A DNA stretch of 64,000 nt, from the NCBI RefSeq assembly GCF_039539965.1, contig NZ_BAABED010000001.1:4278001-4342000 (forward strand). The letters run 5' to 3'. This stretch comes from Arthrobacter methylotrophus. GTDB taxonomy: Bacteria > Actinomycetota > Actinomycetes > Actinomycetales > Micrococcaceae. This document shows, in pieces, positions 1 through 64,000 of this stretch. The position numbers and the translations under genes are program-made. Every line of letters begins with the position of its first letter. Position 1 is the first letter of the stretch. The notes beneath the pieces were generated by a model. It was given only the letters and a program-made list of their open reading frames with translations. It did no database searches and was not told where the DNA came from.

Positions 1-288
1 GAGCTCCTCCAAGGCGGCGGCAGTGTCCGGCAGCGGTTGTTCAAGGTCGACGGCGGCCACCCGGGCCGCCATCTCGGCATGCCCGACGCCGGTGAACGGC
101 CGGGCAGTCCGCTGCACCTTGGTGGCGACCGCGTTGACCCCCTGCAGCACCTGGGCGACGTACCTCGGCGAATTTCGGGCATTGAAAAGCTGGTTGGTGG
201 CCGCAAGGGCCAGCTCCACGCTGGAGCCGAAATCCTTGTCCGGTTCAGTCCGGTCTTCGACACTGGCTTCGACACTGGGCGACGTCAC
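1..288 (-). CDS. Siderophore-type PLP-dependent decarboxylase, N-terminal part
   Basis: The first 96 codons of a minus-strand gene run off the left edge. The GTG start at 288 has AGGAAG just upstream and an in-frame TAG four codons before it, so it is the first possible start. The peptide contains LFNARNSPRY, PFTGVGHAEM and DLEQPLPDTAAALEEL. This matches the N-terminal region of DesA-like (lysine/diaminobutyrate) decarboxylases, which supply the diamine for hydroxamate siderophores. The PLP-binding core lies outside the window, so family and substrate are inferred from the N-terminus only. The iron-box-like sequence upstream (about 343-375) agrees with a siderophore role. Confidence 0.6.
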   Translation of the reverse strand, partial: MTSPSVEASVEDRTEPDKDFGSSVELALAATNQLFNARNSPRYVAQVLQGVNAVATKVQRTARPFTGVGHAEMAARVAAVDLEQPLPDTAAALEEL

Positions 289-342
289 GTCGGCTTCCTA
301 CTTTCAGGGTTGAGACACTGGGTTCGCTCCACAAGGAGACAA

Positions 343-375
343 AGGCAAGCCTTACTTAGGTTTACCTTTTCGTCA
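343..375. promoter_or_regulatory. Iron-box-like (DtxR/IdeR) operator upstream of the decarboxylase
   Basis: The stretch contains AGGCAAGCCTTACTTAGG running into TTAGGTTTACCT. It partly matches the actinobacterial iron box (TTAGGTTAGGCTAACCTAA), with about 11 of 19 positions by eye in the best register. It lies 55-90 bp upstream of the GTG start at 288. Function is inferred from the match and from the siderophore-type gene it precedes. Confidence 0.4.
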
Positions 376-710
376 AACTTTTGTGTTGTTATTCACCGAA
401 AGATGAGGGTTGTTTGCATGTGACTGGAATTCGCGGGCCAGAAGGGCTAATTTAGCCACTTCAACGCGGCCTCACGCCAGGTAGCCTCGGCGGAGTGCGC
501 ACGGTAGCGTGCCCCTCAAGTGCGCGGCGTACGCCTCACCGAAACCGATCCTCCCCCGCGGCCGATCGCCGGCGCCCGCCGCGGCCCGCTTGAAGACTCG
601 GGAGGCTTGCCGGGGTACGGGGAGATCCTGGACGTCCTCCCCGACTCCGCCGACCCGAATCAGTCGAAGTGTCGGAATGGATCGCCGGGGGTCCCCCGCG
701 TCTAGCGCTT

Positions 711-881
711 CTAGATGTCCCGCCGAGGTCCCATGGCGAGCACCAGGACGATCAGTTGGGCGTCCCGGATCTCATCGATGATCCGGTAATCTCCGGTGCG
801 GACACACCAGTCACCGCTGCTGCCGGAGAGTTTCTTTACTTCCGGCGGACGTGGCGTTTCGGCAAGGAGCTCCATTGCGGC
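711..881 (-). pseudogene. RelE/ParE-family toxin, 3' remnant
   Basis: Reading leftwards from 881, 56 codons give AAMELLAETPRPPEVKKLSG followed by DWCVRTGDYRIIDEI and end in GPRRDI and a stop. This is the characteristic C-terminal two thirds of a RelE/ParE mRNA-interferase/gyrase-toxin fold. A TAG codon directly precedes the first Ala, the normal N-terminal strand and helix are missing, and no antitoxin gene is visible. It is a decayed fragment. Confidence 0.55.
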
Positions 882-901
882 CTAGATCCGCCACTGAACA
901 A

Positions 902-960
902 TGGATCGGGTACCTGCGGGTGAGCACGTTGGACCAACCGGCACAACCGGCCTGCCGAAC
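902..960 (+). pseudogene. Serine recombinase (resolvase/invertase) N-terminal fragment
   Basis: Codons from 902 read WIGYLRVSTLDQ, the catalytic N-terminal motif of small serine recombinases (usual form IGYxRVSTxDQ, the Ser being the nucleophile). After the motif the frame continues as sequence with no similarity I recognise. It abuts the truncated RelE-like fragment on the other strand. Together they look like the scar of a lost plasmid or transposon segment. Confidence 0.5.
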
Positions 961-1126
961 CGACAACGCTAGTTTGATCGAATGTCCATTATTGGCGTTG
1001 AAATACGGGATTTCAGCAGCTGGAAGCCCCCATGTATTGGCGAGTCTTATGGTGCCGCTGCCAAAAGCAAATCCACGCAGACAGCCTCGGGGCGAAAGCG
1101 TCCCGCCGGTCCAAAAGTGTAGTAAT

Positions 1127-1240
1127 AACCGTCAGAAATCAGTGTTTCGCCTACCCGTTTGATTCGGGATTATGGGTATCAATAGAAGCATCCGTTCGGC
1201 CGTTACGGGCCGGTGAGCCAATCGAAAGGGATTAATCGTG
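1127..1240 (+). promoter_or_regulatory. Shared leader/promoter of tkt (same as upstream of hxlB)
   Basis: From the AACCGTCAGAAA block at 1127 to the GTG start at 1238 this leader aligns nearly end to end with 10267-10381 before hxlB. Shared blocks include AACCGTCAGAAA, TATCAAT, ATTCGGCC/GTTCGGCC, CCAATCGAAAGGGA/CGAATCGAAGGGAC, and the start region AATCGTGAATCCGACAGC. At 1197-1212 there is a dyad, CGGCC-GTTACG-GGCCG, with the hxlB counterpart at 10338-10354. Equal distance to both starts suggests a common promoter/operator for formaldehyde-assimilation genes. Confidence 0.6.
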
Positions 1241-3394
1241 AATCCGACAGCAAATGCGGTGCGTGGCTTGTTAGATCCTGAGGCAGGGACCCTTGACTGG
1301 ACGTCCGAGGACCGGCTTGCGGTGGATACCGCCCGGGTTTTGGCTGCTGATGCGGTGGAGAAGGTCGGTAATGGTCATCCGGGCACGGCGATGAGCTTGG
1401 CGCCGGCTGCGTATCTTCTTTTCCAGAAGTTGATGCGTCATGACCCGCGTGATCCTGCTTGGCTGGGTCGTGACCGGTTCATTCTGTCTCCGGGGCACTC
1501 GTCGTTGACTTTGTATATTCAGTTGTTTCTTTCCGGTTATGGTCTGGAGCTGGATGATCTTAAGGCGTTGCGTACGTGGGGTTCGTTGACTCCGGGGCAC
1601 CCGGAATACAAGCACACCGCGGGTGTGGAGATCACTACGGGTCCGTTGGGTCAGGGTCTGGCGTCCTCGGTGGGCTTTGCGTATTCCCAGCGCCGGATGC
1701 GGGGTTTGTTCGATGCCGATGCTCCTGCCGGTGAGAGCCCGTTCGACCACACGATCTGGGTCATTGCTTCCGACGGCGACCTCCAGGAAGGCGTGACTTC
1801 GGAGGCTTCTTCCCTGGCCGGGCACCAGGAGCTGGGCAATCTTGTGGTGGTTTACGACGAGAACCACATCTCCATCGAGGACGACACCGACATCGCGTTC
1901 ACCGAGGACGTGCTCAAGCGTTACGAGGCGTATGGCTGGCACACGCAGCGGGTGGACTGGACCCGGACCGGCGAATACGTCGAGGATGTCCAGGAGCTGT
2001 ACTCGGCTTTGCTGGCCGCGAAGGCGGAGACTTCCAAGCCCTCGATCATTTCGCTGCGGACCATTATCGGTTACCCGGCGCCGAAGAAGCAGAACACGGG
2101 CAAGATCCACGGTTCGGCCCTGGGTGCCGAGGAAGTCGCGGCCCTGAAGGAGGTTCTGGGCTTTGACCCGGCCAGGTCCTTCGAGGTTGACCAGGACGTC
2201 CTGGCACACGCCCGTAAGGTTGTTGAGCGCGGCGCGGCTGTTCGTGGGCAGTGGGATGAGGCTTTCAGTGCGTGGCAGACCGCGAACCCCGAGGGTGCTG
2301 CGTTGCTGGAGCGGATCGAGGCTAAGAAGCTTCCGGTCGGGCTCGATGCCGCGCTGCCGGTGTTCGAAGCGGGCAAGGATGTCTCGACCCGGGCCGCGTC
2401 CGGGAAGGTCCTGAACGCGATCGGTCCGGTTCTTCCGGAGCTGTGGGGCGGTTCGGCGGACCTTGCCGAGTCCAACAACACCACGATCGAGGGTTCGCCG
2501 TCGTTCATTCCGGCTTCCCGTTCCACGGGAGCGTGGAAGGGCAACCCGTACGGGCGGGTGCTGCACTTCGGTATCCGCGAGCATGCTGCGGCCTCGATCG
2601 TGAACGGCATCTCCCTGCATGGCCGGACGCGGGCGTTCTCGGGTACGTTCCTGATCTTCTCCGATTACCAGAAGCCGGCGATCCGTCTCGGTGCCCTGAT
2701 GGGTGTCCCGTCGATCTATGTGTGGTCCCATGATTCGATCGGTCTGGGCGAGGACGGCCCGACCCACCAGCCGGTGGAACAGCTCGCTACCCTGCGCGCT
2801 ATTCCGGGCCTGGACGTGGTCCGTCCCGGTGACGCGAACGAGGTGGGTGTAGCGTGGAAGACCATGTTGGAGAACCACGAGAACCCGGCCGGTATCGTGT
2901 TGACCCGTCAGAACATCCCCACCTATGCCCGCGGCGAAGGAGCCGCGAACGGTGACACGTTCGGCTCCCCGGCCGGGGTCGCGAAGGGCGGGTACGTCCT
3001 GGCCGAGGCATCCAGGGATGGTGCCACGGTCCCGGCGCAGGTGCTGCTGATCGCCACGGGTTCGGAGGTCCAGCTCGCTGTGAAGGCCCGCGAAGCGCTT
3101 CAGGGCGAGGGTATCGCTGCCCGTGTTGTCTCCATGCCGTGTGTGGAGTGGTTCAACAAGCAGGACGCCGCGTACCGTGAGTCGGTGCTCCCGGCCGCTG
3201 TGAAGGCCCGTGTCTCGGTCGAGGCAGGCCTTGCCCTGGGCTGGAAGGAATTCGTCGGTGACGCCGGCCGTTCCGTCAGCCTGGAGCACTTCGGTGCCTC
3301 GGCGGACTACCAGCGCCTGTTCCAGGAGTTCGGCATCACGGCAGAAGCAGTCGCTGCCGCCGCGAAGGACTCCCTCGCCGCGGCAGGCAACTAA
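1238..3394 (+). CDS. tkt: Transketolase
   Basis: 718 aa, normal full length. It is a thiamine-diphosphate enzyme that moves two-carbon ketol units between sugar phosphates, and here it regenerates ribulose 5-phosphate for the RuMP cycle. Visible features: N-terminal signature with [11 protein letters not shown] (residues 44-54), the ThDP/Mg motif SDGDLQEG (178-185) with N209, the catalytic glutamate E448 in HFGIREHA, and the second signature [15 protein letters not shown] (about 498-512). The GTG at 1238 is chosen because GAAAGGG sits 7 nt upstream and because the following codons (NPTANA) are repeated at the start of hxlB. tal, rpe and rpiB follow. Confidence 0.95.
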
Positions 3395-3417
3395 CACCCC
3401 CCCACTGCACGGCGTCC

Positions 3418-3454
3418 GGCGCCGCGGAGTGCCCGAAAGGCATTCCGCGGCGCC
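3418..3454 (+). terminator. 16-bp hairpin between tkt and tal
   Basis: GGCGCCGCGGAGTGCC pairs with GGCATTCCGCGGCGCC (one G-T wobble) around loop CGAAA. No T-run follows, so it may be an mRNA-processing or attenuating structure rather than a full intrinsic terminator. tal starts 42 bp downstream. Confidence 0.6.
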
Positions 3455-3495
3455 ATCGCAAGCTGCCATCAATTTCGAAGGAAGAAACAGAAGCC

Positions 3496-4617
3496 ATGAC
3501 CGATGCAACACCCACCGCACAGCTTTCCGCCGCCGGCGTGTCCATCTGGTTGGATGACCTTTCACGGGAACGTCTTTCCAGCGGTAGCCTGCAGAAGCTC
3601 ATCGACGAGAAGAACGTTGTCGGTGTGACCACCAACCCGTCGATTTTCCAGGCCGCGATCACTTCCGGCAGCGACTACGACGCCGTGATCGCCGGGCTCG
3701 CCGCGAAGGGCGCCGGCGTCGAGGAGACGATCTTCGAGATCACCACCACCGATGTTGCCGATGCCTGCGATCTGTTCGCCCCGGTCGCCGCCGCGACCAA
3801 GGGCGTGGACGGCCGGGTCTCCATCGAGGTGGATCCCCGCCTGGCGTGGGACACCGAAGGCACCATCGCCGAGGCCAAGGAGCTTTACAAGAAGGTCGAG
3901 AAGGACAATGTCCTGATCAAGATCCCGGCAACCCTGGAAGGCCTCCAGGCCATCACCGCGGTCCTGGCCGAGGGCATCAGCGTCAACGTGACCCTGATCT
4001 TCTCCCTGGAACGCTACCGGGCCGTCATCAACGCTTTCCAGTCCGGCCTGAAGCTGGCGAAGGAAAACGGGTACGATCTCTCCCGGATCCACTCCGTGGC
4101 GTCCTTCTTCGTCTCCCGCGTGGATTCCGAGATCGACAAGCGCCTGGACGCCCTGGGCACCGAGGAAGCCAAGGCCCTCAAGGGCAAGGCAGGCGTGGCC
4201 AACGCCCGGCTCGCGTACCAGGTCTACGAAGAGCTGTTCTCCACCGAACGCTGGGCCGTCCTGGCCGAAGCCGGTGCGCTCCCGCAGCGTCCGCTGTGGG
4301 CCTCCACGGGTGTGAAGGACCCGGCCTACCCCGACACCCTGTACGTGACCGGGCTGGTCGCCGCCGACGTCGTGAACACCATGCCGGAAAAGACCCTCGA
4401 TGCGACCTTCGATCACGGCGTGGTCACCGGGGACACCATCACGGGCACCTACGAGGAAGCAAACAGCGTCCTGAACGCACTGGAGGGCCTGGGTATTTCC
4501 TACAACGACGTCGTCGCCCAGCTGGAGTCCGAGGGCCTGGAGAAGTTCGTGGCCAGCTGGAAGGAACTCCTGGCCGACGTCGAAGGCGCCCTCGCCGCCG
4601 CCCGGAAGGCCGACTGA
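3496..4617 (+). CDS. tal: Transaldolase
   Basis: 373 aa, the long transaldolase type common in actinobacteria. It transfers dihydroxyacetone units between fructose 6-phosphate and erythrose 4-phosphate, giving the transaldolase variant of RuMP rearrangement. Visible: signature VTTNPSIF (44-51), the Schiff-base lysine K142 in NVLIKIPAT, and the [12 protein letters not shown] region. The ATG is preceded by GAAGGAAG. It lies about 100 bp after tkt, separated by a strong hairpin, so co-transcription with partial attenuation is likely. Confidence 0.94.
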
Positions 4618-4664
4618 CCGGCGGGTGTCGTTCAGGCGCTGCTGCGCCCGCCGCCCCGCCCCGA

Positions 4665-4694
4665 GGCATGGAGACTCTTCGGAGTCTCCATGCC
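4665..4694 (+). terminator. Perfect 13-bp UUCG-tetraloop hairpin between tal and rpe
   Basis: GGCATGGAGACTC pairs perfectly with GAGTCTCCATGCC around TTCG, a C(UUCG)G super-stable tetraloop. There is no T-tract afterwards. It lies 48 bp after tal and 41 bp before rpe and could protect the upstream mRNA 3' end or attenuate the operon. Confidence 0.7.
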
Positions 4695-4734
4695 CTCATC
4701 TGCAAGCTCTGACCGCTACCGAAAGGCAGACACC

Positions 4735-5445
4735 ATGTCCAGTTCACCCCGGAATTGCTGTATCAACCCCAGCATCCTCTCGGCTGACTTCGTCAACCTC
4801 GAAGCCGAGCTTGCCCGCATCGGCAACGCCGATGCCGTTCACGTGGATGTCATGGACAACCACTTCGTGCCGAACCTCACGATCGGGCTGCCCGTCGTGG
4901 AGCGGCTGCAAAAAGTCAGTCCCGTTCCGCTGGATGCCCACTTGATGATTTCCAATGTCGACCGTTGGGCGCCCCAGTTCGCCGACGCCGGCCTGCACTC
5001 GGTCACGTTCCACGTCGAGGCGTCCGATGCCCCCATCAAACTCGCCCGTGAGCTACGCGCACGAGGAGCCAAGGCAGGCATGGCACTGCGCCCGGCCACC
5101 CCGGTCGAACCGTACCTGGACATGCTCCCCGAACTGGACATGCTGCTGATCATGACCGTAGAACCTGGTTTCGGCGGCCAGGCATTCCTGGACGTCATGC
5201 TCCCCAAGATCCGCCGCGCCCGCGCCGCGGTCGAGGGCTCCGGGGTGAACGTCGCCATCCAAGTTGATGGCGGCATCACCGAGGAAACCATCACCCGCGC
5301 CGCCGAGGCCGGCGCCAACGTCTTCGTGGCCGGATCAGCCGTCTACGGCAAACCCTCACCCGCCGACGCCATCGAGGCACTCCGGGCCAAGGGCCAACTC
5401 GCCTTCGCCTCCAAAACAACCACCCCCGAACCCCGGAAAGCCTGA
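4735..5445 (+). CDS. rpe: Ribulose-phosphate 3-epimerase
   Basis: 236 aa. It interconverts ribulose 5-phosphate and xylulose 5-phosphate. TIM-barrel family motifs are visible: [10 protein letters not shown] near the N-terminus, [29 protein letters not shown], and VDGGI followed by FVAGSAVYG. The ATG at 4735 has GAAAGGCAG 7 nt upstream. An in-frame ATG at 4690 falls inside the hairpin and is not used here. rpiB begins 10 nt after the stop, so the two are surely co-transcribed. Confidence 0.93.
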
Positions 5446-5455
5446 AGGACAACCC

Positions 5456-5929
5456 ATGCGCGTTCACATCGCAACCGACCACGCAGGTATGGAACTAAGC
5501 TCGCACCTCATCACCACACTCTCCGCCCACGGCTACGAAATGGTGGACCACGGACCCGCAGCCTACGACGCCGAAGACGACTACCCGGCCTTCTGCATTA
5601 ACGCCGCTACTGCCGTCGTGGCCGACCAAGCCGCGGGCGTGGACGCCCTCGGCATAGTACTCGGCGGCTCAGGCAACGGCGAGCAAATCGCCGCGAACAA
5701 AGTCAAAGGCGTCCGCGCGGCCCTGGCCTGGAACCTGGACACCGCCAAACTCGCCCGCCAACACAACAACGCCAACGTCGTCGCAGTCGGCGGACGCCAA
5801 CACACAGTCCACGAAGCCACCGAACTGATCAAAGCATTCCTGACCGAACCATTCACCAACGCCGAACGCCACGAACGCCGCATCGGCCAGATCGCCACCT
5901 ACGAAACCACCGGCGAAATCACCAACTAA
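5456..5929 (+). CDS. rpiB: Ribose-5-phosphate isomerase B
   Basis: 157 aa RpiB/LacAB family isomerase of ribose 5-phosphate and ribulose 5-phosphate. N-terminal IATDHAGMELS and the family signature GSGNGEQIAANKVKGVRAA, followed by HNNANVVAVGGR, are clear. The ATG at 5456 has GAAGGAC 5 nt upstream. It is the last gene of the tkt-tal-rpe-rpiB set. Its 3' flank is decayed DNA. Confidence 0.92.
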   Translation: MRVHIATDHAGMELSSHLITTLSAHGYEMVDHGPAAYDAEDDYPAFCINAATAVVADQAAGVDALGIVLGGSGNGEQIAANKVKGVRAALAWNLDTAKLARQHNNANVVAVGGRQHTVHEATELIKAFLTEPFTNAERHERRIGQIATYETTGEITN

Positions 5930-6107
5930 ACCAGCGCTCCACCCAGGGACCCGGTGCGGGTTCCGCCAAAGCGGAATGGATTCTGGGCAGGCCGAGAGTA
6001 GGAACTCAACGGCACCCGACTTTCTACGCACCCAGAACCGTATCGACGCGATCCTCGCAGTGAGTGGAGAGGGCACCCTAACTACAGCCCCGCATCGCAG
6101 AAGAGGC

Positions 6108-6292
6108 TGAAATAGGCACGGTCGGTGGCGAGGAAGCCGGCGTCGACCTTCGGCAACGTCCACGGCTTCTACAAGCCGGGCAACGGCAAGGACAAGCCGT
6201 TTGATCTGGTGCTCCACAGCGGCTCGGGTTCCACCGTGCAGGAGATCGCGGAAGCCGCAAAGCATCTCGGCTCGGTAGGCAAGACCTTCTAA
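6108..6292 (+). pseudogene. Class II fructose-bisphosphate aldolase relic
   Basis: 6108-6147 encodes AEIGTVGGEEAGVD. After a change of frame, 6146-6292 encodes TFGNVHGFYKPGN, then KPFDLVLHSGSGST and a short tail to TAA. Both pieces are core motifs of class II aldolase (the VGGEEDGV loop; the FGNVHGVYKPGN segment; the HGGSGS phosphate-binding loop), but the intervening regions are deleted and the frame is broken. The relic is followed by a DUF3151-like start, the usual actinobacterial gene order. Aldolase would be needed for the FBP variant of RuMP cleavage, so an intact copy must be elsewhere. Confidence 0.65.
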
Positions 6293-6375
6293 TGTCCGAC
6301 AAATTCCACAAGAACCTGATGGGTCCCGAACCGACTCTCCTGCCCGCCGAAACCAAAGTCCGCAAGGTGGCATAG
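6292..6375 (+). pseudogene. DUF3151-like gene, N-terminal relic
   Basis: A 27-codon ORF overlapping the aldolase-relic stop (TAATG) reads MSDKFHKNLMGPEPTLLPAE and stops soon after. This resembles the start of DUF3151 proteins, which commonly follow fba in actinobacteria. It is truncated to about one fifth of normal length. Assignment rests on this N-terminal motif and context. Confidence 0.5.
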
Positions 6376-6560
6376 TCGTCGGCGGACCCGTGTACGGTGA
6401 CCAGGTCGGCACCGGCTTTGAAGGCGATGTCGGCTTCTAGTTCTTGGCATCCATGGTCTTGAGGTCGGCGAGGACGATCTTGTCCGGGTGCGCCGCCTTG
6501 ACGCCGGTGACGGCGGAGAACCCGGCGGCCTCGATCAGGGGCACGATCACCGGAGGCAGG
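6372..6560 (-). pseudogene. Second 3-hexulose-6-phosphate synthase (hxlA) relic, middle part
   Basis: Minus-strand codons read PLIEAAGFSAVTGVKAAHPD, then KIVLADLKTMDAK, then after a single-base frameshift ELEADIAFKAGADLVTVHG and SADD. These align directly with residues 34-89 of the intact HxlA (11068-11691). The N-terminal codons of the same gene lie at about 7010-7084, separated by some 450 bp of foreign sequence. The 3' half is missing. Confidence 0.75.
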
Positions 6561-6758
6561 TTCAGCCTGCCGAGGAGGCGAGCAGTTCGGTCTTGCCGTG
6601 CTTCTGCTTGCGCTGGAGATCGTGGACTCGCTGGTTGCGGGGATCGGCGATGAGTGCCTTCTTCAAGCGGTTTCAAGCGGTCGCTGTGCATACGGTCCCG
6701 GCAGAGCTCAGTCCGCAACGCCTTCCCACGTGCGCTCAGCCATGCAATGTCCGTTCAC

Positions 6759-6905
6759 TCATGCCGCTTTGCCCTCCTCCACGAGTAGAAGCTGAGGTCT
6801 GCCTTCGAGGATTCCCAATACTTGAGGGACGTCGATCACGCCTGCGGCGAGCATGTTGCGGAGCAGGTACGCGGCTTGCGCGAGACGCCGCTCTGCCTCG
6901 TTCAT
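6759..6905 (-). CDS. Unknown 48-aa protein inside the interrupted hxlA copy
   Basis: Small ORF starting MNEAERRLAQAAYLLRNML and ending LLLVEEGKAA. Its ATG overlaps the stop of the preceding 60-codon ORF, and its own stop overlaps a further ATG, a tight packing typical of phage or mobile-element genes. I do not recognise a family. It could be a real small gene carried by the insertion that split hxlA, or chance coding. Confidence 0.3.
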   Translation of the reverse strand: MNEAERRLAQAAYLLRNMLAAGVIDVPQVLGILEGRPQLLLVEEGKAA

Positions 6906-7084
6906 GCCGCCACCTTCTTCGGGAGGCCGAAATGCGAATAGACGATCGTGGTGAGCGGTGTGAGGTAGCTCCGGGCCGTCTCGTGCGCCCAGATCCGGTC
7001 GTCAGCCGTGGCATAGGCCTCGCCGGCCAGTTCGAGGGCGTCGTCTTCGACGGTGACGAGATCCAAGGGAACTTGGAGTTTCAT
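6902..7084 (-). pseudogene. hxlA N-terminus fused to foreign sequence
   Basis: 60 codons. The first 22 or so (MKLQVPLDLVTVEDDALELA and two more) match the start of the intact HxlA (MKLQVAVDLLTTEDALELAG). The rest (AYATADDRIWAHETARSYL and on to KKVAA) is unrelated. The upstream leader (GCAGTTCCCTGCAGAAAGA) also matches that of hxlA at about 11038-11058. The join marks one edge of the sequence that disrupted this hxlA copy. Confidence 0.65.
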
Positions 7085-7824
7085 GATGTTGCTTCTTTCT
7101 GCAGGGAACTGCGGTTGGTGTGCATCCATCGTCCAGCCATTTGCGGGTAGGGGATACGCTAATTCAGGATGGTCAAAACTACCTTTTTGGGTGGGCCGCC
7201 TGGGTCGTCCAATTACGTGGGCTAAATGAATGAGCCCACAGCGCAAGACGACCGAGTCCGGGCTGTGGTGGCCGCTCCTTCGTTTCATTGCCCGGATCTC
7301 GGGCGCGGCGCTCTCGCGAATAGCCGGCCGGCGAACCAGCAGATCAGAGGCCAGTGCCGTACGGACCGGCAAAACGCCCACCGCCATCTGCTCCTTACCC
7401 TCGGCGCGGCGAATCAAATACGTTCTGGGTTCTTGACCCGAACTGCTCCCTGAGGCAGTCATGCCTTTCGCCAGCGGAAACGCACTGGTGATCTTCACGG
7501 AGGAGAGAACAGGTGGGATCGGCGTCGGGCAGCACAATTCCGGCGCCGTTGCCGCTGAGCTCCAGGAAGAACCGTTTGACCGGTGTCGGCTGAGGACTTG
7601 ATGAGGCATTCCGGATTCCACAGTTCTGTCCCCTGATTGGGAATAGGGTTTGTTCCCGGGACACAGGACGCCCTGCTGGCCGGGCTGAGAGAACACCCAT
7701 TGAGTTCGTATAGCGAAGGGATGTTGCGGATGACTATTCGACTGCTGCCTGGGCCATGCTCGAACGAGTCCGGGAGACCACGCCCCTGATCCAGCGCCTG
7801 GTCATTGCACTGGCCGGCCAGGTA
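7085..7824. other. Decayed intergenic region
   Basis: No intact gene seen. On the minus strand around 7290-7430 a frame reads RAEGKEQMAVGVLPVRTALA and later RRPAIRESAAPE, vaguely like the C-terminus of a LacI-type repressor. On the plus strand 7723-7815 reads STAAWAMLERVRETTPLIQ, which resembles the start of hydroxyethylthiazole kinase (ThiM). Both are weak, broken matches. Confidence 0.3.
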
Positions 7825-9660
7825 TTAAACTGCTGCTTCGACGGCCAGGCTGAGGCGGTCGACGCCGTGGATGGCGTCGGCGGCTCTGACCAGGGTCAGG
7901 TGTGAGAATGCTTGGGGAAAGTTGCCGGCCATCCGTCGTTCGTTCGTTGCGTATTCTTCGCTAAGCAGGCCGAGCTCGTTGGCAAACCCGACGAGTTTGT
8001 CCATGAGCATTGTTGCCTCGGCCTGACGGCCTGTGCGGGCATATTGTTCCACGAGCCAGAAAGAGCATGCGAGGAAAGGATGTTCGCCCGGTTCCAGGCC
8101 GTCAACGCCGCTCTCTGTTCGATAGCGCAGCAAGAGACCGTCGTCGGTGAGGAGTTCTTTTTCCAGCCGTGCGACTGTGCCGAGCATGTGTTCATCGTTG
8201 TAGGGGAGAAAACCGACCTGTGGAATGACGAGTAACGCAGCGTCGGTTTGGCCTCCGCCGTAGGTCTGGGTAAAGGAGTTAATCCTCCGGTCGAATCCCT
8301 CGCGCATTATCTCTTCGCGCAACCGGCCACGCAGATGCTCCCACTTCGTTATATCTCCGGATAGTCCGTGGATCCGCACTGCCCGGATCCCGCTGTTGAA
8401 GGCGGCCCACATCATCACTCGTGAGTGGGTGAAGTACTGTGCCTGGCCGCGCATTTCCCAAAGGCCGAAGTCCTTGTCATCGAAGTGTCTTTCGACGAAT
8501 CCCAAGAGGGCCCGCTGAAGGGCCCAGGAGAAATGGTCTTCTTTACCTCCGGCCATACGCAGTCTTTCCAATGCCACCATCACTTCGCCGACAACATCGG
8601 CCTGGAACTGTGAAGCGGCCGCATTTCCAATGCGAACAGGCTTGGAGTTCGCATATCCGGGGAGGTGGTTGAGCTCGCGTTCAGGAAGTTCCCGTTCTCC
8701 CCCGACCCCGTACATGATCTGAATTTGCTCGGGGTTGCCGGCCAGTGCCCGAAGGAGCCAGTTGCGCCACTGAAGCGCCTCCGTTTCATAACCGTGGGTC
8801 AGCATCGATTCCAGCGTCAGGGCCGCATCGCGCAACCAGCAATACCGGTAGTCCCAGTTCCGTGATCCGCCGAAATCCTCCGGGAGGGACGTCGTGGGAG
8901 CTGCGACAATGCCGCCGGTTTCAAAATGCGTCAGGGCCCGCAGTACTAACAACGAACGTTTCACCGCACTCCCATAGGCGCCGTCTTGCCGGCAGTGGCT
9001 TCCCCAGCGGCTCCAGTACTCAGTGGCTTCTTCAAGAGCAGCATCAACGTCAACCGCTGCTGGCAGGGGGCGGTGGGAGGGGAACCACGTTAGTTCAAAA
9101 TCCACCTTCTCGCCCTTTGAAATGAGGAATTTTCCCTCGTGCCCGTGCGCATGGGCTTGTGGAAGATGAGGTCCTCTTAGCGCCAGAGCATCCGGACCGG
9201 CCATGGCCAACAGGACCGGAGCCGCCGTCGGCGCATTGTCCCGGACACGACTCACCCAAGGCACGACCGTTGAATATCCCGGGCGGATCCGAAGTTCCTG
9301 ATGCATCTCAACGCTGCCAGCCAAACCGGTAACCCGGCGGATAAGGGAGGAACCGTTATCCCCCAGCGGCATGAAATCGGTAACCAGGACGCTTCCGCCA
9401 CCGGTCTCCCAGATGGTTTGGAGCACGAAGGTCGAGTCAAGATAGTGTCGATCGACAACCACAGCACCTGATTCGCTGGGAGCCAACAGCCAGCGGCCGT
9501 GCTCATCGGTGCCCACAATTCCACTGAACACGGACGGCGAATCGAAACGCGGGAAACAGAGCCAGTCCACACTGCCGTCCCGGGATATAAGAGGCCCGGT
9601 CTGAAGATCCGATAGCAACGCATAGTCCTCTATGAGTGCAGCCATGCTCCACTCAATCAC
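7825..9660 (-). CDS. Glycoside hydrolase family 15 protein (glucoamylase/trehalase type)
   Basis: 611 aa, typical for actinobacterial cytosolic GH15 enzymes, some of which are trehalases. Visible: the N-terminal beta-domain with IEDYALLSDLQTGPLISRDG and VDWLCFPRFDSPSVF, the catalytic-domain signature GGSRNWDYRYCWLRDAALTL, and a C-terminal region with NFPQAFSHLTLVRAA. No signal peptide is seen, so it is probably intracellular. Start is GTG at 9660 with GGAGAAG just upstream; ATG at 9645 is an alternative. It sits alone between decayed regions, facing away from hxlB, and its substrate (glucan or trehalose) cannot be fixed from sequence. Confidence 0.85.
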   Translation of the reverse strand: MIEWSMAALIEDYALLSDLQTGPLISRDGSVDWLCFPRFDSPSVFSGIVGTDEHGRWLLAPSESGAVVVDRHYLDSTFVLQTIWETGGGSVLVTDFMPLGDNGSSLIRRVTGLAGSVEMHQELRIRPGYSTVVPWVSRVRDNAPTAAPVLLAMAGPDALALRGPHLPQAHAHGHEGKFLISKGEKVDFELTWFPSHRPLPAAVDVDAALEEATEYWSRWGSHCRQDGAYGSAVKRSLLVLRALTHFETGGIVAAPTTSLPEDFGGSRNWDYRYCWLRDAALTLESMLTHGYETEALQWRNWLLRALAGNPEQIQIMYGVGGERELPERELNHLPGYANSKPVRIGNAAASQFQADVVGEVMVALERLRMAGGKEDHFSWALQRALLGFVERHFDDKDFGLWEMRGQAQYFTHSRVMMWAAFNSGIRAVRIHGLSGDITKWEHLRGRLREEIMREGFDRRINSFTQTYGGGQTDAALLVIPQVGFLPYNDEHMLGTVARLEKELLTDDGLLLRYRTESGVDGLEPGEHPFLACSFWLVEQYARTGRQAEATMLMDKLVGFANELGLLSEEYATNERRMAGNFPQAFSHLTLVRAADAIHGVDRLSLAVEAAV

Positions 9661-10266
9661 AACTTCTCCACATTAGGTTAGGCCCGCCATATGCCCATCA
9701 ACACGGAACCACCAGCCCGGTAGCGGCGATAGACCCGTCGCCCCTGGAGTCTGAGCTCCGCGATCATAGGTGGCCAGTTGAATGTCACGGAGACTGGCTG
9801 TGGGGAAGATGAGCCACGTCGGCGATTATGCGAGTCGTCGCGCTAGCCACACATTCCCGGCCGATCACGGCAATTGCCGTGTCCACGAATTGTCTCCGGC
9901 GATAGCTGACGGGCTACTCGCCGTCGGTCCTCATCTTGAAGGCCAGCGTCCCGGGTACTCCCCTTTGTTCTTCAACGTCACTTGGCCTCTTTGGCTATTT
10001 CGTCGGGCACCCAAATACAAATCGAAAACTGGACCTATCCATTCATCCTCCTGTTGCTCCCACTCAACTGTCCGTGGCTTCGCGTGAATCACGATAAGGG
10101 GACGGCGGCCAGCAACACGACCCATCCGGCCCTATCGGCAAATGTCGTAAACCGACGGCGAGATTCTGGCTAAGGAACCATCGGCGCAACCGGAACTTGC
10201 GCGTTTCACGCGCTCGGACCGTCTACCGGAGGCTGTTCCGCGTACCCCAATCCTTAAGGGTAGTTA
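9661..10266. other. Non-coding region with a 16-bp palindrome
   Basis: No convincing gene in about 600 bp. At 9866-9881 there is a perfect palindrome, CACGGCAATTGCCGTG, which could be an operator for the divergently placed GH15 gene or hxlB. Nothing else recognised. Confidence 0.35.
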
Positions 10267-10381
10267 GAACCGTCAGAAAATAGCGTTACCCCTGCAGGTT
10301 TGCTTCGAGATCATGGATATCAATCAGAAGGACCCATTCGGCCTTTATGGCCGATTGCCGAATCGAAGGGACCAAATCGTG
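10267..10381 (+). promoter_or_regulatory. Shared leader/promoter of hxlB (same as upstream of tkt)
   Basis: Counterpart of 1127-1240. It carries the AACCGTCAGAAA block, TATCAAT, and a perfect dyad TCGGCC-TTTAT-GGCCGA at 10338-10354, then CGAATCGAAGGGAC and the GTG start. Conservation extends into the first codons (NPTANA). Most likely the operator/promoter of a formaldehyde- or amine-induced RuMP regulon. Confidence 0.6.
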
Positions 10382-10978
10382 AATCCGACAGCTAACGCGA
10401 CGCGTGCGGTGTATAGCACTACGAGTGATATTGTGCGTAATTTGGCGCTTGTCAGGGATGAGATCGCGGACACGGCGGCCAAGATTGATGTGCAGGAGTT
10501 GGCCGGTCTTGCGGGGCATCTGGGCCAGCCGGGCCGGGTGTTCGTCGCCGGGGCGGGCCGGAGCGGTCTGGTGTTGCGCATGGCCGGGATGAGGCTGATG
10601 CATTTGGGTTTGACGGTCCATATTGCCGGGGATACCACTACTCCGGCAATCGCGTCCGGGGACCTGCTCTTGGTGGCTTCGGGGTCGGGAACGACCTCGG
10701 GTGTGGTCAAGTCCGCGGAGACCGCGGCGAAGGCCGGGGCGCGTATTGCCGCGTTCACCACTAATCGGGAATCGCCGCTGGCCGGGCTGGCCGACGCGTT
10801 GGTGATCATTCCTGCCGCGCAGAAGACCGATCATGGTTCGAGTGTTTCGCGCCAGTACTCCGGTTCCCTGTTCGAGCAGGTGTTGTTCCTGGCTACCGAG
10901 GCTTTGTTCCAGTCGCTGTGGGAAAACGCCGACGAACCGGCTGAACAGCTGTGGCTCAGGCACGCCAACCTCGAATAA
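10379..10978 (+). CDS. hxlB: 6-phospho-3-hexuloisomerase
   Basis: 199 aa SIS-domain isomerase converting 3-hexulose 6-phosphate to fructose 6-phosphate, the second RuMP step. Visible: VFVAGAGRSGLVLRMAGMRL, LLLVASGSGTTSGVV and AAFTTNRESPLAGLADALV, all SIS sugar-phosphate-binding segments. The GTG at 10379 is preferred over an upstream ATG at 10313. It has AAGGGAC 7 nt upstream and begins NPTANA exactly like tkt, while the 22 upstream codons fall inside the conserved leader. It precedes hxlA, with a terminator-like hairpin between. Confidence 0.93.
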   Translation: MNPTANATRAVYSTTSDIVRNLALVRDEIADTAAKIDVQELAGLAGHLGQPGRVFVAGAGRSGLVLRMAGMRLMHLGLTVHIAGDTTTPAIASGDLLLVASGSGTTSGVVKSAETAAKAGARIAAFTTNRESPLAGLADALVIIPAAQKTDHGSSVSRQYSGSLFEQVLFLATEALFQSLWENADEPAEQLWLRHANLE

Positions 10979-10994
10979 CCACCCCCGGGTTACT

Positions 10995-11026
10995 GGTCCC
11001 GGTTTAGCGGGGCCCCCGTTTTTTCC
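10995..11026 (+). terminator. Intrinsic terminator between hxlB and hxlA
   Basis: GGTCCCG pairs with CGGGGCC (one wobble) around GTTTAG. The stem is followed by CCCG and a T6 run. This is a classical intrinsic terminator shape, placed inside what looks like a two-gene operon. Confidence 0.65.
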
Positions 11027-11067
11027 ATCACCATCTCTGCAGTTCCCTACAGAAAGATAAAATCATC

Positions 11068-11691
11068 ATGAAACTCCAAGTTGCCGTGGACCTCCTCACG
11101 ACCGAAGACGCTCTCGAACTGGCCGGCAAGGTCGCCGAGTACGTGGACATCATCGAGTTGGGTACCCCGTTGATCAAGGCTGCCGGGCTTGCTGTCGTCA
11201 CTGCTGTGAAGGAAGCCCACCCGGACAAGATCGTTTTCGCTGACATGAAGACCATGGACGCGGGAGAACTTGAAGCCGATATCGCTTTCAAGGCCGGCGC
11301 GGACCTGGTTACCGTGCTGGGTAGCGCTGATGACTCCACCATCGCCGGTGCGGTCAAGGCAGCCAAGGCCCACAACAAGGGCATCGTGGTTGACCTTATC
11401 GGTGTGGCCGACAAGGTTACCCGGGCGAAGGAAGTCCGTGCGCTGGGTGCGAAGTTCGTCGAGATGCACGCGGGCCTGGACGAGCAGGCTCAGCCCGGTT
11501 ACGACCTGAACGGTCTGCTCAGCGCCGGAGCCGAAGCGCGTGTTCCGTTCTCCGTGGCCGGTGGCGTGAACCTGTCCACCATCGCCGCCGTGCAGCAGGC
11601 CGGCGCTGATGTCGCCGTCGCCGGCGGCGCGATCTACGGTGCAGCCGACCCGGCCCTGGCAGCCAAGGCACTGCGCGCCGCGATCGTCTAG
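11068..11691 (+). CDS. hxlA: 3-hexulose-6-phosphate synthase
   Basis: 207 aa. It condenses formaldehyde with ribulose 5-phosphate to D-arabino-3-hexulose 6-phosphate, the entry step of the RuMP cycle. It belongs to the OMP-decarboxylase superfamily: the D-x-K-x-x-D metal/phosphate motif is D59, K61, D64 (VFADMKTMD), followed by ADLVTVLG and a C-terminal VAGGV plus AVAGGAIYG phosphate-binding loops. The ATG is preceded by AGAAAG. It may be expressed by readthrough from hxlB or from its own promoter. A broken second copy lies at 6372-7084. Confidence 0.95.
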   Translation: MKLQVAVDLLTTEDALELAGKVAEYVDIIELGTPLIKAAGLAVVTAVKEAHPDKIVFADMKTMDAGELEADIAFKAGADLVTVLGSADDSTIAGAVKAAKAHNKGIVVDLIGVADKVTRAKEVRALGAKFVEMHAGLDEQAQPGYDLNGLLSAGAEARVPFSVAGGVNLSTIAAVQQAGADVAVAGGAIYGAADPALAAKALRAAIV

Positions 11692-11704
11692 GCATCCGAG
11701 TTAC

Positions 11705-11742
11705 GGTGGCGTCCCGCGGCCTCAGGGCTGCGGGACGCCACC
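11705..11742 (+). terminator. Terminator hairpin after hxlA
   Basis: GGTGGCGTCCCGC pairs perfectly with GCGGGACGCCACC around a 12-nt loop, 13 nt after the hxlA stop. No T-tract follows, but position and strength suit the end of the hxlB-hxlA transcript. Confidence 0.65.
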
Positions 11743-11765
11743 ACCTCTGGGCGTAAGGGCCAGGC

Positions 11766-12008
11766 ATGATTCAGACACTTAAGACAGCCGGAGGAAGGCG
11801 CAGGGTACCCAAGCAGCAGCCTGTCCAGGAATGGGCTTCCCTGCAGCGCGGGAATTGTGTCGAGGTCTGGTCCGATGGTTCGTTCCTGTACATAGCCTTC
11901 GTCGATGACCGTGCCGAGGACGGCCACCTGCTCTGGGTCATCGAGAACGGCACCGGCTCCCGCCGTCTTTTTGTTCGTGATGATCCCATCACGCTGTATT
12001 CGATCTAA
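11766..12008 (+). CDS. Conserved small protein, unknown function
   Basis: 80 aa, start ATG at 11766, no membrane segment. The central part reads EWASLQRGNCVEVWSDGSF and LLWVIENGTGSRRLF. The protein encoded at 44705-44968 has the same pattern (a W/L-R-G-E core, then HLLW or QFLW, then GRRLL), so the two are paralogs of one small family. It precedes the zwf operon and may be part of it or stand alone. No function can be assigned. Confidence 0.6.
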   Translation: MIQTLKTAGGRRRVPKQQPVQEWASLQRGNCVEVWSDGSFLYIAFVDDRAEDGHLLWVIENGTGSRRLFVRDDPITLYSI

Positions 12009-12079
12009 GACACACCACACCCGCATATGAGGGGTGGCACATTTGGGGGGACCCTGGTCCCTGGGAAGGAAGCTGTAGC

Positions 12080-12295
12080 ATGCGTGGTCAGACCGCGGAG
12101 CATTTGGAAGTCCTCGTTACCGAGCCTGCTCGGCTTGAGGAGTTGCTCGACGATGCAGAAGCCATGCTCCGGCAAGTAGCGCTACCCCAAAAAATTCGAG
12201 GCATCCTGGTCACCCGCCATGATCCTCATCGATATACGCTCGCGCTCAGCGACACGGTTCCCTTTGGTGAGACCCGCGAGCAGATCCTCTCGTGA
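12080..12295 (+). CDS. Small protein, unknown function
   Basis: 71 aa, with a strong ribosome-binding site (GGAAGGAAG) 8-10 nt before ATG 12080. Leu/Glu-rich N-terminal half (EHLEVLVTEPARLEELLDD), then a basic segment ILVTRHDPHRYTLALSD. No family recognised. It ends 45 bp before zwf and is probably co-transcribed with it. Confidence 0.6.
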   Translation: MRGQTAEHLEVLVTEPARLEELLDDAEAMLRQVALPQKIRGILVTRHDPHRYTLALSDTVPFGETREQILS

Positions 12296-12340
12296 CCGTC
12301 GGTCGATGGCCGCACCGCTCGTAAAAGCTAGAAGGCAACA

Positions 12341-13897
12341 ATGTCTGTTACTTACCTTGATGCGGGTGTCAGGTCCGGGCATAACCCCCTCCGGGACCCG
12401 AGGGACCGCCGCCTGAACCGCATCGCCGGGCCGTCATCGCTGGTGCTCTTCGGAGTCACCGGTGATCTTGCCCGTAAGAAACTCCTGCCCGCCGTGTACG
12501 ACCTCGCCAACCGGGGGCTGTTGCCGCCAAGCTTCACGCTGGTCGGATTCGCCCGGCAGAACCGGGAGAATGAGGATTTTGCGGCTGGGCTAAAGGAAGC
12601 CGTCAAAGCGTATTCCCGGACGCCGTTTGATGAGGTGGTGTGGGGCCAGCTTGCCGAGGGTATCCGTTTCGTGCAGGGGGAGTTCGACGACGACGACGCT
12701 TTTAGGCGGCTTGCCGAGACTCTGGATGAGCTGGATGAGACCCGCGGGACGCGGGGGAATCATGCGTTCTATTTCTCGATTCCGCCCAAGGCCTTCGAGC
12801 AGGTCTGCCGGCAGCTTTCCCGCCACGGTCTGGCCCAGGCCGGGGACGGGCAGTGGCGGCGGGTGGTGATCGAGAAGCCCTTCGGTCATGACCTGGAATC
12901 CGCCCGGCAGCTGAACGACATTGTGGAGTCCGTGTTCCCGCCGGACGCGGTGTTCCGCATCGATCATTACCTGGGCAAGGAAACGGTCCAGAACATCCTG
13001 GCACTGCGTTTCGCGAACCAGCTCTTCGAACCGCTCTGGAACGCGAACTACGTGGACCATGTCCAGATCACGATGGCCGAGGACATCGGCACGGGGGGCC
13101 GTGCAGGCTATTACGACGGCGTCGGGGCGGCACGGGACGTGATCCAGAACCACCTTTTGCAGTTGCTCGCGTTGACGGCCATGGAAGAGCCGATTTCCTT
13201 CAACGCCGATGACCTGCGGGCCGAGAAGGAAAAGGTCCTGGCCGCGGTCAGGCTGCCCGAGGACCTGTCCACCCACTCGGCCCGGGGCCAGTTCACCGGC
13301 GGCTGGCAAGGCGGGGAACTGGTCCAGGGGTATTTGGACGAGGACGGCATCCCGGCCGATTCGAAGACCGAAACCTTCGCCGCGATCCGCCTGGATATCC
13401 ATACCCGGCGCTGGGCCGGGGCACCGTTTTACCTGCGTGCCGGTAAACGCCTCGGGCGCCGGGTCACGGAGATCGCCGTGGTGTTCAAACGCGCACCGAA
13501 CCTGCTCTTCCGCGGGCACGGGGAGGATGACTTCGGTCAGAACGCCGTGGTGATCCGGGTCCAGCCCGACGAGGGCGCCACGATCCGGTTCGGGTCCAAG
13601 GTCCCGGGCACGCAGATGGAAGTCCGCGACGTGACCATGGACTTCGGCTACGGGCACTCCTTCACCGAGTCCAGCCCCGAAGCGTACGAACGGCTCATCC
13701 TGGACGTGCTCCTGGGCGAACCCCCGCTGTTCCCGCGGCACGCCGAAGTCGAGGAGTCCTGGAAGATCCTTGACCCGTTCGAGGACTACTGGGCATCCCT
13801 GGACGAACAGCCCGAACCCTACGCTCCCGGCAGCTGGGGCCCGGCCTCGGCCGATGAGCTGCTTGCCCGCGACGGACGAACCTGGAGAAGGCCATGA
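12341..13897 (+). CDS. zwf: Glucose-6-phosphate 1-dehydrogenase
   Basis: 518 aa. It oxidises glucose 6-phosphate to 6-phosphogluconolactone with NADP+. In RuMP methylotrophs it starts the cyclic oxidation of fixed formaldehyde to CO2. Visible: dinucleotide loop LFGVTGDLARKK (36-47), EKPFGHDL (178-185), and the active-site signature RIDHYLGKE (206-214) with H209 and K213. It overlaps opcA by 4 nt (ATGA). No gnd gene is present in this window, so the 6-phosphogluconate step must be encoded elsewhere. Confidence 0.95.
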   Translation: MSVTYLDAGVRSGHNPLRDPRDRRLNRIAGPSSLVLFGVTGDLARKKLLPAVYDLANRGLLPPSFTLVGFARQNRENEDFAAGLKEAVKAYSRTPFDEVVWGQLAEGIRFVQGEFDDDDAFRRLAETLDELDETRGTRGNHAFYFSIPPKAFEQVCRQLSRHGLAQAGDGQWRRVVIEKPFGHDLESARQLNDIVESVFPPDAVFRIDHYLGKETVQNILALRFANQLFEPLWNANYVDHVQITMAEDIGTGGRAGYYDGVGAARDVIQNHLLQLLALTAMEEPISFNADDLRAEKEKVLAAVRLPEDLSTHSARGQFTGGWQGGELVQGYLDEDGIPADSKTETFAAIRLDIHTRRWAGAPFYLRAGKRLGRRVTEIAVVFKRAPNLLFRGHGEDDFGQNAVVIRVQPDEGATIRFGSKVPGTQMEVRDVTMDFGYGHSFTESSPEAYERLILDVLLGEPPLFPRHAEVEESWKILDPFEDYWASLDEQPEPYAPGSWGPASADELLARDGRTWRRP

Positions 13898-14886
13898 TCG
13901 TAGACCTGCCGGACACCACCACCTCCAAGATCTCCAAGAAGATCACCTCCCTGCGCGAGCAAGGAGGCGTGATCGCCCTCGGACGCGTCCTGACCCTGGT
14001 GGTCGTGACCACATCCGGGCTGGAAGAAGAAGCCATCGAGGCAGCCAACGACGCCAGCCGCGAACACCCCTGCCGCATCATCGTCCTCGCGGACGCCGGC
14101 GCCCAGGCACCGACCCGCCTCGACGCCCAGATCCGGGTCGGCGGGGACGCCGGGGCCTCGGAAGTCATCGTGCTGCGCGGCTACGGGGAACTCGCCAAGG
14201 AAAGCGAATCCCTCGTCGCGGCCCTGCTCCTGCCCGACGCACCCATCGTGGCCTGGTGGCCGAACGGCGCCCCCGAGAACGCCTGCGAGACCTCCATCGG
14301 ACGCATCGCGCACCGCCGGATCACCGACTCCGCCAACGAACCCGACCCCGCAGCAGCACTGGCCCGGATCCGGGAAACCTACCGGGCAGGAGACACCGAC
14401 CTCGCCTGGACACGCCTGAGCAACTGGCGCATCCAACTCGCCGCCGCCCTGGACCAAGTAGATGCATGGTCCGTCACGGCGATCGAGGTCGAGGGCGCCT
14501 CCGATTCACCCAGCACCATGCTGCTGGCCGCCTGGCTCCACCGGGCCCTGGACGCCCCCGTCACGATCGTCGCGGACCCCACCAACCACGGGATCAGAGG
14601 CGTCCGCCTGTCCCTGGCCTCCGGCGACATCCGGCTGCACCGCCCAGGCCTGACCATCGCCGAACTCACCCAACCAGGCCAGCCCGCCCAACGGATCTCC
14701 CTCCCACACCGCAGCCTGCGGGACTGCCTCGCCGAAGAACTACGCCGCCTCCACCCCGACGACGTCTTCGGCGAAACCATACGCAGCCTAGACACTTCAA
14801 AACAGCACCAAGAAAACCGCATAACACTGACCGGCAGCACGGAACCACGCAGCAACCACGACCAATTGACACTGATCGCCGTCTAA
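13894..14886 (+). CDS. opcA: Glucose-6-phosphate dehydrogenase assembly protein OpcA
   Basis: 330 aa. OpcA is the actinobacterial/cyanobacterial partner needed for full assembly and activity of G6PDH. It begins MIVDLPDTTTSKISKKI, a family-typical start, and contains VAWWPNGAPENA and later DVFGETIRSL. Its ATG overlaps the zwf stop (ATGA), so it is translationally coupled. The last 40 residues are Gln/Asn/Arg-rich and poorly conserved. Confidence 0.9.
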   Translation: MIVDLPDTTTSKISKKITSLREQGGVIALGRVLTLVVVTTSGLEEEAIEAANDASREHPCRIIVLADAGAQAPTRLDAQIRVGGDAGASEVIVLRGYGELAKESESLVAALLLPDAPIVAWWPNGAPENACETSIGRIAHRRITDSANEPDPAAALARIRETYRAGDTDLAWTRLSNWRIQLAAALDQVDAWSVTAIEVEGASDSPSTMLLAAWLHRALDAPVTIVADPTNHGIRGVRLSLASGDIRLHRPGLTIAELTQPGQPAQRISLPHRSLRDCLAEELRRLHPDDVFGETIRSLDTSKQHQENRITLTGSTEPRSNHDQLTLIAV

Positions 14887-14917
14887 GGGGACCGGGACGC
14901 AACGCCGGTTCCGTTCC

Positions 14918-15232
14918 GTGCGCTACCTCCAGGACCCGGAGTCGAAGGCATGGAACCTTAGCGATGATCCGTGGATAACCACGATCGTGGATCTGGACAC
15001 CGGCCAGGTCCTGGGAATCGTCGACGGCCGGGACCACAAGGGCACCGGAGATTGGCCCTTCGCCCGTCCGGCGCCGTGGCACGGGTGCCGGTGGTGGAAA
15101 GAGGTTGAAGTTCTCATTGTCACCGGTGCGACCACGGGCAGGTAGAGGCAAAAGAGCGCCAGGAAAAATGTCGAACGCACAGCCCACGGCTACCGGAACC
15201 CAGGCAATGATGAATCGGTTCTTCTCTTGAGA
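14918..15232 (+). pseudogene. ISL3-family transposase relic
   Basis: Frame from 14918 contains DPWITTIVDLDTGQVLGIVD and GRDHKGTGDW, the start of the ISL3 DDE domain. About 50 codons later come GATTGR-stop-RQKSARKNVE and RTAHGYRNPGND, which corresponds to the ISL3 C-terminal T-N-x-R-T-E-G-x-N-R...GFRN block with an in-frame stop. The middle of the transposase is deleted. The first ~40 bp plus opcA 3' flank resemble 23398-23468, so part of this scar was copied. Confidence 0.65.
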
Positions 15233-15334
15233 AGTGCTGTCCGGAGGACGGCCTGAGACCTGCCCTGATATCCATTTCCCCACGAAGCACCAAGAGCCCG
15301 TCTGGGAGGTGGGCACACCGGAGTAGCGTCCACT

Positions 15335-15625
15335 TACGTGACCCGGATGGACCACCCGATCTATACCCTGGCTGTCGGTGACCCGGACGGTGCAGCGGGG
15401 CAGAACATCAACATCTGGATGTCCGTCTTCAACAGCCAGGGCCAGTACATCTTCGGCACGGGCCCCATCTCCCAGCCGGGGTCCGGAGAGTACCCGTCCT
15501 GACCAAGCCCGTCGAAACTGGACGACGGAGTGTACCAGTTGCAGGCACAGGCCCAAGACGCGCAAGGCCAGAACTCCGGGGTCATGCAGTTCTTCTTCGA
15601 AGTGAAAACAACGGCCCCTGCAGCG
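15335..15625 (+). pseudogene. Ig-like-domain protein fragment with in-frame stop
   Basis: Plus frame reads DHPIYTLAVGDPDGAAGQNI and INIWMSVFNSQGQYIFGTGP, then a TGA, then in the same frame LDDGVYQLQAQAQDAQGQNS and GVMQFFFEVKTTAPAAPDI. The pattern (paired beta-strands, TAPAAP linker) is that of bacterial Ig-like repeats in secreted proteins. No start, signal peptide or anchor is present, so it is a broken remnant. Confidence 0.4.
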
Positions 15626-15632
15626 CCGGACA

Positions 15633-16250
15633 TTACTGGTGAGACCCCTGTTGCCTCCGCGATCTCAGCATCATCCAGATCCCGACGGCGAAGACCAGGC
15701 AAAAGACCGCAGGCGGGAACAGCTGGGCGGGAAGAGTTGGATTACCAGCCACCGCAGCCAAAACGCCCATGCCTCCGAGCACGATTCCCCCAAGCAAAGC
15801 AAGGAGGCCAATTCTTCGGTAGGCCCGGGCATTGCCGTCGTTCAGGCTGGAAGCCGTGGACCGTCCGGTTCCCACAGGCTCGTACAACTGGACCAGAAAC
15901 AACGCCAATAGGGCGGGAAACAGGCCCCACTGCCCGTTCCCAGAGGGGTGGCCAGATGTCACAGAAATAGTCACGATGATCATGATGACCATGAGGACGA
16001 TGTAGACGAGCAGGCAAACATACTTCCATCGTCGTCGAGTTCGTGTCACCGGGCCGGCCTTCGTCTTGCCGACCAGAACGACTACACCAAATAGCAGGGC
16101 AAGAGCGGCCATAACGCTCAGGACGATCCCGAACAATATGTCCGTTCCGGGAAGCCATGCCATAAACAGCGTGATAAGCGCCAAAACAAGGACCAACACC
16201 CCGTCCGCGATCCGAAGCCCCGTCTCAGCTTTATGAGATGCCATGGTCAA
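15633..16250 (-). CDS. Multi-pass membrane protein, unknown function
   Basis: 205 aa (198-203 if a downstream Met is used). About five hydrophobic segments: 15-35, 38-62, 76-98, 106-120 and 148-196 (probably two). A basic loop TRTRRRWK lies before the third. No recognised domain. It sits between the Ig-like fragment and the unit I permease, both pointing left, with no obvious link to either. Confidence 0.55.
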   Translation of the reverse strand: MTMASHKAETGLRIADGVLVLVLALITLFMAWLPGTDILFGIVLSVMAALALLFGVVVLVGKTKAGPVTRTRRRWKYVCLLVYIVLMVIMIIVTISVTSGHPSGNGQWGLFPALLALFLVQLYEPVGTGRSTASSLNDGNARAYRRIGLLALLGGIVLGGMGVLAAVAGNPTLPAQLFPPAVFCLVFAVGIWMMLRSRRQQGSHQ

Positions 16251-16389
16251 ACCCCTAGTCTCGAGTGGGTTGCGATGTGAACGCGCATGTGTGGGTCTTT
16301 CTGGCTAATTGGGGCGGGTGCGGTGTTTGTTGGGGTTAAAGGCGAGTTGGCCGTTTGCGCGCAGCGACTCGATGGCGTCCTTAGGGGTT

Positions 16390-16426
16390 CGGTTCCCGGT
16401 GCGGTTGCGGGCCGCACCGGGAACCG
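16390..16426 (-). terminator. Terminator hairpin of permease I
   Basis: CGGTTCCCGGTGCGG pairs with CCGCACCGGGAACCG, 10 nt after the permease stop. The same hairpin follows permease II (34157-34191). Related GTCCCCGGTGC hairpins follow the oxidase of unit II. The duplicated block ends just beyond it (about 16381). Confidence 0.65.
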
Positions 16427-16435
16427 GCTGTTTCT

Positions 16436-18088
16436 CTAGCGCAGGTCGTCCTCCCGTTCGAGTTCGCGTTCGAGTTCGAGTTCATCGCTCAGGGTGAGCT
16501 TCCCGCGGGTCTCCTGCAGGGCCTTGGCGACACCGAGCTCGACCGGGCTAAGATGCGTGACGTCTTCTTCATCCAGGACCAGGCCGTGGTCGTCAGCGAG
16601 GGCAACGTGGCCGATGGTTTCGTACTTGACCGGGTTGGTTTTCCGCAGGTAAAGGGCCTGGCCTGCACCCACGACGAAGAGCCCGACGGTGATGTAAGGG
16701 ATGAGCTTGAAGAGCAAGGTCGAGGCCGCAGGCCCGGCAGCGGTATCCAGGTTCGTGATCATCATGATGACAACACACACCATTCCCGCTCCACCAAGTA
16801 TCGGAGCGATCTTGGTGCGCCACATCTTTTCTTCCGGGTGATGGTGTCGGAAGTAGTTGAACACGGCGGCCATGGTGAGGGTCTGCACAATCAGGAGCGA
16901 GAAGGTCCCGAGGACAGCCAGAATGGTAAACAGATCCGCGTAGGGGTCCTGATTCAAGAAGAAGAACCCAAGGATCCACGTGATTGCAATGCCTGTCTGG
17001 ACAAACGACGCGACGTGCGGGGACCCGTGCTTCGCATGGGTCTTGCCAAAGACGCCGGGCAGCACTCCTTCCCGTCCCAGCGAATACATGTACCGTGCCG
17101 CGGCGTTATGGAAAGCCATGGCGCAAGCGAAGGATCCGGTCATCATCAGCCATTCCATGGCCAGAACCCACCCGTGGCCGACAAAGACGTCCGTGGGGTG
17201 GAAGAACATGTCCAGGGGATTGGCGCTTTGCGCCAAGGCAATGGCTTGCGCGCCACCGTTACCGGCAACAGACATCCAGGAGACAAACGTGTAGAAGACA
17301 CCGACACCGGTGACCGCGATCATCGTGGCGATAGGGATGATCTTCTTCGGGTTCTTGGATTCCTCCCCGTACATCACCGTCGATTCAAACCCGGTCCAGG
17401 ACCAGAACGCGATGAACATCGCCAGTCCCGGTGCGGCGACCGACAGGCCGCCTGGCAGGAACACATTTACCGGGTTCAGCGTCTGAGGCATCAGCCCGTC
17501 AGGGCCTCCGCCGTGGAAGAGCACACCGAAGGCCATGACGGCCAGAATCCCGATCTCGGTAGCCAGCAGCAACGTCAGGATTTTCGCTGCCATGCTGATC
17601 TCAAAGTAAGTCAGCACTCCGATCAGGATCAGACCGGACAGCGCAATGACCACCCAATTCACATCCAGCCCCAGTTGATCCTTGAAAGCCAACTGACCGA
17701 AGTAAGCGAAAATACCGATGATGCTGGCCTCAAAGACGATGTAGCTGAAAGTGACCATATAACCGGTCCCCAGACCAAACACACGCCCCAACCCACGGGA
17801 AATAAATCCGTAAAACGCCGCCGTCGACGTCACGTAACGGGCCATCGTGACATACGCGACCGCAAAAACCGACAAGATCACCGTCGCCCAGATGTACGTT
17901 GCCGGAGTCCCGGTTCCGACGCCATAACCCACCGAAATCGGAACGTTACCGCTCATGACCGTAATCGGTGCAGACGTCGCGACAGCCATGAAAACAACAT
18001 CCCACAACCCCAGGGTGTTGGCCTTCAACTTACCCGGCTGGGAACCCGACCGGGAAGGAGCGTTCCCCACGGAGCTCTGCCGGCTCAT
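16436..18088 (-). CDS. APC-family amine/amino acid permease, copy I
   Basis: 550 aa, about 12 hydrophobic segments, APC superfamily fold: LWDVVFMAVATSAPITVMSG near the N-terminus, FWSWTGFESTVMYGEESKNP in the middle, and NAAARYMYSLGREGVLPGVF later. The C-terminus is cytosolic and highly charged (ELELERELEREDDLR). Its ATG overlaps the amine oxidase stop by 4 nt, so the two are translationally coupled and it likely imports the oxidase substrate (methylamine or another primary amine); this substrate is inferred from context. Its amino-acid sequence appears identical to copy II at 32494-34146, in inverted orientation. Confidence 0.88.
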   Translation of the reverse strand: MSRQSSVGNAPSRSGSQPGKLKANTLGLWDVVFMAVATSAPITVMSGNVPISVGYGVGTGTPATYIWATVILSVFAVAYVTMARYVTSTAAFYGFISRGLGRVFGLGTGYMVTFSYIVFEASIIGIFAYFGQLAFKDQLGLDVNWVVIALSGLILIGVLTYFEISMAAKILTLLLATEIGILAVMAFGVLFHGGGPDGLMPQTLNPVNVFLPGGLSVAAPGLAMFIAFWSWTGFESTVMYGEESKNPKKIIPIATMIAVTGVGVFYTFVSWMSVAGNGGAQAIALAQSANPLDMFFHPTDVFVGHGWVLAMEWLMMTGSFACAMAFHNAAARYMYSLGREGVLPGVFGKTHAKHGSPHVASFVQTGIAITWILGFFFLNQDPYADLFTILAVLGTFSLLIVQTLTMAAVFNYFRHHHPEEKMWRTKIAPILGGAGMVCVVIMMITNLDTAAGPAASTLLFKLIPYITVGLFVVGAGQALYLRKTNPVKYETIGHVALADDHGLVLDEEDVTHLSPVELGVAKALQETRGKLTLSDELELERELEREDDLR

Positions 18089-20025
18089 TGTTCGTTTCCT
18101 GTGCTGCAGTGCCCGCCGTTGGTGCCCCGGGTTTCGGTGGGGAGGTTCAGGGTGGGGTTTTGGTTGAAGAAGCCGTGGGGTTCGAGCATGAAGCCGATGT
18201 TCTGGCGGGGCATGACGGGCCAGTCTTCGAGACGGACGACGTGGTGCATGCCGAAGGTGTACCAGACCACGAGGTCCTGGTCCACGATGTTCCGGTCCTT
18301 TTCGGTCCAGACGTGCAGGCCGTCATCGGCGCCGGTGGACTGGTTCGGGAACTCCCCGGCGGCGAAGCGCTCGGTCCGGTCGTAAGCGGTGACCCAGAGG
18401 TTGTTCCGGGCGAACTGGGCACGTTTGGAGACGTAGGACTCGTCCCCGGCCGCGAGCTGGATACCATCGGTGGGGATCAACCGGTACGCGACCGGTTCAT
18501 CCACGATGTTCCTGCTCTCGTGGTTGACGACCTTCCAGAACCGGTGCTTGCCCGAATCGGTCTTACGGATCGCGGCTTTCTCGGTCTCCAGCAAACGATC
18601 CACGGCCATGAACGCGGTATGGGTGGGGTTCTCCCGGGGGATTTCCATGTCCACTTCGTAAACGGCGTTCTTCAGACCATCAAGCTCGAAGTCCATCCGG
18701 ACGTTGAACATGTGCTGGTGGATCGGGGCGTACAGGCCATCGTTGTTCAGGGACTGACCGTACGGGCTCTTCTCACCAGGCTTCTGCCCGGCAGTGGAAA
18801 GAATACCGGTGGCCTTGACCAGGAACTCGATGCTCCCGTCAAGGAAAAGGTGCCAGTAGAACGCGTACTCATAGTTCGCGACCGTAGCAATGAAGGAAAT
18901 CACCAGCTTCCGGCTGCGCCGGGTCTCGGTGGTGCCCTCACGGAAATCGAAGTGCTTCCACAAAATGGAATCGTCTTCCTCATGCATGCAGATCGCGTTC
19001 TCGATCGTCCACGGGTTACCGAGGCTGTCCACGCTATGACCATCGAAGTACTTGATCTCACCCAGGCAGTCACAACCCAACGTCAGGGAGTTGGCCATGT
19101 TACCGATGTTGTACTCACCGGAATCAAACGCGTTCTTCTTCGCCTGCACCGGGGCCGTATCACCATAAGGAACAACCATTTCCGACAACGAAGCCCGGTT
19201 GATCACCGGACGCTCAACACCCTGATCCCGGAACTTGAGCTGGTGCAGGACCAGACCCTCACGCGGGGTGAAACCAACCCGGAAAGACCAATCAGCCCAC
19301 TGCACATGATTACCCGTCACCGTGAACGACGCACCCTCGGGCTGGGTGATCTCAATGGGTTTGAGGTCCGTACGGGCCGGACCGACGTACTTGGGCAGGT
19401 AATTACCCGAAGCGGCCGGAACCGGGATCGCCTGGTCATCCTCAAGCTTGACGACCTCCCCGGAATTCAAGTCCACGATCACAATGAAATTCTCGATCGG
19501 GTGCGCGTACGGGCTATCGTCCGCCTCGTCCCGAACAAAAACCAGGGCACGCATCAAACGCCGGCCCTCATCATCCTCACCGAAATAACCCACGGACCAC
19601 GGCTCGAAACACACCAAGGACATATCCGTGATCCCGCGCTTGGCCAAAGCAGCCTGAACCTCGGGATTCTTCCGGCAACTCTCCTCACCCTCGGCGAACT
19701 CATCCACCATGAACGGCGGCTGAACACCGGCAGCAAGCTGCCTCCACGCATCCACCGTGCCCGTCTCAAGACTCACGACCGCCTCGAACGCACGCCCCTG
19801 AGCCCGGTCCACCAGAACCGCGTCCGCCTCACGCGCCACCTGCACACCATTACGCAAATCCGCCTTGGACGGCTCACGCAACTCAACACTGATAAAACGG
19901 AACGACTCCCCCGCAGCCGGGCCCTCCTTCAAAATCGAAACCGCACGGGAAATCTCCACCCGCGACAACGGATCCAACGGATGCGCCGTCCCAACAACGG
20001 CTTGAGCTTCACTGCTGATAGTCAT
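18085..20025 (-). CDS. maox: Copper/topaquinone primary-amine oxidase, copy I
   Basis: 646 aa, full length. It oxidises a primary amine to aldehyde + NH3 + H2O2; with methylamine the aldehyde is formaldehyde, which feeds HxlA. Topaquinone site TVANYEY with Y385; catalytic base D301 in AFDSGEYNIG; copper ligands H436 and H438 (IHQHMF) and the third in FGMHHVV (594/595) before RLEDWPVMP. Start ATG 20025 has AAGGAGA upstream. Methylamine as substrate is inferred from the adjoining RuMP genes and the known Arthrobacter P1 enzyme; tyramine- or phenethylamine-type oxidases share the same motifs. Identical to copy II from residue 16 onward. Confidence 0.93.
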   Translation of the reverse strand: MTISSEAQAVVGTAHPLDPLSRVEISRAVSILKEGPAAGESFRFISVELREPSKADLRNGVQVAREADAVLVDRAQGRAFEAVVSLETGTVDAWRQLAAGVQPPFMVDEFAEGEESCRKNPEVQAALAKRGITDMSLVCFEPWSVGYFGEDDEGRRLMRALVFVRDEADDSPYAHPIENFIVIVDLNSGEVVKLEDDQAIPVPAASGNYLPKYVGPARTDLKPIEITQPEGASFTVTGNHVQWADWSFRVGFTPREGLVLHQLKFRDQGVERPVINRASLSEMVVPYGDTAPVQAKKNAFDSGEYNIGNMANSLTLGCDCLGEIKYFDGHSVDSLGNPWTIENAICMHEEDDSILWKHFDFREGTTETRRSRKLVISFIATVANYEYAFYWHLFLDGSIEFLVKATGILSTAGQKPGEKSPYGQSLNNDGLYAPIHQHMFNVRMDFELDGLKNAVYEVDMEIPRENPTHTAFMAVDRLLETEKAAIRKTDSGKHRFWKVVNHESRNIVDEPVAYRLIPTDGIQLAAGDESYVSKRAQFARNNLWVTAYDRTERFAAGEFPNQSTGADDGLHVWTEKDRNIVDQDLVVWYTFGMHHVVRLEDWPVMPRQNIGFMLEPHGFFNQNPTLNLPTETRGTNGGHCSTGNEQ

Positions 20026-20644
20026 GATTATCTCCTTGATTGGTCCTGTTCAGGATGAGGATCCCCAAGTACTCCGGAAACCGGCTTCGAAGAAGCCGAG
20101 AGTGTAGGCACGGAGTTGTTGACCCACACACACGCCCGGACCTCGTGCCTAGTCTGGTAAGCGGTGTCACCGTTGCGGGACCAATAGACACAAAAGGTTC
20201 TTGGATTGTCAGAACCGTCCATCTTTGGTGCATAGGAGACTGCTTTATCGGTGGATATGGGACAGCGTTTTTGGGTATACGAAATTGCACCTTGGTGCAT
20301 ATGAGATTGCGCTGAAGATTACCTCAGAAACCCCGATTGGGGGTCCTAAAGGAATCGTCTGCAAACCCTGACATCCTCTATTTCCAGAGGGTCAGCCAGG
20401 CTCCGCTACGAGCTACGGGTATCCTGTCTACGCCCAGGCAAGCAGCTAAAAAAGGATGGCTGCTCAACAGGCGCAAACGGGATGACCAGCCACTGGCCCC
20501 CGTAGAACTCCACGTACGAGTCCGAGGGGCAGCCGGCAAAGGCTTGTTCTCGTGTCATGCTGATCAATTCCTTTCAAACCAAGTAGCCGGCGTTTCTCGG
20601 TGCCCGATGACGTTTCAGATGCCTTTTTCAAGCCGAGACCTGGC
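20026..20644. other. Long leader region of amine oxidase unit I
   Basis: About 620 bp between the oxidase start and the conserved upstream element. The only candidate small ORF is 20406-20558 on the minus strand (50 codons, starting MTREQAFAGCPSDSYVEF, with AAGGAA about 11 nt upstream). It has no recognised family and no clear counterpart in units II and III. Otherwise nothing seen. Confidence 0.3.
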
Positions 20645-20790
20645 GTGATGCCGGTCACAAGCATTCACTTCATGTATCAAAAATACGGCAGGGAATTCAT
20701 TTAGGCGAGTCATTCATAAAGATTTCACTGAGAAATTCCGGACCACGTTTTCCCATTGCAGTTAACATGTTGGAAACATTCGGAAACATG
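20645..20790 (-). promoter_or_regulatory. Conserved upstream element of amine oxidase unit I
   Basis: Contains GTGATGCCGGTCAC (20645-20658), a GTGA-N6-TCAC dyad of CRP/GlxR type, then TACGGCAGGGAATTCATT, AAAGATTTCACTGAGAAATT and TTAACATGTTGGAAACA at about 20762-20778. The same blocks in the same order lie at 31052-31188 and 31944-32085, each upstream of an oxidase start. It likely holds the promoter plus binding sites for a cAMP-receptor-type regulator and a second, unknown regulator. Confidence 0.65.
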
Positions 20791-20904
20791 GTAGTGGCTA
20801 TCGCAGACGGCCCGGGAATGCTAATGTTCTGCACCTCGGGCCGATTACTTGCGTCCCCTCAGAAGCAAGGCGAGCGTGCCCGTCGGAGGGAAAGTTGGTA
20901 AATA

Positions 20905-22377
20905 GTGTCTGCCAGCGGTGACCGCTTCATTACTCCCCGTTCCCCGGTAGAGGGCCTGAGGCGCCGGAAGCTTTCCTTCTTGCCCGTCTTCGCGCAGGCA
21001 GTAGCCGGGGTGGCGCCGGCGGGTGCGATGGCCGTCATTCCGGCTCTTGTGTTTCCGGGTCTTGTCTTTGGATCAACCGGACCGAACCTTGTGCTGACAT
21101 TCGGGGCGGCCATGGCGGTCATGGTCCTGGTTTCCTTCTGTCTGAGACCGATGGCAAAGCGCATGGCTGCCGTCAGCGGCCTCTACAGCTACACAGCCAA
21201 GGGACTTGGCCAACGGTCGGCAATCACCGCTGGCTGGTCGGCCATGTTTGGTTACGGCCTCGTTGCCATGGCCAGTCTGTTGGCTGTTGGCACCTATGTC
21301 GTCCAGCTGCTGATCAACCTCGGAGTCCCGATTCCGGATCCCCGGCTAATCGCGGTCCTGGTCATTCTTGCCGCCGCTGCCGCCGCCTGCCTGCTCATGG
21401 TGCGCGGCATCCAGGTATCCGCCCTGGTGACGTTTTCGGTCGAATCCATTTCAATTGGAGTCCTCGCCGTCCTCATGATTGTCTACTTCGCCGTCAACGC
21501 GCCGAAGGTCAGTGTCGCGAGCGTGCTTGCCTGGAACGGAAATTTTGATTCGCTATCGATCGGAATCGTCGTAGCCGTAAGTGCCTTTGTCGGCTTCGAA
21601 TGCCCGACCACCCTAGGCGGGGAGGCATACAGGCCCTTTGTCAGCGTCCCGCGGGCCATCACATGGACTCCCATCGTGACCGGCGTGCTCTTTATTCTTG
21701 CCGCGACCGCCGAGGACATAGCCCTCAACGGGGCACCGTTAAACATCGCAGCCAGCTCAACTCCGTTGTCAGCCCTTTTTTCACAGACTTCCCCTGCCTT
21801 CGCCGCGGTCCTTGACCTGGGAATCGCAGCGTCGTGGTTTGCGTGCACGATCGCATCCGTGAATGCCCTCGCCCGGATATTTTTCTGTATGGGCAGAGAA
21901 GGCGTTGCACCGCGAATAGTCGGCCGGACCCATCCCGCCTTTCGAACCCCCTCGATGGCAATCATGGTCGTCATGCCGGTAGTTGCCATCGTTCCCATCG
22001 CGGTCATCATCTCCGGTGCCAGTCCCGAGCAGGGCCTCGTGAACCTCTTCACGCTGGGCGCCTATGGATACCTTGGGGCCTATATCCTTGCCAGCGTGTC
22101 CATGCCCTTCTTCCTGCGCCGGATCGGGGAGGACACTTACGCGAGCTGGATCCTGGGAACGGCAACCTTTCTGGTCCTTGGGGCCGTGCTCTGGCAGTCT
22201 GCGACGGTATCAATTCACACAGGCAACCTGCAGACCTTCGTCTACGGCGGTGTCCTCCTCGCCAGCATCCTTTACGCCCTGTTCCTTCGCCTCCGATTAC
22301 CTGATCGTCTGGCGTCCGTGGGCATCTACGACGAGACCCGGGAAATAGACCTGTTTCACGGCAAGCCCACCCCATGA
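20905..22377 (+). CDS. APC-family permease
   Basis: 490 aa, about 12 membrane segments, APC superfamily. Visible: GVAPAGAMAVIPALVFPGLV (TM1 region), VSAFVGFECPTTLGGEAYRP (the conserved GFE motif of TM6) and ARIFFCMGREGVAPRIVG. It is distinct from the amine-oxidase permeases. GTG start at 20905 (a GGAGGG box lies about 14 nt upstream). It overlaps the IclR gene by ATGA, so that regulator probably controls it. Substrate unknown; an amino acid or amine is likely. Confidence 0.82.
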   Translation: MSASGDRFITPRSPVEGLRRRKLSFLPVFAQAVAGVAPAGAMAVIPALVFPGLVFGSTGPNLVLTFGAAMAVMVLVSFCLRPMAKRMAAVSGLYSYTAKGLGQRSAITAGWSAMFGYGLVAMASLLAVGTYVVQLLINLGVPIPDPRLIAVLVILAAAAAACLLMVRGIQVSALVTFSVESISIGVLAVLMIVYFAVNAPKVSVASVLAWNGNFDSLSIGIVVAVSAFVGFECPTTLGGEAYRPFVSVPRAITWTPIVTGVLFILAATAEDIALNGAPLNIAASSTPLSALFSQTSPAFAAVLDLGIAASWFACTIASVNALARIFFCMGREGVAPRIVGRTHPAFRTPSMAIMVVMPVVAIVPIAVIISGASPEQGLVNLFTLGAYGYLGAYILASVSMPFFLRRIGEDTYASWILGTATFLVLGAVLWQSATVSIHTGNLQTFVYGGVLLASILYALFLRLRLPDRLASVGIYDETREIDLFHGKPTP

Positions 22378-23117
22378 CCTACAGACCCACACACTCCGGC
22401 CCCAGCACAACGTCAAACCCGCTCCGGATCTTGGAGATCGTGGCACGGTTCGGCACCGGGACTACCGCGAAAGAGATCACTGATGCTCTGCAAATGCCCC
22501 CGGCGACCGCCTACCGGGTTTTGAATGCGCTCGTCGCGGACGAATACCTGGCCCGCACCTCCGACCTCCGCGGATTCGCACTCGGACACGCAATTTCAGG
22601 CCTGATTACGGCTGCGACCCCGCCCACCGTTACCACGGCGGCCCGCGCCGTCATAGCTGAATTCCGCCATGGAAACCGCTTCGCAGTGCACCTCATCATG
22701 TTCCGGAACGGTTCCCTCAGAATCGCAGATGAAGATCCGGATTACCCGCTCCAACCAGCATTCGAAATGCTCCGGTATCCACACGCTTCCGCCGCAGGGA
22801 AACTGATGCTCGCTGAACTCGGCGACTCGGCCTCCCCTCCCCAGGGAGAGCCATTGATGAAGCTGACGCAGCACACGATCACAGACAGGGGGCAACTGGA
22901 AGAGCAACTCGCGGAAATACGGTTCACAGGCGAGGCATCGGAAATCAACGAATTAGCACAGGGAACCGCCAGCCTGGCACTTCCAGTAAGACTGCCGGAC
23001 GGGTCCGCCGGCGCAGCCCTCTGCCTCTCGGGCCCCTCGGAACGGTTCCCTGCTATCTGTGAACATGCGGAAGCGGCCCGCGAACTGACGTCACGACTAG
23101 CACCGTTCCTGTACTGA
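22374..23117 (+). CDS. IclR-family transcriptional regulator
   Basis: 247 aa. N-terminal winged helix-turn-helix (residues 15-65: NPLRILEIVARFGTGTTAKE through MPPATAYRVLNALVADEYL) followed by an IclR-type effector domain containing HASAAGKLMLAELGD (about 140-154) and a C-terminal NELAQGTASLALPVRL segment. Translationally coupled to the permease at 20905, the likely target. It could also act on the adjoining amine oxidase unit I, but nothing in sequence proves that. Confidence 0.85.
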   Translation: MTYRPTHSGPSTTSNPLRILEIVARFGTGTTAKEITDALQMPPATAYRVLNALVADEYLARTSDLRGFALGHAISGLITAATPPTVTTAARAVIAEFRHGNRFAVHLIMFRNGSLRIADEDPDYPLQPAFEMLRYPHASAAGKLMLAELGDSASPPQGEPLMKLTQHTITDRGQLEEQLAEIRFTGEASEINELAQGTASLALPVRLPDGSAGAALCLSGPSERFPAICEHAEAARELTSRLAPFLY

Positions 23118-23949
23118 TTAAAAATCGGAACGGATCCATAGAGCACTCCGGACACCGCAGCCGGCTCCTGTCACACAGCAACGTTGTCCTCATTCTTTGG
23201 CCCCCAGGTCCCGTTAGACGGCGATCAGTGCAAATCAGTGCCGTTGCCTCCTTGTTCCACACTGCCGGCCAACCTCAGATCCACCGTTATTCAGACACTC
23301 CCTCGGCTAGACGGTTCGTAGTCTTGGCACTCCCCCGGTGTATCAGGAAGGCAGCGGGAGCGGGGAGGTAACCCGGACCGTTTGTCACGGACCGCCGCCT
23401 AAGGGACCTGAACGCAACACCTTCTTCCGTTCCGCGGGCTACCCTCAGAACCCGGAGTCGAAGGGATGAATCCGGCCGTCAGCCAGCTCCTCGTCCGTCT
23501 TGCGGTGTTGTCTTTGGATCACTGAAGCGGACGTTTGGGCCGAAATTAGGCCCAGGAATGGCGTTCATGGTGTTGGTTTTTCCTTCTGCGTAAGCCCAAA
23601 CGTAAGGCGTGGCTGCTGTCAACGCCCCTACAGGGCTCCACGGTTTGTACTTCCGTTACCTGCCTGGTTCCGCGGCTGTTGTGGGTGCAGGATGGCCACG
23701 TCGAGATATAACAGCCTGGCCGTGGAGGCGACCTTCACTTCGGCTCGCAACTCGGTAAGATCAGCCACAATCTGCACTGTTTTCACCGACTCGGCGATGC
23801 GCTTGAGATCCAAGATGTAACCGGAATTGCCGGCTTCCCCACGGGCACCGGCGGGCGGGGTGACTGAGCTGAGCGATAAGGACCTTCTCCGTCCTCAAGA
23901 CGGTGATGGGCGAGGCGACGACCGGCACAGGCGGGCACCTCCTAAGAGA
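23118..23949. other. Decayed intergenic region
   Basis: No intact gene. 23398-23468 repeats the opcA-3'-flank/ISL3 scar at about 14885-14955 (both contain GACCCGGAGTCGAAGG or a close form). 23505-23650 is a permease relic listed separately. On the minus strand 23628-23813 is open but unrecognised. Confidence 0.4.
23505..23650 (+). pseudogene. Relic of an APC permease like the 20905 gene
   Basis: Nucleotides match the permease gene at about 21060-21195 in several blocks: TTGTCTTTGGATCA, ATGGCG-TCATGG, TGGTTTCCTTCTG (with one added T) and GGCTGCTGTCA. The reading reads VFGS...MAFMVLV before frameshifts. It shows that the 20905-type permease was also duplicated and then lost. Confidence 0.5.
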
Positions 23950-24195
23950 ATGGCAACCATGGAGACCAGAGACGCCACCGACGTTTACGAGGCACTGAAG
24001 ACCCTGCGCGGACAGCTCGCACAGCTGGCTGTGGACGGCCGCATCGTCATGAGCGGGGACATACTGAACCCCCGCCACGACTCCGCGCAGGCCACGGCCG
24101 AAGCCCTCGCAGGGCTGGACGCCGCTATCAAAGCCACCTGCTGGATGGAAACCCTGAGCACCATGGACGGGGATTATCCTCTCCTGGAGGCCTGA
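23950..24195 (+). CDS. Small protein, unknown function
   Basis: 81 aa from ATG 23950 (another Met three codons later). Helical and acidic: DVYEALKTLRGQLAQLAVDG, then AEALAGLDAAIKATCWMETL. No membrane segment, no recognised domain. No strong ribosome-binding site. Flanked by relics; plausible but unproven gene. Confidence 0.4.
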   Translation: MATMETRDATDVYEALKTLRGQLAQLAVDGRIVMSGDILNPRHDSAQATAEALAGLDAAIKATCWMETLSTMDGDYPLLEA

Positions 24196-24415
24196 AACAC
24201 GACCGGACACCGGAAGAAGCCGCGTGGGGTGCAGTCGCACCCCACCGCTGCCGACACGGCTGGCAGAGGGCGACCAGTCGGTGACCATGGCTGCCTGAAC
24301 GAGGCAGGACCCGCCCAGGCGTGATGACGGCGGTACCGCATCCTTCGGCCATCAAGACAGCAAGGGCGGCCTACGGACGCACGCCCGGTCCTCAGGTGCA
24401 CTGCCGGAGACTTCA

Positions 24416-24661
24416 ATGAGCGAGAAATTGCGTTGGGGCGTACTGGGCACCGCCCGAGTTGTCCGAAAGACAATTCCTGCGTTGCAGGAAACGAAAAATG
24501 GTGAGGTCGTAGGCATCGCGTCCCGCACCGAGGAAAGGGCCCGGGAGTACGCCGACAAGCACGGTGTCCCACAGGCGTTTGGCTCTTATGACGCGCTGCT
24601 CGCTTCCCCGGACATCGACGCTGTCTACATTGCGCTTCCCAATGCCCTGCACCTCGAGTGG
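24416..24661 (+). pseudogene. Gfo/Idh/MocA oxidoreductase, N-terminal fragment
   Basis: 82 codons read as a dinucleotide-binding domain: LRWGVLGTARVVRKTIPALQ, then VGIASRTEERAREYADKHG, and DIDAVYIALPNALHLEW. The sequence stops matching exactly where the conserved E-K-P segment should follow. The frame then runs into unrelated DNA, including 24660-24769 (DGTLLRYDLTDAADNARALE, a frame I cannot assign). Confidence 0.6.
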
Positions 24662-24886
24662 ATGGAACGCTGCTCCGCTACGACCTTACGGACGCGGCTG
24701 ACAACGCGCGGGCGTTGGAAGCCCTCGACAGGGCAGCTCGGAAGCAAGAGGGTGTCTGAACCAATAGCACGCTTGGATTCAACGTCGCCGGCCTCGGCCA
24801 GACTGTCGGACTCGTTGCAGACGCTATTGCCCGGGCCTGCGATCTGGGGATTGTCTGCTCGTCCTCCGCGCTCGTGCTCCCGGCAG

Positions 24887-25040
24887 CTGCTCGGGACCTT
24901 CTCGCTACTGACCGTGACCATGGCCCCCGCGTTCAACTACTTCCGCCACCATCGCCGGGGCGGGCCTGGCCTTCTACCTCGGGAATGCCGACCCGCTCAA
25001 GTACGAAACTATCGGCCACGTCGTCCACGTCGTCCACGAC
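24887..25040 (+). pseudogene. Relic of the amine permease (C-terminal part)
   Basis: Encodes LLGTFSLLTVTMAPAFNYFR and HH, then, after an internal deletion and frame change, FYLGNADPLKYETIGHVV. These match LGTFSLLIVQTLTMAAVFNY and LYLRKTNPVKYETIGHVA of permeases I and II. The DNA is clearly diverged, so this is an older copy than the identical pair. Confidence 0.7.
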
Positions 25041-25148
25041 TCGACAGTGAGACAGCAAATTCACCGCTCGGAATAACTCCTCGTATCCCAATGGCGCTGT
25101 AAAACACCGCGACAGCACTATCGGTGATTGATTGATAATGTTTTCAAC

Positions 25149-25475
25149 ATGGCGCGCAAGACGGTAATTGTTCTCAAGGATGACCTCGATGGGTCGGAAG
25201 CCATTGTAACGGTGGAGTTCGCTATCGATGGCATCGAATATGAAATCGACCTCAACGGAGAGCACGCCAGTGAACTTCGCCAGACGCTCGGCCGGTTTAT
25301 CGAGGCCGCACGTAAATCCTCCGGCGCGCGCGGGCGGCCTGGCCTCCGCCAACCGCCCGCGGGCAGCAGAGACGCCAAGGCTATCCGGCAGTGGGCACTT
25401 GAAAAGGGCCTCAAGGTCAACGCCCGTGGCCGTGTCCAAGGGGACATCGTCGAGCAGTATCAGACCGGCCACTGA
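25149..25475 (+). CDS. lsr2: Lsr2 nucleoid-associated protein
   Basis: 108 aa, full length. Lsr2 is an actinobacterial H-NS analogue that bridges DNA and silences AT-rich foreign sequence. N-terminal oligomerisation domain starts MARKTVIVLKDDLDGSEA; C-terminal DNA-binding helix pair has AIRQWALEKGLKVNARGR with the minor-groove R-G-R at 93-95. ATG 25149 is chosen as it gives the family-standard MARK start. It lies inside the decayed island, between permease relic and pfkA. Confidence 0.9.
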   Translation: MARKTVIVLKDDLDGSEAIVTVEFAIDGIEYEIDLNGEHASELRQTLGRFIEAARKSSGARGRPGLRQPPAGSRDAKAIRQWALEKGLKVNARGRVQGDIVEQYQTGH

Positions 25476-25886
25476 AATTTGTGCGGGCACCAACTGTCCA
25501 GGTGGTCGTGTCAACACAGGCCTGCAAAGATCGAACATCAAGGACATGGTTTATCGTGGCAGACTCCTAATAACTCCCGTTTCGGCGATTCAATTCAAGG
25601 CCTTGACGTCGCGACTGTGCATTGCCTGCCGACCGGATTTGTTGAAGACGGCTAGTGCCCCCAGAAGCTAGCCATTTCTTTTGTCGCTCGCCACGATGGA
25701 AGCCCGTCCGTCGTCCGGAAGGATGATCCGCATTTCTTCAACGGTTCCCGTTCGGGCCGGTGATGGACACCCAGGGCGGGGAAATTGCCGCACGCGTTCG
25801 CGGATTACGGGGTAATCGTGATGAAATTCCTTGGGTGTCAGGTGGAGAGGCGGCCGCTGGGCGCTTGATCTGGGCTGGCCGGGGGC
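25476..25886. other. Intergenic region, nothing recognised
   Basis: About 410 bp between convergent lsr2 and pfkA. No gene, relic or strong hairpin seen. Confidence 0.4.
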
Positions 25887-26912
25887 TCAGCCGAACAGGA
25901 CTGCGGCTTCGTCGTAGCGGTTCTGCGGAACGACTTTTAGCTTGTCCAGGGCGTCCTCGAAAGCCACTCGTTCGATTTCCGTGCCTTTGAGGGCCACCAT
26001 GGTTCCCCAGCGGCCTTCGACGACGGAGTCGATGGCGGCCATGCCCAGGCGGGTGGCCAGGACCCTGTCGAAGGCTGAGGGCACGCCGCCGCGCTGGATG
26101 TGGCCCAGGATGGTGGCACGGGTTTCGATGCCGGTCAGGGCTTCGATTTCCGGGGTGAGTTGGTCCGCGATGCCACCGAGCCGGGGACGGCCGAAGGTGT
26201 CTAGCCCGCGTTCGGAGTGCGGGGATTCCATGTGGTCCGGGACGAACCCTTCGGCCACCACTACCAGTGGGGCGCGGCCACGGGTGTGGGCTTCCTTGAC
26301 CCACTGGGCTATCTGCTCGATGCTGACTTTCTGCTCGGGGATCAGGATGGCGTGCGCGCCGGCTGCCATCCCGGCGTGCAGGGCGATCCAGCCCACGTGC
26401 CGGCCCATGACCTCCACGATCATGCAGCGGTGGTGCGATTCTCCGGTGGTGCGTAGCCGGTCCAGGGCCTCGGTGGCGATTTGGACGGCGGTGTCGAAAC
26501 CGAAGGTGTAGTCCGTGGCGTCAAGGTCGTTGTCCACTGTCTTGGGAACGCCGACGATCTTGAGTCCTGCGTCGGTCAGGCGCTTGGCCGCGGCCAGGGT
26601 TCCCTCACCGCCGATGGCAATGATCGCCTCGATGCCAAGACGGTCCATGTGGGCCGTGATGACCTCGGGGCCGCCGCCGTTCTCGAACGGGTTGGTGCGG
26701 GAGGTGCCAAGGATGGTTCCGCCTTGTTTGGCGATGCCCCGGACCATGGTGCGGGGAATCTCGATGATGTCGCCCTCAACCACACCACGCCAGCCGTCCC
26801 GGAAGCCCACGAATTCGTGACCATGGATGGCAATGCCCTTGAGCACGGCGCCACGGATAACGGCGTTTAGACCGGGACAGTCGCCACCGCTGGTGAGGAT
26901 TCCAATTTTCAT
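25887..26912 (-). CDS. pfkA: 6-phosphofructokinase
   Basis: 341 aa from ATG 26912 (a TTG at 26924 would add four residues). It phosphorylates fructose 6-phosphate, the RuMP product, to fructose 1,6-bisphosphate. Motifs: GILTSGGDCPGLN (4-16), GGEGT (101-105), PKTVDND (123-129), EVMGRHVGW. The pair G104/K124 is the key: group III enzymes with G104 use ATP, whereas PPi-dependent ones have D104. I therefore call it ATP-dependent, by inference. It follows gap on the same strand by about 70 bp. Confidence 0.9.
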   Translation of the reverse strand: MKIGILTSGGDCPGLNAVIRGAVLKGIAIHGHEFVGFRDGWRGVVEGDIIEIPRTMVRGIAKQGGTILGTSRTNPFENGGGPEVITAHMDRLGIEAIIAIGGEGTLAAAKRLTDAGLKIVGVPKTVDNDLDATDYTFGFDTAVQIATEALDRLRTTGESHHRCMIVEVMGRHVGWIALHAGMAAGAHAILIPEQKVSIEQIAQWVKEAHTRGRAPLVVVAEGFVPDHMESPHSERGLDTFGRPRLGGIADQLTPEIEALTGIETRATILGHIQRGGVPSAFDRVLATRLGMAAIDSVVEGRWGTMVALKGTEIERVAFEDALDKLKVVPQNRYDEAAVLFG

Positions 26913-26984
26913 GTTTCGGCTCAAATCTAAGAAGGTTTGCGGGCATGGGTTCCGCCCGGTGACATGAGTGGTGGAGGGCGGACG

Positions 26985-28475
26985 CTAGGCCGATCCCAGG
27001 GCGGCAAGCACCGGCATGGCTTCCTCAACGACATCCCTCGCCGGGAACGACGGCCGCTTCACGCCGGCCATTTCTTCCATGACGCGCACTACCTGGCAGG
27101 AGTAGCCGAATTCGTTGTCGTACCAGACATAGACCACGAGGTTCTTGTCGTTGGCGATGGTGGCCAGGCCATCCACGATGCCCGCACGGCGGGAGCCCAC
27201 GAAGTCCGTGGAGACAACCTCGGGCGAATCGATGAAGTCGATCTGCTTGCGTAGCTCCGAGTGCAATGACATCTCGCGAAGGTAGTTGTTCACTTCCTCC
27301 TTCGTGGTCCCCGTCTCCAGGCTCAGGTTCAAAATGGCCATCGACACATCCGGGGTCGGTACCCGGATCGCGTTGCCGGTCAGCTTGCCCTGCAGCTCGG
27401 GCAGGGCCTTGGCCACGGCCTTGGCCGCACCCGTTTCGGTGATGACCATGTTCAGGGCCGCCGAACGCCCGCGCCGGTCGCCCTTGTGGAAGTTATCGAT
27501 CAGGTTCTGATCGTTCGTGAACGAGTGCACGGTCTCCACGTGCCCGTGGATGACGCCGAACTTGTCGTTGAGTGCCTTCAGCACCGGGGTGATCGCGTTC
27601 GTGGTGCACGACGCCGCGGTGACGATCCTGTCCGAGTCCAGAATCGAGGAATGGTTGATGCCATGAACGATGTTTTTCAGCTCACCCTTGCCCGGAGCCG
27701 TGAGCAACACCCGTGCCACGCCCTTGCTGCGCAGGTGCTGGGACAGGCCCTCGGCATCGCGCCACCGGCCCGTGTTATCCACCACCAAAGCATCCTTGAT
27801 GCCGTAGGCCGTGTAATCGACAGTGGAAGGGTTCTCCGAGTAGATAACCTGGATCTGCACCCCGTTGGCCGTGATCGTGTTGGCGGCCTCGTCCACGCGG
27901 ATGGTGCCTTCGAAGGAACCATGCACCGAATCCCGGCGCAGCAGGCTCGCGCGCTTGACGAGATCGTTCTCGGCGCCCTTGCGCACCACGATCGCGCGCA
28001 GGCGCAGGCCATGCCCGCCGCCGGCCTTCTCAATCAGGAGCCGGGCCAGGAGCCGGCCGATGCGCCCGAAACCATACAGCACCACATCCGTACTGCTCCG
28101 GTCGTCCGCGCCCCGACGCCCGAGAACCCCGGCCAGCTCGGCCCGGAGGAATTCCTCCAAAGCCAGGCCACCGCCGTCGAACTTGAACTTCTCGTTCAAC
28201 CGCGCAATATCAATCGCCGCGGCCCCGAGCTCCAGCCCCGCCAGGATGTTCAACAACGGCGCCGTCTCCTCGAGCAGCAGCTCTTCCTTGCTGATCCGAC
28301 GCGCGAAACGGTGCGCCTTCAAGATGCTCATCGTGGACATGTTGACCAGGCTGCGCCCATGGATGCTCGTCACCACATTGTTTTCCCGGTACAACCGGCC
28401 AATCACCGGAATCATGGCCTCAGCCAACGCTTCCCGGCCCATCCACATAAGACGAGAAGCTGAAGTCTCTAGCAT
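26985..28475 (-). CDS. gap: Glyceraldehyde-3-phosphate dehydrogenase, long form
   Basis: 496 aa, some 150 longer than classic GAPDH. The first ~128 residues form a helical extension; the NAD-binding domain begins at 131 with GFGRIGR (135-141). Catalytic cysteine C290 lies in AASCTTNAITPVL, and the C-terminal NDKNLVVYVWYDNEFGYSCQ is standard. Such long GapDH forms occur in Arthrobacter-type actinobacteria. ATG 28475 is preceded by GGAAAGGCAG. Together with pfkA downstream it makes a glycolytic pair next to the amine genes, suited to carry RuMP carbon onward. Confidence 0.92.
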   Translation of the reverse strand: MLETSASRLMWMGREALAEAMIPVIGRLYRENNVVTSIHGRSLVNMSTMSILKAHRFARRISKEELLLEETAPLLNILAGLELGAAAIDIARLNEKFKFDGGGLALEEFLRAELAGVLGRRGADDRSSTDVVLYGFGRIGRLLARLLIEKAGGGHGLRLRAIVVRKGAENDLVKRASLLRRDSVHGSFEGTIRVDEAANTITANGVQIQVIYSENPSTVDYTAYGIKDALVVDNTGRWRDAEGLSQHLRSKGVARVLLTAPGKGELKNIVHGINHSSILDSDRIVTAASCTTNAITPVLKALNDKFGVIHGHVETVHSFTNDQNLIDNFHKGDRRGRSAALNMVITETGAAKAVAKALPELQGKLTGNAIRVPTPDVSMAILNLSLETGTTKEEVNNYLREMSLHSELRKQIDFIDSPEVVSTDFVGSRRAGIVDGLATIANDKNLVVYVWYDNEFGYSCQVVRVMEEMAGVKRPSFPARDVVEEAMPVLAALGSA

Positions 28476-28548
28476 CGGACTGCCTTTCCGAATAATGCTG
28501 GTCTGTTTGAGTTTTGGCCCCTGAGATGGTCCAGGGAGGGGCTTGGCA

Positions 28549-28683
28549 TCAAATGGATGTTTGGCTTACCGTTCCGTCGGCCGGAGCACGGCCGGTAGCG
28601 GCGTGGCCGGCCATCACGGCGAACATGGGGGCTGCGGCGGTGAGGGTCCAGGTAATTGCGGGGATGTTGAACACGCGGATCAC
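28549..28683 (-). pseudogene. Truncated copy of the DUF5134-like membrane protein gene
   Basis: 44 codons from GTG 28683. The first 15 or so (MIRVFNIPAITWTLTA) match the start of the intact gene at 34227 (MIRVFNIPAITWSLTA), as does the upstream DNA. The rest (APMFAVMAGHAATGRAP and on) resembles only the very C-terminal end of that protein. Most of the gene has been deleted. It marks the third gene of unit II, whose permease is missing. Confidence 0.7.
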
Positions 28684-28715
28684 GCTCTCGCTGCTGGGTT
28701 TGGGTGGGGTATGGG

Positions 28716-28756
28716 TTCAGTCCCCGGTGCGGATGTGGACAGCACCGGGGACTGAA
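28716..28756 (-). terminator. Hairpin downstream of unit II oxidase (distal)
   Basis: TTCAGTCCCCGGTGC pairs perfectly with GCACCGGGGACTGAA. It shares the GTCCCCGGTGC core with the hairpins after both permeases. Confidence 0.6.
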
Positions 28757-28777
28757 GATCGGGGTGGAAAAAGGGGT

Positions 28778-28816
28778 GTGGTCCCCGGTGCGGATGCGGA
28801 CGGCACCGGGGACCAC
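28778..28816 (-). terminator. Hairpin downstream of unit II oxidase (proximal)
   Basis: GTGGTCCCCGGTGC pairs perfectly with GCACCGGGGACCAC, 20 bp after the oxidase stop. Tandem with 28716-28756; both are probably copies of the hairpin that ends the amine units. Confidence 0.6.
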
Positions 28817-28835
28817 GGTTATTGCTTGCTTGCCT

Positions 28836-30776
28836 TTATTGTTCGTTTCCTGTGCTGCAGTGCCCGCCGTTGGTGCCCCGGGTTTCGGTGGGGAGGTTCA
28901 GGGTGGGGTTTTGGTTGAAGAAGCCGTGGGGTTCGAGCATGAAGCCGATGTTCTGGCGGGGCATGACGGGCCAGTCTTCGAGACGGACGACGTGGTGCAT
29001 GCCGAAGGTGTACCAGACCACGAGGTCCTGGTCCACGATGTTCCGGTCCTTTTCGGTCCAGACGTGCAGGCCGTCATCGGCGCCGGTGGACTGGTTCGGG
29101 AACTCCCCGGCGGCGAAGCGCTCGGTCCGGTCGTAAGCGGTGACCCAGAGGTTGTTCCGGGCGAACTGGGCACGTTTGGAGACGTAGGACTCGTCCCCGG
29201 CCGCGAGCTGGATACCATCGGTGGGGATCAACCGGTACGCGACCGGTTCATCCACGATGTTCCTGCTCTCGTGGTTGACGACCTTCCAGAACCGGTGCTT
29301 GCCCGAATCGGTCTTACGGATCGCGGCTTTCTCGGTCTCCAGCAAACGATCCACGGCCATGAACGCGGTATGGGTGGGGTTCTCCCGGGGGATTTCCATG
29401 TCCACTTCGTAAACGGCGTTCTTCAGACCATCAAGCTCGAAGTCCATCCGGACGTTGAACATGTGCTGGTGGATCGGGGCGTACAGGCCATCGTTGTTCA
29501 GGGACTGACCGTACGGGCTCTTCTCACCGGGCTTCTGCCCGGCAGTGGAAAGAATACCGGTGGCCTTGACCAGGAACTCGATGCTCCCGTCAAGGAAAAG
29601 GTGCCAGTAGAACGCGTACTCATAGTTCGCGACCGTAGCAATGAAGGAAATCACCAGCTTCCGGCTGCGCCGGGTCTCGGTGGTGCCCTCACGGAAATCG
29701 AAGTGCTTCCACAAAATGGAATCGTCTTCCTCATGCATGCAGATCGCGTTCTCGATCGTCCACGGGTTACCGAGGCTGTCCACGCTATGACCATCGAAGT
29801 ACTTGATCTCACCCAGGCAGTCACAACCCAACGTCAGGGAGTTGGCCATGTTACCGATGTTGTACTCACCGGAATCAAACGCGTTCTTCTTCGCCTGCAC
29901 CGGGGCCGTATCACCATAAGGAACAACCATTTCCGACAACGAAGCCCGGTTGATCACCGGACGCTCAACACCCTGATCCCGGAACTTGAGCTGGTGCAGG
30001 ACCAGACCCTCACGCGGGGTGAAACCAACCCGGAAAGACCAATCAGCCCACTGCACATGATTACCCGTCACCGTGAACGACGCACCCTCGGGCTGGGTGA
30101 TCTCAATGGGTTTGAGGTCCGTACGGGCCGGACCGACGTACTTGGGCAGGTAATTACCCGAAGCGGCCGGAACCGGGATCGCCTGGTCATCCTCAAGCTT
30201 GACGACCTCCCCGGAATTCAAGTCCACGATCACAATGAAATTCTCGATCGGGTGCGCGTACGGGCTATCGTCCGCCTCGTCCCGAACAAAAACCAGGGCA
30301 CGCATCAAACGCCGGCCCTCATCATCCTCACCGAAATAACCCACGGACCACGGCTCGAAACACACCAAGGACATATCCGTGATCCCGCGCTTGGCCAAAG
30401 CAGCCTGAACCTCGGGATTCTTCCGGCAACTCTCCTCACCCTCGGCGAACTCATCCACCATGAACGGCGGCTGAACACCGGCAGCAAGCTGCCTCCACGC
30501 ATCCACCGTGCCCGTCTCAAGACTCACGACCGCCTCGAACGCACGCCCCTGAGCCCGGTCCACCAGAACCGCGTCCGCCTCACGCGCCACCTGCACACCA
30601 TTACGCAAATCCGCCTTGGACGGCTCACGCAACTCAACACTGATAAAACGGAACGACTCCCCCGCAGCCGGGCCCTCCTTCAAAATCGAAACCGCACGGG
30701 AAATCTCCACCCGCGACAACGGATCCAACGGATGCGACACACCCACAACGGCTTCGTTTTCAATATCAAGAGTCAC
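28836..30776 (-). CDS. maox: Copper/topaquinone primary-amine oxidase, copy II
   Basis: 646 aa with all catalytic residues of copy I (D301, topaquinone Y385, H436, H438, third His at 594/595). It differs from copy I only in the first 15 residues (MTLDIENEAVVGVSH instead of MTISSEAQAVVGTAH); I noted one silent base change further on. GTG start at 30776 has AAGGAGAAA upstream. The stop is TAA and no permease follows: the coupled permease is deleted and only hairpins plus a DUF5134-like remnant come next. Function as for copy I. Confidence 0.93.
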   Translation of the reverse strand: MTLDIENEAVVGVSHPLDPLSRVEISRAVSILKEGPAAGESFRFISVELREPSKADLRNGVQVAREADAVLVDRAQGRAFEAVVSLETGTVDAWRQLAAGVQPPFMVDEFAEGEESCRKNPEVQAALAKRGITDMSLVCFEPWSVGYFGEDDEGRRLMRALVFVRDEADDSPYAHPIENFIVIVDLNSGEVVKLEDDQAIPVPAASGNYLPKYVGPARTDLKPIEITQPEGASFTVTGNHVQWADWSFRVGFTPREGLVLHQLKFRDQGVERPVINRASLSEMVVPYGDTAPVQAKKNAFDSGEYNIGNMANSLTLGCDCLGEIKYFDGHSVDSLGNPWTIENAICMHEEDDSILWKHFDFREGTTETRRSRKLVISFIATVANYEYAFYWHLFLDGSIEFLVKATGILSTAGQKPGEKSPYGQSLNNDGLYAPIHQHMFNVRMDFELDGLKNAVYEVDMEIPRENPTHTAFMAVDRLLETEKAAIRKTDSGKHRFWKVVNHESRNIVDEPVAYRLIPTDGIQLAAGDESYVSKRAQFARNNLWVTAYDRTERFAAGEFPNQSTGADDGLHVWTEKDRNIVDQDLVVWYTFGMHHVVRLEDWPVMPRQNIGFMLEPHGFFNQNPTLNLPTETRGTNGGHCSTGNEQ

Positions 30777-31051
30777 GAAAATTTCTCCTTATTAGGTCCT
30801 GATTCAGGACGAGCTTGCTGATCCAGATGAGTGCCGGCCGTACCGAATTGCGGCGCGTACATGCCAAGCTTGGATTCCCCAATACTGTTCTTCTTTGACA
30901 GAATTGTTCATCCCTTTGGTTGGAAATAGACCTTGGTGCCAACAAAACTGCACCGACAATCGCTGCCACCCCTGCGAGCCCGGGGAACTAGCGCCAAATC
31001 GGCGTCCCACTTCCATGAGATCAGCCGGGCTCTGCTCCGAGCCCGACCCGT

Positions 31052-31188
31052 GTGATGCTGGTCACCGCATTCCCTTCACGCATTAAAGCTACGGCAGGGA
31101 ATTGACTTCGGCGAGGCCTTTTTAAAGATTTACGTGAGAAATTTGGGACCACATTTTCGCATCTGAGTTAACATGTTGGAAACACTTG
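31052..31188 (-). promoter_or_regulatory. Conserved upstream element of amine oxidase unit II
   Basis: GTGATGCTGGTCAC at 31052-31065, then TACGGCAGGGAATTGACTT, AAAGATTTACGTGAGAAATT and GTTAACATGTTGGAAACA near 31167. Same block order as in unit I. It lies about 275 bp before the oxidase start at 30776. Confidence 0.65.
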
Positions 31189-31943
31189 AACACAGCCACA
31201 GGAGTCGCTGCCAAGGTTGCTGAAGTCCTGACTTGGGGGCCGATAACTCTCAACATCGCCGCCACGAATCAGCCCAACGATGTCGCTGCTTCGCATCCCG
31301 CGTACCAGTTCGGCCAGCTCAAGCAGACCCAGTTCCAACCCCTGGATTCCCCCGTTAACATTCATTGGGTCCCGGACGCCCGGGGGTTTGGTCTCTGGAC
31401 CCGGCATGACTCTCTTGCCCTGTCTTTGATTACCCGCGTGGTGTTGTCGCCGCATTCGGCCGGCTTCTTCCGCGGCCAACGTTTCTAGGTGCCAGCATCG
31501 GGTGTCGTGACTGCGGCCATGAGTGGCGCAAAGGAGAGCCTGAATGGACGGACGATTGATACAAGATCCAGCGAAGGTTTGATGTCGGCAAGCCCAAGCA
31601 TCACCCCGCGGCATTGAATGCCTGACGGAAAGGGTCTCCGACAGGCTCCTGCCCCAGGGGCGAGACACGGCTGCGTGAGCTCTTCACCGGGGCTGGAGCA
31701 GCACGGCAGGGTGCCGGTCATCGTAGACCAGCCCAGCACCATCGGTGCCTCGCCGATAGCACGGCCCGGGACTCTCAGAATCCAACTGGCGTAGGTCCTT
31801 TGAGCCGCCGTCGAAATAGCGGAGTGATGAACCGAACACCACATGCAGGCACCTTGATACCAACTTTTCCTTCGATGGGCATGCTCACCCCTAGGAACAA
31901 GGGAGGTCATCGATCCGAGATGCAACCCTTGGCATTGACGACA
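31189..31943. other. Region between the two divergent amine-unit promoters
   Basis: About 750 bp between the facing elements of units II and III. Open frames occur on both strands but none resembles a known protein, has a good start site, or is kept in unit I. Nothing else recognised. Confidence 0.35.
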
Positions 31944-32085
31944 GTTCCCATATGTTTCCAACATGTTAATTAGACCGGGAAAATTCGATCATCAATTTCT
32001 CACGGAAATTTTCGTCCGCGCCTCCCCAAAATGAATTGCCTGCCGTACTTTTAGTTGGTAAAGGAATGCAGGTGAGCGGCATCAC
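31944..32085 (+). promoter_or_regulatory. Conserved upstream element of unit III
   Basis: In plus orientation: TGTTTCCAACATGTTAATT (about 31953-31971), AATTTCTCACGGAAATTTTCG, AATGAATTGCCTGCCGTA, and GTGAGCGGCATCAC at 32072-32085. It is the mirror image of the unit I and II elements and lies about 350 bp before the oxidase-remnant ATG at 32432. Confidence 0.62.
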
Positions 32086-32431
32086 AACGGCGGAGTTCAG
32101 AGCAGAGCTTGGCCGAACCCATTGGGAGGATGCCTGGTCTGTGGATAATCCCTCCCGGACCCCCACCGGGGTTTGCGAGGTGATTACCAGCGCAGAATCA
32201 TGTGCACCAAGGATGACCGGTTCTGACAACGAGGAACAGTTCCGGCAAACCCACGGGCCCTTTTATGTCTATTGTCCCGACCGCATCACCATCTATCCTC
32301 GGCCGAGTCGGCTGTAAGTCCGCTGCTTGGCGCACGCCTGCACGGCGTTTTCAAGGGCCGGTCCCGGAGTACTTCAGCCCCCTGCCGTCAGTAAATTCAT
32401 CATTTATGTGGACCAATTCAAGGAGAAGAGC

Positions 32432-32497
32432 ATGACTCTCGATATTGAATCAGTGACCGCCAACGGCGGGCACTGCAGCACAGGAAACGAACAATGA
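32432..32497 (+). pseudogene. Amine oxidase remnant kept as a 21-codon leader ORF
   Basis: ATG 32432 has AAGGAGAAG upstream and reads MTLDIE, the start of oxidase copy II, then four junction codons, then NGGHCSTGNEQ, the exact C-terminus of the oxidases. The gene has lost about 625 internal codons yet stays in frame. Its TGA overlaps the permease ATG just as in unit I. It is no longer an enzyme, but it still delivers ribosomes to the permease start. Confidence 0.85.
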
Positions 32498-34146
32498 GCC
32501 GGCAGAGCTCCGTGGGGAACGCTCCTTCCCGGTCGGGTTCCCAGCCGGGTAAGTTGAAGGCCAACACCCTGGGGTTGTGGGATGTTGTTTTCATGGCTGT
32601 CGCGACGTCTGCACCGATTACGGTCATGAGCGGTAACGTTCCGATTTCGGTGGGTTATGGCGTCGGAACCGGGACTCCGGCAACGTACATCTGGGCGACG
32701 GTGATCTTGTCGGTTTTTGCGGTCGCGTATGTCACGATGGCCCGTTACGTGACGTCGACGGCGGCGTTTTACGGATTTATTTCCCGTGGGTTGGGGCGTG
32801 TGTTTGGTCTGGGGACCGGTTATATGGTCACTTTCAGCTACATCGTCTTTGAGGCCAGCATCATCGGTATTTTCGCTTACTTCGGTCAGTTGGCTTTCAA
32901 GGATCAACTGGGGCTGGATGTGAATTGGGTGGTCATTGCGCTGTCCGGTCTGATCCTGATCGGAGTGCTGACTTACTTTGAGATCAGCATGGCAGCGAAA
33001 ATCCTGACGTTGCTGCTGGCTACCGAGATCGGGATTCTGGCCGTCATGGCCTTCGGTGTGCTCTTCCACGGCGGAGGCCCTGACGGGCTGATGCCTCAGA
33101 CGCTGAACCCGGTAAATGTGTTCCTGCCAGGCGGCCTGTCGGTCGCCGCACCGGGACTGGCGATGTTCATCGCGTTCTGGTCCTGGACCGGGTTTGAATC
33201 GACGGTGATGTACGGGGAGGAATCCAAGAACCCGAAGAAGATCATCCCTATCGCCACGATGATCGCGGTCACCGGTGTCGGTGTCTTCTACACGTTTGTC
33301 TCCTGGATGTCTGTTGCCGGTAACGGTGGCGCGCAAGCCATTGCCTTGGCGCAAAGCGCCAATCCCCTGGACATGTTCTTCCACCCCACGGACGTCTTTG
33401 TCGGCCACGGGTGGGTTCTGGCCATGGAATGGCTGATGATGACCGGATCCTTCGCTTGCGCCATGGCTTTCCATAACGCCGCGGCACGGTACATGTATTC
33501 GCTGGGACGGGAAGGAGTGCTGCCCGGCGTCTTTGGCAAGACCCATGCGAAGCACGGGTCCCCGCACGTCGCGTCGTTTGTCCAGACAGGCATTGCAATC
33601 ACGTGGATCCTTGGGTTCTTCTTCTTGAATCAGGACCCCTACGCGGATCTGTTTACCATTCTGGCTGTCCTCGGGACCTTCTCGCTCCTGATTGTGCAGA
33701 CCCTCACCATGGCCGCCGTGTTCAACTACTTCCGACACCATCACCCGGAAGAAAAGATGTGGCGCACCAAGATCGCTCCGATACTTGGTGGAGCGGGAAT
33801 GGTGTGTGTTGTCATCATGATGATCACGAACCTGGATACCGCTGCCGGGCCTGCGGCCTCGACCTTGCTCTTCAAGCTCATCCCTTACATCACCGTCGGG
33901 CTCTTCGTCGTGGGTGCAGGCCAGGCCCTTTACCTGCGGAAAACCAACCCGGTCAAGTACGAAACCATCGGCCACGTTGCCCTCGCTGACGACCACGGCC
34001 TGGTCCTGGATGAAGAAGACGTCACGCATCTTAGCCCGGTCGAGCTCGGTGTCGCCAAGGCCCTTCAGGAGACCCGCGGGAAGCTCACCCTGAGCGATGA
34101 ACTCGAACTCGAACGCGAACTCGAACGGGAGGACGACCTGCGCTAG
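32494..34146 (+). CDS. APC-family amine/amino acid permease, copy II
   Basis: 550 aa, amino-acid sequence apparently identical to copy I (16436-18088) but in the opposite orientation; the DNA match runs from the last oxidase codons to just past the terminator hairpin. Start ATG 32494 overlaps the remnant oxidase stop. Probable role: uptake of the amine substrate for the oxidases. In unit III it is followed by the DUF5134-like gene and the LuxR-type regulator. Confidence 0.88.
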   Translation: MSRQSSVGNAPSRSGSQPGKLKANTLGLWDVVFMAVATSAPITVMSGNVPISVGYGVGTGTPATYIWATVILSVFAVAYVTMARYVTSTAAFYGFISRGLGRVFGLGTGYMVTFSYIVFEASIIGIFAYFGQLAFKDQLGLDVNWVVIALSGLILIGVLTYFEISMAAKILTLLLATEIGILAVMAFGVLFHGGGPDGLMPQTLNPVNVFLPGGLSVAAPGLAMFIAFWSWTGFESTVMYGEESKNPKKIIPIATMIAVTGVGVFYTFVSWMSVAGNGGAQAIALAQSANPLDMFFHPTDVFVGHGWVLAMEWLMMTGSFACAMAFHNAAARYMYSLGREGVLPGVFGKTHAKHGSPHVASFVQTGIAITWILGFFFLNQDPYADLFTILAVLGTFSLLIVQTLTMAAVFNYFRHHHPEEKMWRTKIAPILGGAGMVCVVIMMITNLDTAAGPAASTLLFKLIPYITVGLFVVGAGQALYLRKTNPVKYETIGHVALADDHGLVLDEEDVTHLSPVELGVAKALQETRGKLTLSDELELERELEREDDLR

Positions 34147-34156
34147 AGAAACAGCC

Positions 34157-34191
34157 GGTCCCCGGTGCGGCCCGCAACCGCACCGGGAACC
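34157..34191 (+). terminator. Terminator hairpin of permease II
   Basis: GGTCCCCGGTGCGG pairs with CCGCACCGGGAACC (one mismatch), 10 nt after the permease stop. It is the counterpart of 16390-16426. Confidence 0.6.
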
Positions 34192-34226
34192 GAACCCCTA
34201 CCCAATCCAAACCCAGTAGTGAGAGC

Positions 34227-34901
34227 GTGATCCGCGTGTTCAACATCCCCGCAATTACCTGGTCCCTCACGGCCGTCCTGCTGCTCAGCGGAAGCTACCA
34301 CGCCCTGCAGGCGGCACGGTCCCGCCAACGGACGGACCGGGTCAACAACATCCTCCATGCCCTCATGAACATCCTGATGGCCGCCATGCTCTGGAACCTG
34401 GCACCCACGACCATGCTGGCCCAGATCGCTGTCCTCACCGGCGCGGCATTGTGGTTTGTCATTCAGGCCGTCGCCCGTCCGGAATTCAAAACATTCTGTG
34501 CGGGCAATCAAGGCCGGCTCAAATGCGCTTACCACGCCCTCACCATGGCCGGCGCAGCCCTCATGCTCGCCATGATGAATCAAGGAACCACCCCCGCCCA
34601 GGGAACCGCCCCCGCCCAGACAATGACAATGCCCATGCCAGCCACCCACCACGCGATGGCAGCCGCACCCCAAAACACGGCTACGGCAATGTTTGATCAC
34701 TCACCCGCTCTGGCGATCCTGCCGACAATATTCTTCGGAGCCGCGGCGGTGGCCTTCCTCATCCTTCTGCTGCGTGGCCGGGCAACGGCAACCACTCCCT
34801 CCCACGCATCGGCACCCAGACTCCCCGTCCGCGCAGAACACGGGCTTGAAGCCCTCGGTGCCGCCGTCATGGCGCTGATGTTCGCCACCATGGCCGTATG
34901 A
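34227..34901 (+). CDS. DUF5134-like membrane protein, Met/His-rich
   Basis: 224 aa, GTG start at 34227. Predicted hydrophobic segments at about 8-25, 40-62, 65-85, 100-116, 158-180 and 205-222. Conserved-looking motif NNILHALMNILMAAMLWN and a Met/His-rich loop TMTMPMPATHHAMA (about 131-144). The pattern resembles DUF5134 proteins; function not established. Met/His clusters beside a copper enzyme suggest copper handling, but this is inference. A truncated paralog follows oxidase copy II (28549-28683), so it belongs to the ancestral amine unit. Confidence 0.65.
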   Translation: MIRVFNIPAITWSLTAVLLLSGSYHALQAARSRQRTDRVNNILHALMNILMAAMLWNLAPTTMLAQIAVLTGAALWFVIQAVARPEFKTFCAGNQGRLKCAYHALTMAGAALMLAMMNQGTTPAQGTAPAQTMTMPMPATHHAMAAAPQNTATAMFDHSPALAILPTIFFGAAAVAFLILLLRGRATATTPSHASAPRLPVRAEHGLEALGAAVMALMFATMAV

Positions 34902-34992
34902 CCCCCGACAACACTGCCCTATCCCGAGGGCCACACGGACACCGACGTCCCGACGGCCCAACTTCCTTACGAAGAAAACATAAGGAGACTTA

Positions 34993-36366
34993 ATGAGCGT
35001 TCAACCGGCTTCGAGAATCCGCGATGCGCGTGGGCATCTGCGGCTTCAGGCTGTCCCGGTGAGCGCAGCCACCGACCACCCCCAGACGGGATCCACCATG
35101 CCCTTTCCAGGCCTGCCGTGGCCGTTCTTGCGGTGTGTGGCAGCACTGGCCGATGCCCCTCTGACCCTGATAGCGGAGCAGCTACGTGATGCCATGCTCC
35201 CCTACTTGGGAAGCAGCGCGCTGGTCATCTTCACCGAAGACTGCACCGGGGGGCCACAGAAGAAAGCGGGCGAGGAAGACATCATTTCCCGGGTCTCGAT
35301 CGCCGAGCTTGACACGCTTCGCGCCGCCCTTTCGGATGAGACACCCTGGTTCGGAGAAGCCGAGATCGGCGGCAAACCCCGCCCCGTGCTCGCTCTGAAG
35401 CACGCCGCGAGTGGTGCCCTTCTCGTCCTCACGGATCCCCACCCGACCGGGCCAGGGCACAACACCGGGCTGGATGTCGTGACATATCTGTGGTGCATTG
35501 CCGCCCGGCGGATCCAGGAAAAAGTGGCCGACGCGCCGCCGTCGTACCTTTTGGAATCGCGGGCAGCCTCAGCTGAACGCGTCCGCGTGACGGCGGAACT
35601 GACCGATCTGCACTCCACAACCTTGGAAACCCTTCTGGCGGCCCTGCGCTCATCTTCCTTGGACAATGCAGCAGCCCGCTCAACCGTCACTGACCTCACT
35701 GCCAAAGCCTTGGTGAGGCTCCGCACGCTCAGCGACCGCACGATGCACTTGGCGGAAGAGCCCGTCGCCACAGCCTTCGAACGCCTACGGGAGGACCTGC
35801 GACCTCTCACGCGCTTCAGCGGCATTGAGGTCGAATTCATCAAACCGCCGCCGAATGGACGTGCGCTGCCTGGGGAAGTTGCCCACGCGGCACGGGCCAT
35901 CGTCCGCGGACTTGCGCTTGCCATGATGGAACAACCAGAGGTCAGCAGAGTCCGGACGCAGTGGGACTGCGACGGCGAAAACCTGCTGATCAACGTACGC
36001 GACGACGGCCGCGGCGCACTCACCGCCGACGCACCGAGCATCACCCGCCTGGACCGCCGGGTCCAGGCGCTTACAGGACAGTTGCGGATCGACGTCATGC
36101 CAGGCTGGGGTGCAGACGTCTTCGTCACGCTCCCCTTGGACCCACCGGCACGCCCGGCCGGGGATGTCGCCGGATGGAACCTTGCCGCCCGGGAACTCGA
36201 AGTCCTCCAGCACCTAGTCGCTGGACACCGCAACCGCACCATCGCCTCAACGCTGGGCATCAGCGAGAATACCGTCAAGTTCCACGTGCGGAACCTTTTC
36301 AGGAAGCTCGACGTCGGCTCACGCACCGAGGCGATCGCCCTGGCACACAGCCACGGACTCCGGTGA
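34993..36366 (+). CDS. Kinase-like ATPase domain fused to LuxR-type HTH regulator
   Basis: 457 aa; AAGGAG 6 nt before ATG 34993. The N-terminal third is a probable GAF-like sensor region. Residues about 190-390 resemble a histidine-kinase dimerisation/ATPase module (RVRVTAELTDLHSTTLETLL, then LLINVRDDGRG, and GWGADVFVTLPL). The last 60 residues are a LuxR HTH (LAARELEVLQHLVAGHRNRT, then ISENTVKFHVRNLFRKLDV). There is no receiver domain, so sensing and DNA binding lie in one chain. The D-H-x-phosphoacceptor is not obvious (DLHSTT may replace DLHD). It likely regulates the amine unit next to it. Confidence 0.72.
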   Translation: MSVQPASRIRDARGHLRLQAVPVSAATDHPQTGSTMPFPGLPWPFLRCVAALADAPLTLIAEQLRDAMLPYLGSSALVIFTEDCTGGPQKKAGEEDIISRVSIAELDTLRAALSDETPWFGEAEIGGKPRPVLALKHAASGALLVLTDPHPTGPGHNTGLDVVTYLWCIAARRIQEKVADAPPSYLLESRAASAERVRVTAELTDLHSTTLETLLAALRSSSLDNAAARSTVTDLTAKALVRLRTLSDRTMHLAEEPVATAFERLREDLRPLTRFSGIEVEFIKPPPNGRALPGEVAHAARAIVRGLALAMMEQPEVSRVRTQWDCDGENLLINVRDDGRGALTADAPSITRLDRRVQALTGQLRIDVMPGWGADVFVTLPLDPPARPAGDVAGWNLAARELEVLQHLVAGHRNRTIASTLGISENTVKFHVRNLFRKLDVGSRTEAIALAHSHGLR

Positions 36367-37071
36367 CGGTGTAACGCCCCGGCGGCACCGTGACAATCTG
36401 CGGCCCAGTCGAGGCACGACGGCACAATGTCGAAGAACTCGAGGCCCAGCCGCTGCGATGAAATGACGGTGTCCTTCAACCGGCACAAAAGACATCGTGA
36501 CCGACCTGCCTGGAACATTCCGTGCCTGGCACAAGGGCACAGTGATCCGGTCATGGTTGCTGAACCGTTCAAGAAGCGATCGCGAACGCCGTACCGACAC
36601 CTGCCATCACCGTTGCCCTTTTCGCCCGCTTTGCTTCCCGCGAAGACAGTTCCCCGCCAGGAAAATGGTCTCGGCTCTACGCAACCAGTTCGGCGGCCAT
36701 GCCACCCGTCCCTCCAAGTAGCACCCCTGGGACATGCGAGGTTCCCAGAACAGACCGTCTTCTGCGGTGCCGCGGAGCACTTCGTACCATTTGGGGCCGG
36801 ACCTTGACCTGCTCCTCAAGCTCGTGAACAGGGACGCAGGGCGCCATCCCTAGTTGTGGGTGTTTCGGCAGCCCGGATCTATCGCAGCAATTGCTGTGCG
36901 GCATCTCGGTGAAGTCGGGCGGCGTCCGGCCTGTTCGTCAGGGCCGCAGCCGATACGGTTTGCAGGCACCGGTAGACCGCAAGTCACCGGCGAGTGGAAC
37001 GAGCGTCGTCAGGGCGGGTCTGTCGCGTCGTTCAGGCTTCGGCGCCTGGCGTGCCGGGTGCCGGGAACCGG
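36367..37071. other. Intergenic region without recognised gene
   Basis: About 700 bp. On the minus strand 36607-36819 there is a protein-like frame (KWYEVLRGTAEDGLFWEPR), but it has no match I know and no good start. No strong hairpin or repeat noted. Confidence 0.35.
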
Positions 37072-37398
37072 TCAGGCTGCTAAGCCCACCATCCCCGCAG
37101 CGGTTAAGGCATCGCCGGGTGCCAGGATGCTGAGTCTGCAGTCAGCCTGGAAGGGATCAATATACGCTGGCAGGTGATGGGACTGCGAGCAGGCGTGCAG
37201 CTGCTGCAGTGCGGCCGGTTCGACCCGCGCGCGTGTCATGTCGATTTCTAGGGCCAGGCCTTCCATCAGGGCGTTGGCGCGTTTGAGGACCACATAGAGG
37301 GCCTGGATGCTCCGCGCCGTCACATGCCCTTGGGCCGCGACCCGCGCCTGGGAACAATCCAGGTCCACTCGGACCAGGATGCTGAGCTTGTCGTTCAT
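37072..37398 (-). CDS. Hypothetical STAS-like small protein
   Basis: 108 aa from ATG 37398, with GGCAGGAG 4-5 nt upstream. Pattern beta-alpha-beta: LSILVRVDLDCSQARVAAQG, then SIQALYVVLKRANALMEGLA and LEIDMTRARVEPAALQQLHA. This resembles STAS/anti-sigma-antagonist folds, without a clear phosphorylatable Ser. It may be a distant STAS protein or unrelated. Located directly left of the insertion sequence. Confidence 0.5.
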   Translation of the reverse strand: MNDKLSILVRVDLDCSQARVAAQGHVTARSIQALYVVLKRANALMEGLALEIDMTRARVEPAALQQLHACSQSHHLPAYIDPFQADCRLSILAPGDALTAAGMVGLAA

Positions 37399-37482
37399 GG
37401 TGCTCCTGCCTTCAGGTGTGCCGCGACGCTGCGGCCTCTGCAAGCGTAGGCATGAACTGTGGGGCACGCAACACCCCGACGA

Positions 37483-38835
37483 GACTCACCTATAGTGCTC
37501 GCGAAACGGGGTGCATGCCTCATTTGGGAAACGCTCGCGAAATCACGGGCCGCTACGGGCACGGCGGTGACGATGAGGGATGGACCTGTCGATGGCAACG
37601 CGTAGGGAAATCACGAAGAAGTACGCAGCCGATTATGCGAAGGCGTCCAAGAAAGCCAAAGGCGTGGTTCTCGACGAGCTCGTGGCTGTTACGGGATGGT
37701 CCCGGGCAAACGCCCGCCGCGCATTGGCCACGGCCCGTGCGCGAAAAGGCCGGGCGAAACCGGTAACGCGCAGGCCTCGGGGACGTACGTATGGCTATGA
37801 CACCCTCAAGGTCCTGATCTGTGTGTGGCGGCTGGCCGGGATGCCATCGGGCAAATACCTGGCCGCGACCATGGACCTCTGGCTGCCCAAGCTTCAGGCC
37901 TTCGGGGAACTGGACGCCAAGCGACTGACACCGGCAGTGGCGGCGCAGCTGATGCAGGTCTCCGGGGCGACGATCGACCGGCTGCTTAAGCCCACGAAGG
38001 ACGCGGACAGGCCCAAAGGGTTGTCCGCGACGAAGGCCGGGCCGTTGCTGCGGAACTCCATCACGGTCCGCAAGGCAGGGGACGAACACGAACAGGCGCC
38101 GGGGTTCATCGAAGCGGACATGGTCGTCCACTGCGGGCCCACCCTGGCCGGTGAATTCGCCAGGACCCTGACCGCCACGGACGTCTTCACCGGCTGGACC
38201 GAGAACGTCGCGGTCCGCAACGGGGCGCATAAATGGGTGCTCCCGGCCCTGGACGAAGTCGTGGCCCGGCTGCCCTTCCCCCTGGTCGGTCTGGATACCG
38301 ATAACGGCGGGGAATTCATCAACTACGCCCTGATCGCCTGGGCTGGTGACAAAGACATCTACTTCACCCGCTCCCGGCCGTACAAGTCCAACGACAACGC
38401 CCACGTCGAGCAGAAAAACGGTGATGTGGTCCGCCGCCATGCCTTCCACTACCGCTACGACACCACCGCCGAGCTCAAACTCCTCAACGCCCTCTACGAC
38501 CTCGTCCGGGTCCGGCTGAACCTGTTCACCGCCACCATCAAAGCAACCGGCTGGCGCTCAAACAAACACGGCAAGAAAACCCGCATTTACGACAAGCCAC
38601 GGACCCCGTACCAGCGCGTCGTCGATTCCGGGATCCTCACCACAGCCAAAGCCGCCGAACTCGCTCAACTAATGGAGATCACGAACCCGGCCGACCTCAC
38701 CCGGGGCATCACCAAAATCCAGACCCAGCTGATCGCCCTCGCCGCAGCGAAAACACAGGCCCTGGAGGACTCATCCACGCGAGCACAAATAGATGAGGCA
38801 CGCACAACACTTTCGCGAGCATCTTGACATGAGTC
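37483..38835 (+). mobile_element. Insertion sequence with integrase-type transposase
   Basis: Terminal inverted repeats: left TGCTCGCGAAACGGGGTGCA then TGCCTCAT (37496-37523); right, read inward, TGCTCGCGAAAGTGTTGTGC then GTGCCTCAT-like (ending 38821). An outer GACTCA on each side (37483 and 38835) at nearly equal distance suggests the ends extend there. No target duplication was found. One transposase gene fills the interior. Confidence 0.7.
37580..38827 (+). CDS. DDE (rve-core) transposase
   Basis: 415 aa (411 from the Met of MATRREITKKYAADYAKASK). N-terminal helix-turn-helix (VVLDELVAVTGWSRANARRA), then an integrase catalytic core with D180 (GFIEADMVVH), D241 (GLDTDNGGEF) and E277 (NAHVEQKNGD), so the triad is complete. 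Such proteins are annotated as integrase-core transposases in actinobacteria; exact IS family not assigned. The gene appears intact. Confidence 0.85.
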   Translation: MDLSMATRREITKKYAADYAKASKKAKGVVLDELVAVTGWSRANARRALATARARKGRAKPVTRRPRGRTYGYDTLKVLICVWRLAGMPSGKYLAATMDLWLPKLQAFGELDAKRLTPAVAAQLMQVSGATIDRLLKPTKDADRPKGLSATKAGPLLRNSITVRKAGDEHEQAPGFIEADMVVHCGPTLAGEFARTLTATDVFTGWTENVAVRNGAHKWVLPALDEVVARLPFPLVGLDTDNGGEFINYALIAWAGDKDIYFTRSRPYKSNDNAHVEQKNGDVVRRHAFHYRYDTTAELKLLNALYDLVRVRLNLFTATIKATGWRSNKHGKKTRIYDKPRTPYQRVVDSGILTTAKAAELAQLMEITNPADLTRGITKIQTQLIALAAAKTQALEDSSTRAQIDEARTTLSRAS

Positions 38836-39062
38836 GTTACGCACCCCTGGCGCAAGTACTATCCGTGAGTCTCGTCAGGTAGGAGTGGGGTAGTAGCCAG
38901 AAAGCACCCTGCCCCGTACCTTGGATGAAGGCCACCATATGTCGGGCTTCGCAAAAAGCGAACCGATGATCCTTTGCCGGACACGAACATCCGAAACGCA
39001 GCGCCGCGTCTCGGACACGACGAGGAAATACCGGGCGACGCCCGGCGTTCAGGAGGACCCCC

Positions 39063-39416
39063 ATGGCAGGTATGTTTGAACTCTTCATCGACGAGGAGAT
39101 GTGCTTCAGATTCAGACTCAAATCTCCCGGCGGAGACGTAGTGGCCGTCTCCCGGTCCTTTCCCGACAAGCTGGCTGCGGTGTCCGGCATCAGGGCCGTG
39201 CGCGAGTATGCCGGAATGGGACTGATCACGGACCTGTGCCCGGAGGTCCCGGTCCAGCCGTCATCAGCCGCGCCTCCGGCACCCGATACCCGACAACGAC
39301 CGTGGGCCCCGGCTGAGTGTCTTCCCGAGATGCGGCGTGCAAGCGCCACGGTATCCTATCGGCCGGCAGATCCGCGGCGGGTACCTGTAGGGGCCGGCCT
39401 GCACAAGGTTGCCTGA
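39063..39416 (+). CDS. DUF1508/YegP-domain protein
   Basis: 117 aa; GGAGGA 6 nt before ATG 39063. Residues 3-60 follow the YegP/DUF1508 pattern: MFELFIDEEMCFRFRLKSPG, then GDVVAVSRSFPDKLAAVSGI. The Pro/Arg-rich C-terminal half is extra and may be out-of-family readthrough. Function of the family is unknown. Confidence 0.65.
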   Translation: MAGMFELFIDEEMCFRFRLKSPGGDVVAVSRSFPDKLAAVSGIRAVREYAGMGLITDLCPEVPVQPSSAAPPAPDTRQRPWAPAECLPEMRRASATVSYRPADPRRVPVGAGLHKVA

Positions 39417-39467
39417 GGCGCAGACCCAGGTGAGGCGTGCCCAGTCAGAGCCCGGAGGTGGCATTGG

Positions 39468-39663
39468 AACATCGTCGATCAGGACGTCTCTGGGCACCTT
39501 CGGCATGCACCACGTCGTCCGCGTCGAAGGCTGGCCCGCCAGACAGCAGATTCAAGCTCGAACCTCACCGCTTCTTCGACAGGAACCCGACCTTGAACCT
39601 GCTGGCGGACATCGAAGCCACGCATGACGGACACTGCGGCACTGACGGTTTCCAGGGATGAAG
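39468..39663 (+). pseudogene. Relic of another amine oxidase (C-terminal part)
   Basis: Three frames together read NIVDQDV, TFGMHHVVRVEGWP and FKLEPHRFFDRNPTLNLLAD with DGHCGTDG. This follows the oxidase C-terminus NIVDQDLVVWYTFGMHHVVR, LEDWP, EPHGFFNQNPTLNLPTE and GGHCSTGN in order. It is frame-shifted, diverged from copies I and II, and lacks the rest of the gene. It probably came from a different oxidase paralog. Confidence 0.8.
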
Positions 39664-39934
39664 CGGCCAGGGAACTGCGGAAACTGAAGCCAGAAGAACT
39701 GGATCAGGAGAAGGACCAATCGGTACCCGGGATCCATCCGCAGCGGCAGCCGGGTACCGGCCTTTCTCCCGCCCGCAGTTCCCCGAATCCCCACTTCGTA
39801 CCCTAACCGTCAGGCCGTCGTCGTCAGCTTTTCCTCCGCACCGGTTTGCAGCGCGTACGGCCGCGCGGCGGCCGCGCGGTACCTGCCAGGAGGACCACGA
39901 CGCCGCTACCCATGTCGAGCATGGAAGCTGGTGA
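39664..39934. other. Short non-coding stretch with a hairpin
   Basis: CGGTACCCGG (about 39720) pairs with CCGGGTACCG (to about 39760), a 10-bp stem. No gene recognised. It separates the oxidase relic from the CoA-transferase and marks the right end of the decayed island. Confidence 0.4.
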
Positions 39935-41482
39935 TTATCGGGTCCCGCCACTTAGGGCGCCGACGGGGTAATGGTGCATACTGCCGGTTTCGATGAATCT
40001 CTGGTGCCAAGAGAGGGCTTCGTTGAGGAGATGCGGAGTGTGTTTTCCATAGCTCTCACGCTTGGCGCGGTCGAAGTAGTCCTGAAGCATTGGGCGGTAG
40101 TCGGGGTGTGTGCAGCGGTCAATGATCAGTTGTGCGCGCTGTTTCGGTGCGAGTCCACGAAGGTCCGCCAGGCCCTGTTCGGTAACGATGACCATGGTGT
40201 CGTGTTCGGTGTGGTCGACGTGGCTGACCATGGGCACGATGCCGGAGATGCTGCCTGCCTTGGCGGTACTGGGGGACATGAAGATCGAAAGCCAGCCGTT
40301 TCGGGCGAAGTCGCCGGAGCCGCCGATGCCGTTCATGACTTTGCTACCGGCGATGTGGGTGGAGTTGACGTTGCCGTAGATGTCGGCTTCTATCATGCCG
40401 TTCATCGCGATGCAGCCCAGACGGCGGATGAGCTCGGGGTGGTTGGAGATTTCCTGAGGGCGCAGCAGGATCCGCGTGCGGTAGAAGTCGAGGTTGTTGT
40501 TGAATTCCTTCATGCCAGCGGCGCTGAGCGAAAATGAGGTGGCGGAGGCCATCTTCAGCACGCCCTTGCGGATCAATTCGAGCATGCCGTCCTGGATGAC
40601 CTCGGTGTATGCGGTCAGGTCTTCGTAGCCGCTCTCGGACAGAGCGGCTAGTACCGCGTTGGCGATGTTGCCGACGCCGGATTGGAGCGGGAGCAGTTTC
40701 TTGGTCAGCCGGCCCTGTTTGATTTCATTGGTGAAGAAGTCCAGCAGGTGCCCTGCGATCCGCTGCGAGGCTTCATCGGGAGCGCTGAACGGCGAGTTCC
40801 GGTCCGGGGCGTCGGTGGCGACGACGGCGACGATTTTGGCGGGATCCACGCGCAGGTATGGTTCCCCTATGCGATCATCGGGTCTGATCAGCGGAATGGG
40901 TTTCCGATCAGGGGGCAGGGCTGTGCCGTAATAGATGTCATGCATTCCTTCCAGCCCTGCCGGCTGGAACCTGTTGACTTCGAGGATGACTTTATCTGCC
41001 TGTTCGAGCCAGGTCTTGTTGTTTCCGACCGAGGAGGACGGTATCAGCCGGCCATCCTCAAGGACACCTGCTACCTCGATCACGGCGACGTCGATATTGC
41101 CGAAGAATCCGGACCAGGTGTGCTGGGCCACGTGGCTGAGGTGCATGTCGATATAGTCGATCTCGCCATTGTTGATGCGTTCGCGCAGTGCCGGGTCGGA
41201 TTGGTACGGCAGGCGCAGCTCCATACCGTTGACTTTGGCCAGGGCGCCGTCGAGCTCGGGGGCAGTCGACGCGCCGGTGAGGACCTTAATCCGGAACGGA
41301 TCGCCCGCCGAGGCCGCCGCCTCCATCCGGGCCGCCAAGGCCTGCGGCACCGCCTTCGGGTAACCGGCTCCGGTGAAGCCACTCATGGCCACCGTCATGC
41401 CGGGTTTAATCAGACCGGCAGCCTGCTCAGCAGACATCAGCCGGTTGAACATGTCGGCGTTACGGATACGGTCCTGCATCAA
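39935..41482 (-). CDS. Acetyl-CoA hydrolase/transferase (succinyl-CoA:acetate CoA-transferase type)
   Basis: 515 aa, full length for the Cat1/AarC-like family, which moves CoA between succinyl-CoA or acetyl-CoA and acetate. N-terminal LIKPGMTVAMSGFTGAGYPK, central LPLQSGVGNIANAVLAAL, and C-terminal GNVNSTHIAGSKVMNGIGGS with GDFARNG. ATG start at 41482 (second Met next). Stands alone. Useful for acetate activation; not visibly linked to the amine genes. Confidence 0.88.
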   Translation of the reverse strand: MMQDRIRNADMFNRLMSAEQAAGLIKPGMTVAMSGFTGAGYPKAVPQALAARMEAAASAGDPFRIKVLTGASTAPELDGALAKVNGMELRLPYQSDPALRERINNGEIDYIDMHLSHVAQHTWSGFFGNIDVAVIEVAGVLEDGRLIPSSSVGNNKTWLEQADKVILEVNRFQPAGLEGMHDIYYGTALPPDRKPIPLIRPDDRIGEPYLRVDPAKIVAVVATDAPDRNSPFSAPDEASQRIAGHLLDFFTNEIKQGRLTKKLLPLQSGVGNIANAVLAALSESGYEDLTAYTEVIQDGMLELIRKGVLKMASATSFSLSAAGMKEFNNNLDFYRTRILLRPQEISNHPELIRRLGCIAMNGMIEADIYGNVNSTHIAGSKVMNGIGGSGDFARNGWLSIFMSPSTAKAGSISGIVPMVSHVDHTEHDTMVIVTEQGLADLRGLAPKQRAQLIIDRCTHPDYRPMLQDYFDRAKRESYGKHTPHLLNEALSWHQRFIETGSMHHYPVGALSGGTR

Positions 41483-41902
41483 GGCCCCTTCATTGGAACT
41501 TCCGCATCAACTCTACGTCGTGGAGGGTATTAAACCTCGTTTGTGAAGACGGATCGAAGCACCGCATGACCACGCTTTACGTCCCATTTGCGTGATCATG
41601 TCCTGCCGCGGCTGGACTGGTCCAGAGACCGGATGCGGGGCCGGAACCGGTCCTGACAGATGCTGAATTGATGTCGCCAAGTCTGGCCAGGGCCCGATTC
41701 CTGGCCCGCCGGCCTCATCGAAGCGGCCGGCCACGGAAAAGTCGACTTTGCCATCCCCGGCCTCCGGGAACACCTTCGCAAATACTCACGCGCCTGATCC
41801 GGCCAGCATTGAGATCCTGAGACCCTAAGTGGCGACGCTCCGAGCACGGGATTGCCCTGGAACATCGCTTGGACAGTTGCGGAGCGGAAAAAGCCGCCTT
41901 GG
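41483..41902. other. Intergenic region with an unidentified relic
   Basis: About 420 bp. Plus-strand 41685-41796 reads WPGPDSWPAGLIEAAGHGKV and DFAIPGLREHLRKYSRA before a stop, like the end of a lost protein I cannot name. Nothing else seen. Confidence 0.3.
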
Positions 41903-42259
41903 CTACTCGTTACCAGGCTCTCCCACCGGCGCTTCCGGCGGCCAGTCAATGTCCAGCTCGTAAACCTCATGCTTGCGCAAGTAGGCGGCGATGAAGGGGC
42001 AATGCGGAATGATTCGCTTGCCGGAGGCCACCACGTCGTCCAGGGCAAAGTGTGCCAGGACTTTGGCCAGCCCGCGGCCTTTGAACTGCGGACGGGTCTC
42101 CGTGTGCAGGAAGTCGATATGGCCGGGCTTGTCCATAAACTGCGAGATCACGGCAACTTCACCATCAACCAGCAGCTCGTAGCGGTGGAATTTGTCGTTC
42201 CTGACCGTCGTGACGTCCGGGCTGAACGACTCTGCGGTTGAATCCGTGAACTCAGTCAT
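41903..42259 (-). CDS. GNAT-type N-acetyltransferase (short YjdJ-like)
   Basis: 118 aa from ATG 42259. Single-domain short GNAT: DKFHRYELLVDGEVAVISQF, then HTETRPQFKGRGLAKVLAHF (acetyl-CoA loop, QFKGRGLA) and IIPHCPFIAAYLRKHEVY. Such short GNATs act on unknown substrates. Its start overlaps the acyltransferase stop (ATGA), so the two are co-translated. Confidence 0.85.
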   Translation of the reverse strand: MTEFTDSTAESFSPDVTTVRNDKFHRYELLVDGEVAVISQFMDKPGHIDFLHTETRPQFKGRGLAKVLAHFALDDVVASGKRIIPHCPFIAAYLRKHEVYELDIDWPPEAPVGEPGNE

Positions 42260-43599
42260 GAGTCGAGATTCGCACGTAAACCGGGCGCTGGCAATGGCGC
42301 CGAGGGACCGATAGTAGCCACCTGGGACGGTGCTCCCGTCGGCACCCGCCCCAGCAGTAGAACTCCCAGTGCAAAGCACGCCGCTCCCCCACCGAGGAGG
42401 GTCAGCGTCAGCCCATTGAAAGCCGCGTCCACCACCGGAATGAAGACCACGACGCCGGCAGTCACCACTGCGACGCGGGTCCTGCCGCGGGCGTGAACGG
42501 CCGCCGTCGGGCGCTCTTCAAGTCTGCCGCACAGCAGCAGCACCGGCAGCAAAAGGACGATTACCCCGAGGAGCACCAACGGCCGGGCCCACCACCATTC
42601 GGCTGTGCCGGCCGCCGGTTTGGGGAAGTCGGTGAGCAGCAACAGCCCTGACATGGCTGCGAGCAGCGGCAAATGCCACAGATACACCGTCATGGAACGC
42701 CTACCCGCCACGGCCACCACCCAACGGATCCAGCGCACATCAGCCACCCATGCAAGCCCGGGGCGCAGCAACTGGAGGGTCGCCGCCTGCGACAGGCCCA
42801 AAAGCAGCATGCAGAAGTTGGGCGGATTCAAGTCCACGATCATGTTTCCGGAATAGACCCCAATCCCGGTCACGAACCCCAACAACAGGTTGCTGCCTAC
42901 AATCAATCCCACGAACCAGCCCCGGCTGCGTCCTGCGAAGATTCCGTCGGCAATGAAGAAGCCGAATTCCTGGACCGCGCACCAGACAAAGAGCATGTTC
43001 ACGAAGGCGAGCATCGGGAACGCCCCTCGCAGGGAGTCGAGGGTGATCACGGCGGCAACCAATCCACCGAGCGTCAACCACGGGGAATGTCCGTGCAGCC
43101 GGGCCAGCAGGGGAACGCTCAGCTGCGTGGCCAGATAGGCGGCCAGGAACCACAGGGGCATGCCCGCGCCGGTGACGATGAGCTGGACCACCTCCGGGTC
43201 GACCCCCAGGAGCCGCGCAGCCCACAGCCCTACAAACATCGAGGCCAGCAGCGCAGTTGCCGGTCGAATGAGGCGCAAGAGCCGCAATTGCGCGTACTCA
43301 ATGCCGGTGCCGCCGCGCGCAAGTAGCCGCCGCCACGATTCCAAACCCGTGATGCCGCCGAGGACGAAAAACAGCGGCATCACTTGGAACACCCACAGCA
43401 CGGAATCGAACCAGTGCTGTTCCATGAGCGTATTTTCGGTGGTGACGGTGCCGTCCGGGTGCAGCACGGGGCTGACCATCATGCAGTGCGAAAGCACCAC
43501 CAGGACGAGGCAAAAGAACCGGGCGAGATCGATCACTGGATCGCGTGGACGGCCAGGTGCGGCCTGACCCTCGGACATCTGTTGCCTCAAGAAACCCAT
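42256..43599 (-). CDS. Membrane acyltransferase (acyltransferase-3 family)
   Basis: 447 aa with about ten hydrophobic segments. Catalytic-type motif VIDLARFFCLVLVVLSHCMM at the N-terminus (the family R-x10-H pattern), VMPLFFVLGGITGLESW, and SMTVYLWHLPLLAAMSGLLL near the C-terminus. The family O-acylates surface glycans, lipids or small molecules; substrate not predictable. Translationally coupled to the GNAT gene. Confidence 0.82.
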   Translation of the reverse strand: MGFLRQQMSEGQAAPGRPRDPVIDLARFFCLVLVVLSHCMMVSPVLHPDGTVTTENTLMEQHWFDSVLWVFQVMPLFFVLGGITGLESWRRLLARGGTGIEYAQLRLLRLIRPATALLASMFVGLWAARLLGVDPEVVQLIVTGAGMPLWFLAAYLATQLSVPLLARLHGHSPWLTLGGLVAAVITLDSLRGAFPMLAFVNMLFVWCAVQEFGFFIADGIFAGRSRGWFVGLIVGSNLLLGFVTGIGVYSGNMIVDLNPPNFCMLLLGLSQAATLQLLRPGLAWVADVRWIRWVVAVAGRRSMTVYLWHLPLLAAMSGLLLLTDFPKPAAGTAEWWWARPLVLLGVIVLLLPVLLLCGRLEERPTAAVHARGRTRVAVVTAGVVVFIPVVDAAFNGLTLTLLGGGAACFALGVLLLGRVPTGAPSQVATIGPSAPLPAPGLRANLDS

Positions 43600-43753
43600 T
43601 GCGCTCCCTCGCGAACTGCTGACACCATTGTCCGCCCGCTCGACGACGGGAACCAGAGCGGGCGGACCTCAAACAACGGCGCGCCCCCGACACCCTCGCT
43701 CACTTATGACGCGAAATTCATCGACGCTCCCTCACCTATACCGGAAAAGCCCC

Positions 43754-44146
43754 TCAACCGAGCGTCACGGCAAGAATGCCGAGCACGACGGCGAGCAACG
43801 GCGTCGTGCCCTGAAGAACCGCGGCGCGGAGGTACTTTTTGCCACTCAAGGCAAGCACGATCGCCGCCAGCAGCATGGAGCCGCACGAGCTGAAAACGAG
43901 GGTCCAACCCACCTGCGGGTGCCCGAGTGCAACCAAGACGATCCCGGCGAGCGCCCCGATGGCGAGGAAAAGGTTGTAGAAACCCTGGTTGTACGCGAGC
44001 GGTTTGGTGGTTTCGGCGTCGGCCTGGGTAGTGAGGCTGAAACGCTTCCACGTGGTCGGGCGGGTCCAACTGAGGGACTCCATGCTGAAAATGTAGACGT
44101 GCAGCAAGCCGGCAACGAGGGCGAAAAGCAGGGAGGCCAGAATCAT
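43754..44146 (-). CDS. DUF1304 membrane protein
   Basis: 130 aa, four hydrophobic segments, ATG 44146. Family hallmarks: HVYIFSMESLSWTRP (16-30) and PLAYNQGFYNLFLAIGALAG (49-68). DUF1304 proteins are small integral membrane proteins of unknown function. Not clearly in an operon. Confidence 0.85.
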   Translation of the reverse strand: MILASLLFALVAGLLHVYIFSMESLSWTRPTTWKRFSLTTQADAETTKPLAYNQGFYNLFLAIGALAGIVLVALGHPQVGWTLVFSSCGSMLLAAIVLALSGKKYLRAAVLQGTTPLLAVVLGILAVTLG

Positions 44147-44417
44147 GTGCCGATCCTAGCCTCCCTGCAGCAACAGCGCGCAGGTGTCAGCCGTGACCGG
44201 CGTCATCCGGAGCGGCCCCCAACCCTCCTGCACCTATACGCCCCAATCCCCCAACCCTCCCGCAGATCATCTGAAAGAGCGTCCGGCGTTTTGGCCCCAT
44301 AGGTGAGCGAGCGTCGGCAACGCGCCCCCTGTTGCCCCGGCCCCGTCTGGGCTAGTCTGCTTTCACGGCCTGCCAGGCCCGCAGTTCAGGCATCAAGGAC
44401 GATCATGAGGAGCAAGA

Positions 44418-44627
44418 ATGGCTGACCACACATATAGCGTTTCCGAGATTGTTGGAACTTCGTCCGAGGGCATCGACGCCGCCATCAAGAACGGCGTTGC
44501 GGCTGCGAGCCAGACCCTTCGGAACCTCGACTGGTTCGAGGTCAAGGAAATCCGCGGACACCTCAGCGAAGGCGCGATTTCTGACTGGCAGGTAACTATC
44601 AAACTTGGATTCCGCCTAGAGCGTTAG
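44418..44627 (+). CDS. Dodecin
   Basis: 69 aa, matching the dodecin family length. Dodecins form hollow dodecamers that bind flavins (and CoA in some bacteria), buffering free flavin. Sequence MADHTYSVSEIVGTSSEGID, with LRNLDWFEVKEIRGHL carrying the flavin-stacking Trp and a C-terminal WQVTIKLGFRLER strand. ATG has GAGGAGC upstream. Single gene. Confidence 0.92.
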   Translation: MADHTYSVSEIVGTSSEGIDAAIKNGVAAASQTLRNLDWFEVKEIRGHLSEGAISDWQVTIKLGFRLER

Positions 44628-44704
44628 CCCACCCAGACCCAAAATGACGATGGCCGCCGGCCTCTCTGTGGAGAGGCCGGCGGCCATCAGTTGCGAGGCT
44701 GGAC

Positions 44705-44968
44705 TCACCCGCGGGTCCAGACTTGGACGGGGTCACCGCCACAGAGGAGTCGCCGGCCACGGCCGGCAAATTCGATCCACAGGAATTGATGGTCCGGCGA
44801 AACGTCATCCACGAGGCCGGCGTCGAATCCCCAGCTATCCTCGTGGACCCAGACGGCTTCTCCGCGATTAAGTTCGGACCATTTCGACGGCGGCAGGTGG
44901 AGCGACGCTGCGGCGGGCCTCTGGTCCGACGTCGTGAAGCGGCTCGGACCCCATATAGACAGAATCAC
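44705..44968 (-). CDS. Conserved small protein, paralog of the 11766 gene
   Basis: 87 aa, probable GTG start at 44968. The core LPPSKWSELNRGEAVWVHED, then HQFLWIEFAGRGRRLLCGGD matches the pattern of the protein at 11766-12008. No known function. It lies downstream of the XRE regulator gene, with an AT-rich inverted repeat between them. Confidence 0.55.
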   Translation of the reverse strand: MILSIWGPSRFTTSDQRPAAASLHLPPSKWSELNRGEAVWVHEDSWGFDAGLVDDVSPDHQFLWIEFAGRGRRLLCGGDPVQVWTRG

Positions 44969-44969
44969 A

Positions 44970-45001
44970 CTAATTCACTATGCAATAGCACAGTGAATTA
45001 G
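44970..45001. terminator. AT-rich inverted repeat at the end of the XRE gene
   Basis: CTAATTCACT pairs with AGTGAATTAG around a 12-nt loop, overlapping the regulator stop codon. It stands out as AT-rich in GC-rich DNA. It may act as a terminator or as an operator for the GTG at 44968. Confidence 0.45.
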
Positions 45002-45906
45002 GCGCCCTCGCTGAAACGCGGCTGGCCCTCCCCCAAGACATGGCGCGCGGAGAGACCCTCCGACGTGGTGGTTCCCGCACCGAAGCTACCCAGGAGCTTG
45101 AGCGCATCGTCCGACGGCGAACCCGCCTTCGCGGAATAGACCCTCAGGACTTGGTCCGGGTCTTCGGGAAGGGACAGACTCTCAAAGTTCAGCTCCATGT
45201 CTCCCACAGCGGGGTGGTGCAAACGAACGGTCCCGGCTGAACGCGCTGCCACACGATGCCCCGCCCACCATTGGCGGAAGTGTTCGCTGTTGACCGCGAG
45301 TTCGCCCACCAGCTGGTTGGCTTGGGGATCATCCGGGTGCCTTCCGATATCGGCACGCAAGGACCCAGCCGCCTCCGCGGCCACCGTCTTCCAGTCCCGG
45401 AACAATTGGCGTGCCTGGGGATCCAGGATCAACCAGCGCGTGAGGTTTCGCTCAGCGGAAGGCATGGCGGCGAAATCGGCAAACAGCAAGACCGCCATGC
45501 GGTTCGCCCCGAGGATGTCGCTGCGCCGGCCAAGCAGAAGCGCGGGCACCTCGCCCACAGCGTCCAGGAGTTGGCGCAGAGCGGGGCGGACCCGTGGGGT
45601 GGGACTCGGCGCTTTGGCGCTCTCCGCGCAGTGCTCAAGAAGGTCCATCATGTGCGTGTGCTCGCTAGGGTCCAGGCGAAGCGCCCGCGCCACGGATTCG
45701 AGGACCGCCCGGGACGGATGGATGTGGCGGCCCTGCTCAAGGCGGGTGTAATAGTCCGTGCTGACATCAGCCAAGCGGGCAATCTCTTCCCTGCGCAGCC
45801 CGGGAACGCGGCGCGCGCCCGACGTTTCCGGCAGCCCCGCATCCTCCGGCGACATCCGGGCACGCATCGCTTTGAGGAATCTTCCGAACTCGGCGCTTTG
45901 ACCCAT
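44998..45906 (-). CDS. XRE-type regulator with MmyB-like ligand domain
   Basis: 302 aa from ATG 45906. N-terminal HTH_31 helix-turn-helix (VPGLRREEIARLADVSTDYY, then TRLEQGRHIHPSRAVLESVA), then a MmyB-like ligand-binding domain (SDILGANRMAVLLFADFAAM, LTRWLILDPQARQLFRDWKT, and HPAVGDMELNFESLSLPEDP). This class often controls a divergent oxidoreductase. Here the divergent neighbour is the aldo/keto reductase at 46071. Confidence 0.85.
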   Translation of the reverse strand: MGQSAEFGRFLKAMRARMSPEDAGLPETSGARRVPGLRREEIARLADVSTDYYTRLEQGRHIHPSRAVLESVARALRLDPSEHTHMMDLLEHCAESAKAPSPTPRVRPALRQLLDAVGEVPALLLGRRSDILGANRMAVLLFADFAAMPSAERNLTRWLILDPQARQLFRDWKTVAAEAAGSLRADIGRHPDDPQANQLVGELAVNSEHFRQWWAGHRVAARSAGTVRLHHPAVGDMELNFESLSLPEDPDQVLRVYSAKAGSPSDDALKLLGSFGAGTTTSEGLSARHVLGEGQPRFSEGA

Positions 45907-46070
45907 GTGCCCATTCTTCCCTTCCGGATGGCACGTTTCTACGCCCAAGGTAGGACTCCCAGTCCTAGGAAACACAGGGGGCGGCAAAACTGCTGATTGT
46001 TGTGCCGAAAATGCATAGGCTCGAGAATGCCAGTCAGGCAATCCACCCACCAGCGACGAAAGGGCCGGAC

Positions 46071-46916
46071 ATGTCCAACGCTCAGAATTCCACCGTTCCC
46101 GGGATCGTCCTGAATAACTCAGTCACGATCCCGCAGCTCGGCTTCGGCGTCTTCCAAGTCCCGCCTGCCGAGACCCAGAGGGCGGTCGAGGACGCCTTCG
46201 AAGCCGGGTACCGGCACATCGACACCGCCGCGGCGTACCAGAACGAATCCGGCGTCGGCGCGGCAATCAGGGCTTCCGGCATCGCCCGGGAGGAACTCTT
46301 CATCACCACTAAACTCCGCAACGGCGAACAAGGCCGGGCCGCAGCGGCGTTCAACCATAGCCGCCGCGAACTCGGCCTCGACGTCATCGACCTCTACCTG
46401 ATCCACTGGCCGGTCCCGGCCCAAGGCCTCTTCGTCGACGCATGGAAGGCACTGGAGAAGATCCATGCCGACGGCGGAGTCCGGGCAATCGGCGTTTCCA
46501 ACTTCCTGCCCGAACACCTCGACACGCTCCTTGCGTCAGCCGACGTCGTCCCCGCCGTCAACCAATTCGAGCTGCACCCGACGTTCCAGCAGGCGGACTT
46601 GGCGGCGAAGAGCCGCTCGCACGGGATCGCCGTCGAGGCCTATAGCCCGCTGGGGCAGGGAGCGGACCTGCAGTCCGAAACGGTCACCGAACTGGCCGCA
46701 AAGCATGGAGCCACACCGGCGCAGATCGTGCTGGCCTGGCACCTCGGAATCGGGAACATCGCCATCCCCAAGTCCGTGCACCCGGAGCGAATCCGGCAGA
46801 ACTTCGCGGCGGCGTGGTTGCAGCTCGCTCCGGAGGAACTGGCCGCCGTCAGCGCGCTCGACGCCGGTGCCCGCCTCGGCGCGGACCCCGCCGTCGCGTC
46901 CTTCAGCCAAATGTAA
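46071..46916 (+). CDS. Aldo/keto reductase 1
   Basis: 281 aa, AKR superfamily (AKR5-like, 2,5-diketo-gluconate reductase type). Catalytic tetrad D51, Y56, K81, H112 (RHIDTAAAYQNE, TTKLRNG, LIHWP). C-terminal NADP site IAIPKSVHPERIRQNF. ATG 46071 follows GAAAGGGC. First of three AKR genes transcribed away from the XRE regulator. Substrate not predictable. Confidence 0.88.
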   Translation: MSNAQNSTVPGIVLNNSVTIPQLGFGVFQVPPAETQRAVEDAFEAGYRHIDTAAAYQNESGVGAAIRASGIAREELFITTKLRNGEQGRAAAAFNHSRRELGLDVIDLYLIHWPVPAQGLFVDAWKALEKIHADGGVRAIGVSNFLPEHLDTLLASADVVPAVNQFELHPTFQQADLAAKSRSHGIAVEAYSPLGQGADLQSETVTELAAKHGATPAQIVLAWHLGIGNIAIPKSVHPERIRQNFAAAWLQLAPEELAAVSALDAGARLGADPAVASFSQM

Positions 46917-46956
46917 ATCGCCCGCCAAGAACAAACAGCGTAAGGAAACCCAAACC

Positions 46957-47928
46957 ATGCAGTACACCCACTTGGGCCGCTCAGGGCTCAGCGTCTCCCG
47001 GCTGTGCCTCGGAACCATGAACTTTGGCCCGCAGACAGAAGAATCCGCAGCGCACTCCATCATGGATTCGGCGCTGGACTCCGGAATCAACTTTTTCGAC
47101 ACCGCCAACGTCTATGGCGGCACCCAGCATCGGGGATGGACCGAGGAAATCCTGGGCCGTTGGTTCGCCAAGGGCGGCGAGCGCCGCGAACGCGTGGTGC
47201 TCGCAACAAAGCTCTACGGAACCATGACTGACCGTCCCAACGAGTCGAAGCTATCCGCCCTCAACATCCGGCGCGCCTTGGACGCCAGCCTGAAGCGGCT
47301 GCAGACCGACTACATCGACCTCTACCAGTTCCACCACGTGGACCGGAACACGCCATGGGACGAGATCTGGCAGGCCATCGAGGTTGCCGTCCAGCAAGGC
47401 AAGATCCTGTACTCCGGGAGCAGCAACTTCGCCGGCTGGCACATTGCCCAGGCGCAGGAGGCGGCCGCACGGCGCAACTACAACGGACTCGTGAGCGAGC
47501 AGTCCATCTACAACCTGCTCACCCGCAACGTCGAGCTGGAAGTCATCCCCGCCGCCCAGCAGTACGGCCTTGGACTGATTCCGTGGTCGCCCCTTCACGG
47601 CGGCCTGCTGGGCGGGGTGCTGAAGAAGGAGCGCGAGGGTGTCCGGCGCCTCGAGGGCCGCGCGGCCGAGACCCTGAAGAAGCACGAAGACCAAATCCGC
47701 CAATACGAGGACTTCGCCGACGACTTGGGCCGTGAGCCCGGCGATGTGGCCTTGGCCTGGTTGCTGCACCAGCCAGCCGTGACCGCACCGATCGTGGGTC
47801 CGCGCACACAGGAGCAGTTGGATGCCGCCATCCGGGCTTTGGACGTCACTCTCGACGCCGATACCCTCAAGCGGATCGAGGACATCTTCCCCGGCCACCG
47901 GACCGCCCCGGAGGACTACGCCTGGTGA
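46957..47928 (+). CDS. Aldo/keto reductase 2
   Basis: 323 aa, a different AKR subgroup (potassium-channel-beta/AKR11-14 like). D48, Y53, K85 and the His pair in LYQFHHVDRN. Starts MQYTHLGRSGLSVSRLCLGT, with TAAGGAAACC 8 nt before ATG 46957. C-terminal VTAPIVGPRTQEQLDAAIRA. About 40 bp after reductase 1, probably same transcript. Confidence 0.88.
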   Translation: MQYTHLGRSGLSVSRLCLGTMNFGPQTEESAAHSIMDSALDSGINFFDTANVYGGTQHRGWTEEILGRWFAKGGERRERVVLATKLYGTMTDRPNESKLSALNIRRALDASLKRLQTDYIDLYQFHHVDRNTPWDEIWQAIEVAVQQGKILYSGSSNFAGWHIAQAQEAAARRNYNGLVSEQSIYNLLTRNVELEVIPAAQQYGLGLIPWSPLHGGLLGGVLKKEREGVRRLEGRAAETLKKHEDQIRQYEDFADDLGREPGDVALAWLLHQPAVTAPIVGPRTQEQLDAAIRALDVTLDADTLKRIEDIFPGHRTAPEDYAW

Positions 47929-47947
47929 AGCCTTTACGGTAACGCCG

Positions 47948-48013
47948 CCCAACTAGCTCGCATTTGTTGTCGTTTAGAGCCCTCATAACGACAGCAACTG
48001 CGAGTCAGTTGGG
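47948..48013. repeat. Long imperfect inverted repeat
   Basis: CCCAACTAGCTCGCATTTGT (continuing TGTCGTT) pairs with AACGACAGCAACTGCGAGTC (continuing AGTTGGG) around TAGAGCCCTCAT; 27-nt arms with four mismatches. It follows reductase 2 by 20 bp. Similar elements are scattered in Arthrobacter genomes; possibly a terminator-type repeat. Confidence 0.65.
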
Positions 48014-48059
48014 TGGGGAAGCACTGTGCAAACCGCTACCTATAGGAAAGACTTCCGAT

Positions 48060-48890
48060 ATGGAATCTGCACCCTTGATCAAGCTCAACGACGGAAACGC
48101 CATTCCGCAGATCGGTCTCGGAACCTGGCCGCTCGACGACGCCGAGGTCGCCACGGCGGTGGTGTCCGCCGTCGAACTTGGCTACCGGCACATCGACACG
48201 GCCTACCGCTACGGTAACGAAGCCGGCGTCGGGCAGGGCGTGCGGGACTGCGGCCTCCCTCGTGAGGAAATGTTCATCACTACCAAGCTGGACGGCACCT
48301 ACCAGGGCCGTGACCGCGCCGTCGACGGGCTCGAAGGCTCGCTCCGGCGCCTCGGCATGGACTACGTGGACCTCTTGCTCATCCATTGGCCGCTCCCCCA
48401 ACGGAATGAGTTCGTCTCGACGTGGAAAACCTTTGAGCGGCTCCAAGCTGAAGGGAAGGTGCGCTCGATCGGCGTATCCAACTTCAAGCCCTCGCACCTG
48501 GAACGGCTCTTGGAGGAAACCTCGGTGGTGCCGGCAGTCAACCAGATCCAGATCTCCCCGTCCATCACGCGGATCGATGAGCGCGCCTTCAACGGCAACC
48601 ACGGCATCGCAACGGAGTCGTACAGTCCGCTCGGCGCCGGTCGCGATCTCCTGAACGCGCCCGTCTTGGCGGCCATCGCGAAGAAACACGGAAAGACGCC
48701 CGGGCAGGTTGTGCTGCGCTGGCACGTCCAAGAGGGGCTAGTGGCCATCCCGAAGTCCGCAAATCCGCTGCGCATGAAGGAAAACCTGGACGTTTTCAAC
48801 TTCGCCTTGGACCGGGAAGACCTGTCGGCTATCGCCACCTTGGACGCGGGCCAAGACGCGGGCGTCGATTCCGACGTCCAGGGACACTGA
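48060..48890 (+). CDS. Aldo/keto reductase 3
   Basis: 276 aa, close in type to reductase 1: D46, Y51, K76 and the His in LLLIHWPL (RHIDTAYRYGNE, TTKLDGT), plus VAIPKSANPLRMKENLDV. ATG 48060, AGGAAAG upstream. The lactonase gene starts 3 nt after its stop, so they form one unit. Such AKRs handle sugar lactones or keto acids, which would fit the lactonase, but this is inference. Confidence 0.87.
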   Translation: MESAPLIKLNDGNAIPQIGLGTWPLDDAEVATAVVSAVELGYRHIDTAYRYGNEAGVGQGVRDCGLPREEMFITTKLDGTYQGRDRAVDGLEGSLRRLGMDYVDLLLIHWPLPQRNEFVSTWKTFERLQAEGKVRSIGVSNFKPSHLERLLEETSVVPAVNQIQISPSITRIDERAFNGNHGIATESYSPLGAGRDLLNAPVLAAIAKKHGKTPGQVVLRWHVQEGLVAIPKSANPLRMKENLDVFNFALDREDLSAIATLDAGQDAGVDSDVQGH

Positions 48891-48893
48891 CGC

Positions 48894-49964
48894 GTGGCAG
48901 GGGACATCGACGGAACGCTCATCTGGGTAGGCGCATACACAGCGGACAGCGACGGGCACGGAATGGGTATCGGTGCAGTTGCCGCGCGTGAGGACGGCAG
49001 CCTCAGTTGGCTCGGTACCGCCGTCGAAGCACCGTCGCCGTCGTTCCTTGCCGTTCATCCCACGCTGCCCGTGGTCTACGCGGTAGCCGAGGCCGCACAG
49101 TCAGTCCGCGCGTATCGGCGGACAGGAGTGTCCGGCCTCGAGCCGCTGGGCGGTGCCTGGCCGGCCGGAGCTGCGGCCTGCCACGTCGCAGTGGACCCTT
49201 CCGCTCGCTTCATCGTGGTCACCTGTTGGGGCGACGGCAACGTACTGCTCTTCGGGCTCGACGACGACGGCGGAATCACCTCGCGCTTTGCCGCGCCGCC
49301 GGCGAAAGATCCACATGCCGGCGTCGATGGCGGCCTCGACATCGCCACAGGCGGCGCCAGGGTGAGCCGTGCCCACGCAAGCCTCATGCTCGATGACGGC
49401 CGGATCATGACCACGGACCTCGGGTGCGACCTTGTGCGGGTGTGGAACTACTTCCCCGACACCGGCCTGCTCCACGACCATGAAGTTGCCCTCCCCATGG
49501 GCAGCGGACCTCGGCACATGGTCCAGCACCCCTTGGCCGATGCCGTATTCGTGGTGACGGAATACTCCATCGAAGTGGCGGTGCTCCTGCCCGGGGCAGA
49601 CGGCCGCTTTGTGCTCCACCGTCGCGGTCCCGCCACGGCAGGAGGAGCCGCCGACGGCGATGCTGCCGCCGAAATCGCCTTATCCCCCGACCATCGCTTC
49701 GTCTACGCCGGTATCCGCGGCTCCAACCGGGTCTCGGTATTGGCGGTGGAAGGCAGTGGGACCCGCCTCCGTCCCGTGGCTGATGTTCCCAGCGGAGGGG
49801 ACTGGCCACGCCACCACCTGGTCCGCGACGGCTGGCTCCTCGTGGCAAACGAACGTTCCAGCCAAGTCTCCACGTTCACACTGGACCGCAGTACCGGCAT
49901 CCCGGGTGATGTCCTCGATCAGTTGGAGACGGGTTCGCCCACCGCGTTGCTCGTGGCGCTCTGA
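48894..49964 (+). CDS. Beta-propeller lactonase (6-phosphogluconolactonase family)
   Basis: 356 aa, GTG start. Seven-bladed propeller family of YbhE/Pgl: IWVGAYTADSDGHGMGIGAV, SPSFLAVHPTLPVVYAVAEA, GSGPRHMVQHPLADAVFVVT and EIALSPDHRFVYAGIRGSN repeats. The family hydrolyses 6-phosphogluconolactone or other sugar lactones. If Pgl, it would complete the Zwf reaction 35 kb away; the AKR neighbours make another lactone just as possible. Confidence 0.83.
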   Translation: MAGDIDGTLIWVGAYTADSDGHGMGIGAVAAREDGSLSWLGTAVEAPSPSFLAVHPTLPVVYAVAEAAQSVRAYRRTGVSGLEPLGGAWPAGAAACHVAVDPSARFIVVTCWGDGNVLLFGLDDDGGITSRFAAPPAKDPHAGVDGGLDIATGGARVSRAHASLMLDDGRIMTTDLGCDLVRVWNYFPDTGLLHDHEVALPMGSGPRHMVQHPLADAVFVVTEYSIEVAVLLPGADGRFVLHRRGPATAGGAADGDAAAEIALSPDHRFVYAGIRGSNRVSVLAVEGSGTRLRPVADVPSGGDWPRHHLVRDGWLLVANERSSQVSTFTLDRSTGIPGDVLDQLETGSPTALLVAL

Positions 49965-49978
49965 CCGGGCTAATCCAT

Positions 49979-50027
49979 GCGTGAGATCTCGCCCCTTTCG
50001 CGCCCCCAAAGTGGCGAGATCTCACGC
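49979..50027. terminator. Bidirectional terminator between lactonase and malQ
   Basis: GCGTGAGATCTCGCC pairs perfectly with GGCGAGATCTCACGC around a 19-nt loop, midway between two convergent genes. Confidence 0.7.
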
Positions 50028-50040
50028 CTCGATGCGGTGC

Positions 50041-52272
50041 CTAACCCTGCACGGCCTCGTCCACGGCAGCAAGCAGGGAGTTGAACCGCGGGTTGGCATC
50101 AAGGTCATCAATGAGTACCGCGCGGCCGTGCTCGTCGGCAAGCGGTACTTGCCAGTTGGGGTAGACCTCCGACGTCGTTCCGGGCTGATTCTGCACCCTG
50201 CGTTCCCCCACGGCATCCACCAGCGCAACGCCCAGCAGGACCGACGGCGCCTGTGCCAGCAGACGGTGCAACGCCTCGATGACCTGTTCCTCGCCAAGCA
50301 CCGCAGCGCTGTCGGCGCCGTCGGCACTGTCACCGCCGTCGCCAAATCCCGTGGGCAACAGGCCCCGTTCCCGCAGGAGCCCCATTATCTTCTCCAAGGC
50401 GGTCTCATGCTCTGTGCGTTCTTCGGCCACGCTTCGTTCGAGCAAGCCCAGCTGGCCCCGGAGTTCAACGTGATCGCCGGCGAGATAACCAGCAGTCGGC
50501 GGGAGGTCGTGGGTGTTGACGCTGGCGAGGGCCTGCGTCCGGTAGCGTTCCGGCGGCAGGGGCGAGTCGCCGTCGTACTCGAACCAAAGGATCGACGTAC
50601 CCAAAATGCCGCGGGCCGCAAGGTAGTCCCGCACCCAGGGTTCGAAGACGCCCAGGTCTTCGCCGATCACCACCGCGCCCGCGCGGTGCGCCTCCAAGGC
50701 GAGGATGCCGATGAGGGCCTCGTGGTCGTAACGGACGTAGGCGCCGTCGCGCGCGGAGTTGCCGGCGGGGACCCACCAGAGGCGGAATAGCCCCAGGATG
50801 TGGTCCACGCGGATCCCGCCAGCATGGCGGAGGACAGTGGCGAGCATCGCGCGGAGAGGGGCATAGCCCGCTTCGGCTAAACGAACCGGGTGCCACGGCG
50901 GCTGGTTCCAGTTCTGGCCGAGCTGGTTGTACATGTCCGGTGGCGCACCCACGCTGACACCAGGGGCGAAGGTGTCGCGCAGCATCCACGCGTCGGCGCT
51001 GCTGAGGTCTGCCCCGACGGCGAGGTCGTGCACCACTCCCAGTCGCATGCCGGAACGCTTCGCCGCAGCTTGGGCCGACTCGAGCTGTTCATCGCAGATC
51101 CATTGAAGCCAACGGTGGAAAGCAATCCGATCGGCCAGCGAGTGGCGCATGGATTCAACCTGTGGCGAGCCGAGCGTCGCCGTAGGGTCCGCCCAGAAGG
51201 GATCCTCAGAAGGCCGGTCCTCGCGGATAGCGCACCACAGCGCAAAATCATCAAGACCTGGGCCGGATTCACGGCAGAATTCCTCGAAAGCCTGCTGCCG
51301 GGCCGGTGAAAGCCGGACCGTGTGAAGAAGTTCCAGGGCAGCAAGCTTGGCGGCGAAAATCTGATCCCGGTCCAGCCGTTCAGCGTCCTTGTTAAAGGCA
51401 TGGACATCATGCATCAAGCGGTCTACCGTGGCGCGCTTTCGGGGCTTGACGTATGCCAATTCAGGAATTTCTTCAATGCGAATATAGATGGGGTTGAAGA
51501 ACCGCCTGGTGGACGGAGAATACGGCGACGCTTGAACCGGAGGCACAGGATCGGCGGCATGCAAGGGGTTCACCAGCACATAGTCGGCTCCGCGAGCACC
51601 AGCCAACGACGCCAAATCGGCCAGATCCGCGAAGTCCCCGATTCCCCACGAGCGCTTGGAGCGTACCGAGTACAGCTGCGTGGCGAGTCCCCAGCCGTGC
51701 CGCTCCTCGAGCTGCGCCGCCGTTTGGAGCTTGGCCGGGACCACGGCCAGCGCGGCAGTGGCGGTCACGCCGTCGGACTCGGCCGTCAGCGAATGCCAAC
51801 CGAGCGGCAATCCGGCCGGCACCTCAAAAGTGGCACGGCCTGTGGACACTCCATCCACGTTACGCGGGGGCGCCCAGTCTTCCAGTTGAACGGCCGCGAG
51901 CTCCGTTCCATCCTCGAGTGAAATCGTCAGGCGGGCCGGCAAGCCGTCCCGGACGTGCACGTGCACGTGCGCCGTGGTTCCTTCTTGGACGACGACGGCG
52001 GGCGGCAGCATCCGACGCCACGGCGCCACTTCTGCCTCCACGAGAGCCGCCTCGATGTGCTCGTTGGAATCCGCAGTGACTCCCAAGGAGCCCAGTATTT
52101 GGATCAGCGTTGCGGGCGAAACATCGTGTTGCAAGCCATCCCAGCCGTGAAAGGACGTCCCGACGCCGTGAACGTCCGCGAGCCGGTGAAGCAGCTCCTC
52201 GTCAATGGCTGCGTCCGGGTTCCCCGTTGTTTGCTGGGCCACGGTGTTCTGCTGGATGGGAGTGTTGGTCAT
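50041..52272 (-). CDS. malQ: 4-alpha-glucanotransferase (amylomaltase)
   Basis: 743 aa from ATG 52272, GAGG 5-9 nt upstream. GH77: transfers alpha-1,4-glucan segments in maltose/glycogen metabolism. Visible catalytic regions: GGIRVDHILGLFRLWWVP (nucleophile Asp), AVVIGEDLGVFEPWVRDYLA (acid/base Glu), SVNTHDLPPTAGY (third Asp). The N-terminal ~180 residues form the extra domain usual in actinobacterial MalQ. Single gene, convergent with the lactonase. Confidence 0.92.
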   Translation of the reverse strand: MTNTPIQQNTVAQQTTGNPDAAIDEELLHRLADVHGVGTSFHGWDGLQHDVSPATLIQILGSLGVTADSNEHIEAALVEAEVAPWRRMLPPAVVVQEGTTAHVHVHVRDGLPARLTISLEDGTELAAVQLEDWAPPRNVDGVSTGRATFEVPAGLPLGWHSLTAESDGVTATAALAVVPAKLQTAAQLEERHGWGLATQLYSVRSKRSWGIGDFADLADLASLAGARGADYVLVNPLHAADPVPPVQASPYSPSTRRFFNPIYIRIEEIPELAYVKPRKRATVDRLMHDVHAFNKDAERLDRDQIFAAKLAALELLHTVRLSPARQQAFEEFCRESGPGLDDFALWCAIREDRPSEDPFWADPTATLGSPQVESMRHSLADRIAFHRWLQWICDEQLESAQAAAKRSGMRLGVVHDLAVGADLSSADAWMLRDTFAPGVSVGAPPDMYNQLGQNWNQPPWHPVRLAEAGYAPLRAMLATVLRHAGGIRVDHILGLFRLWWVPAGNSARDGAYVRYDHEALIGILALEAHRAGAVVIGEDLGVFEPWVRDYLAARGILGTSILWFEYDGDSPLPPERYRTQALASVNTHDLPPTAGYLAGDHVELRGQLGLLERSVAEERTEHETALEKIMGLLRERGLLPTGFGDGGDSADGADSAAVLGEEQVIEALHRLLAQAPSVLLGVALVDAVGERRVQNQPGTTSEVYPNWQVPLADEHGRAVLIDDLDANPRFNSLLAAVDEAVQG

Positions 52273-52444
52273 GTCCGCCTCGTCTGCGATGTGATTCGTC
52301 CGAACGTGCATACCGCCCCGCGTGCAAATCGAGCGAGGCAACTGGTTCCGATTATTGCAGGGCAACGGTGACCCGCGCAGGGACGACGCCCAGATCTGCT
52401 TGAACGCCGTCCCGCGCATCATGACTGCGGCCAGGACCGCGCAC

Positions 52445-54787
52445 TTATGTTCTTGCGGCCCCTTCCCGATCGACGGTGCAAACTACGGCAACCGTCGGGT
52501 CCAGCGGTTCTATGCCGTCGGCGGTCACAAGGACTACCCGGGCAGTGGATATATCGAAAAAGAGCCCTCTTGCCTGAAGGGAACCATCTGCCAGCCCCGG
52601 GCCCGTGAGCGGATGCCCGGCGAGCCTTCCCAGCTGGACAGCGACATTGACCAGGCCGAGCTGGTCCACGCGGTTATAGCCCGCAGCCTCGGCGGCCTTC
52701 GCCACGGGATGACCGGCCAACAACTCGCGGTAGCTGGGCCTGACGTGGTCGAGCCATGCGTCGAAGGACCTTCCGATGGAACCTGGGCGGGGACCTTGCC
52801 CCTCGGCGTCGGCAATCACCGCTTTCATCGCGCCACAGTTCGAGTGGCCGCAGACCACGATCGTGTCCACCGATAGCCCGTTCACCGCGAACGCTAGCGT
52901 CGATTCGATCGAGCAATCCCTCCCGTCCTCGCCCACCACGTTTCCGATGTTCCGCAGAGTCAACAGGTCCCCGGGACCGCTGCTCGTGATCAGGTTCGGA
53001 TTGACGCGCGAATCCACGCAGGCCACGAAAAGGGTGTCTGGATTCTGGGCATCGGCGAGGCCTTGCACCAACGGCCGGACCTTGTGCGAGTGCCGCCGGT
53101 GGTACTTGTCGATTCCCAAGAGGATCGATCTCAGCGGAAGCGGCTCAACGCCGTCGGGCCCGGGAGCCGGAGTCCGCCCCGCCCTCGGTGGAAGCGGGAA
53201 CTCCAGGGCCTCCTGCCGTTGGGGTGAGCGAAGCGGTGCGTCGCGGAAAGCCGTGCTGCCGTGCTCCTCAACCTGCACCGCTCCACCAGCCGCCGAGTAT
53301 TGTGCCTGCCAAGCAACCAGTGCCTCGTGGAAGGCGTGGTCGATGTAGTCGGCGTTCAATTCCACCAGGACGTCCGCACCGGCAGGGACGGAATGCAGAA
53401 CGCGGTTCAAGCGCGGAAGTGCAAAGAAGCTGCACGAGCCGCCGATCGCCACCCGCCACGTCGCCCGAGCCCCTTCCTGCAGCAGATCGGCGTCGATGGA
53501 CGCCCGAAGCACCCTGAATAGGAGACAGAGCGAGGCAAGCGCCAGTCCGATGATCACCCCTTCGAGAAGGTTTAAGAAGACTACGCACACGAGCGTCACT
53601 ACGTAGACGAGCAGATCGCCGGTCCGGCGGCTGGTTTTGATGTCGGCCACCTTGATGAGGCGGGCGCCGATGACGATCAGCAGCCCGGCCAATACCGTCA
53701 AGGGGATCAGCTGGATCAGTCCAGCGAAGAGAGCTGAGAACACCAGCACCCATACACCGTGGAGGATTGCCGACTTGCGTGTGGACGCTCCCGCTTCCAC
53801 GTTGGTGGCACTACGGACGATCACGCCCGTGATGGGTAGGCCGCCCAATATTCCTGACACCATGTTCGCCGATCCCTGGCCTACAAGTTCCCGGTTGAGG
53901 TTGGTGCGCGGTCCGGACTGCATCTTGTCCACGGCCACTGCGGAGAGGAGCGATTCGATGCTCGCGATCAAGGCCACGGAGATGACCGCCAGGGCCGCGG
54001 CACGCCAGTTGCCGTCCGGTAGGCTTGGCAACGCCACGGCATCAAAAATTGAACCGCTGAAACTGATCCGCTCGACACCGGGTGCCATTGCCAAGGAAAT
54101 GGCCGTACCGGCGACCACGGCCACCAAGGGCCCGGGGACTCTCCGGAACGGGCGCGGCAGGTGCCTCCACGCCAGGAGGATACCCACAACAGTCAGTCCG
54201 AGCAGCGCCGAGTGCAGTTCGACATTGGTGATCGCTGCGGGTAGGGCGGCGATATTGGCAAGCGCTGACTCGGCGGGCTTTGACCCCAAAAGCACCTGGA
54301 TTTGCTGCAGGACGATCGTGATGCCAATCCCGGCGAGCAGCGCCCGAACCACCACGGGCGACACTGCGAGGGCGGCCCGGCCAACCTTGCCGAATCCCAG
54401 AAGCAGTTGGACAACGCCGGCTGCCGCCGTGATGGCGCAGGTCGCCGGCCAGCCGAACTCTTCGACCAGTCCCGCGACCACCATGGTCAATCCGGCGGCG
54501 GGACCGCTCACTTGGAGGGGCGAGCCGCCGAGGGTGCCTGCGACGATTCCACCAACCGCCGCGGCAATAAGCCCCGCCATGACTGGGGCGCCAGAGGCCG
54601 CGGCAATGCCTAAGGACAAGGGCAAAGCGACGAGGAACACGATGAGCGACGCTGGAACGTCGGCTTTCAATCCGCTCAGGAACGGCAGAGCCGCAAGGTC
54701 CTTCCATTTGGCTGTCAAGCCGGTCTGGACGGACGAAGTTCTGGAATCGGATGGGGTTGGAGCGCGTATTTTGTGATTGTCGGTCAT
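52445..54787 (-). CDS. SulP anion transporter fused to beta-carbonic anhydrase
   Basis: 780 aa. Residues 30-430 are a SulP transporter (LKADVPASLIVFLVALPLSL, LGGSPLQVSGPAAGLTMVVA, and TNLNRELVGQGSANMVSGIL with GGLPITGV). 440-510 are STAS-like. 550-770 are a beta-carbonic anhydrase with zinc site C590, D592/R594 (VACVDSRVNPN), H648 and C651 (VVCGHSNCGAMK). The fusion suggests bicarbonate transport coupled to CO2/HCO3- exchange. ATG 54787. About 1.4 kb from the urease block. Confidence 0.93.
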   Translation of the reverse strand: MTDNHKIRAPTPSDSRTSSVQTGLTAKWKDLAALPFLSGLKADVPASLIVFLVALPLSLGIAAASGAPVMAGLIAAAVGGIVAGTLGGSPLQVSGPAAGLTMVVAGLVEEFGWPATCAITAAAGVVQLLLGFGKVGRAALAVSPVVVRALLAGIGITIVLQQIQVLLGSKPAESALANIAALPAAITNVELHSALLGLTVVGILLAWRHLPRPFRRVPGPLVAVVAGTAISLAMAPGVERISFSGSIFDAVALPSLPDGNWRAAALAVISVALIASIESLLSAVAVDKMQSGPRTNLNRELVGQGSANMVSGILGGLPITGVIVRSATNVEAGASTRKSAILHGVWVLVFSALFAGLIQLIPLTVLAGLLIVIGARLIKVADIKTSRRTGDLLVYVVTLVCVVFLNLLEGVIIGLALASLCLLFRVLRASIDADLLQEGARATWRVAIGGSCSFFALPRLNRVLHSVPAGADVLVELNADYIDHAFHEALVAWQAQYSAAGGAVQVEEHGSTAFRDAPLRSPQRQEALEFPLPPRAGRTPAPGPDGVEPLPLRSILLGIDKYHRRHSHKVRPLVQGLADAQNPDTLFVACVDSRVNPNLITSSGPGDLLTLRNIGNVVGEDGRDCSIESTLAFAVNGLSVDTIVVCGHSNCGAMKAVIADAEGQGPRPGSIGRSFDAWLDHVRPSYRELLAGHPVAKAAEAAGYNRVDQLGLVNVAVQLGRLAGHPLTGPGLADGSLQARGLFFDISTARVVLVTADGIEPLDPTVAVVCTVDREGAART

Positions 54788-54960
54788 GGTTTCCTTCGCT
54801 CGGAGCTACGGGACACGACCACCGTAGGTGGATTTACCACGGATATGACAATTCCAAAAATTCACCTGTGGATAAAGGTCATTTGTATTGACCGATTTTG
54901 ATGCCCTCCTGGGGACCCGAGCGACGGGGCTCGGATCCCCGGCTGGTGCATGATTGAGCT

Positions 54961-55989
54961 ATGGACGCCGTAGACGCGCTCAACGAAACCGCTTTCTGGC
55001 TGGAACGGGAACTCGCGGACACCTTCAAAGTCCAGGCGTTTCGCCGGGCTGCGGGCGTCATCGCCGGCCTGAGCCACGAGGAGCTGTCCATCCGCGTGAA
55101 GGACGGCCGCCTCAAAAGAACCAAGGGAATTGGCAACCGCACGTTCGAGGTGATCAGCCAAGCCCTCGGCGGAGCCGTCCCGGACTACCTCGAAGAGCTC
55201 CGCCGTCGTGGGGCCGAGCCCTTGGCGGATGGCGGGTACGAGCTGCATGCCGCGCTCCGGGGCGATCTTCACAGCCACAGCAACTGGTCCGATGGTGGCT
55301 CCGCGATCGAGGTCATGGCCACCGCAGCTCATATTCTTGGCCGGGAATATCTTGCTTTGACCGATCACTCTCCTAGCCTCACCATAGCCAACGGGCTCAG
55401 CCCGGAGCGTTTGACGGAGCAACTCATGGTTGTGGATGCGATTAACGACGGCTACGGGCAGGAACACGGATTCCGCCTATTGGCCGGAATCGAAGTGGAC
55501 ATTCTGGAAGACGGCGAGCTGGACCAATCCGAGGAATTGTTGAGCCAGTTGGATGTGGTGCTGGCCAGCGTCCACTCGAAGCTGAGATCCGACAAGCGAT
55601 CCATGACACGGCGGATGCTCACCGCCATCGAAAACCCGCATACGAACGTCCTCGGACACTGCACCGGCCGCTTGGTCAAAGGATCACGCGGAACCAGGCC
55701 TCCATCAGAGTTCGACGCGGAAAAGGTCTTCGCGTCCTGCGCGGAGCACTCTGTGGCCGTCGAAATTAATTCGAGGCCGGAACGCCAAGACCCGCCGGAC
55801 GAATTGATTCGGATTGCCCTCAACGCCGGCTGCCTTTTCACCATCGACAGTGACGCGCACGCCCCCGGCCAGCTCGACTTCCTCCAGTACGGCGCCGAGC
55901 GGGCCGAAGCCAACGGCATACCCGCCGATCGGATCGTTACGACGTGGCCATTGGATCGCCTACTGGAGTGGCTCCAGCCCACGCAATAG
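54961..55989 (+). CDS. PHP-domain phosphoesterase with N-terminal HhH domain
   Basis: 342 aa. N-terminal ~85 residues resemble the helix-hairpin-helix region of PolX (VQAFRRAAGVIAGLSHE, LKRTKGIGNRTFEVISQAL). Residues 100-340 form a PHP phosphoesterase with the metal motif DLHSHSNWSDG (about 102-112), ALTDHS, GIEVDIL, VLGHCTGR and IDSDAHAPGQLDFL. It lacks the polymerase core, so it is a PHP protein derived from PolX-like architecture, role unknown (DNA 3'-end processing or phosphatase). Confidence 0.85.
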   Translation: MDAVDALNETAFWLERELADTFKVQAFRRAAGVIAGLSHEELSIRVKDGRLKRTKGIGNRTFEVISQALGGAVPDYLEELRRRGAEPLADGGYELHAALRGDLHSHSNWSDGGSAIEVMATAAHILGREYLALTDHSPSLTIANGLSPERLTEQLMVVDAINDGYGQEHGFRLLAGIEVDILEDGELDQSEELLSQLDVVLASVHSKLRSDKRSMTRRMLTAIENPHTNVLGHCTGRLVKGSRGTRPPSEFDAEKVFASCAEHSVAVEINSRPERQDPPDELIRIALNAGCLFTIDSDAHAPGQLDFLQYGAERAEANGIPADRIVTTWPLDRLLEWLQPTQ

Positions 55990-56187
55990 CCGCCGTCGCC
56001 GCCAACTGCTTAAGGCCCGGCGGCGACTTCCGCAGCAAATGCCGACGCCCGCCGTCGAATACTGGCGACGCAACTGCGGGAGGGTTCACCGAAATGGCTT
56101 CAAAACTGAGCGAGCGTCGTCAATTTTCCCGGGATAGGTGAGCGAGCGTCATCAGGGCCGCCGCACGAACTGGGGCCGCCCCACGAA

Positions 56188-57231
56188 CTAGCGGCGCCGC
56201 GCCGCACGGGCCCGCAGGGCCGCGAGCACCCAGACGACCGCGAACAGCGCAATGAGCACCAGCCCGGCGTCGCCGAGGTCTATTTCGCCCAGCCATGTGG
56301 TGACAGGATCGCTCAGGCCGAAAGCCGAATTGAGGAAGCCGCCCAGCGTGATGACCGAGATGAAGAGCGCCGAAAAAGCCGAAATACCGGTAATGACGGC
56401 ATTGAATCCAAGCTTGCGTTGGGGATCATGGATGGCGGACTTGTACATGCGCATCATGGCCACGCCGTTGATGGAATCGCACATGGTCATAGCGGCGGTG
56501 AAGGCCAACGGCAAAGCCAAGAGGGCAAGCACAGGCACACCGGCGAGGGACGCCGCCGTCGTGAGCACCAGCAGCCCAATGGTGGTGGCCGTATCGAAGC
56601 CGAGCCCGAACAAGAATCCGATCACGTAGATGTTCCTTGGACGCTGGACCTTGGACAATGGCTTGGCCAACAGCCGCGCGACGAGCCCCTTGGTTTCGAG
56701 ATCCTCGACGGCGATCTCCCCGCCGGCCCGGACGGCGCGGTACAACTGCACCGTACGAAGGAACGCAGACCCGTTGAAGATGCCCATCACCAGGAGGAAG
56801 ATCCCTGAGACGCCACTACCGATCAATCCCAGCACCAGGTGGCCGGTGGTACGCTCCTCCATGAGCTGGCCCACCAAGGTGGCGCCGCCCACCAGCATCA
56901 CACCGGCGAGGATCACCACGGAACTGTGGCCCAGGCTGAAAGCAAAACCGACGCTTACGGGATCTTTGCGCTGTGCCACGAACTTTCGGGTGGAATTGTC
57001 GATCGCCGCGAGGTGGTCCCAGTCGTAGCTGTGCTTGATGCCGGCAACATAGGCCGTCAGCACAAGTCCCAGCGCGAGCGGCTGCCCGCCGCCGGCTCCA
57101 CCCACCAGCAGGAGTACAACGGTGGCAAGGTGCAGCAGGACAACGGAACCGAACATGAACGCGAGCCGTGACTTCATCGGGAGATGCTCGCGTTGGCGGT
57201 ACATTGCGGCGAATTCGGCGAGTGATGTCAT
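56188..57231 (-). CDS. Nickel/cobalt transporter, NiCoT family
   Basis: 347 aa from ATG 57231, eight or so membrane segments. The NiCoT signature in TM2 is GIKHSYDWDHLAAIDNSTR, keeping H67, D70, D72, H73 but with S and W where the consensus has Ala (HAxDADH). Further GFLFGLGFDTATTIGLLVL and FTAAMTMCDSINGVAMMRMY. The start overlaps the ureD stop (TGATG), so it is the last gene of the urease operon and supplies Ni(II). Confidence 0.92.
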   Translation of the reverse strand: MTSLAEFAAMYRQREHLPMKSRLAFMFGSVVLLHLATVVLLLVGGAGGGQPLALGLVLTAYVAGIKHSYDWDHLAAIDNSTRKFVAQRKDPVSVGFAFSLGHSSVVILAGVMLVGGATLVGQLMEERTTGHLVLGLIGSGVSGIFLLVMGIFNGSAFLRTVQLYRAVRAGGEIAVEDLETKGLVARLLAKPLSKVQRPRNIYVIGFLFGLGFDTATTIGLLVLTTAASLAGVPVLALLALPLAFTAAMTMCDSINGVAMMRMYKSAIHDPQRKLGFNAVITGISAFSALFISVITLGGFLNSAFGLSDPVTTWLGEIDLGDAGLVLIALFAVVWVLAALRARAARRR

Positions 57232-58127
57232 CAGTACTTCCTGAGGTTCAGCGGCGCCCGGCCGTACCAGCGTTGACGCAGAAGGCCGGTGCAAGTACCG
57301 AGCAGCCGGTTGAGTTCCTCTGTGCTGTTCGAGAGGGATCGTAGGACCAAGCCCGTGGTGCCCGCAAGGGTTTGCGTCATCGACACTCCCGAATACGCGT
57401 CATACCCTGCCGTGAGCCCGTGCAGTTCATCGGCGAGCGCCTGGTCAACGCGCGGATCCACCACTATGAGTGAGCCCACGTGGCTGTAGCCCTCCATGAA
57501 GCCCATGCCTGTTACATCGCCCAACGGCGGCCGTATGAGGAGGTTGTCCAGAGCAAGCAGCGCCGCGCCGCCGTCGGACTCCACCTGGATTTCGTTCCGG
57601 AGCCGGAGTTCCCGGTATTTGAAGGAAGCGCCGTCCGGCGACCATCCGGGGGTGATGACTTCGGCCATGATGAGGCTCGACGTCGGGTGCATGGTGATGT
57701 GCGTGTTCTGCCGATAGCTTGCGTCCCGGTAGGCGATGAGCTGGTCGGGCGCCAACTCCAACTGCGCGCCCGGCCTCAGACGGATAGTCATCCGCTGCTC
57801 AGCAAACGACCCCGGAGTCCGATAAATCTTCGTGGCCGACTGCGTCGTCAAAAGCAGCGAAGCCCCGGCCTCGACCTCCACATCAACAACATAGAGATCC
57901 GCCCCCAGATACGCCCCACCCGGATTGACCATGACATAACAAAGCTGCCCGGACCCGTCCAGGTAATGCGGCCTCAAAACCCGCAAGGCACCCCGGTGAA
58001 ACTGCTGCACGGCCACGGAGCGACCAGCACGTTTCCCTACGACGAGCGCAAGGCGACCCATCTCGGGCCGATCAGCGGACGCGCGCACAGGCCCAGGTGA
58101 GATGAGAGCGTTCGCGGGTGAACTCAT
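57231..58127 (-). CDS. ureD: Urease accessory protein UreD
   Basis: 298 aa from ATG 58127, chosen because it overlaps the ureG stop (ATGA). UreD scaffolds UreFG on apo-urease during nickel insertion. Family features: [54 protein letters not shown] (conserved T-T-Q-x-x-T-K). In actinobacteria ureD at the 3' end is normal. Confidence 0.92.
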
Positions 58128-58741
58128 GATGCCAGGTCGAGCATCAGGACGTCGTGCCGCATCCATTCGATGACCTTGTCGAGCCCTTCGTCAGTCTTGA
58201 GGTTGGTGAAACAGAAGGGCTTGTCGCCGCGGAATTCCTTGGAGTCCCGCTCCATGACCGAGAGGTCTGCACCGACGAAGGGGGCGAGGTCTGTTTTGTT
58301 GATGATGAAGAGGTCCGATTTGATCATGCCTTGGCCGGCCTTGCGGGGGATCTTCTCGCCCTGCGCGACATCGATGATGTAGATCGAGAAATCCACGAGT
58401 TCGGGGCTGAACGTGGCGGAGAGGTTGTCGCCCCCGGATTCGACGAAGATCACCTGGAGGTCCGGATGGCGTCTCTTGAGCTCCTGGATCGCCGCCGTGT
58501 TCATGGAGGTGTCTTCGCGGATGGCGGTGTGCGGGCAGCCGCCGGTTTCGACGCCGATGATGCGGTCCTCGGGCAGGATGCCGTTGGCCGCCAGGATTTT
58601 GGCGTCTTCGATCGTGTAGATGTCGTTGGTGATGGCTGCCATGGAGATTTCCCGGCTCATGTGGCGGGTCAGGCGTTCCACGAGCTGCGTTTTTCCGGCG
58701 CCGACCGGGCCGCCGATGCCGATCTTGATGGGTTCAGACAT
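58124..58741 (-). CDS. ureG: Urease accessory GTPase UreG
   Basis: 205 aa. Provides GTP hydrolysis for nickel insertion. Walker [10 protein letters not shown] (10-18), metal motif [20 protein letters not shown] (Cys-Pro-His), [18 protein letters not shown], and base-recognition [13 protein letters not shown]. Overlaps ureD by 4 nt; ureF stop lies about 16 bp upstream. Confidence 0.96.
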
Positions 58742-58757
58742 GTGTCCTCCTGTGGTT

Positions 58758-59447
58758 CTAGCTCATGAACATGCGTGCACGTTGCCATTCGTGCCGCATC
58801 TGCGAAATTTCCAGCCCGGGGCTGACGGACCCGAAGTCGTCCCAGCTGAGGTGCCGGACCTGTTCGACGGCGGCAGCGACGCCGTCGTGCGCTCTGCGTA
58901 GCAGCCGCTGCCCGGAGTTCTGGCCGAGCGGGATGGCGCGCACGGCGTTCTGGGTCAAGGAGGTGACCGCCGCGAAAAGGTACGCGCCGAGCGCTTCTTC
59001 GAACGGCACGCCCAGCGAGCGCGCGACGACGGCGAACGCCAGCGGCTGATGGCCGGCAGCCTGGCCTGTGGTCACCAGAGTCCGGTATGCCTCCAGCTCC
59101 GGCGAGGGAAAGACTTCGGTCCCGATCTCGATCAGCCGGCCGCCCATCTTGGTACTGGCCTCCCGCACCTGCCGAGGGAGGAGCTGCGCGCTCACATGAG
59201 CATCCAGCCCGGCCACGTCTGCCCCCTCGTAGAGGAACCGAATGGCCAAGCCATCGGAATACGTCAACTGCTGCGAAATGAACGCAGCCAGCCAAACCCC
59301 GAAACTTCCTTCATTGGATACGAGCCCACGATCGATGTACGTCTCAAATCCGAGAGAATGCGCAAACGCCCCGGTAGGCAACGCGGAGTCAGTCAGCTGC
59401 TGCAACGCGAGCTGATACGAGGCGGGGCTAGTGCGTGTGTTCAGCAT
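58758..59447 (-). CDS. ureF: Urease accessory protein UreF
   Basis: 229 aa from ATG 59447, which places the family-standard [18 protein letters not shown] near residue 18. Other features: [20 protein letters not shown], and [20 protein letters not shown] with [18 protein letters not shown]. It acts as GTPase gate/partner of UreG. It overlaps ureE by 20 nt. Confidence 0.93.
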
Positions 59448-59907
59448 GGCGGAAAGGCACCGGCATGACGCGTTCTTGGCGCTCGTACGGCACGCCGACG
59501 TGTTTGAGGTAGTCCTCCACAGTGTGGTCGTATTGGCACACCATGACTTCGGCCCCGTACTCGGACGAGGCGTCGAAGAACTGGGCCTGCAGGTGCCGGT
59601 TGCCCAGCGAATGCGCCACGATTCCCATTTCGTAGATGCTCCGGGCGGCAATCACCAGGACGTCGCTCGGCAGGACAGACACCACGATCAGGTTCGCATC
59701 CCCGACGGCGAGGATGTCGCCGTCGCGCAGGTCTCCTGATCCGGCCGGGAGGCGGATGCCGAGCTCCTTGCCGTGGTCCGTGGTGACGCGTTGGATCCGT
59801 TTGACCAGTTGAGCGCTGGGCAGGACCACCTTCTCCTTGTGAAGGCCGGCGTACCGCTCGGGGTCCGGCAATTCGTGCAGATTGCCCAGGATCTTTTCGA
59901 TGATCAT
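59428..59907 (-). CDS. ureE: Urease accessory protein UreE
   Basis: 159 aa. Nickel metallochaperone. N-terminal domain MIIEKILGNLHELPDPERYA, C-terminal domain GNRHLQAQFFDASSEYGAEV, then YDHTVEDYLKHVGVPYE, and a short His tail (RHAEHTH) rather than the poly-His tail of some homologues. 18 bp after ureC. Confidence 0.93.
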   Translation of the reverse strand: MIIEKILGNLHELPDPERYAGLHKEKVVLPSAQLVKRIQRVTTDHGKELGIRLPAGSGDLRDGDILAVGDANLIVVSVLPSDVLVIAARSIYEMGIVAHSLGNRHLQAQFFDASSEYGAEVMVCQYDHTVEDYLKHVGVPYERQERVMPVPFRHAEHTH

Positions 59908-59925
59908 TTTCTCGCTTCACCGTGC

Positions 59926-61722
59926 CTAGAAAAGGAAGTAGCGCTGGGCCATGGGAAGCACGTCGGAGGGCTCGCAGGTGACGTCTTCGCCGTCGACCGT
60001 CACCTTGTAGGTTTCGGGGTCGACGGCGATATCGGGCGTCTCGCCGTTGAACTTGAGGTCCGTCTTGCTCAGGTTCCGGATGCCGGACACCGGCCGAATG
60101 ACGCGTTCGAGTCCGAGTTCCTCCGGGACGCCGGCGTCGATGGCCGCTTTGGACAGGAAGGTGATGGAGGATCGCTGCAACGCCTTGCCGTACGTGGCGA
60201 ACATCGGACGCATGGTGCGTGGCTGCGGGGTGGGGATGGAGCCGTTGGAATCACCCATGAGTGCGTAGGCAATCTGCCCGCCTTTGAGGACCAGTTCCGG
60301 CTTGACGCCGAAGAAGGCCGGATTCCAGAGGACGAGATCGGCGAATTTGCCCACTTCCACCGAGCCGATGGAGTCTGCCATCCCCTGCGCGATCGCCGGG
60401 TTGATGGTGTATTTGGAGATGTAGCGCTTGATCCTGAAATTGTCGCTGTCCTCGCCCAAGCCGTTCGCGGCGCCGTGGCTCGCCCCTGTGCTGTCCCTCC
60501 GGGGGTCCTTGAGCACGCCCCGCTGCCGTTTCATGGCGTCGGCCACCTGCCAGGTGCGGATGATGACTTCGCCCACGCGGCCCATGGCTTGGGAATCCGA
60601 GGATGTCATGGAGAAGATGCCAAGATCCTGGAGCACGTCTTCGGCGGCGATGGTTTCGGCCCGGATGCGGGAATCGGCGAAAGCCACGTCTTCCGGGATG
60701 TCCGGGTTGAGGTGGTGGCACACCATGAGCATGTCCAGATGCTCTTCGATGGTGTTGCGCGTGTACGGGAGGGTGGGATTCGTGGATGCCGGGAGCACGT
60801 TCGGCAATCCGGCAATCTTGATGATGTCCGGAGCATGTCCACCGCCGGCACCTTCGGTGTGGAAGGTGTGGATCACCCGGCCGTCGATTGCCTTGATGGT
60901 GTCCTCCACGAATCCGCACTCATTGAGGGTGTCCGTATGGATTGCCACTTGCACGTCGTATTCATCGGCGACGCGCAGGGACATGTCGATGGACGATGTG
61001 GTGGCGCCCCAGTCCTCGTGGACTTTGAGGCCTACCGCTCCTGCTCGGATCTGTTCGGCCAGCGGCTCGATGGCGGACGCGTGCCCCTTGCCAAGGAGCC
61101 CGATATTGATCGGGAGCCCTTCCACGGCCTGCAGCATCCGCGATATGTGCCATTTGCCGGGCGTGATGGTGGTGGCCTTGGTGCCCTCTGCGGGACCTGT
61201 ACCGCCGCCCACCATGGTGGTGATGCCGCTGCACAAGGCCGTGGGCACCTGGTCCGGGGAAATGTAGTGGATGTGGGAGTCGACGCCGCCTGCGGTAAGG
61301 ATCTTGCCCTCGCCTGCGATCATCTCCGTACTCGCGCCGATCACAATGTCCACACCGTCGGCAATCTGCGGGTTCCCGGCCTTTCCGATCTTGAAGATAT
61401 GCCCGTCCTTGAGCGCCACATCGGCTTTGTAGATCCCGGTGTAGTCGAGGACCACCACGTTGGAGATCACGGTGTCCGGGACGTCGAGCGTCTGGTCCGG
61501 TGCTGCGCTTGATTCAGGCAAGCGGCCGTCGCGGGTCACTTGGCCGTTCTGCCCCATGCCGTCCCGGACCACTTTGCCACCGCCGAACATGACTTCTTCG
61601 CCGTACACCGTGTAGTCCTTCTCGATCTCGAGGAAAAGTTCGGTGTCCGCCAAGCGGATGGAATCACCCGTCGTCGGGCCGTAAAGGTCGGCGTACTGTT
61701 TGCGCGAAATTTCAAAGCTCAC
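59926..61722 (-). CDS. ureC: Urease alpha subunit
   Basis: 598 aa. Catalytic subunit hydrolysing urea to ammonia and carbamate. Nickel ligands H150/H152 ([10 protein letters not shown]), carbamylated lysine K233 (GLKVHEDWG), H262 and H288 ([17 protein letters not shown]), flap Cys/His C335-H336 (MVCHHLNPD). A short acidic/Ser insertion ([11 protein letters not shown], about 68-78) is an extra loop. Overlaps ureB by 4 nt. Confidence 0.97.
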
Positions 61723-62105
61723 TCGACTGTCCCTTTCTTGCTGGCTCCGGGGCCTTCGGTGGCAGCGGGAGCGCCGCCGTCGTTCTCTCCGGCCCCCGCA
61801 TCAAGCGATCCGTTGACGGCGTTCCGCAAACCGTAGACCTCGCGGCTGCCCGCAAGCGCGACGAGCTTGACGGTCCTGGAGTCCCCAGGCTCGAAGCGCG
61901 CTGCCGTGCCTGCCGGGATGTCCAGGCGGCGGCCGTGGGCGGCTTCGCGATCAAATTCGAGGGCCGCGTTCGCCTCGGCAAAGTGGTAGTGCGAACCCAC
62001 CTGGACGGGGCGGTCGCCACGGTTGACGACGTCGACGGCGATTGCCTCGCGTCCGCTGTTGCACTCAACGGGCTCTGCTTGGAGCCGGTACTCACCGGGA
62101 ATCAT
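61719..62105 (-). CDS. ureB: Urease beta subunit
   Basis: 128 aa. Structural subunit, starts [20 protein letters not shown], with [20 protein letters not shown] and [19 protein letters not shown]. The C-terminal ~25 residues (Gly/Ala/Glu-rich) are an extension beyond the usual length. 9 nt after ureA; overlaps ureC by ATGA. Confidence 0.96.
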
Positions 62106-62114
62106 GGTGGCCTC

Positions 62115-62417
62115 CTAGCGGATCGGGTCGTGGACCGTGACGAGCTTGGTGCCGTCAGGGAAAGTGGCCTCTATCTGGACGTCATGGATCATCTCCGGCA
62201 CGCCTTCCATGACATCCTCGCGGCGAAGCAGCGTGGTGCCGTAGCTCATGAGTTCAGCGACGGTTCTTCCATCGCGGGCACCCTCAATCAGTTCGTAGCT
62301 GATGATCGCCACCGCTTCGGGAAAGTTGAGTTTGAGTCCGCGGGACTGCCGACGGCGCGCGAGGTCGGCAGCGACCACGATCATGAGCTTTTCCTGCTCA
62401 CGGGGCAAAAGATGCAT
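62115..62417 (-). CDS. ureA: Urease gamma subunit
   Basis: 100 aa, full length. Begins [20 protein letters not shown] and contains [20 protein letters not shown] and [19 protein letters not shown]. First gene of ureABCEFGD-NiCoT; the promoter must lie in the 200 bp upstream (62418-62619), where AACGTTGTGCGCTGC and AT-richer DNA are seen but no clear operator. Confidence 0.96.
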
Positions 62418-62619
62418 CGGTTCTCCTTAACGTTGTGCGCTGCAGAAGCGGACATCAGATCACTCGAGGCTCAGATAAGCCGAGGACGTCGGGGCAGCTA
62501 CTACGGTTATAACGCCAAACATCAGACATATCCAGATCGACCTTTCACCGCCCCTCCCGAACGAATTGTGACCAGCCTAGGCCGAGCAGGTTTCAGCCAG
62601 ATTTCCGCCTGCCGTAGCG

Positions 62620-63228
62620 TCAGGCCTTCTTGGCCCTGTGCTTCCTGAGCTGCCAAACGACGAGGATCGCCACCGCAACAAGAGCCACCACTGCCGCGGC
62701 ACCCCGGCCGACCGCGCGGGCCACTTCCTCGTACGAGTTCCCAGCCACGAAGCCCAGAGTCACGAACAAGGACCCCCAGATGATGCCGCCGCTGAAGTTC
62801 CAGAACGCGAAGCGCCGGTACGGCATGCGGCTGAGCCCGGCGAGGGCGGGCATGACGGCGCGGAAGAATGCAGTGAAGCGGCCAAGGAACACGGCAAAGC
62901 CACCCTTGTCTTTGAGGAAGTCCTCCGCCTTCTGTAGCTGGGCGCGTCGTTTGTCCAGGATCTTCAAGGCCATCACCCTGGGACCAAAGTGCTTGCCTAT
63001 CTCGTAACCCACGGTGTCGCCGGTAATCGCTGCGGTCACCACAATGGCGATCATGGCCCACAACGGGAAAAGCCCACGGCTCGCAATCACCCCGCCCACC
63101 ACGGCTGCCGTTTCACCGGGGATCACAAAGCCTACAAAGATAGCATCCTCGGCAAAGACCAGTGCGAAAACGATGCACCCGATCAGGAACGGGCTGGTGT
63201 TGGAAAGTCCATCCAAAAGGGCCTGCAT
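62620..63228 (-). CDS. DedA-family membrane protein
   Basis: 202 aa from ATG 63228 (a start 17 codons earlier is possible). DedA/SNARE-associated family, implicated in flipping of lipids and membrane homeostasis. Features: FAEDAIFVGFVIPGETAAVV (the E-x-x-x-P-G-E motif), GDTVGYEIGKHFGPR, and FLGRFTAFFRAVMPALAGLS with F-x-x-R-x-x-P-G-like arginine. Hydrophobic C-terminus followed by basic RKHRAKKA. Confidence 0.9.
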   Translation of the reverse strand: MQALLDGLSNTSPFLIGCIVFALVFAEDAIFVGFVIPGETAAVVGGVIASRGLFPLWAMIAIVVTAAITGDTVGYEIGKHFGPRVMALKILDKRRAQLQKAEDFLKDKGGFAVFLGRFTAFFRAVMPALAGLSRMPYRRFAFWNFSGGIIWGSLFVTLGFVAGNSYEEVARAVGRGAAAVVALVAVAILVVWQLRKHRAKKA

Positions 63229-63312
63229 GAAGAACAGTCTCGCAGTTGAAGCCGTACTTGGGCAGGAAGGCGAGACCAACTACCGTTGATCGCCTGCGCA
63301 GGCCGGTCGAGA

Positions 63313-64000
63313 ATGGTGGATGTGGACGACAGTTTCGCTGAAGTGATCTCCCGTATGTGGCATGCAATCGGCGCTGACGACAGCGCGGATTGGCCAGCCA
63401 CTCAGCTGACGACCGCCGGGCCACGGACCGTCCTGCCGGCGGCTTTCGACGTGACCGGACTTGCTACGGGAGCGGTTGCCATCGCAACGGTGGCCGCAGC
63501 GCAGCTCCTCGCCGCTCGCCAGGACTCGAGGCCACCCGCTGTGACGGTAGACAGCGTGGAGTCGTGCGCCGCGTTCGCGTCAGAGAGATTGTTCACCCCG
63601 ATCGGCTGGACCCGGCCACCGCTGTGGGACCCCATCGCCGGAAACTATCGTGCGGCGGACGCTTGGATCAGGCTGCACACCAACTACGCCGGGCACCGCG
63701 CCGCCGTCGAGCAGGTCCTGGGCGCCCATGACCGCGAAACAGTCCAGGCCGCAGTGGCCGAACTGCGTGCCGAGGAGTTGGAGACGGCCATCGTGGAGGC
63801 GGGCGGATGCGCCGCCGTCATGCACCACCGTGGCCAGTGGCTTGCCTCGGTTCCGGGGGCGGCGACCGCAGACGCGCCTCCACTGAACGTCGTCGAGCGC
63901 CAGTCATCCGGCAGCAGCGCACCAAACCCCAGCGGGGGACGGCCATTCGACGGAGTGCGCGTGCTGGACCTGACGCGGGTGATCGCTGGACCGGTGTGCA
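63313..64000 (+). CDS. CaiB/BaiF-type CoA-transferase, N-terminal part
   Basis: At least 229 codons from ATG 63313 to the right edge without a stop. It begins MVDVDDSFAEVISRMWHAIG; the last visible residues GVRVLDLTRVIAGPVC are the family-typical R-V-L-D-L-T-R-x-x-A-G-P start of a class III CoA-transferase domain. The 200 residues before it look like a degenerate first CoA-transferase half, as in double-length family members. Incomplete at the edge. Confidence 0.75.
   Translation, partial: MVDVDDSFAEVISRMWHAIGADDSADWPATQLTTAGPRTVLPAAFDVTGLATGAVAIATVAAAQLLAARQDSRPPAVTVDSVESCAAFASERLFTPIGWTRPPLWDPIAGNYRAADAWIRLHTNYAGHRAAVEQVLGAHDRETVQAAVAELRAEELETAIVEAGGCAAVMHHRGQWLASVPGAATADAPPLNVVERQSSGSSAPNPSGGRPFDGVRVLDLTRVIAGPVC

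What the first reader, a model, noticed from the sequence alone, without database searches (positions are those of the whole stretch)
16381..34191. Three copies of one amine-utilisation unit, with reciprocal gene loss in two of them
Seen: unit I has oxidase + permease; unit II has oxidase and a truncated DUF5134-like gene but no permease; unit III has permease and the DUF5134-like gene but only a stub of oxidase. Inference: the ancestral unit was oxidase-permease-DUF5134, triplicated, and units II and III have lost complementary parts, so together the divergent pair still makes one full set. Complementary loss around one shared regulatory zone looks like subfunctionalisation by deletion.
Basis: partly seen in the sequence, partly recalled or inferred. 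Interest (0 to 1): 0.8.

Follow-up and report, generated by a model that had tools for sequence, protein, structure and literature searches.

The report
Methylamine oxidase genes that stay identical
A soil bacterium carries six near-identical copies of a methylamine-eating enzyme gene under different switches, and relatives with two copies keep theirs alike too, apparently by the copies overwriting one another; the three units seen here are rearranged members of that family rather than a neat split of labour.

Summary
The anatomy is as described: unit I oxidase+permease; unit II oxidase plus DUF5134 remnant, no permease; unit III permease+DUF5134 with an oxidase stub. The genome holds six oxidase copies (99-100% alike) and three permeases in methylated-amine/RuMP islands. 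Two oxidase locus types recur in relatives. Within each of 7 genomes with two or more readable copies, copies are 98.6-100% identical, against 77-98% between species. Fourfold sites differ at 0-4 of about 300 within genomes, but at 29/288 and 30/293 between same-locus copies of two strains of one species. Upstream DNA is nearly unrelated. Copies I and II differ at 16 of the first 45 bases and 1 of the next 1,842. This is concerted evolution, best explained by recurrent gene conversion. Unit III is a real in-frame oxidase deletion, shared with strain MA-N2. Unit II probably never had a permease: all nine beta loci read lack one and its body matches theirs. Intact oxidase-permease pairs exist elsewhere, so subfunctionalisation is not supported. 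Near-identical copies were in print (PMC5023230); my searches listed no report of gene conversion for them.

The parts
16436..18088 (-). unit I permease (APC family)
   Evidence: PF13520 4.4e-33; 1 of 1653 nt differs from unit III and 1 of 1653 from the 85.9-kb copy
18085..20025 (-). unit I copper amine oxidase (methylamine oxidase type)
   Evidence: PF01179 3e-156; best-scoring solved relatives are Arthrobacter phenylethylamine oxidase; 0 of 1941 nt differ from the copy at 84 kb
16382..18122 (.). left arm of the inverted repeat (permease + hairpin + last ~34 nt of oxidase)
   Evidence: 99.885% over 1741 nt to 32460-34200
32460..34200 (.). right arm of the inverted repeat
20762..20778 (-). 17-bp alpha-type motif upstream of unit I oxidase
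   Evidence: exact; 3 in window vs 0.03 expected at up to 3 mismatches
20905..22377 (+). second permease (PERM2), divergent from oxidase I; alpha-locus marker
   Evidence: PF13520 5e-16; 87.4% to its paralogue at 82-83 kb, 98.0% to MA-N2
22374..23117 (+). IclR-type regulator; alpha-locus marker
   Evidence: PF01614/PF09339
25887..26924 (-). phosphofructokinase
   Evidence: PF00365
26985..28475 (-). glyceraldehyde-3-phosphate dehydrogenase
28635..28683 (-). unit II DUF5134 remnant (start only)
   Evidence: 28635-28752 is 89% to 34158-34275; start codon read by eye
28719..28814 (-). two GC-rich hairpins after oxidase II, shared with the copies at 67, 88 and 4050 kb
   Evidence: read directly, no fold call
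28836..30776 (-). unit II oxidase (GTG start); first 45 nt locus-specific
   Evidence: 16 of first 45 nt and 1 of next 1842 differ from unit I
31168..31184 (-). 17-bp motif, unit II side
31953..31969 (+). 17-bp motif, unit III side
32432..32497 (+). unit III leader ORF (21 aa): in-frame oxidase deletion, stop overlaps permease start
   Evidence: 2 of 66 nt differ in MA-N2, frame kept
32494..34146 (+). unit III permease
34227..34901 (+). DUF5134 protein with a Met/His-rich segment
   Evidence: PF17197 2.5e-16; sequence
34993..36366 (+). LuxR-type regulator
   Evidence: PF00196; 90.5% to paralogue at 92-93 kb, 95.9% to MA-N2
1238..5445 (+). transketolase, transaldolase, ribulose-P epimerase: second copies of genes at 93-98 kb
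   Evidence: 99.5-100% to paralogues, 95.7-97.1% to MA-N2; Pfam of the paralogues
10313..14886 (+). SIS-domain isomerase (hexuloisomerase type), c11 (hexulose-P synthase by context, no family call), G6PD, OpcA: second copies of 76-81 kb
   Evidence: 98.2-100% to paralogues, 93.8-97.4% to MA-N2; Pfam of two paralogues and of G6PD

Best explanation
The three units belong to a dispersed family of six copper amine (methylamine) oxidase genes and three partner permeases inside duplicated methylated-amine/RuMP-cycle islands of an Arthrobacter. Ectopic homologous recombination between copies repeatedly overwrites the coding sequences (gene conversion), so the enzyme stays identical at all loci while promoters, some regulators and, at some copies, the first ~15 codons stay locus-specific. 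The likely benefit is dosage plus separate regulation: one enzyme made under an IclR/permease2 (alpha) locus for methylamine and under a demethylase (beta) locus for methylamine released from di-/trimethylamine. Unit I is an alpha unit; unit II is a permease-less body under an alpha-type upstream region; unit III is an alpha unit whose oxidase was deleted in frame, leaving a 21-codon leader that probably couples translation of the permease. Shown: copy number, identity pattern, locus-specific edges, synteny, stub. Inferred: conversion as mechanism, substrate, dosage, translational coupling.
For: Six full-length oxidases and three permeases in one chromosome. Within-genome identity 98.57-100% in 7 of 7 genomes with at least 2 readable copies; between genomes 76.8-97.7% among 13 representative rows; two further named genomes: 2 of 1887 (Arthrobacter sp. 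18067) and 6 of 1887 (35W) differences. Fourfold sites: 0-4 of 297-314 within genomes, 29/288 and 30/293 between same-locus copies of window strain and MA-N2, 24/305 to 130/267 for the between-species pairs counted. Oxidase tree groups by genome; one alpha clade rejected, p-AU 1.9e-14 with strictly classified rows and 2e-59 with all rows. Edges: 13-16 of the first 45 nt differ between copies in 4 genomes while 0-11 of the next 1841-1842 do. Upstream 300 nt 36-45% identical in 10 pairs, single shuffled controls 18-36%. Neighbours on the same duplicated islands diverged: PERM2 87.4%, LuxR 90.5%, DUF5134 83.4%, although each has a closer MA-N2 orthologue (94-98%), so the islands predate the strain split. 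Leader conserved. Motif in 11 of 11 alpha loci (at most 2 mismatches) and 0 of 11 loci without alpha markers (at most 3).
Against: No conversion event was observed directly. Repeated independent re-duplication into the same sites would look alike. MA-N2 is a draft with N runs inside its oxidase copies, so only two of its copies could be used. Unit II mixes alpha (upstream motif) and beta (body, 5' codons nearest G023 beta: 8 of 45 differences) features. IclR is 96.6% between paralogues, as much as to MA-N2, so the contrast between enzymes and regulators is not clean. In 3 of the 7 genomes (G083, G058, G077) and at the other copies of the window genome the first 45 nt are homogenised too, so the edge is not general. 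The TKT/TAL/RPE/G6PD/OpcA similarity could be a later segmental copy, since full-length MA-N2 partners were seen once only. Substrate was not tested.
Confidence: 0.87

Rival explanations
1. One reading: an oxidase-permease-DUF5134 unit was triplicated and units II and III lost complementary parts, leaving a subfunctionalised divergent pair.
For: Oxidase-permease-DUF5134 order exists; unit III deletion is real; II and III share a divergent intergenic zone, each with the 17-bp motif.
Against: 9 of 9 beta loci lack a permease between oxidase and DUF5134 and unit II's body matches the beta copy at 98.9%; intact oxidase-permease pairs exist at unit I and 84 kb, so nothing forces II and III to complement; oxidases I and II are 98.8% identical as proteins.
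Confidence: 0.1
2. Recent independent amplification: each species re-copied its oxidase into other sites lately, with no conversion between long-standing copies.
For: Would also give within-genome identity; copies 83 and 88 kb look like a tandem duplication (2,402-2,403 bp, 99.96%).
Against: Both locus types have the same neighbours across species (alpha: PERM2+IclR; beta: EutQ/DmmA-like genes); MA-N2 shares the window's loci; locus-specific first codons and upstream regions survive at copies in four genomes, expected of conversion inside existing genes and not of fresh insertions.
Confidence: 0.07
3. Assembly artefact: repeat collapse or misjoining created the pattern.
For: MA-N2's draft shows N runs and a scaffold end inside oxidase copies, so short-read assemblies do fail here; the copy at 88 kb has a one-base frameshift beside a homopolymer.
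Against: The window lies in a 4.92-Mb contig with six copies resolved in distinct flanks; five other two-copy genomes have both copies on one contig of 4.3-5.0 Mb; MA-N2 has the same II/III arrangement.
Confidence: 0.03
4. Purifying selection alone keeps the proteins alike.
For: Copper amine oxidase domains and active-site positions are conserved.
Against: Fourfold sites differ at 0-1.3% within genomes while they differ at 8-49% between genomes.
Confidence: 0.01

Closest known systems
[quoted passage not shown] PMC6053082, abstract and passages read)
   Same: Within-genome paralogues more alike than orthologues, distinct conserved synteny, synonymous sites also homogenised; entry enzymes of a primary pathway; mtmBC/mtbBC also handle methylamines
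   Different: The term amine oxidase has 0 occurrences in its main text; here actinobacterial, up to six copies, with locus-specific first codons at some copies and an in-frame deleted copy
Near-identical mao copies of Arthrobacter 31Y, 35W, MA-N2 and Bacillus (PMC5023230, abstract and passages read)
   Same: Same gene, same kind of C1 islands; MA-N2 is the same species as the window; copies described as nearly identical
   Different: That paper explains them as multiplication of rate-limiting genes and leaves MA-N2's partial copies open; the terms gene conversion, concerted and recombination have 0 occurrences
Arthrobacter P1 maoxI/maoxII (Zhang et al. 1993, recalled; look-up not held)
   Same: Two near-identical methylamine oxidase genes in one strain (recalled)
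   Different: Not compared here; two copies rather than six
Arthrobacter phenylethylamine oxidase (AGAO, PDB 1rjo/1av4)
   Same: Best-scoring solved relatives; NYEY and HQH/H positions align (their roles recalled; alignment)
   Different: Distant in sequence (527.8 bits over ~635 residues); its gene was not examined here

Membership tests
Concerted evolution by gene conversion | Paralogues within a genome more alike than syntenic orthologues | tested here: met
Concerted evolution by gene conversion | Copies in distinct, conserved synteny in at least five species (rule of PMC6053082) | tested here: met
   Alpha and beta both read in 6 species (window species, G023, G083, G094, G058, G077)
Concerted evolution by gene conversion | Synonymous sites homogenised as well | tested here: met
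   0-4 of 297-314 fourfold sites
Concerted evolution by gene conversion | Conversion edges: sharp change of identity inside or at the gene | tested here: met
   First 45 nt 13-16 differences against 0-11 in the rest in 4 of the 7 genomes, none in the other 3; upstream near background in 10 of 10 pairs
Concerted evolution by gene conversion | Conversion shown by experiment or in strain series | not testable with these tools
   Needs cultures or many strains
Copper amine oxidase | PF01179 catalytic domain with N2/N3 domains | tested here: met
Copper amine oxidase | Topaquinone-precursor Tyr and copper His conserved | tested here: met
   NYEY, HQH and later H align with 1rjo (roles recalled)
Methylamine oxidase (Mao) | Oxidises methylamine | not testable with these tools
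   Inferred from C1/RuMP neighbours and from MA-N2's genes being called Mao in PMC5023230
Subfunctionalisation by complementary loss | Unit II formerly held a permease | tested here: inconclusive
   MA-N2 unit II has none; beta loci 9 of 9 without; but alpha-type motif upstream
Subfunctionalisation by complementary loss | Both partial copies needed to keep one full set | tested here: not met
   Intact oxidase-permease pairs at unit I and at 84-87.6 kb

The most novel reading that the evidence does not exclude
In this genus the catalytic genes of methylamine oxidation and the RuMP cycle form a 'same enzyme, many switches' system: selection and recombination keep the oxidase, its permease and probably the sugar-phosphate enzymes identical at up to six loci, while promoters and several neighbours are left to diverge. 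The 1.74-kb inverted permease arms act as a reversible inversion that moves the DUF5134-LuxR tail between an oxidase-led unit and a leader-led, oxidase-free unit.
Probability: 0.25. Interest if true: 0.7.

Novelty: new member of a known kind. Interest (0 to 1): 0.5.

Why it matters
It adds an actinobacterial enzyme to the short list of protein genes under long-lasting concerted evolution, and a second kind of methylamine-entry enzyme after the archaeal methyltransferases, which hints that primary-substrate enzymes are favoured targets. It gives a likely answer to the open remark in PMC5023230 on MA-N2's partial mao genes: near-identical copies break short-read assemblies. It also offers a clean bench system (identical enzyme, different upstream regions, natural in-frame deletion) for asking why cells keep identical duplicates.

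Tried and rejected
Rejected: purifying selection alone; assembly artefact as the main cause. No Rfam match at gathering score in 14000-37000. Promoter/terminator scan of 30700-32500 gave 2 promoter-like sites (shuffles 0.8, sd 1.0) and 1 terminator-like site (shuffles 1.7, sd 1.4), nothing clearly above background. Adjacency counts did not distinguish the present from the flipped gene order (8 of 14 shared with the 60-100-kb island and 4 of 5 with G083, either way), and LuxR keeps an orientation unlike G083's in both. Only the uninterrupted IclR-PERM2-OX-PERM-DUF5134 run speaks for an inversion, and MA-N2's draft shows the present order, so the inversion stays a prediction.

Rows dropped or handled: two of six ORFs were called wrongly (II and 88 kb), so only its counts for the other copies are used and all were redone. 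G091 fragments, gapped MA-N2 copies, the 72-73% oxidases of G076/G080 and the 64% own paralogue at 2.14 Mb were left out of the trees. In one search the rows II and A67 (67 kb) were labelled beta although II carries the alpha motif and A67 has other neighbours; one search repeats the test without them, MA-N2 and the 88-kb copy. One search scored at most 3 candidates per genome and its list was cut, so its copy counts are floors; 12 of 101 sampled genomes showed a match of 78% or more over at least 1,500 nt. In one search the motif was also sought in 13 named loci: 5 had it (L107, L108, L116, L128, L129), 8 did not (L106, L109, L111, L112, L113, L115, L126, L133); those not already held under a G handle were not classified by neighbours.

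Literature: nine searches. None of the listings showed a paper on gene conversion of amine or methylamine oxidase genes; the library lacks most subscription journals.
Full report
What is in the window. The window is bases 4,278,001-4,342,000 of a 4.92-Mb contig of a 5.08-Mb genome. Unit I reads oxidase 18085-20025 then permease 16436-18088 on the minus strand, with an ATGA overlap. Unit II has the oxidase 28836-30776, two GC-rich hairpins and the first 16 or so codons of a DUF5134 gene. Unit III has a leader ORF 32432-32497, the permease 32494-34146, an intact DUF5134 gene (PF17197) and a LuxR-type regulator. The permease arms are inverted and differ at 2 of 1,741 positions.

More copies than three. 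Searching the same genome with the permease and oxidase found six full-length oxidase copies: window I and II, and 67, 84, 88 and 4,050 kb. It found three permeases: window I and III, and 86 kb. The copies at I and 84 kb are identical over 1,941 nt. The other four differ from I by 0 to 17 substitutions in 1,886-1,887 nt; the 88-kb copy also lacks one base, which breaks its frame beside a homopolymer, real or a sequencing error.

What the genes are. The oxidase is a copper amine oxidase (PF01179, NCBIfam primary-amine oxidase), with Arthrobacter phenylethylamine oxidase as the best-scoring solved structure. Around the copies lie a SIS-domain isomerase, G6PD, OpcA, transketolase, transaldolase, ribulose-phosphate epimerase, 6-phosphogluconate dehydrogenase, phosphofructokinase and GAPDH. 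At the 4,050-kb locus there are also EutQ-like cupins, a DmmA-family protein, a haem-dependent N-demethylase-like protein and FMO-type monooxygenases. I read this as a methylated-amine and ribulose-monophosphate island. PMC5023230 (abstract and passages read) describes such islands in Arthrobacter sp. MA-N2, which is G079 here: the scaffold lengths 697,242 and 3,718,084 agree.

Two locus types. I call alpha the loci where the oxidase is next to a divergent PERM2 and IclR: 11 loci in 8 species, namely window I, 84 kb, two in MA-N2 (same species as the window), G023, G083, G094, G058, G077, G084, G095. Beta is the type preceded by the EutQ/DmmA-like/demethylase-like genes: 9 loci in 8 species. 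In all nine beta loci DUF5134 follows the oxidase with no permease between. In the eight alpha loci that could be read, a permease gene follows: the unit I/III family in window I, 84 kb and G083, and another APC cluster (c3; Pfam run on two members from other loci) in G023, G094, G058, G077 and G084. For G095 the ORF there was not identified, and MA-N2's two alpha loci are cut by gaps or a scaffold end. A 17-bp motif lies upstream in 11 of 11 alpha loci with at most 2 mismatches and is absent from 11 of 11 loci without alpha markers (nine beta plus the 67-kb locus in two strains) at up to 3 mismatches. It is also upstream of II, III and the 88-kb copy. In the window, 3 were found against 0.03 expected. 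Each of the named genomes 18067 and 35W has one oxidase locus with and one without it; these were not classified by neighbours.

Concerted evolution. In 7 of 7 genomes with at least two readable copies the copies are 98.57-100% identical; between genomes, among 13 representative rows, 76.8-97.7%. Fourfold sites differ at 0-4 of 297-314 within genomes. They differ at 29 of 288 and 30 of 293 between the same loci of the window strain and MA-N2, and at 24 of 305 to 130 of 267 in the between-species pairs counted. A tree of 1,842 columns groups oxidases by genome; forcing alpha together is rejected (p-AU 2e-59 with all 22 rows; 1.9e-14 with 17 strictly classified rows). Two more genomes, 18067 and 35W, have 2 and 6 differences in 1,887.

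Edges. Copy II differs from copy I at 16 of the first 45 nt and 1 of the next 1,842. The same holds for MA-N2 (16 and 11), G023 (14 and 0) and G094 (13 and 11). In G083, G058 and G077, and among the other five copies of the window genome, the first 45 nt are homogenised as well. Unit II's first 45 nt are identical to MA-N2's unit II and nearer to G023 beta (8 differences) than to unit I (16). Upstream 300-nt stretches are 36-45% identical in 10 pairs against 18-36% for single shuffled controls. Permease homogenisation carries about the last 36 nt of the oxidase with it.

Control genes. Between the window island and the 60-100-kb island, PERM2 is 87.4%, LuxR 90.5% and DUF5134 83.4% identical, while each is 94-98% to its MA-N2 orthologue, so these islands were doubled before the strains split. 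In the same islands oxidase and permease are 99.9-100% and the sugar-phosphate genes 98.2-100%. IclR is 96.6% both ways, so it does not fit a simple enzyme/regulator divide. Within genomes DUF5134 copies are 66-92% alike, except the 67/88-kb pair at 98.7-99.7%.

Unit III. The leader reads MTLDIESVTANGGHCSTGNEQ. Its first 18 nt differ from unit II's oxidase start at 2 places and its end is the oxidase end; the few codons between match neither. MA-N2 has the same leader with 2 of 66 changes and an open frame. The overlap of its stop with the permease start is the same as at unit I, so coupling of translation is a reasonable inference, untested.

The inversion idea. Flipping the segment between the permease arms would give IclR-PERM2-oxidase-permease-DUF5134 in one run, as in G083. 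On that view DUF5134 sits next to unit III because of recombination inside the permease. Adjacency counts do not decide it, LuxR stays oriented unlike G083's either way, and MA-N2's draft shows the present order, so I hold it as a prediction.

Verdict. The ancestral order and the oxidase loss in unit III are supported; permease loss from unit II and a subfunctionalised pair are not. The stronger result is concerted evolution of methylamine oxidase genes across species of this genus. By the five-species rule of PMC6053082 (abstract and passages read) it would qualify as a further case; the term amine oxidase does not occur in that main text. Near-identical copies themselves were known (PMC5023230; also maoxI/II of Arthrobacter P1, recalled). 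Searches listed no report of gene conversion for these genes.

Noticed in passing
G000:C1:4055011-4056990 and 4058616-4060595 (L027): An FMO-type monooxygenase plus EutQ-like cupin forms an inverted pair 99.95% identical over 1,980 bp, also paired in MA-N2: probably the same homogenisation.
   Followed up: partly
L086-L089 (MA-N2): MA-N2's draft has N runs and a scaffold end inside oxidase copies, which likely explains the partial mao genes discussed in PMC5023230.
   Followed up: yes
L125, L131, L150, L157, L160, L166, L167, L170, L171, L173, L175: In these 11 of 70 loci (Arthrobacter, Pseudarthrobacter and Cryobacterium drafts) the contig ends inside the oxidase gene, as expected if they too hold near-identical copies.
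   Followed up: no
L026:8159-10098 (C1:88.1-90.1 kb): Tandem oxidase copy with a one-base frameshift next to a homopolymer; pseudogene or sequencing error.
   Followed up: partly
window 34227-34901: DUF5134 copies carry a Met/His-rich stretch (10-13% Met+His in 6 of 6 proteins looked at, no background control), which may hint at a copper link with the oxidase.
   Followed up: no
window 46181-46564 and 48155-48544: A pair of diverged repeated genes (66% over 396 nt) outside the finding.
   Followed up: no
CP000476.1:205648-207585 and others: An oxidase 73% identical in protein sits on a plasmid of Paenarthrobacter aurescens TC1 and on plasmids of related strains.
   Followed up: no
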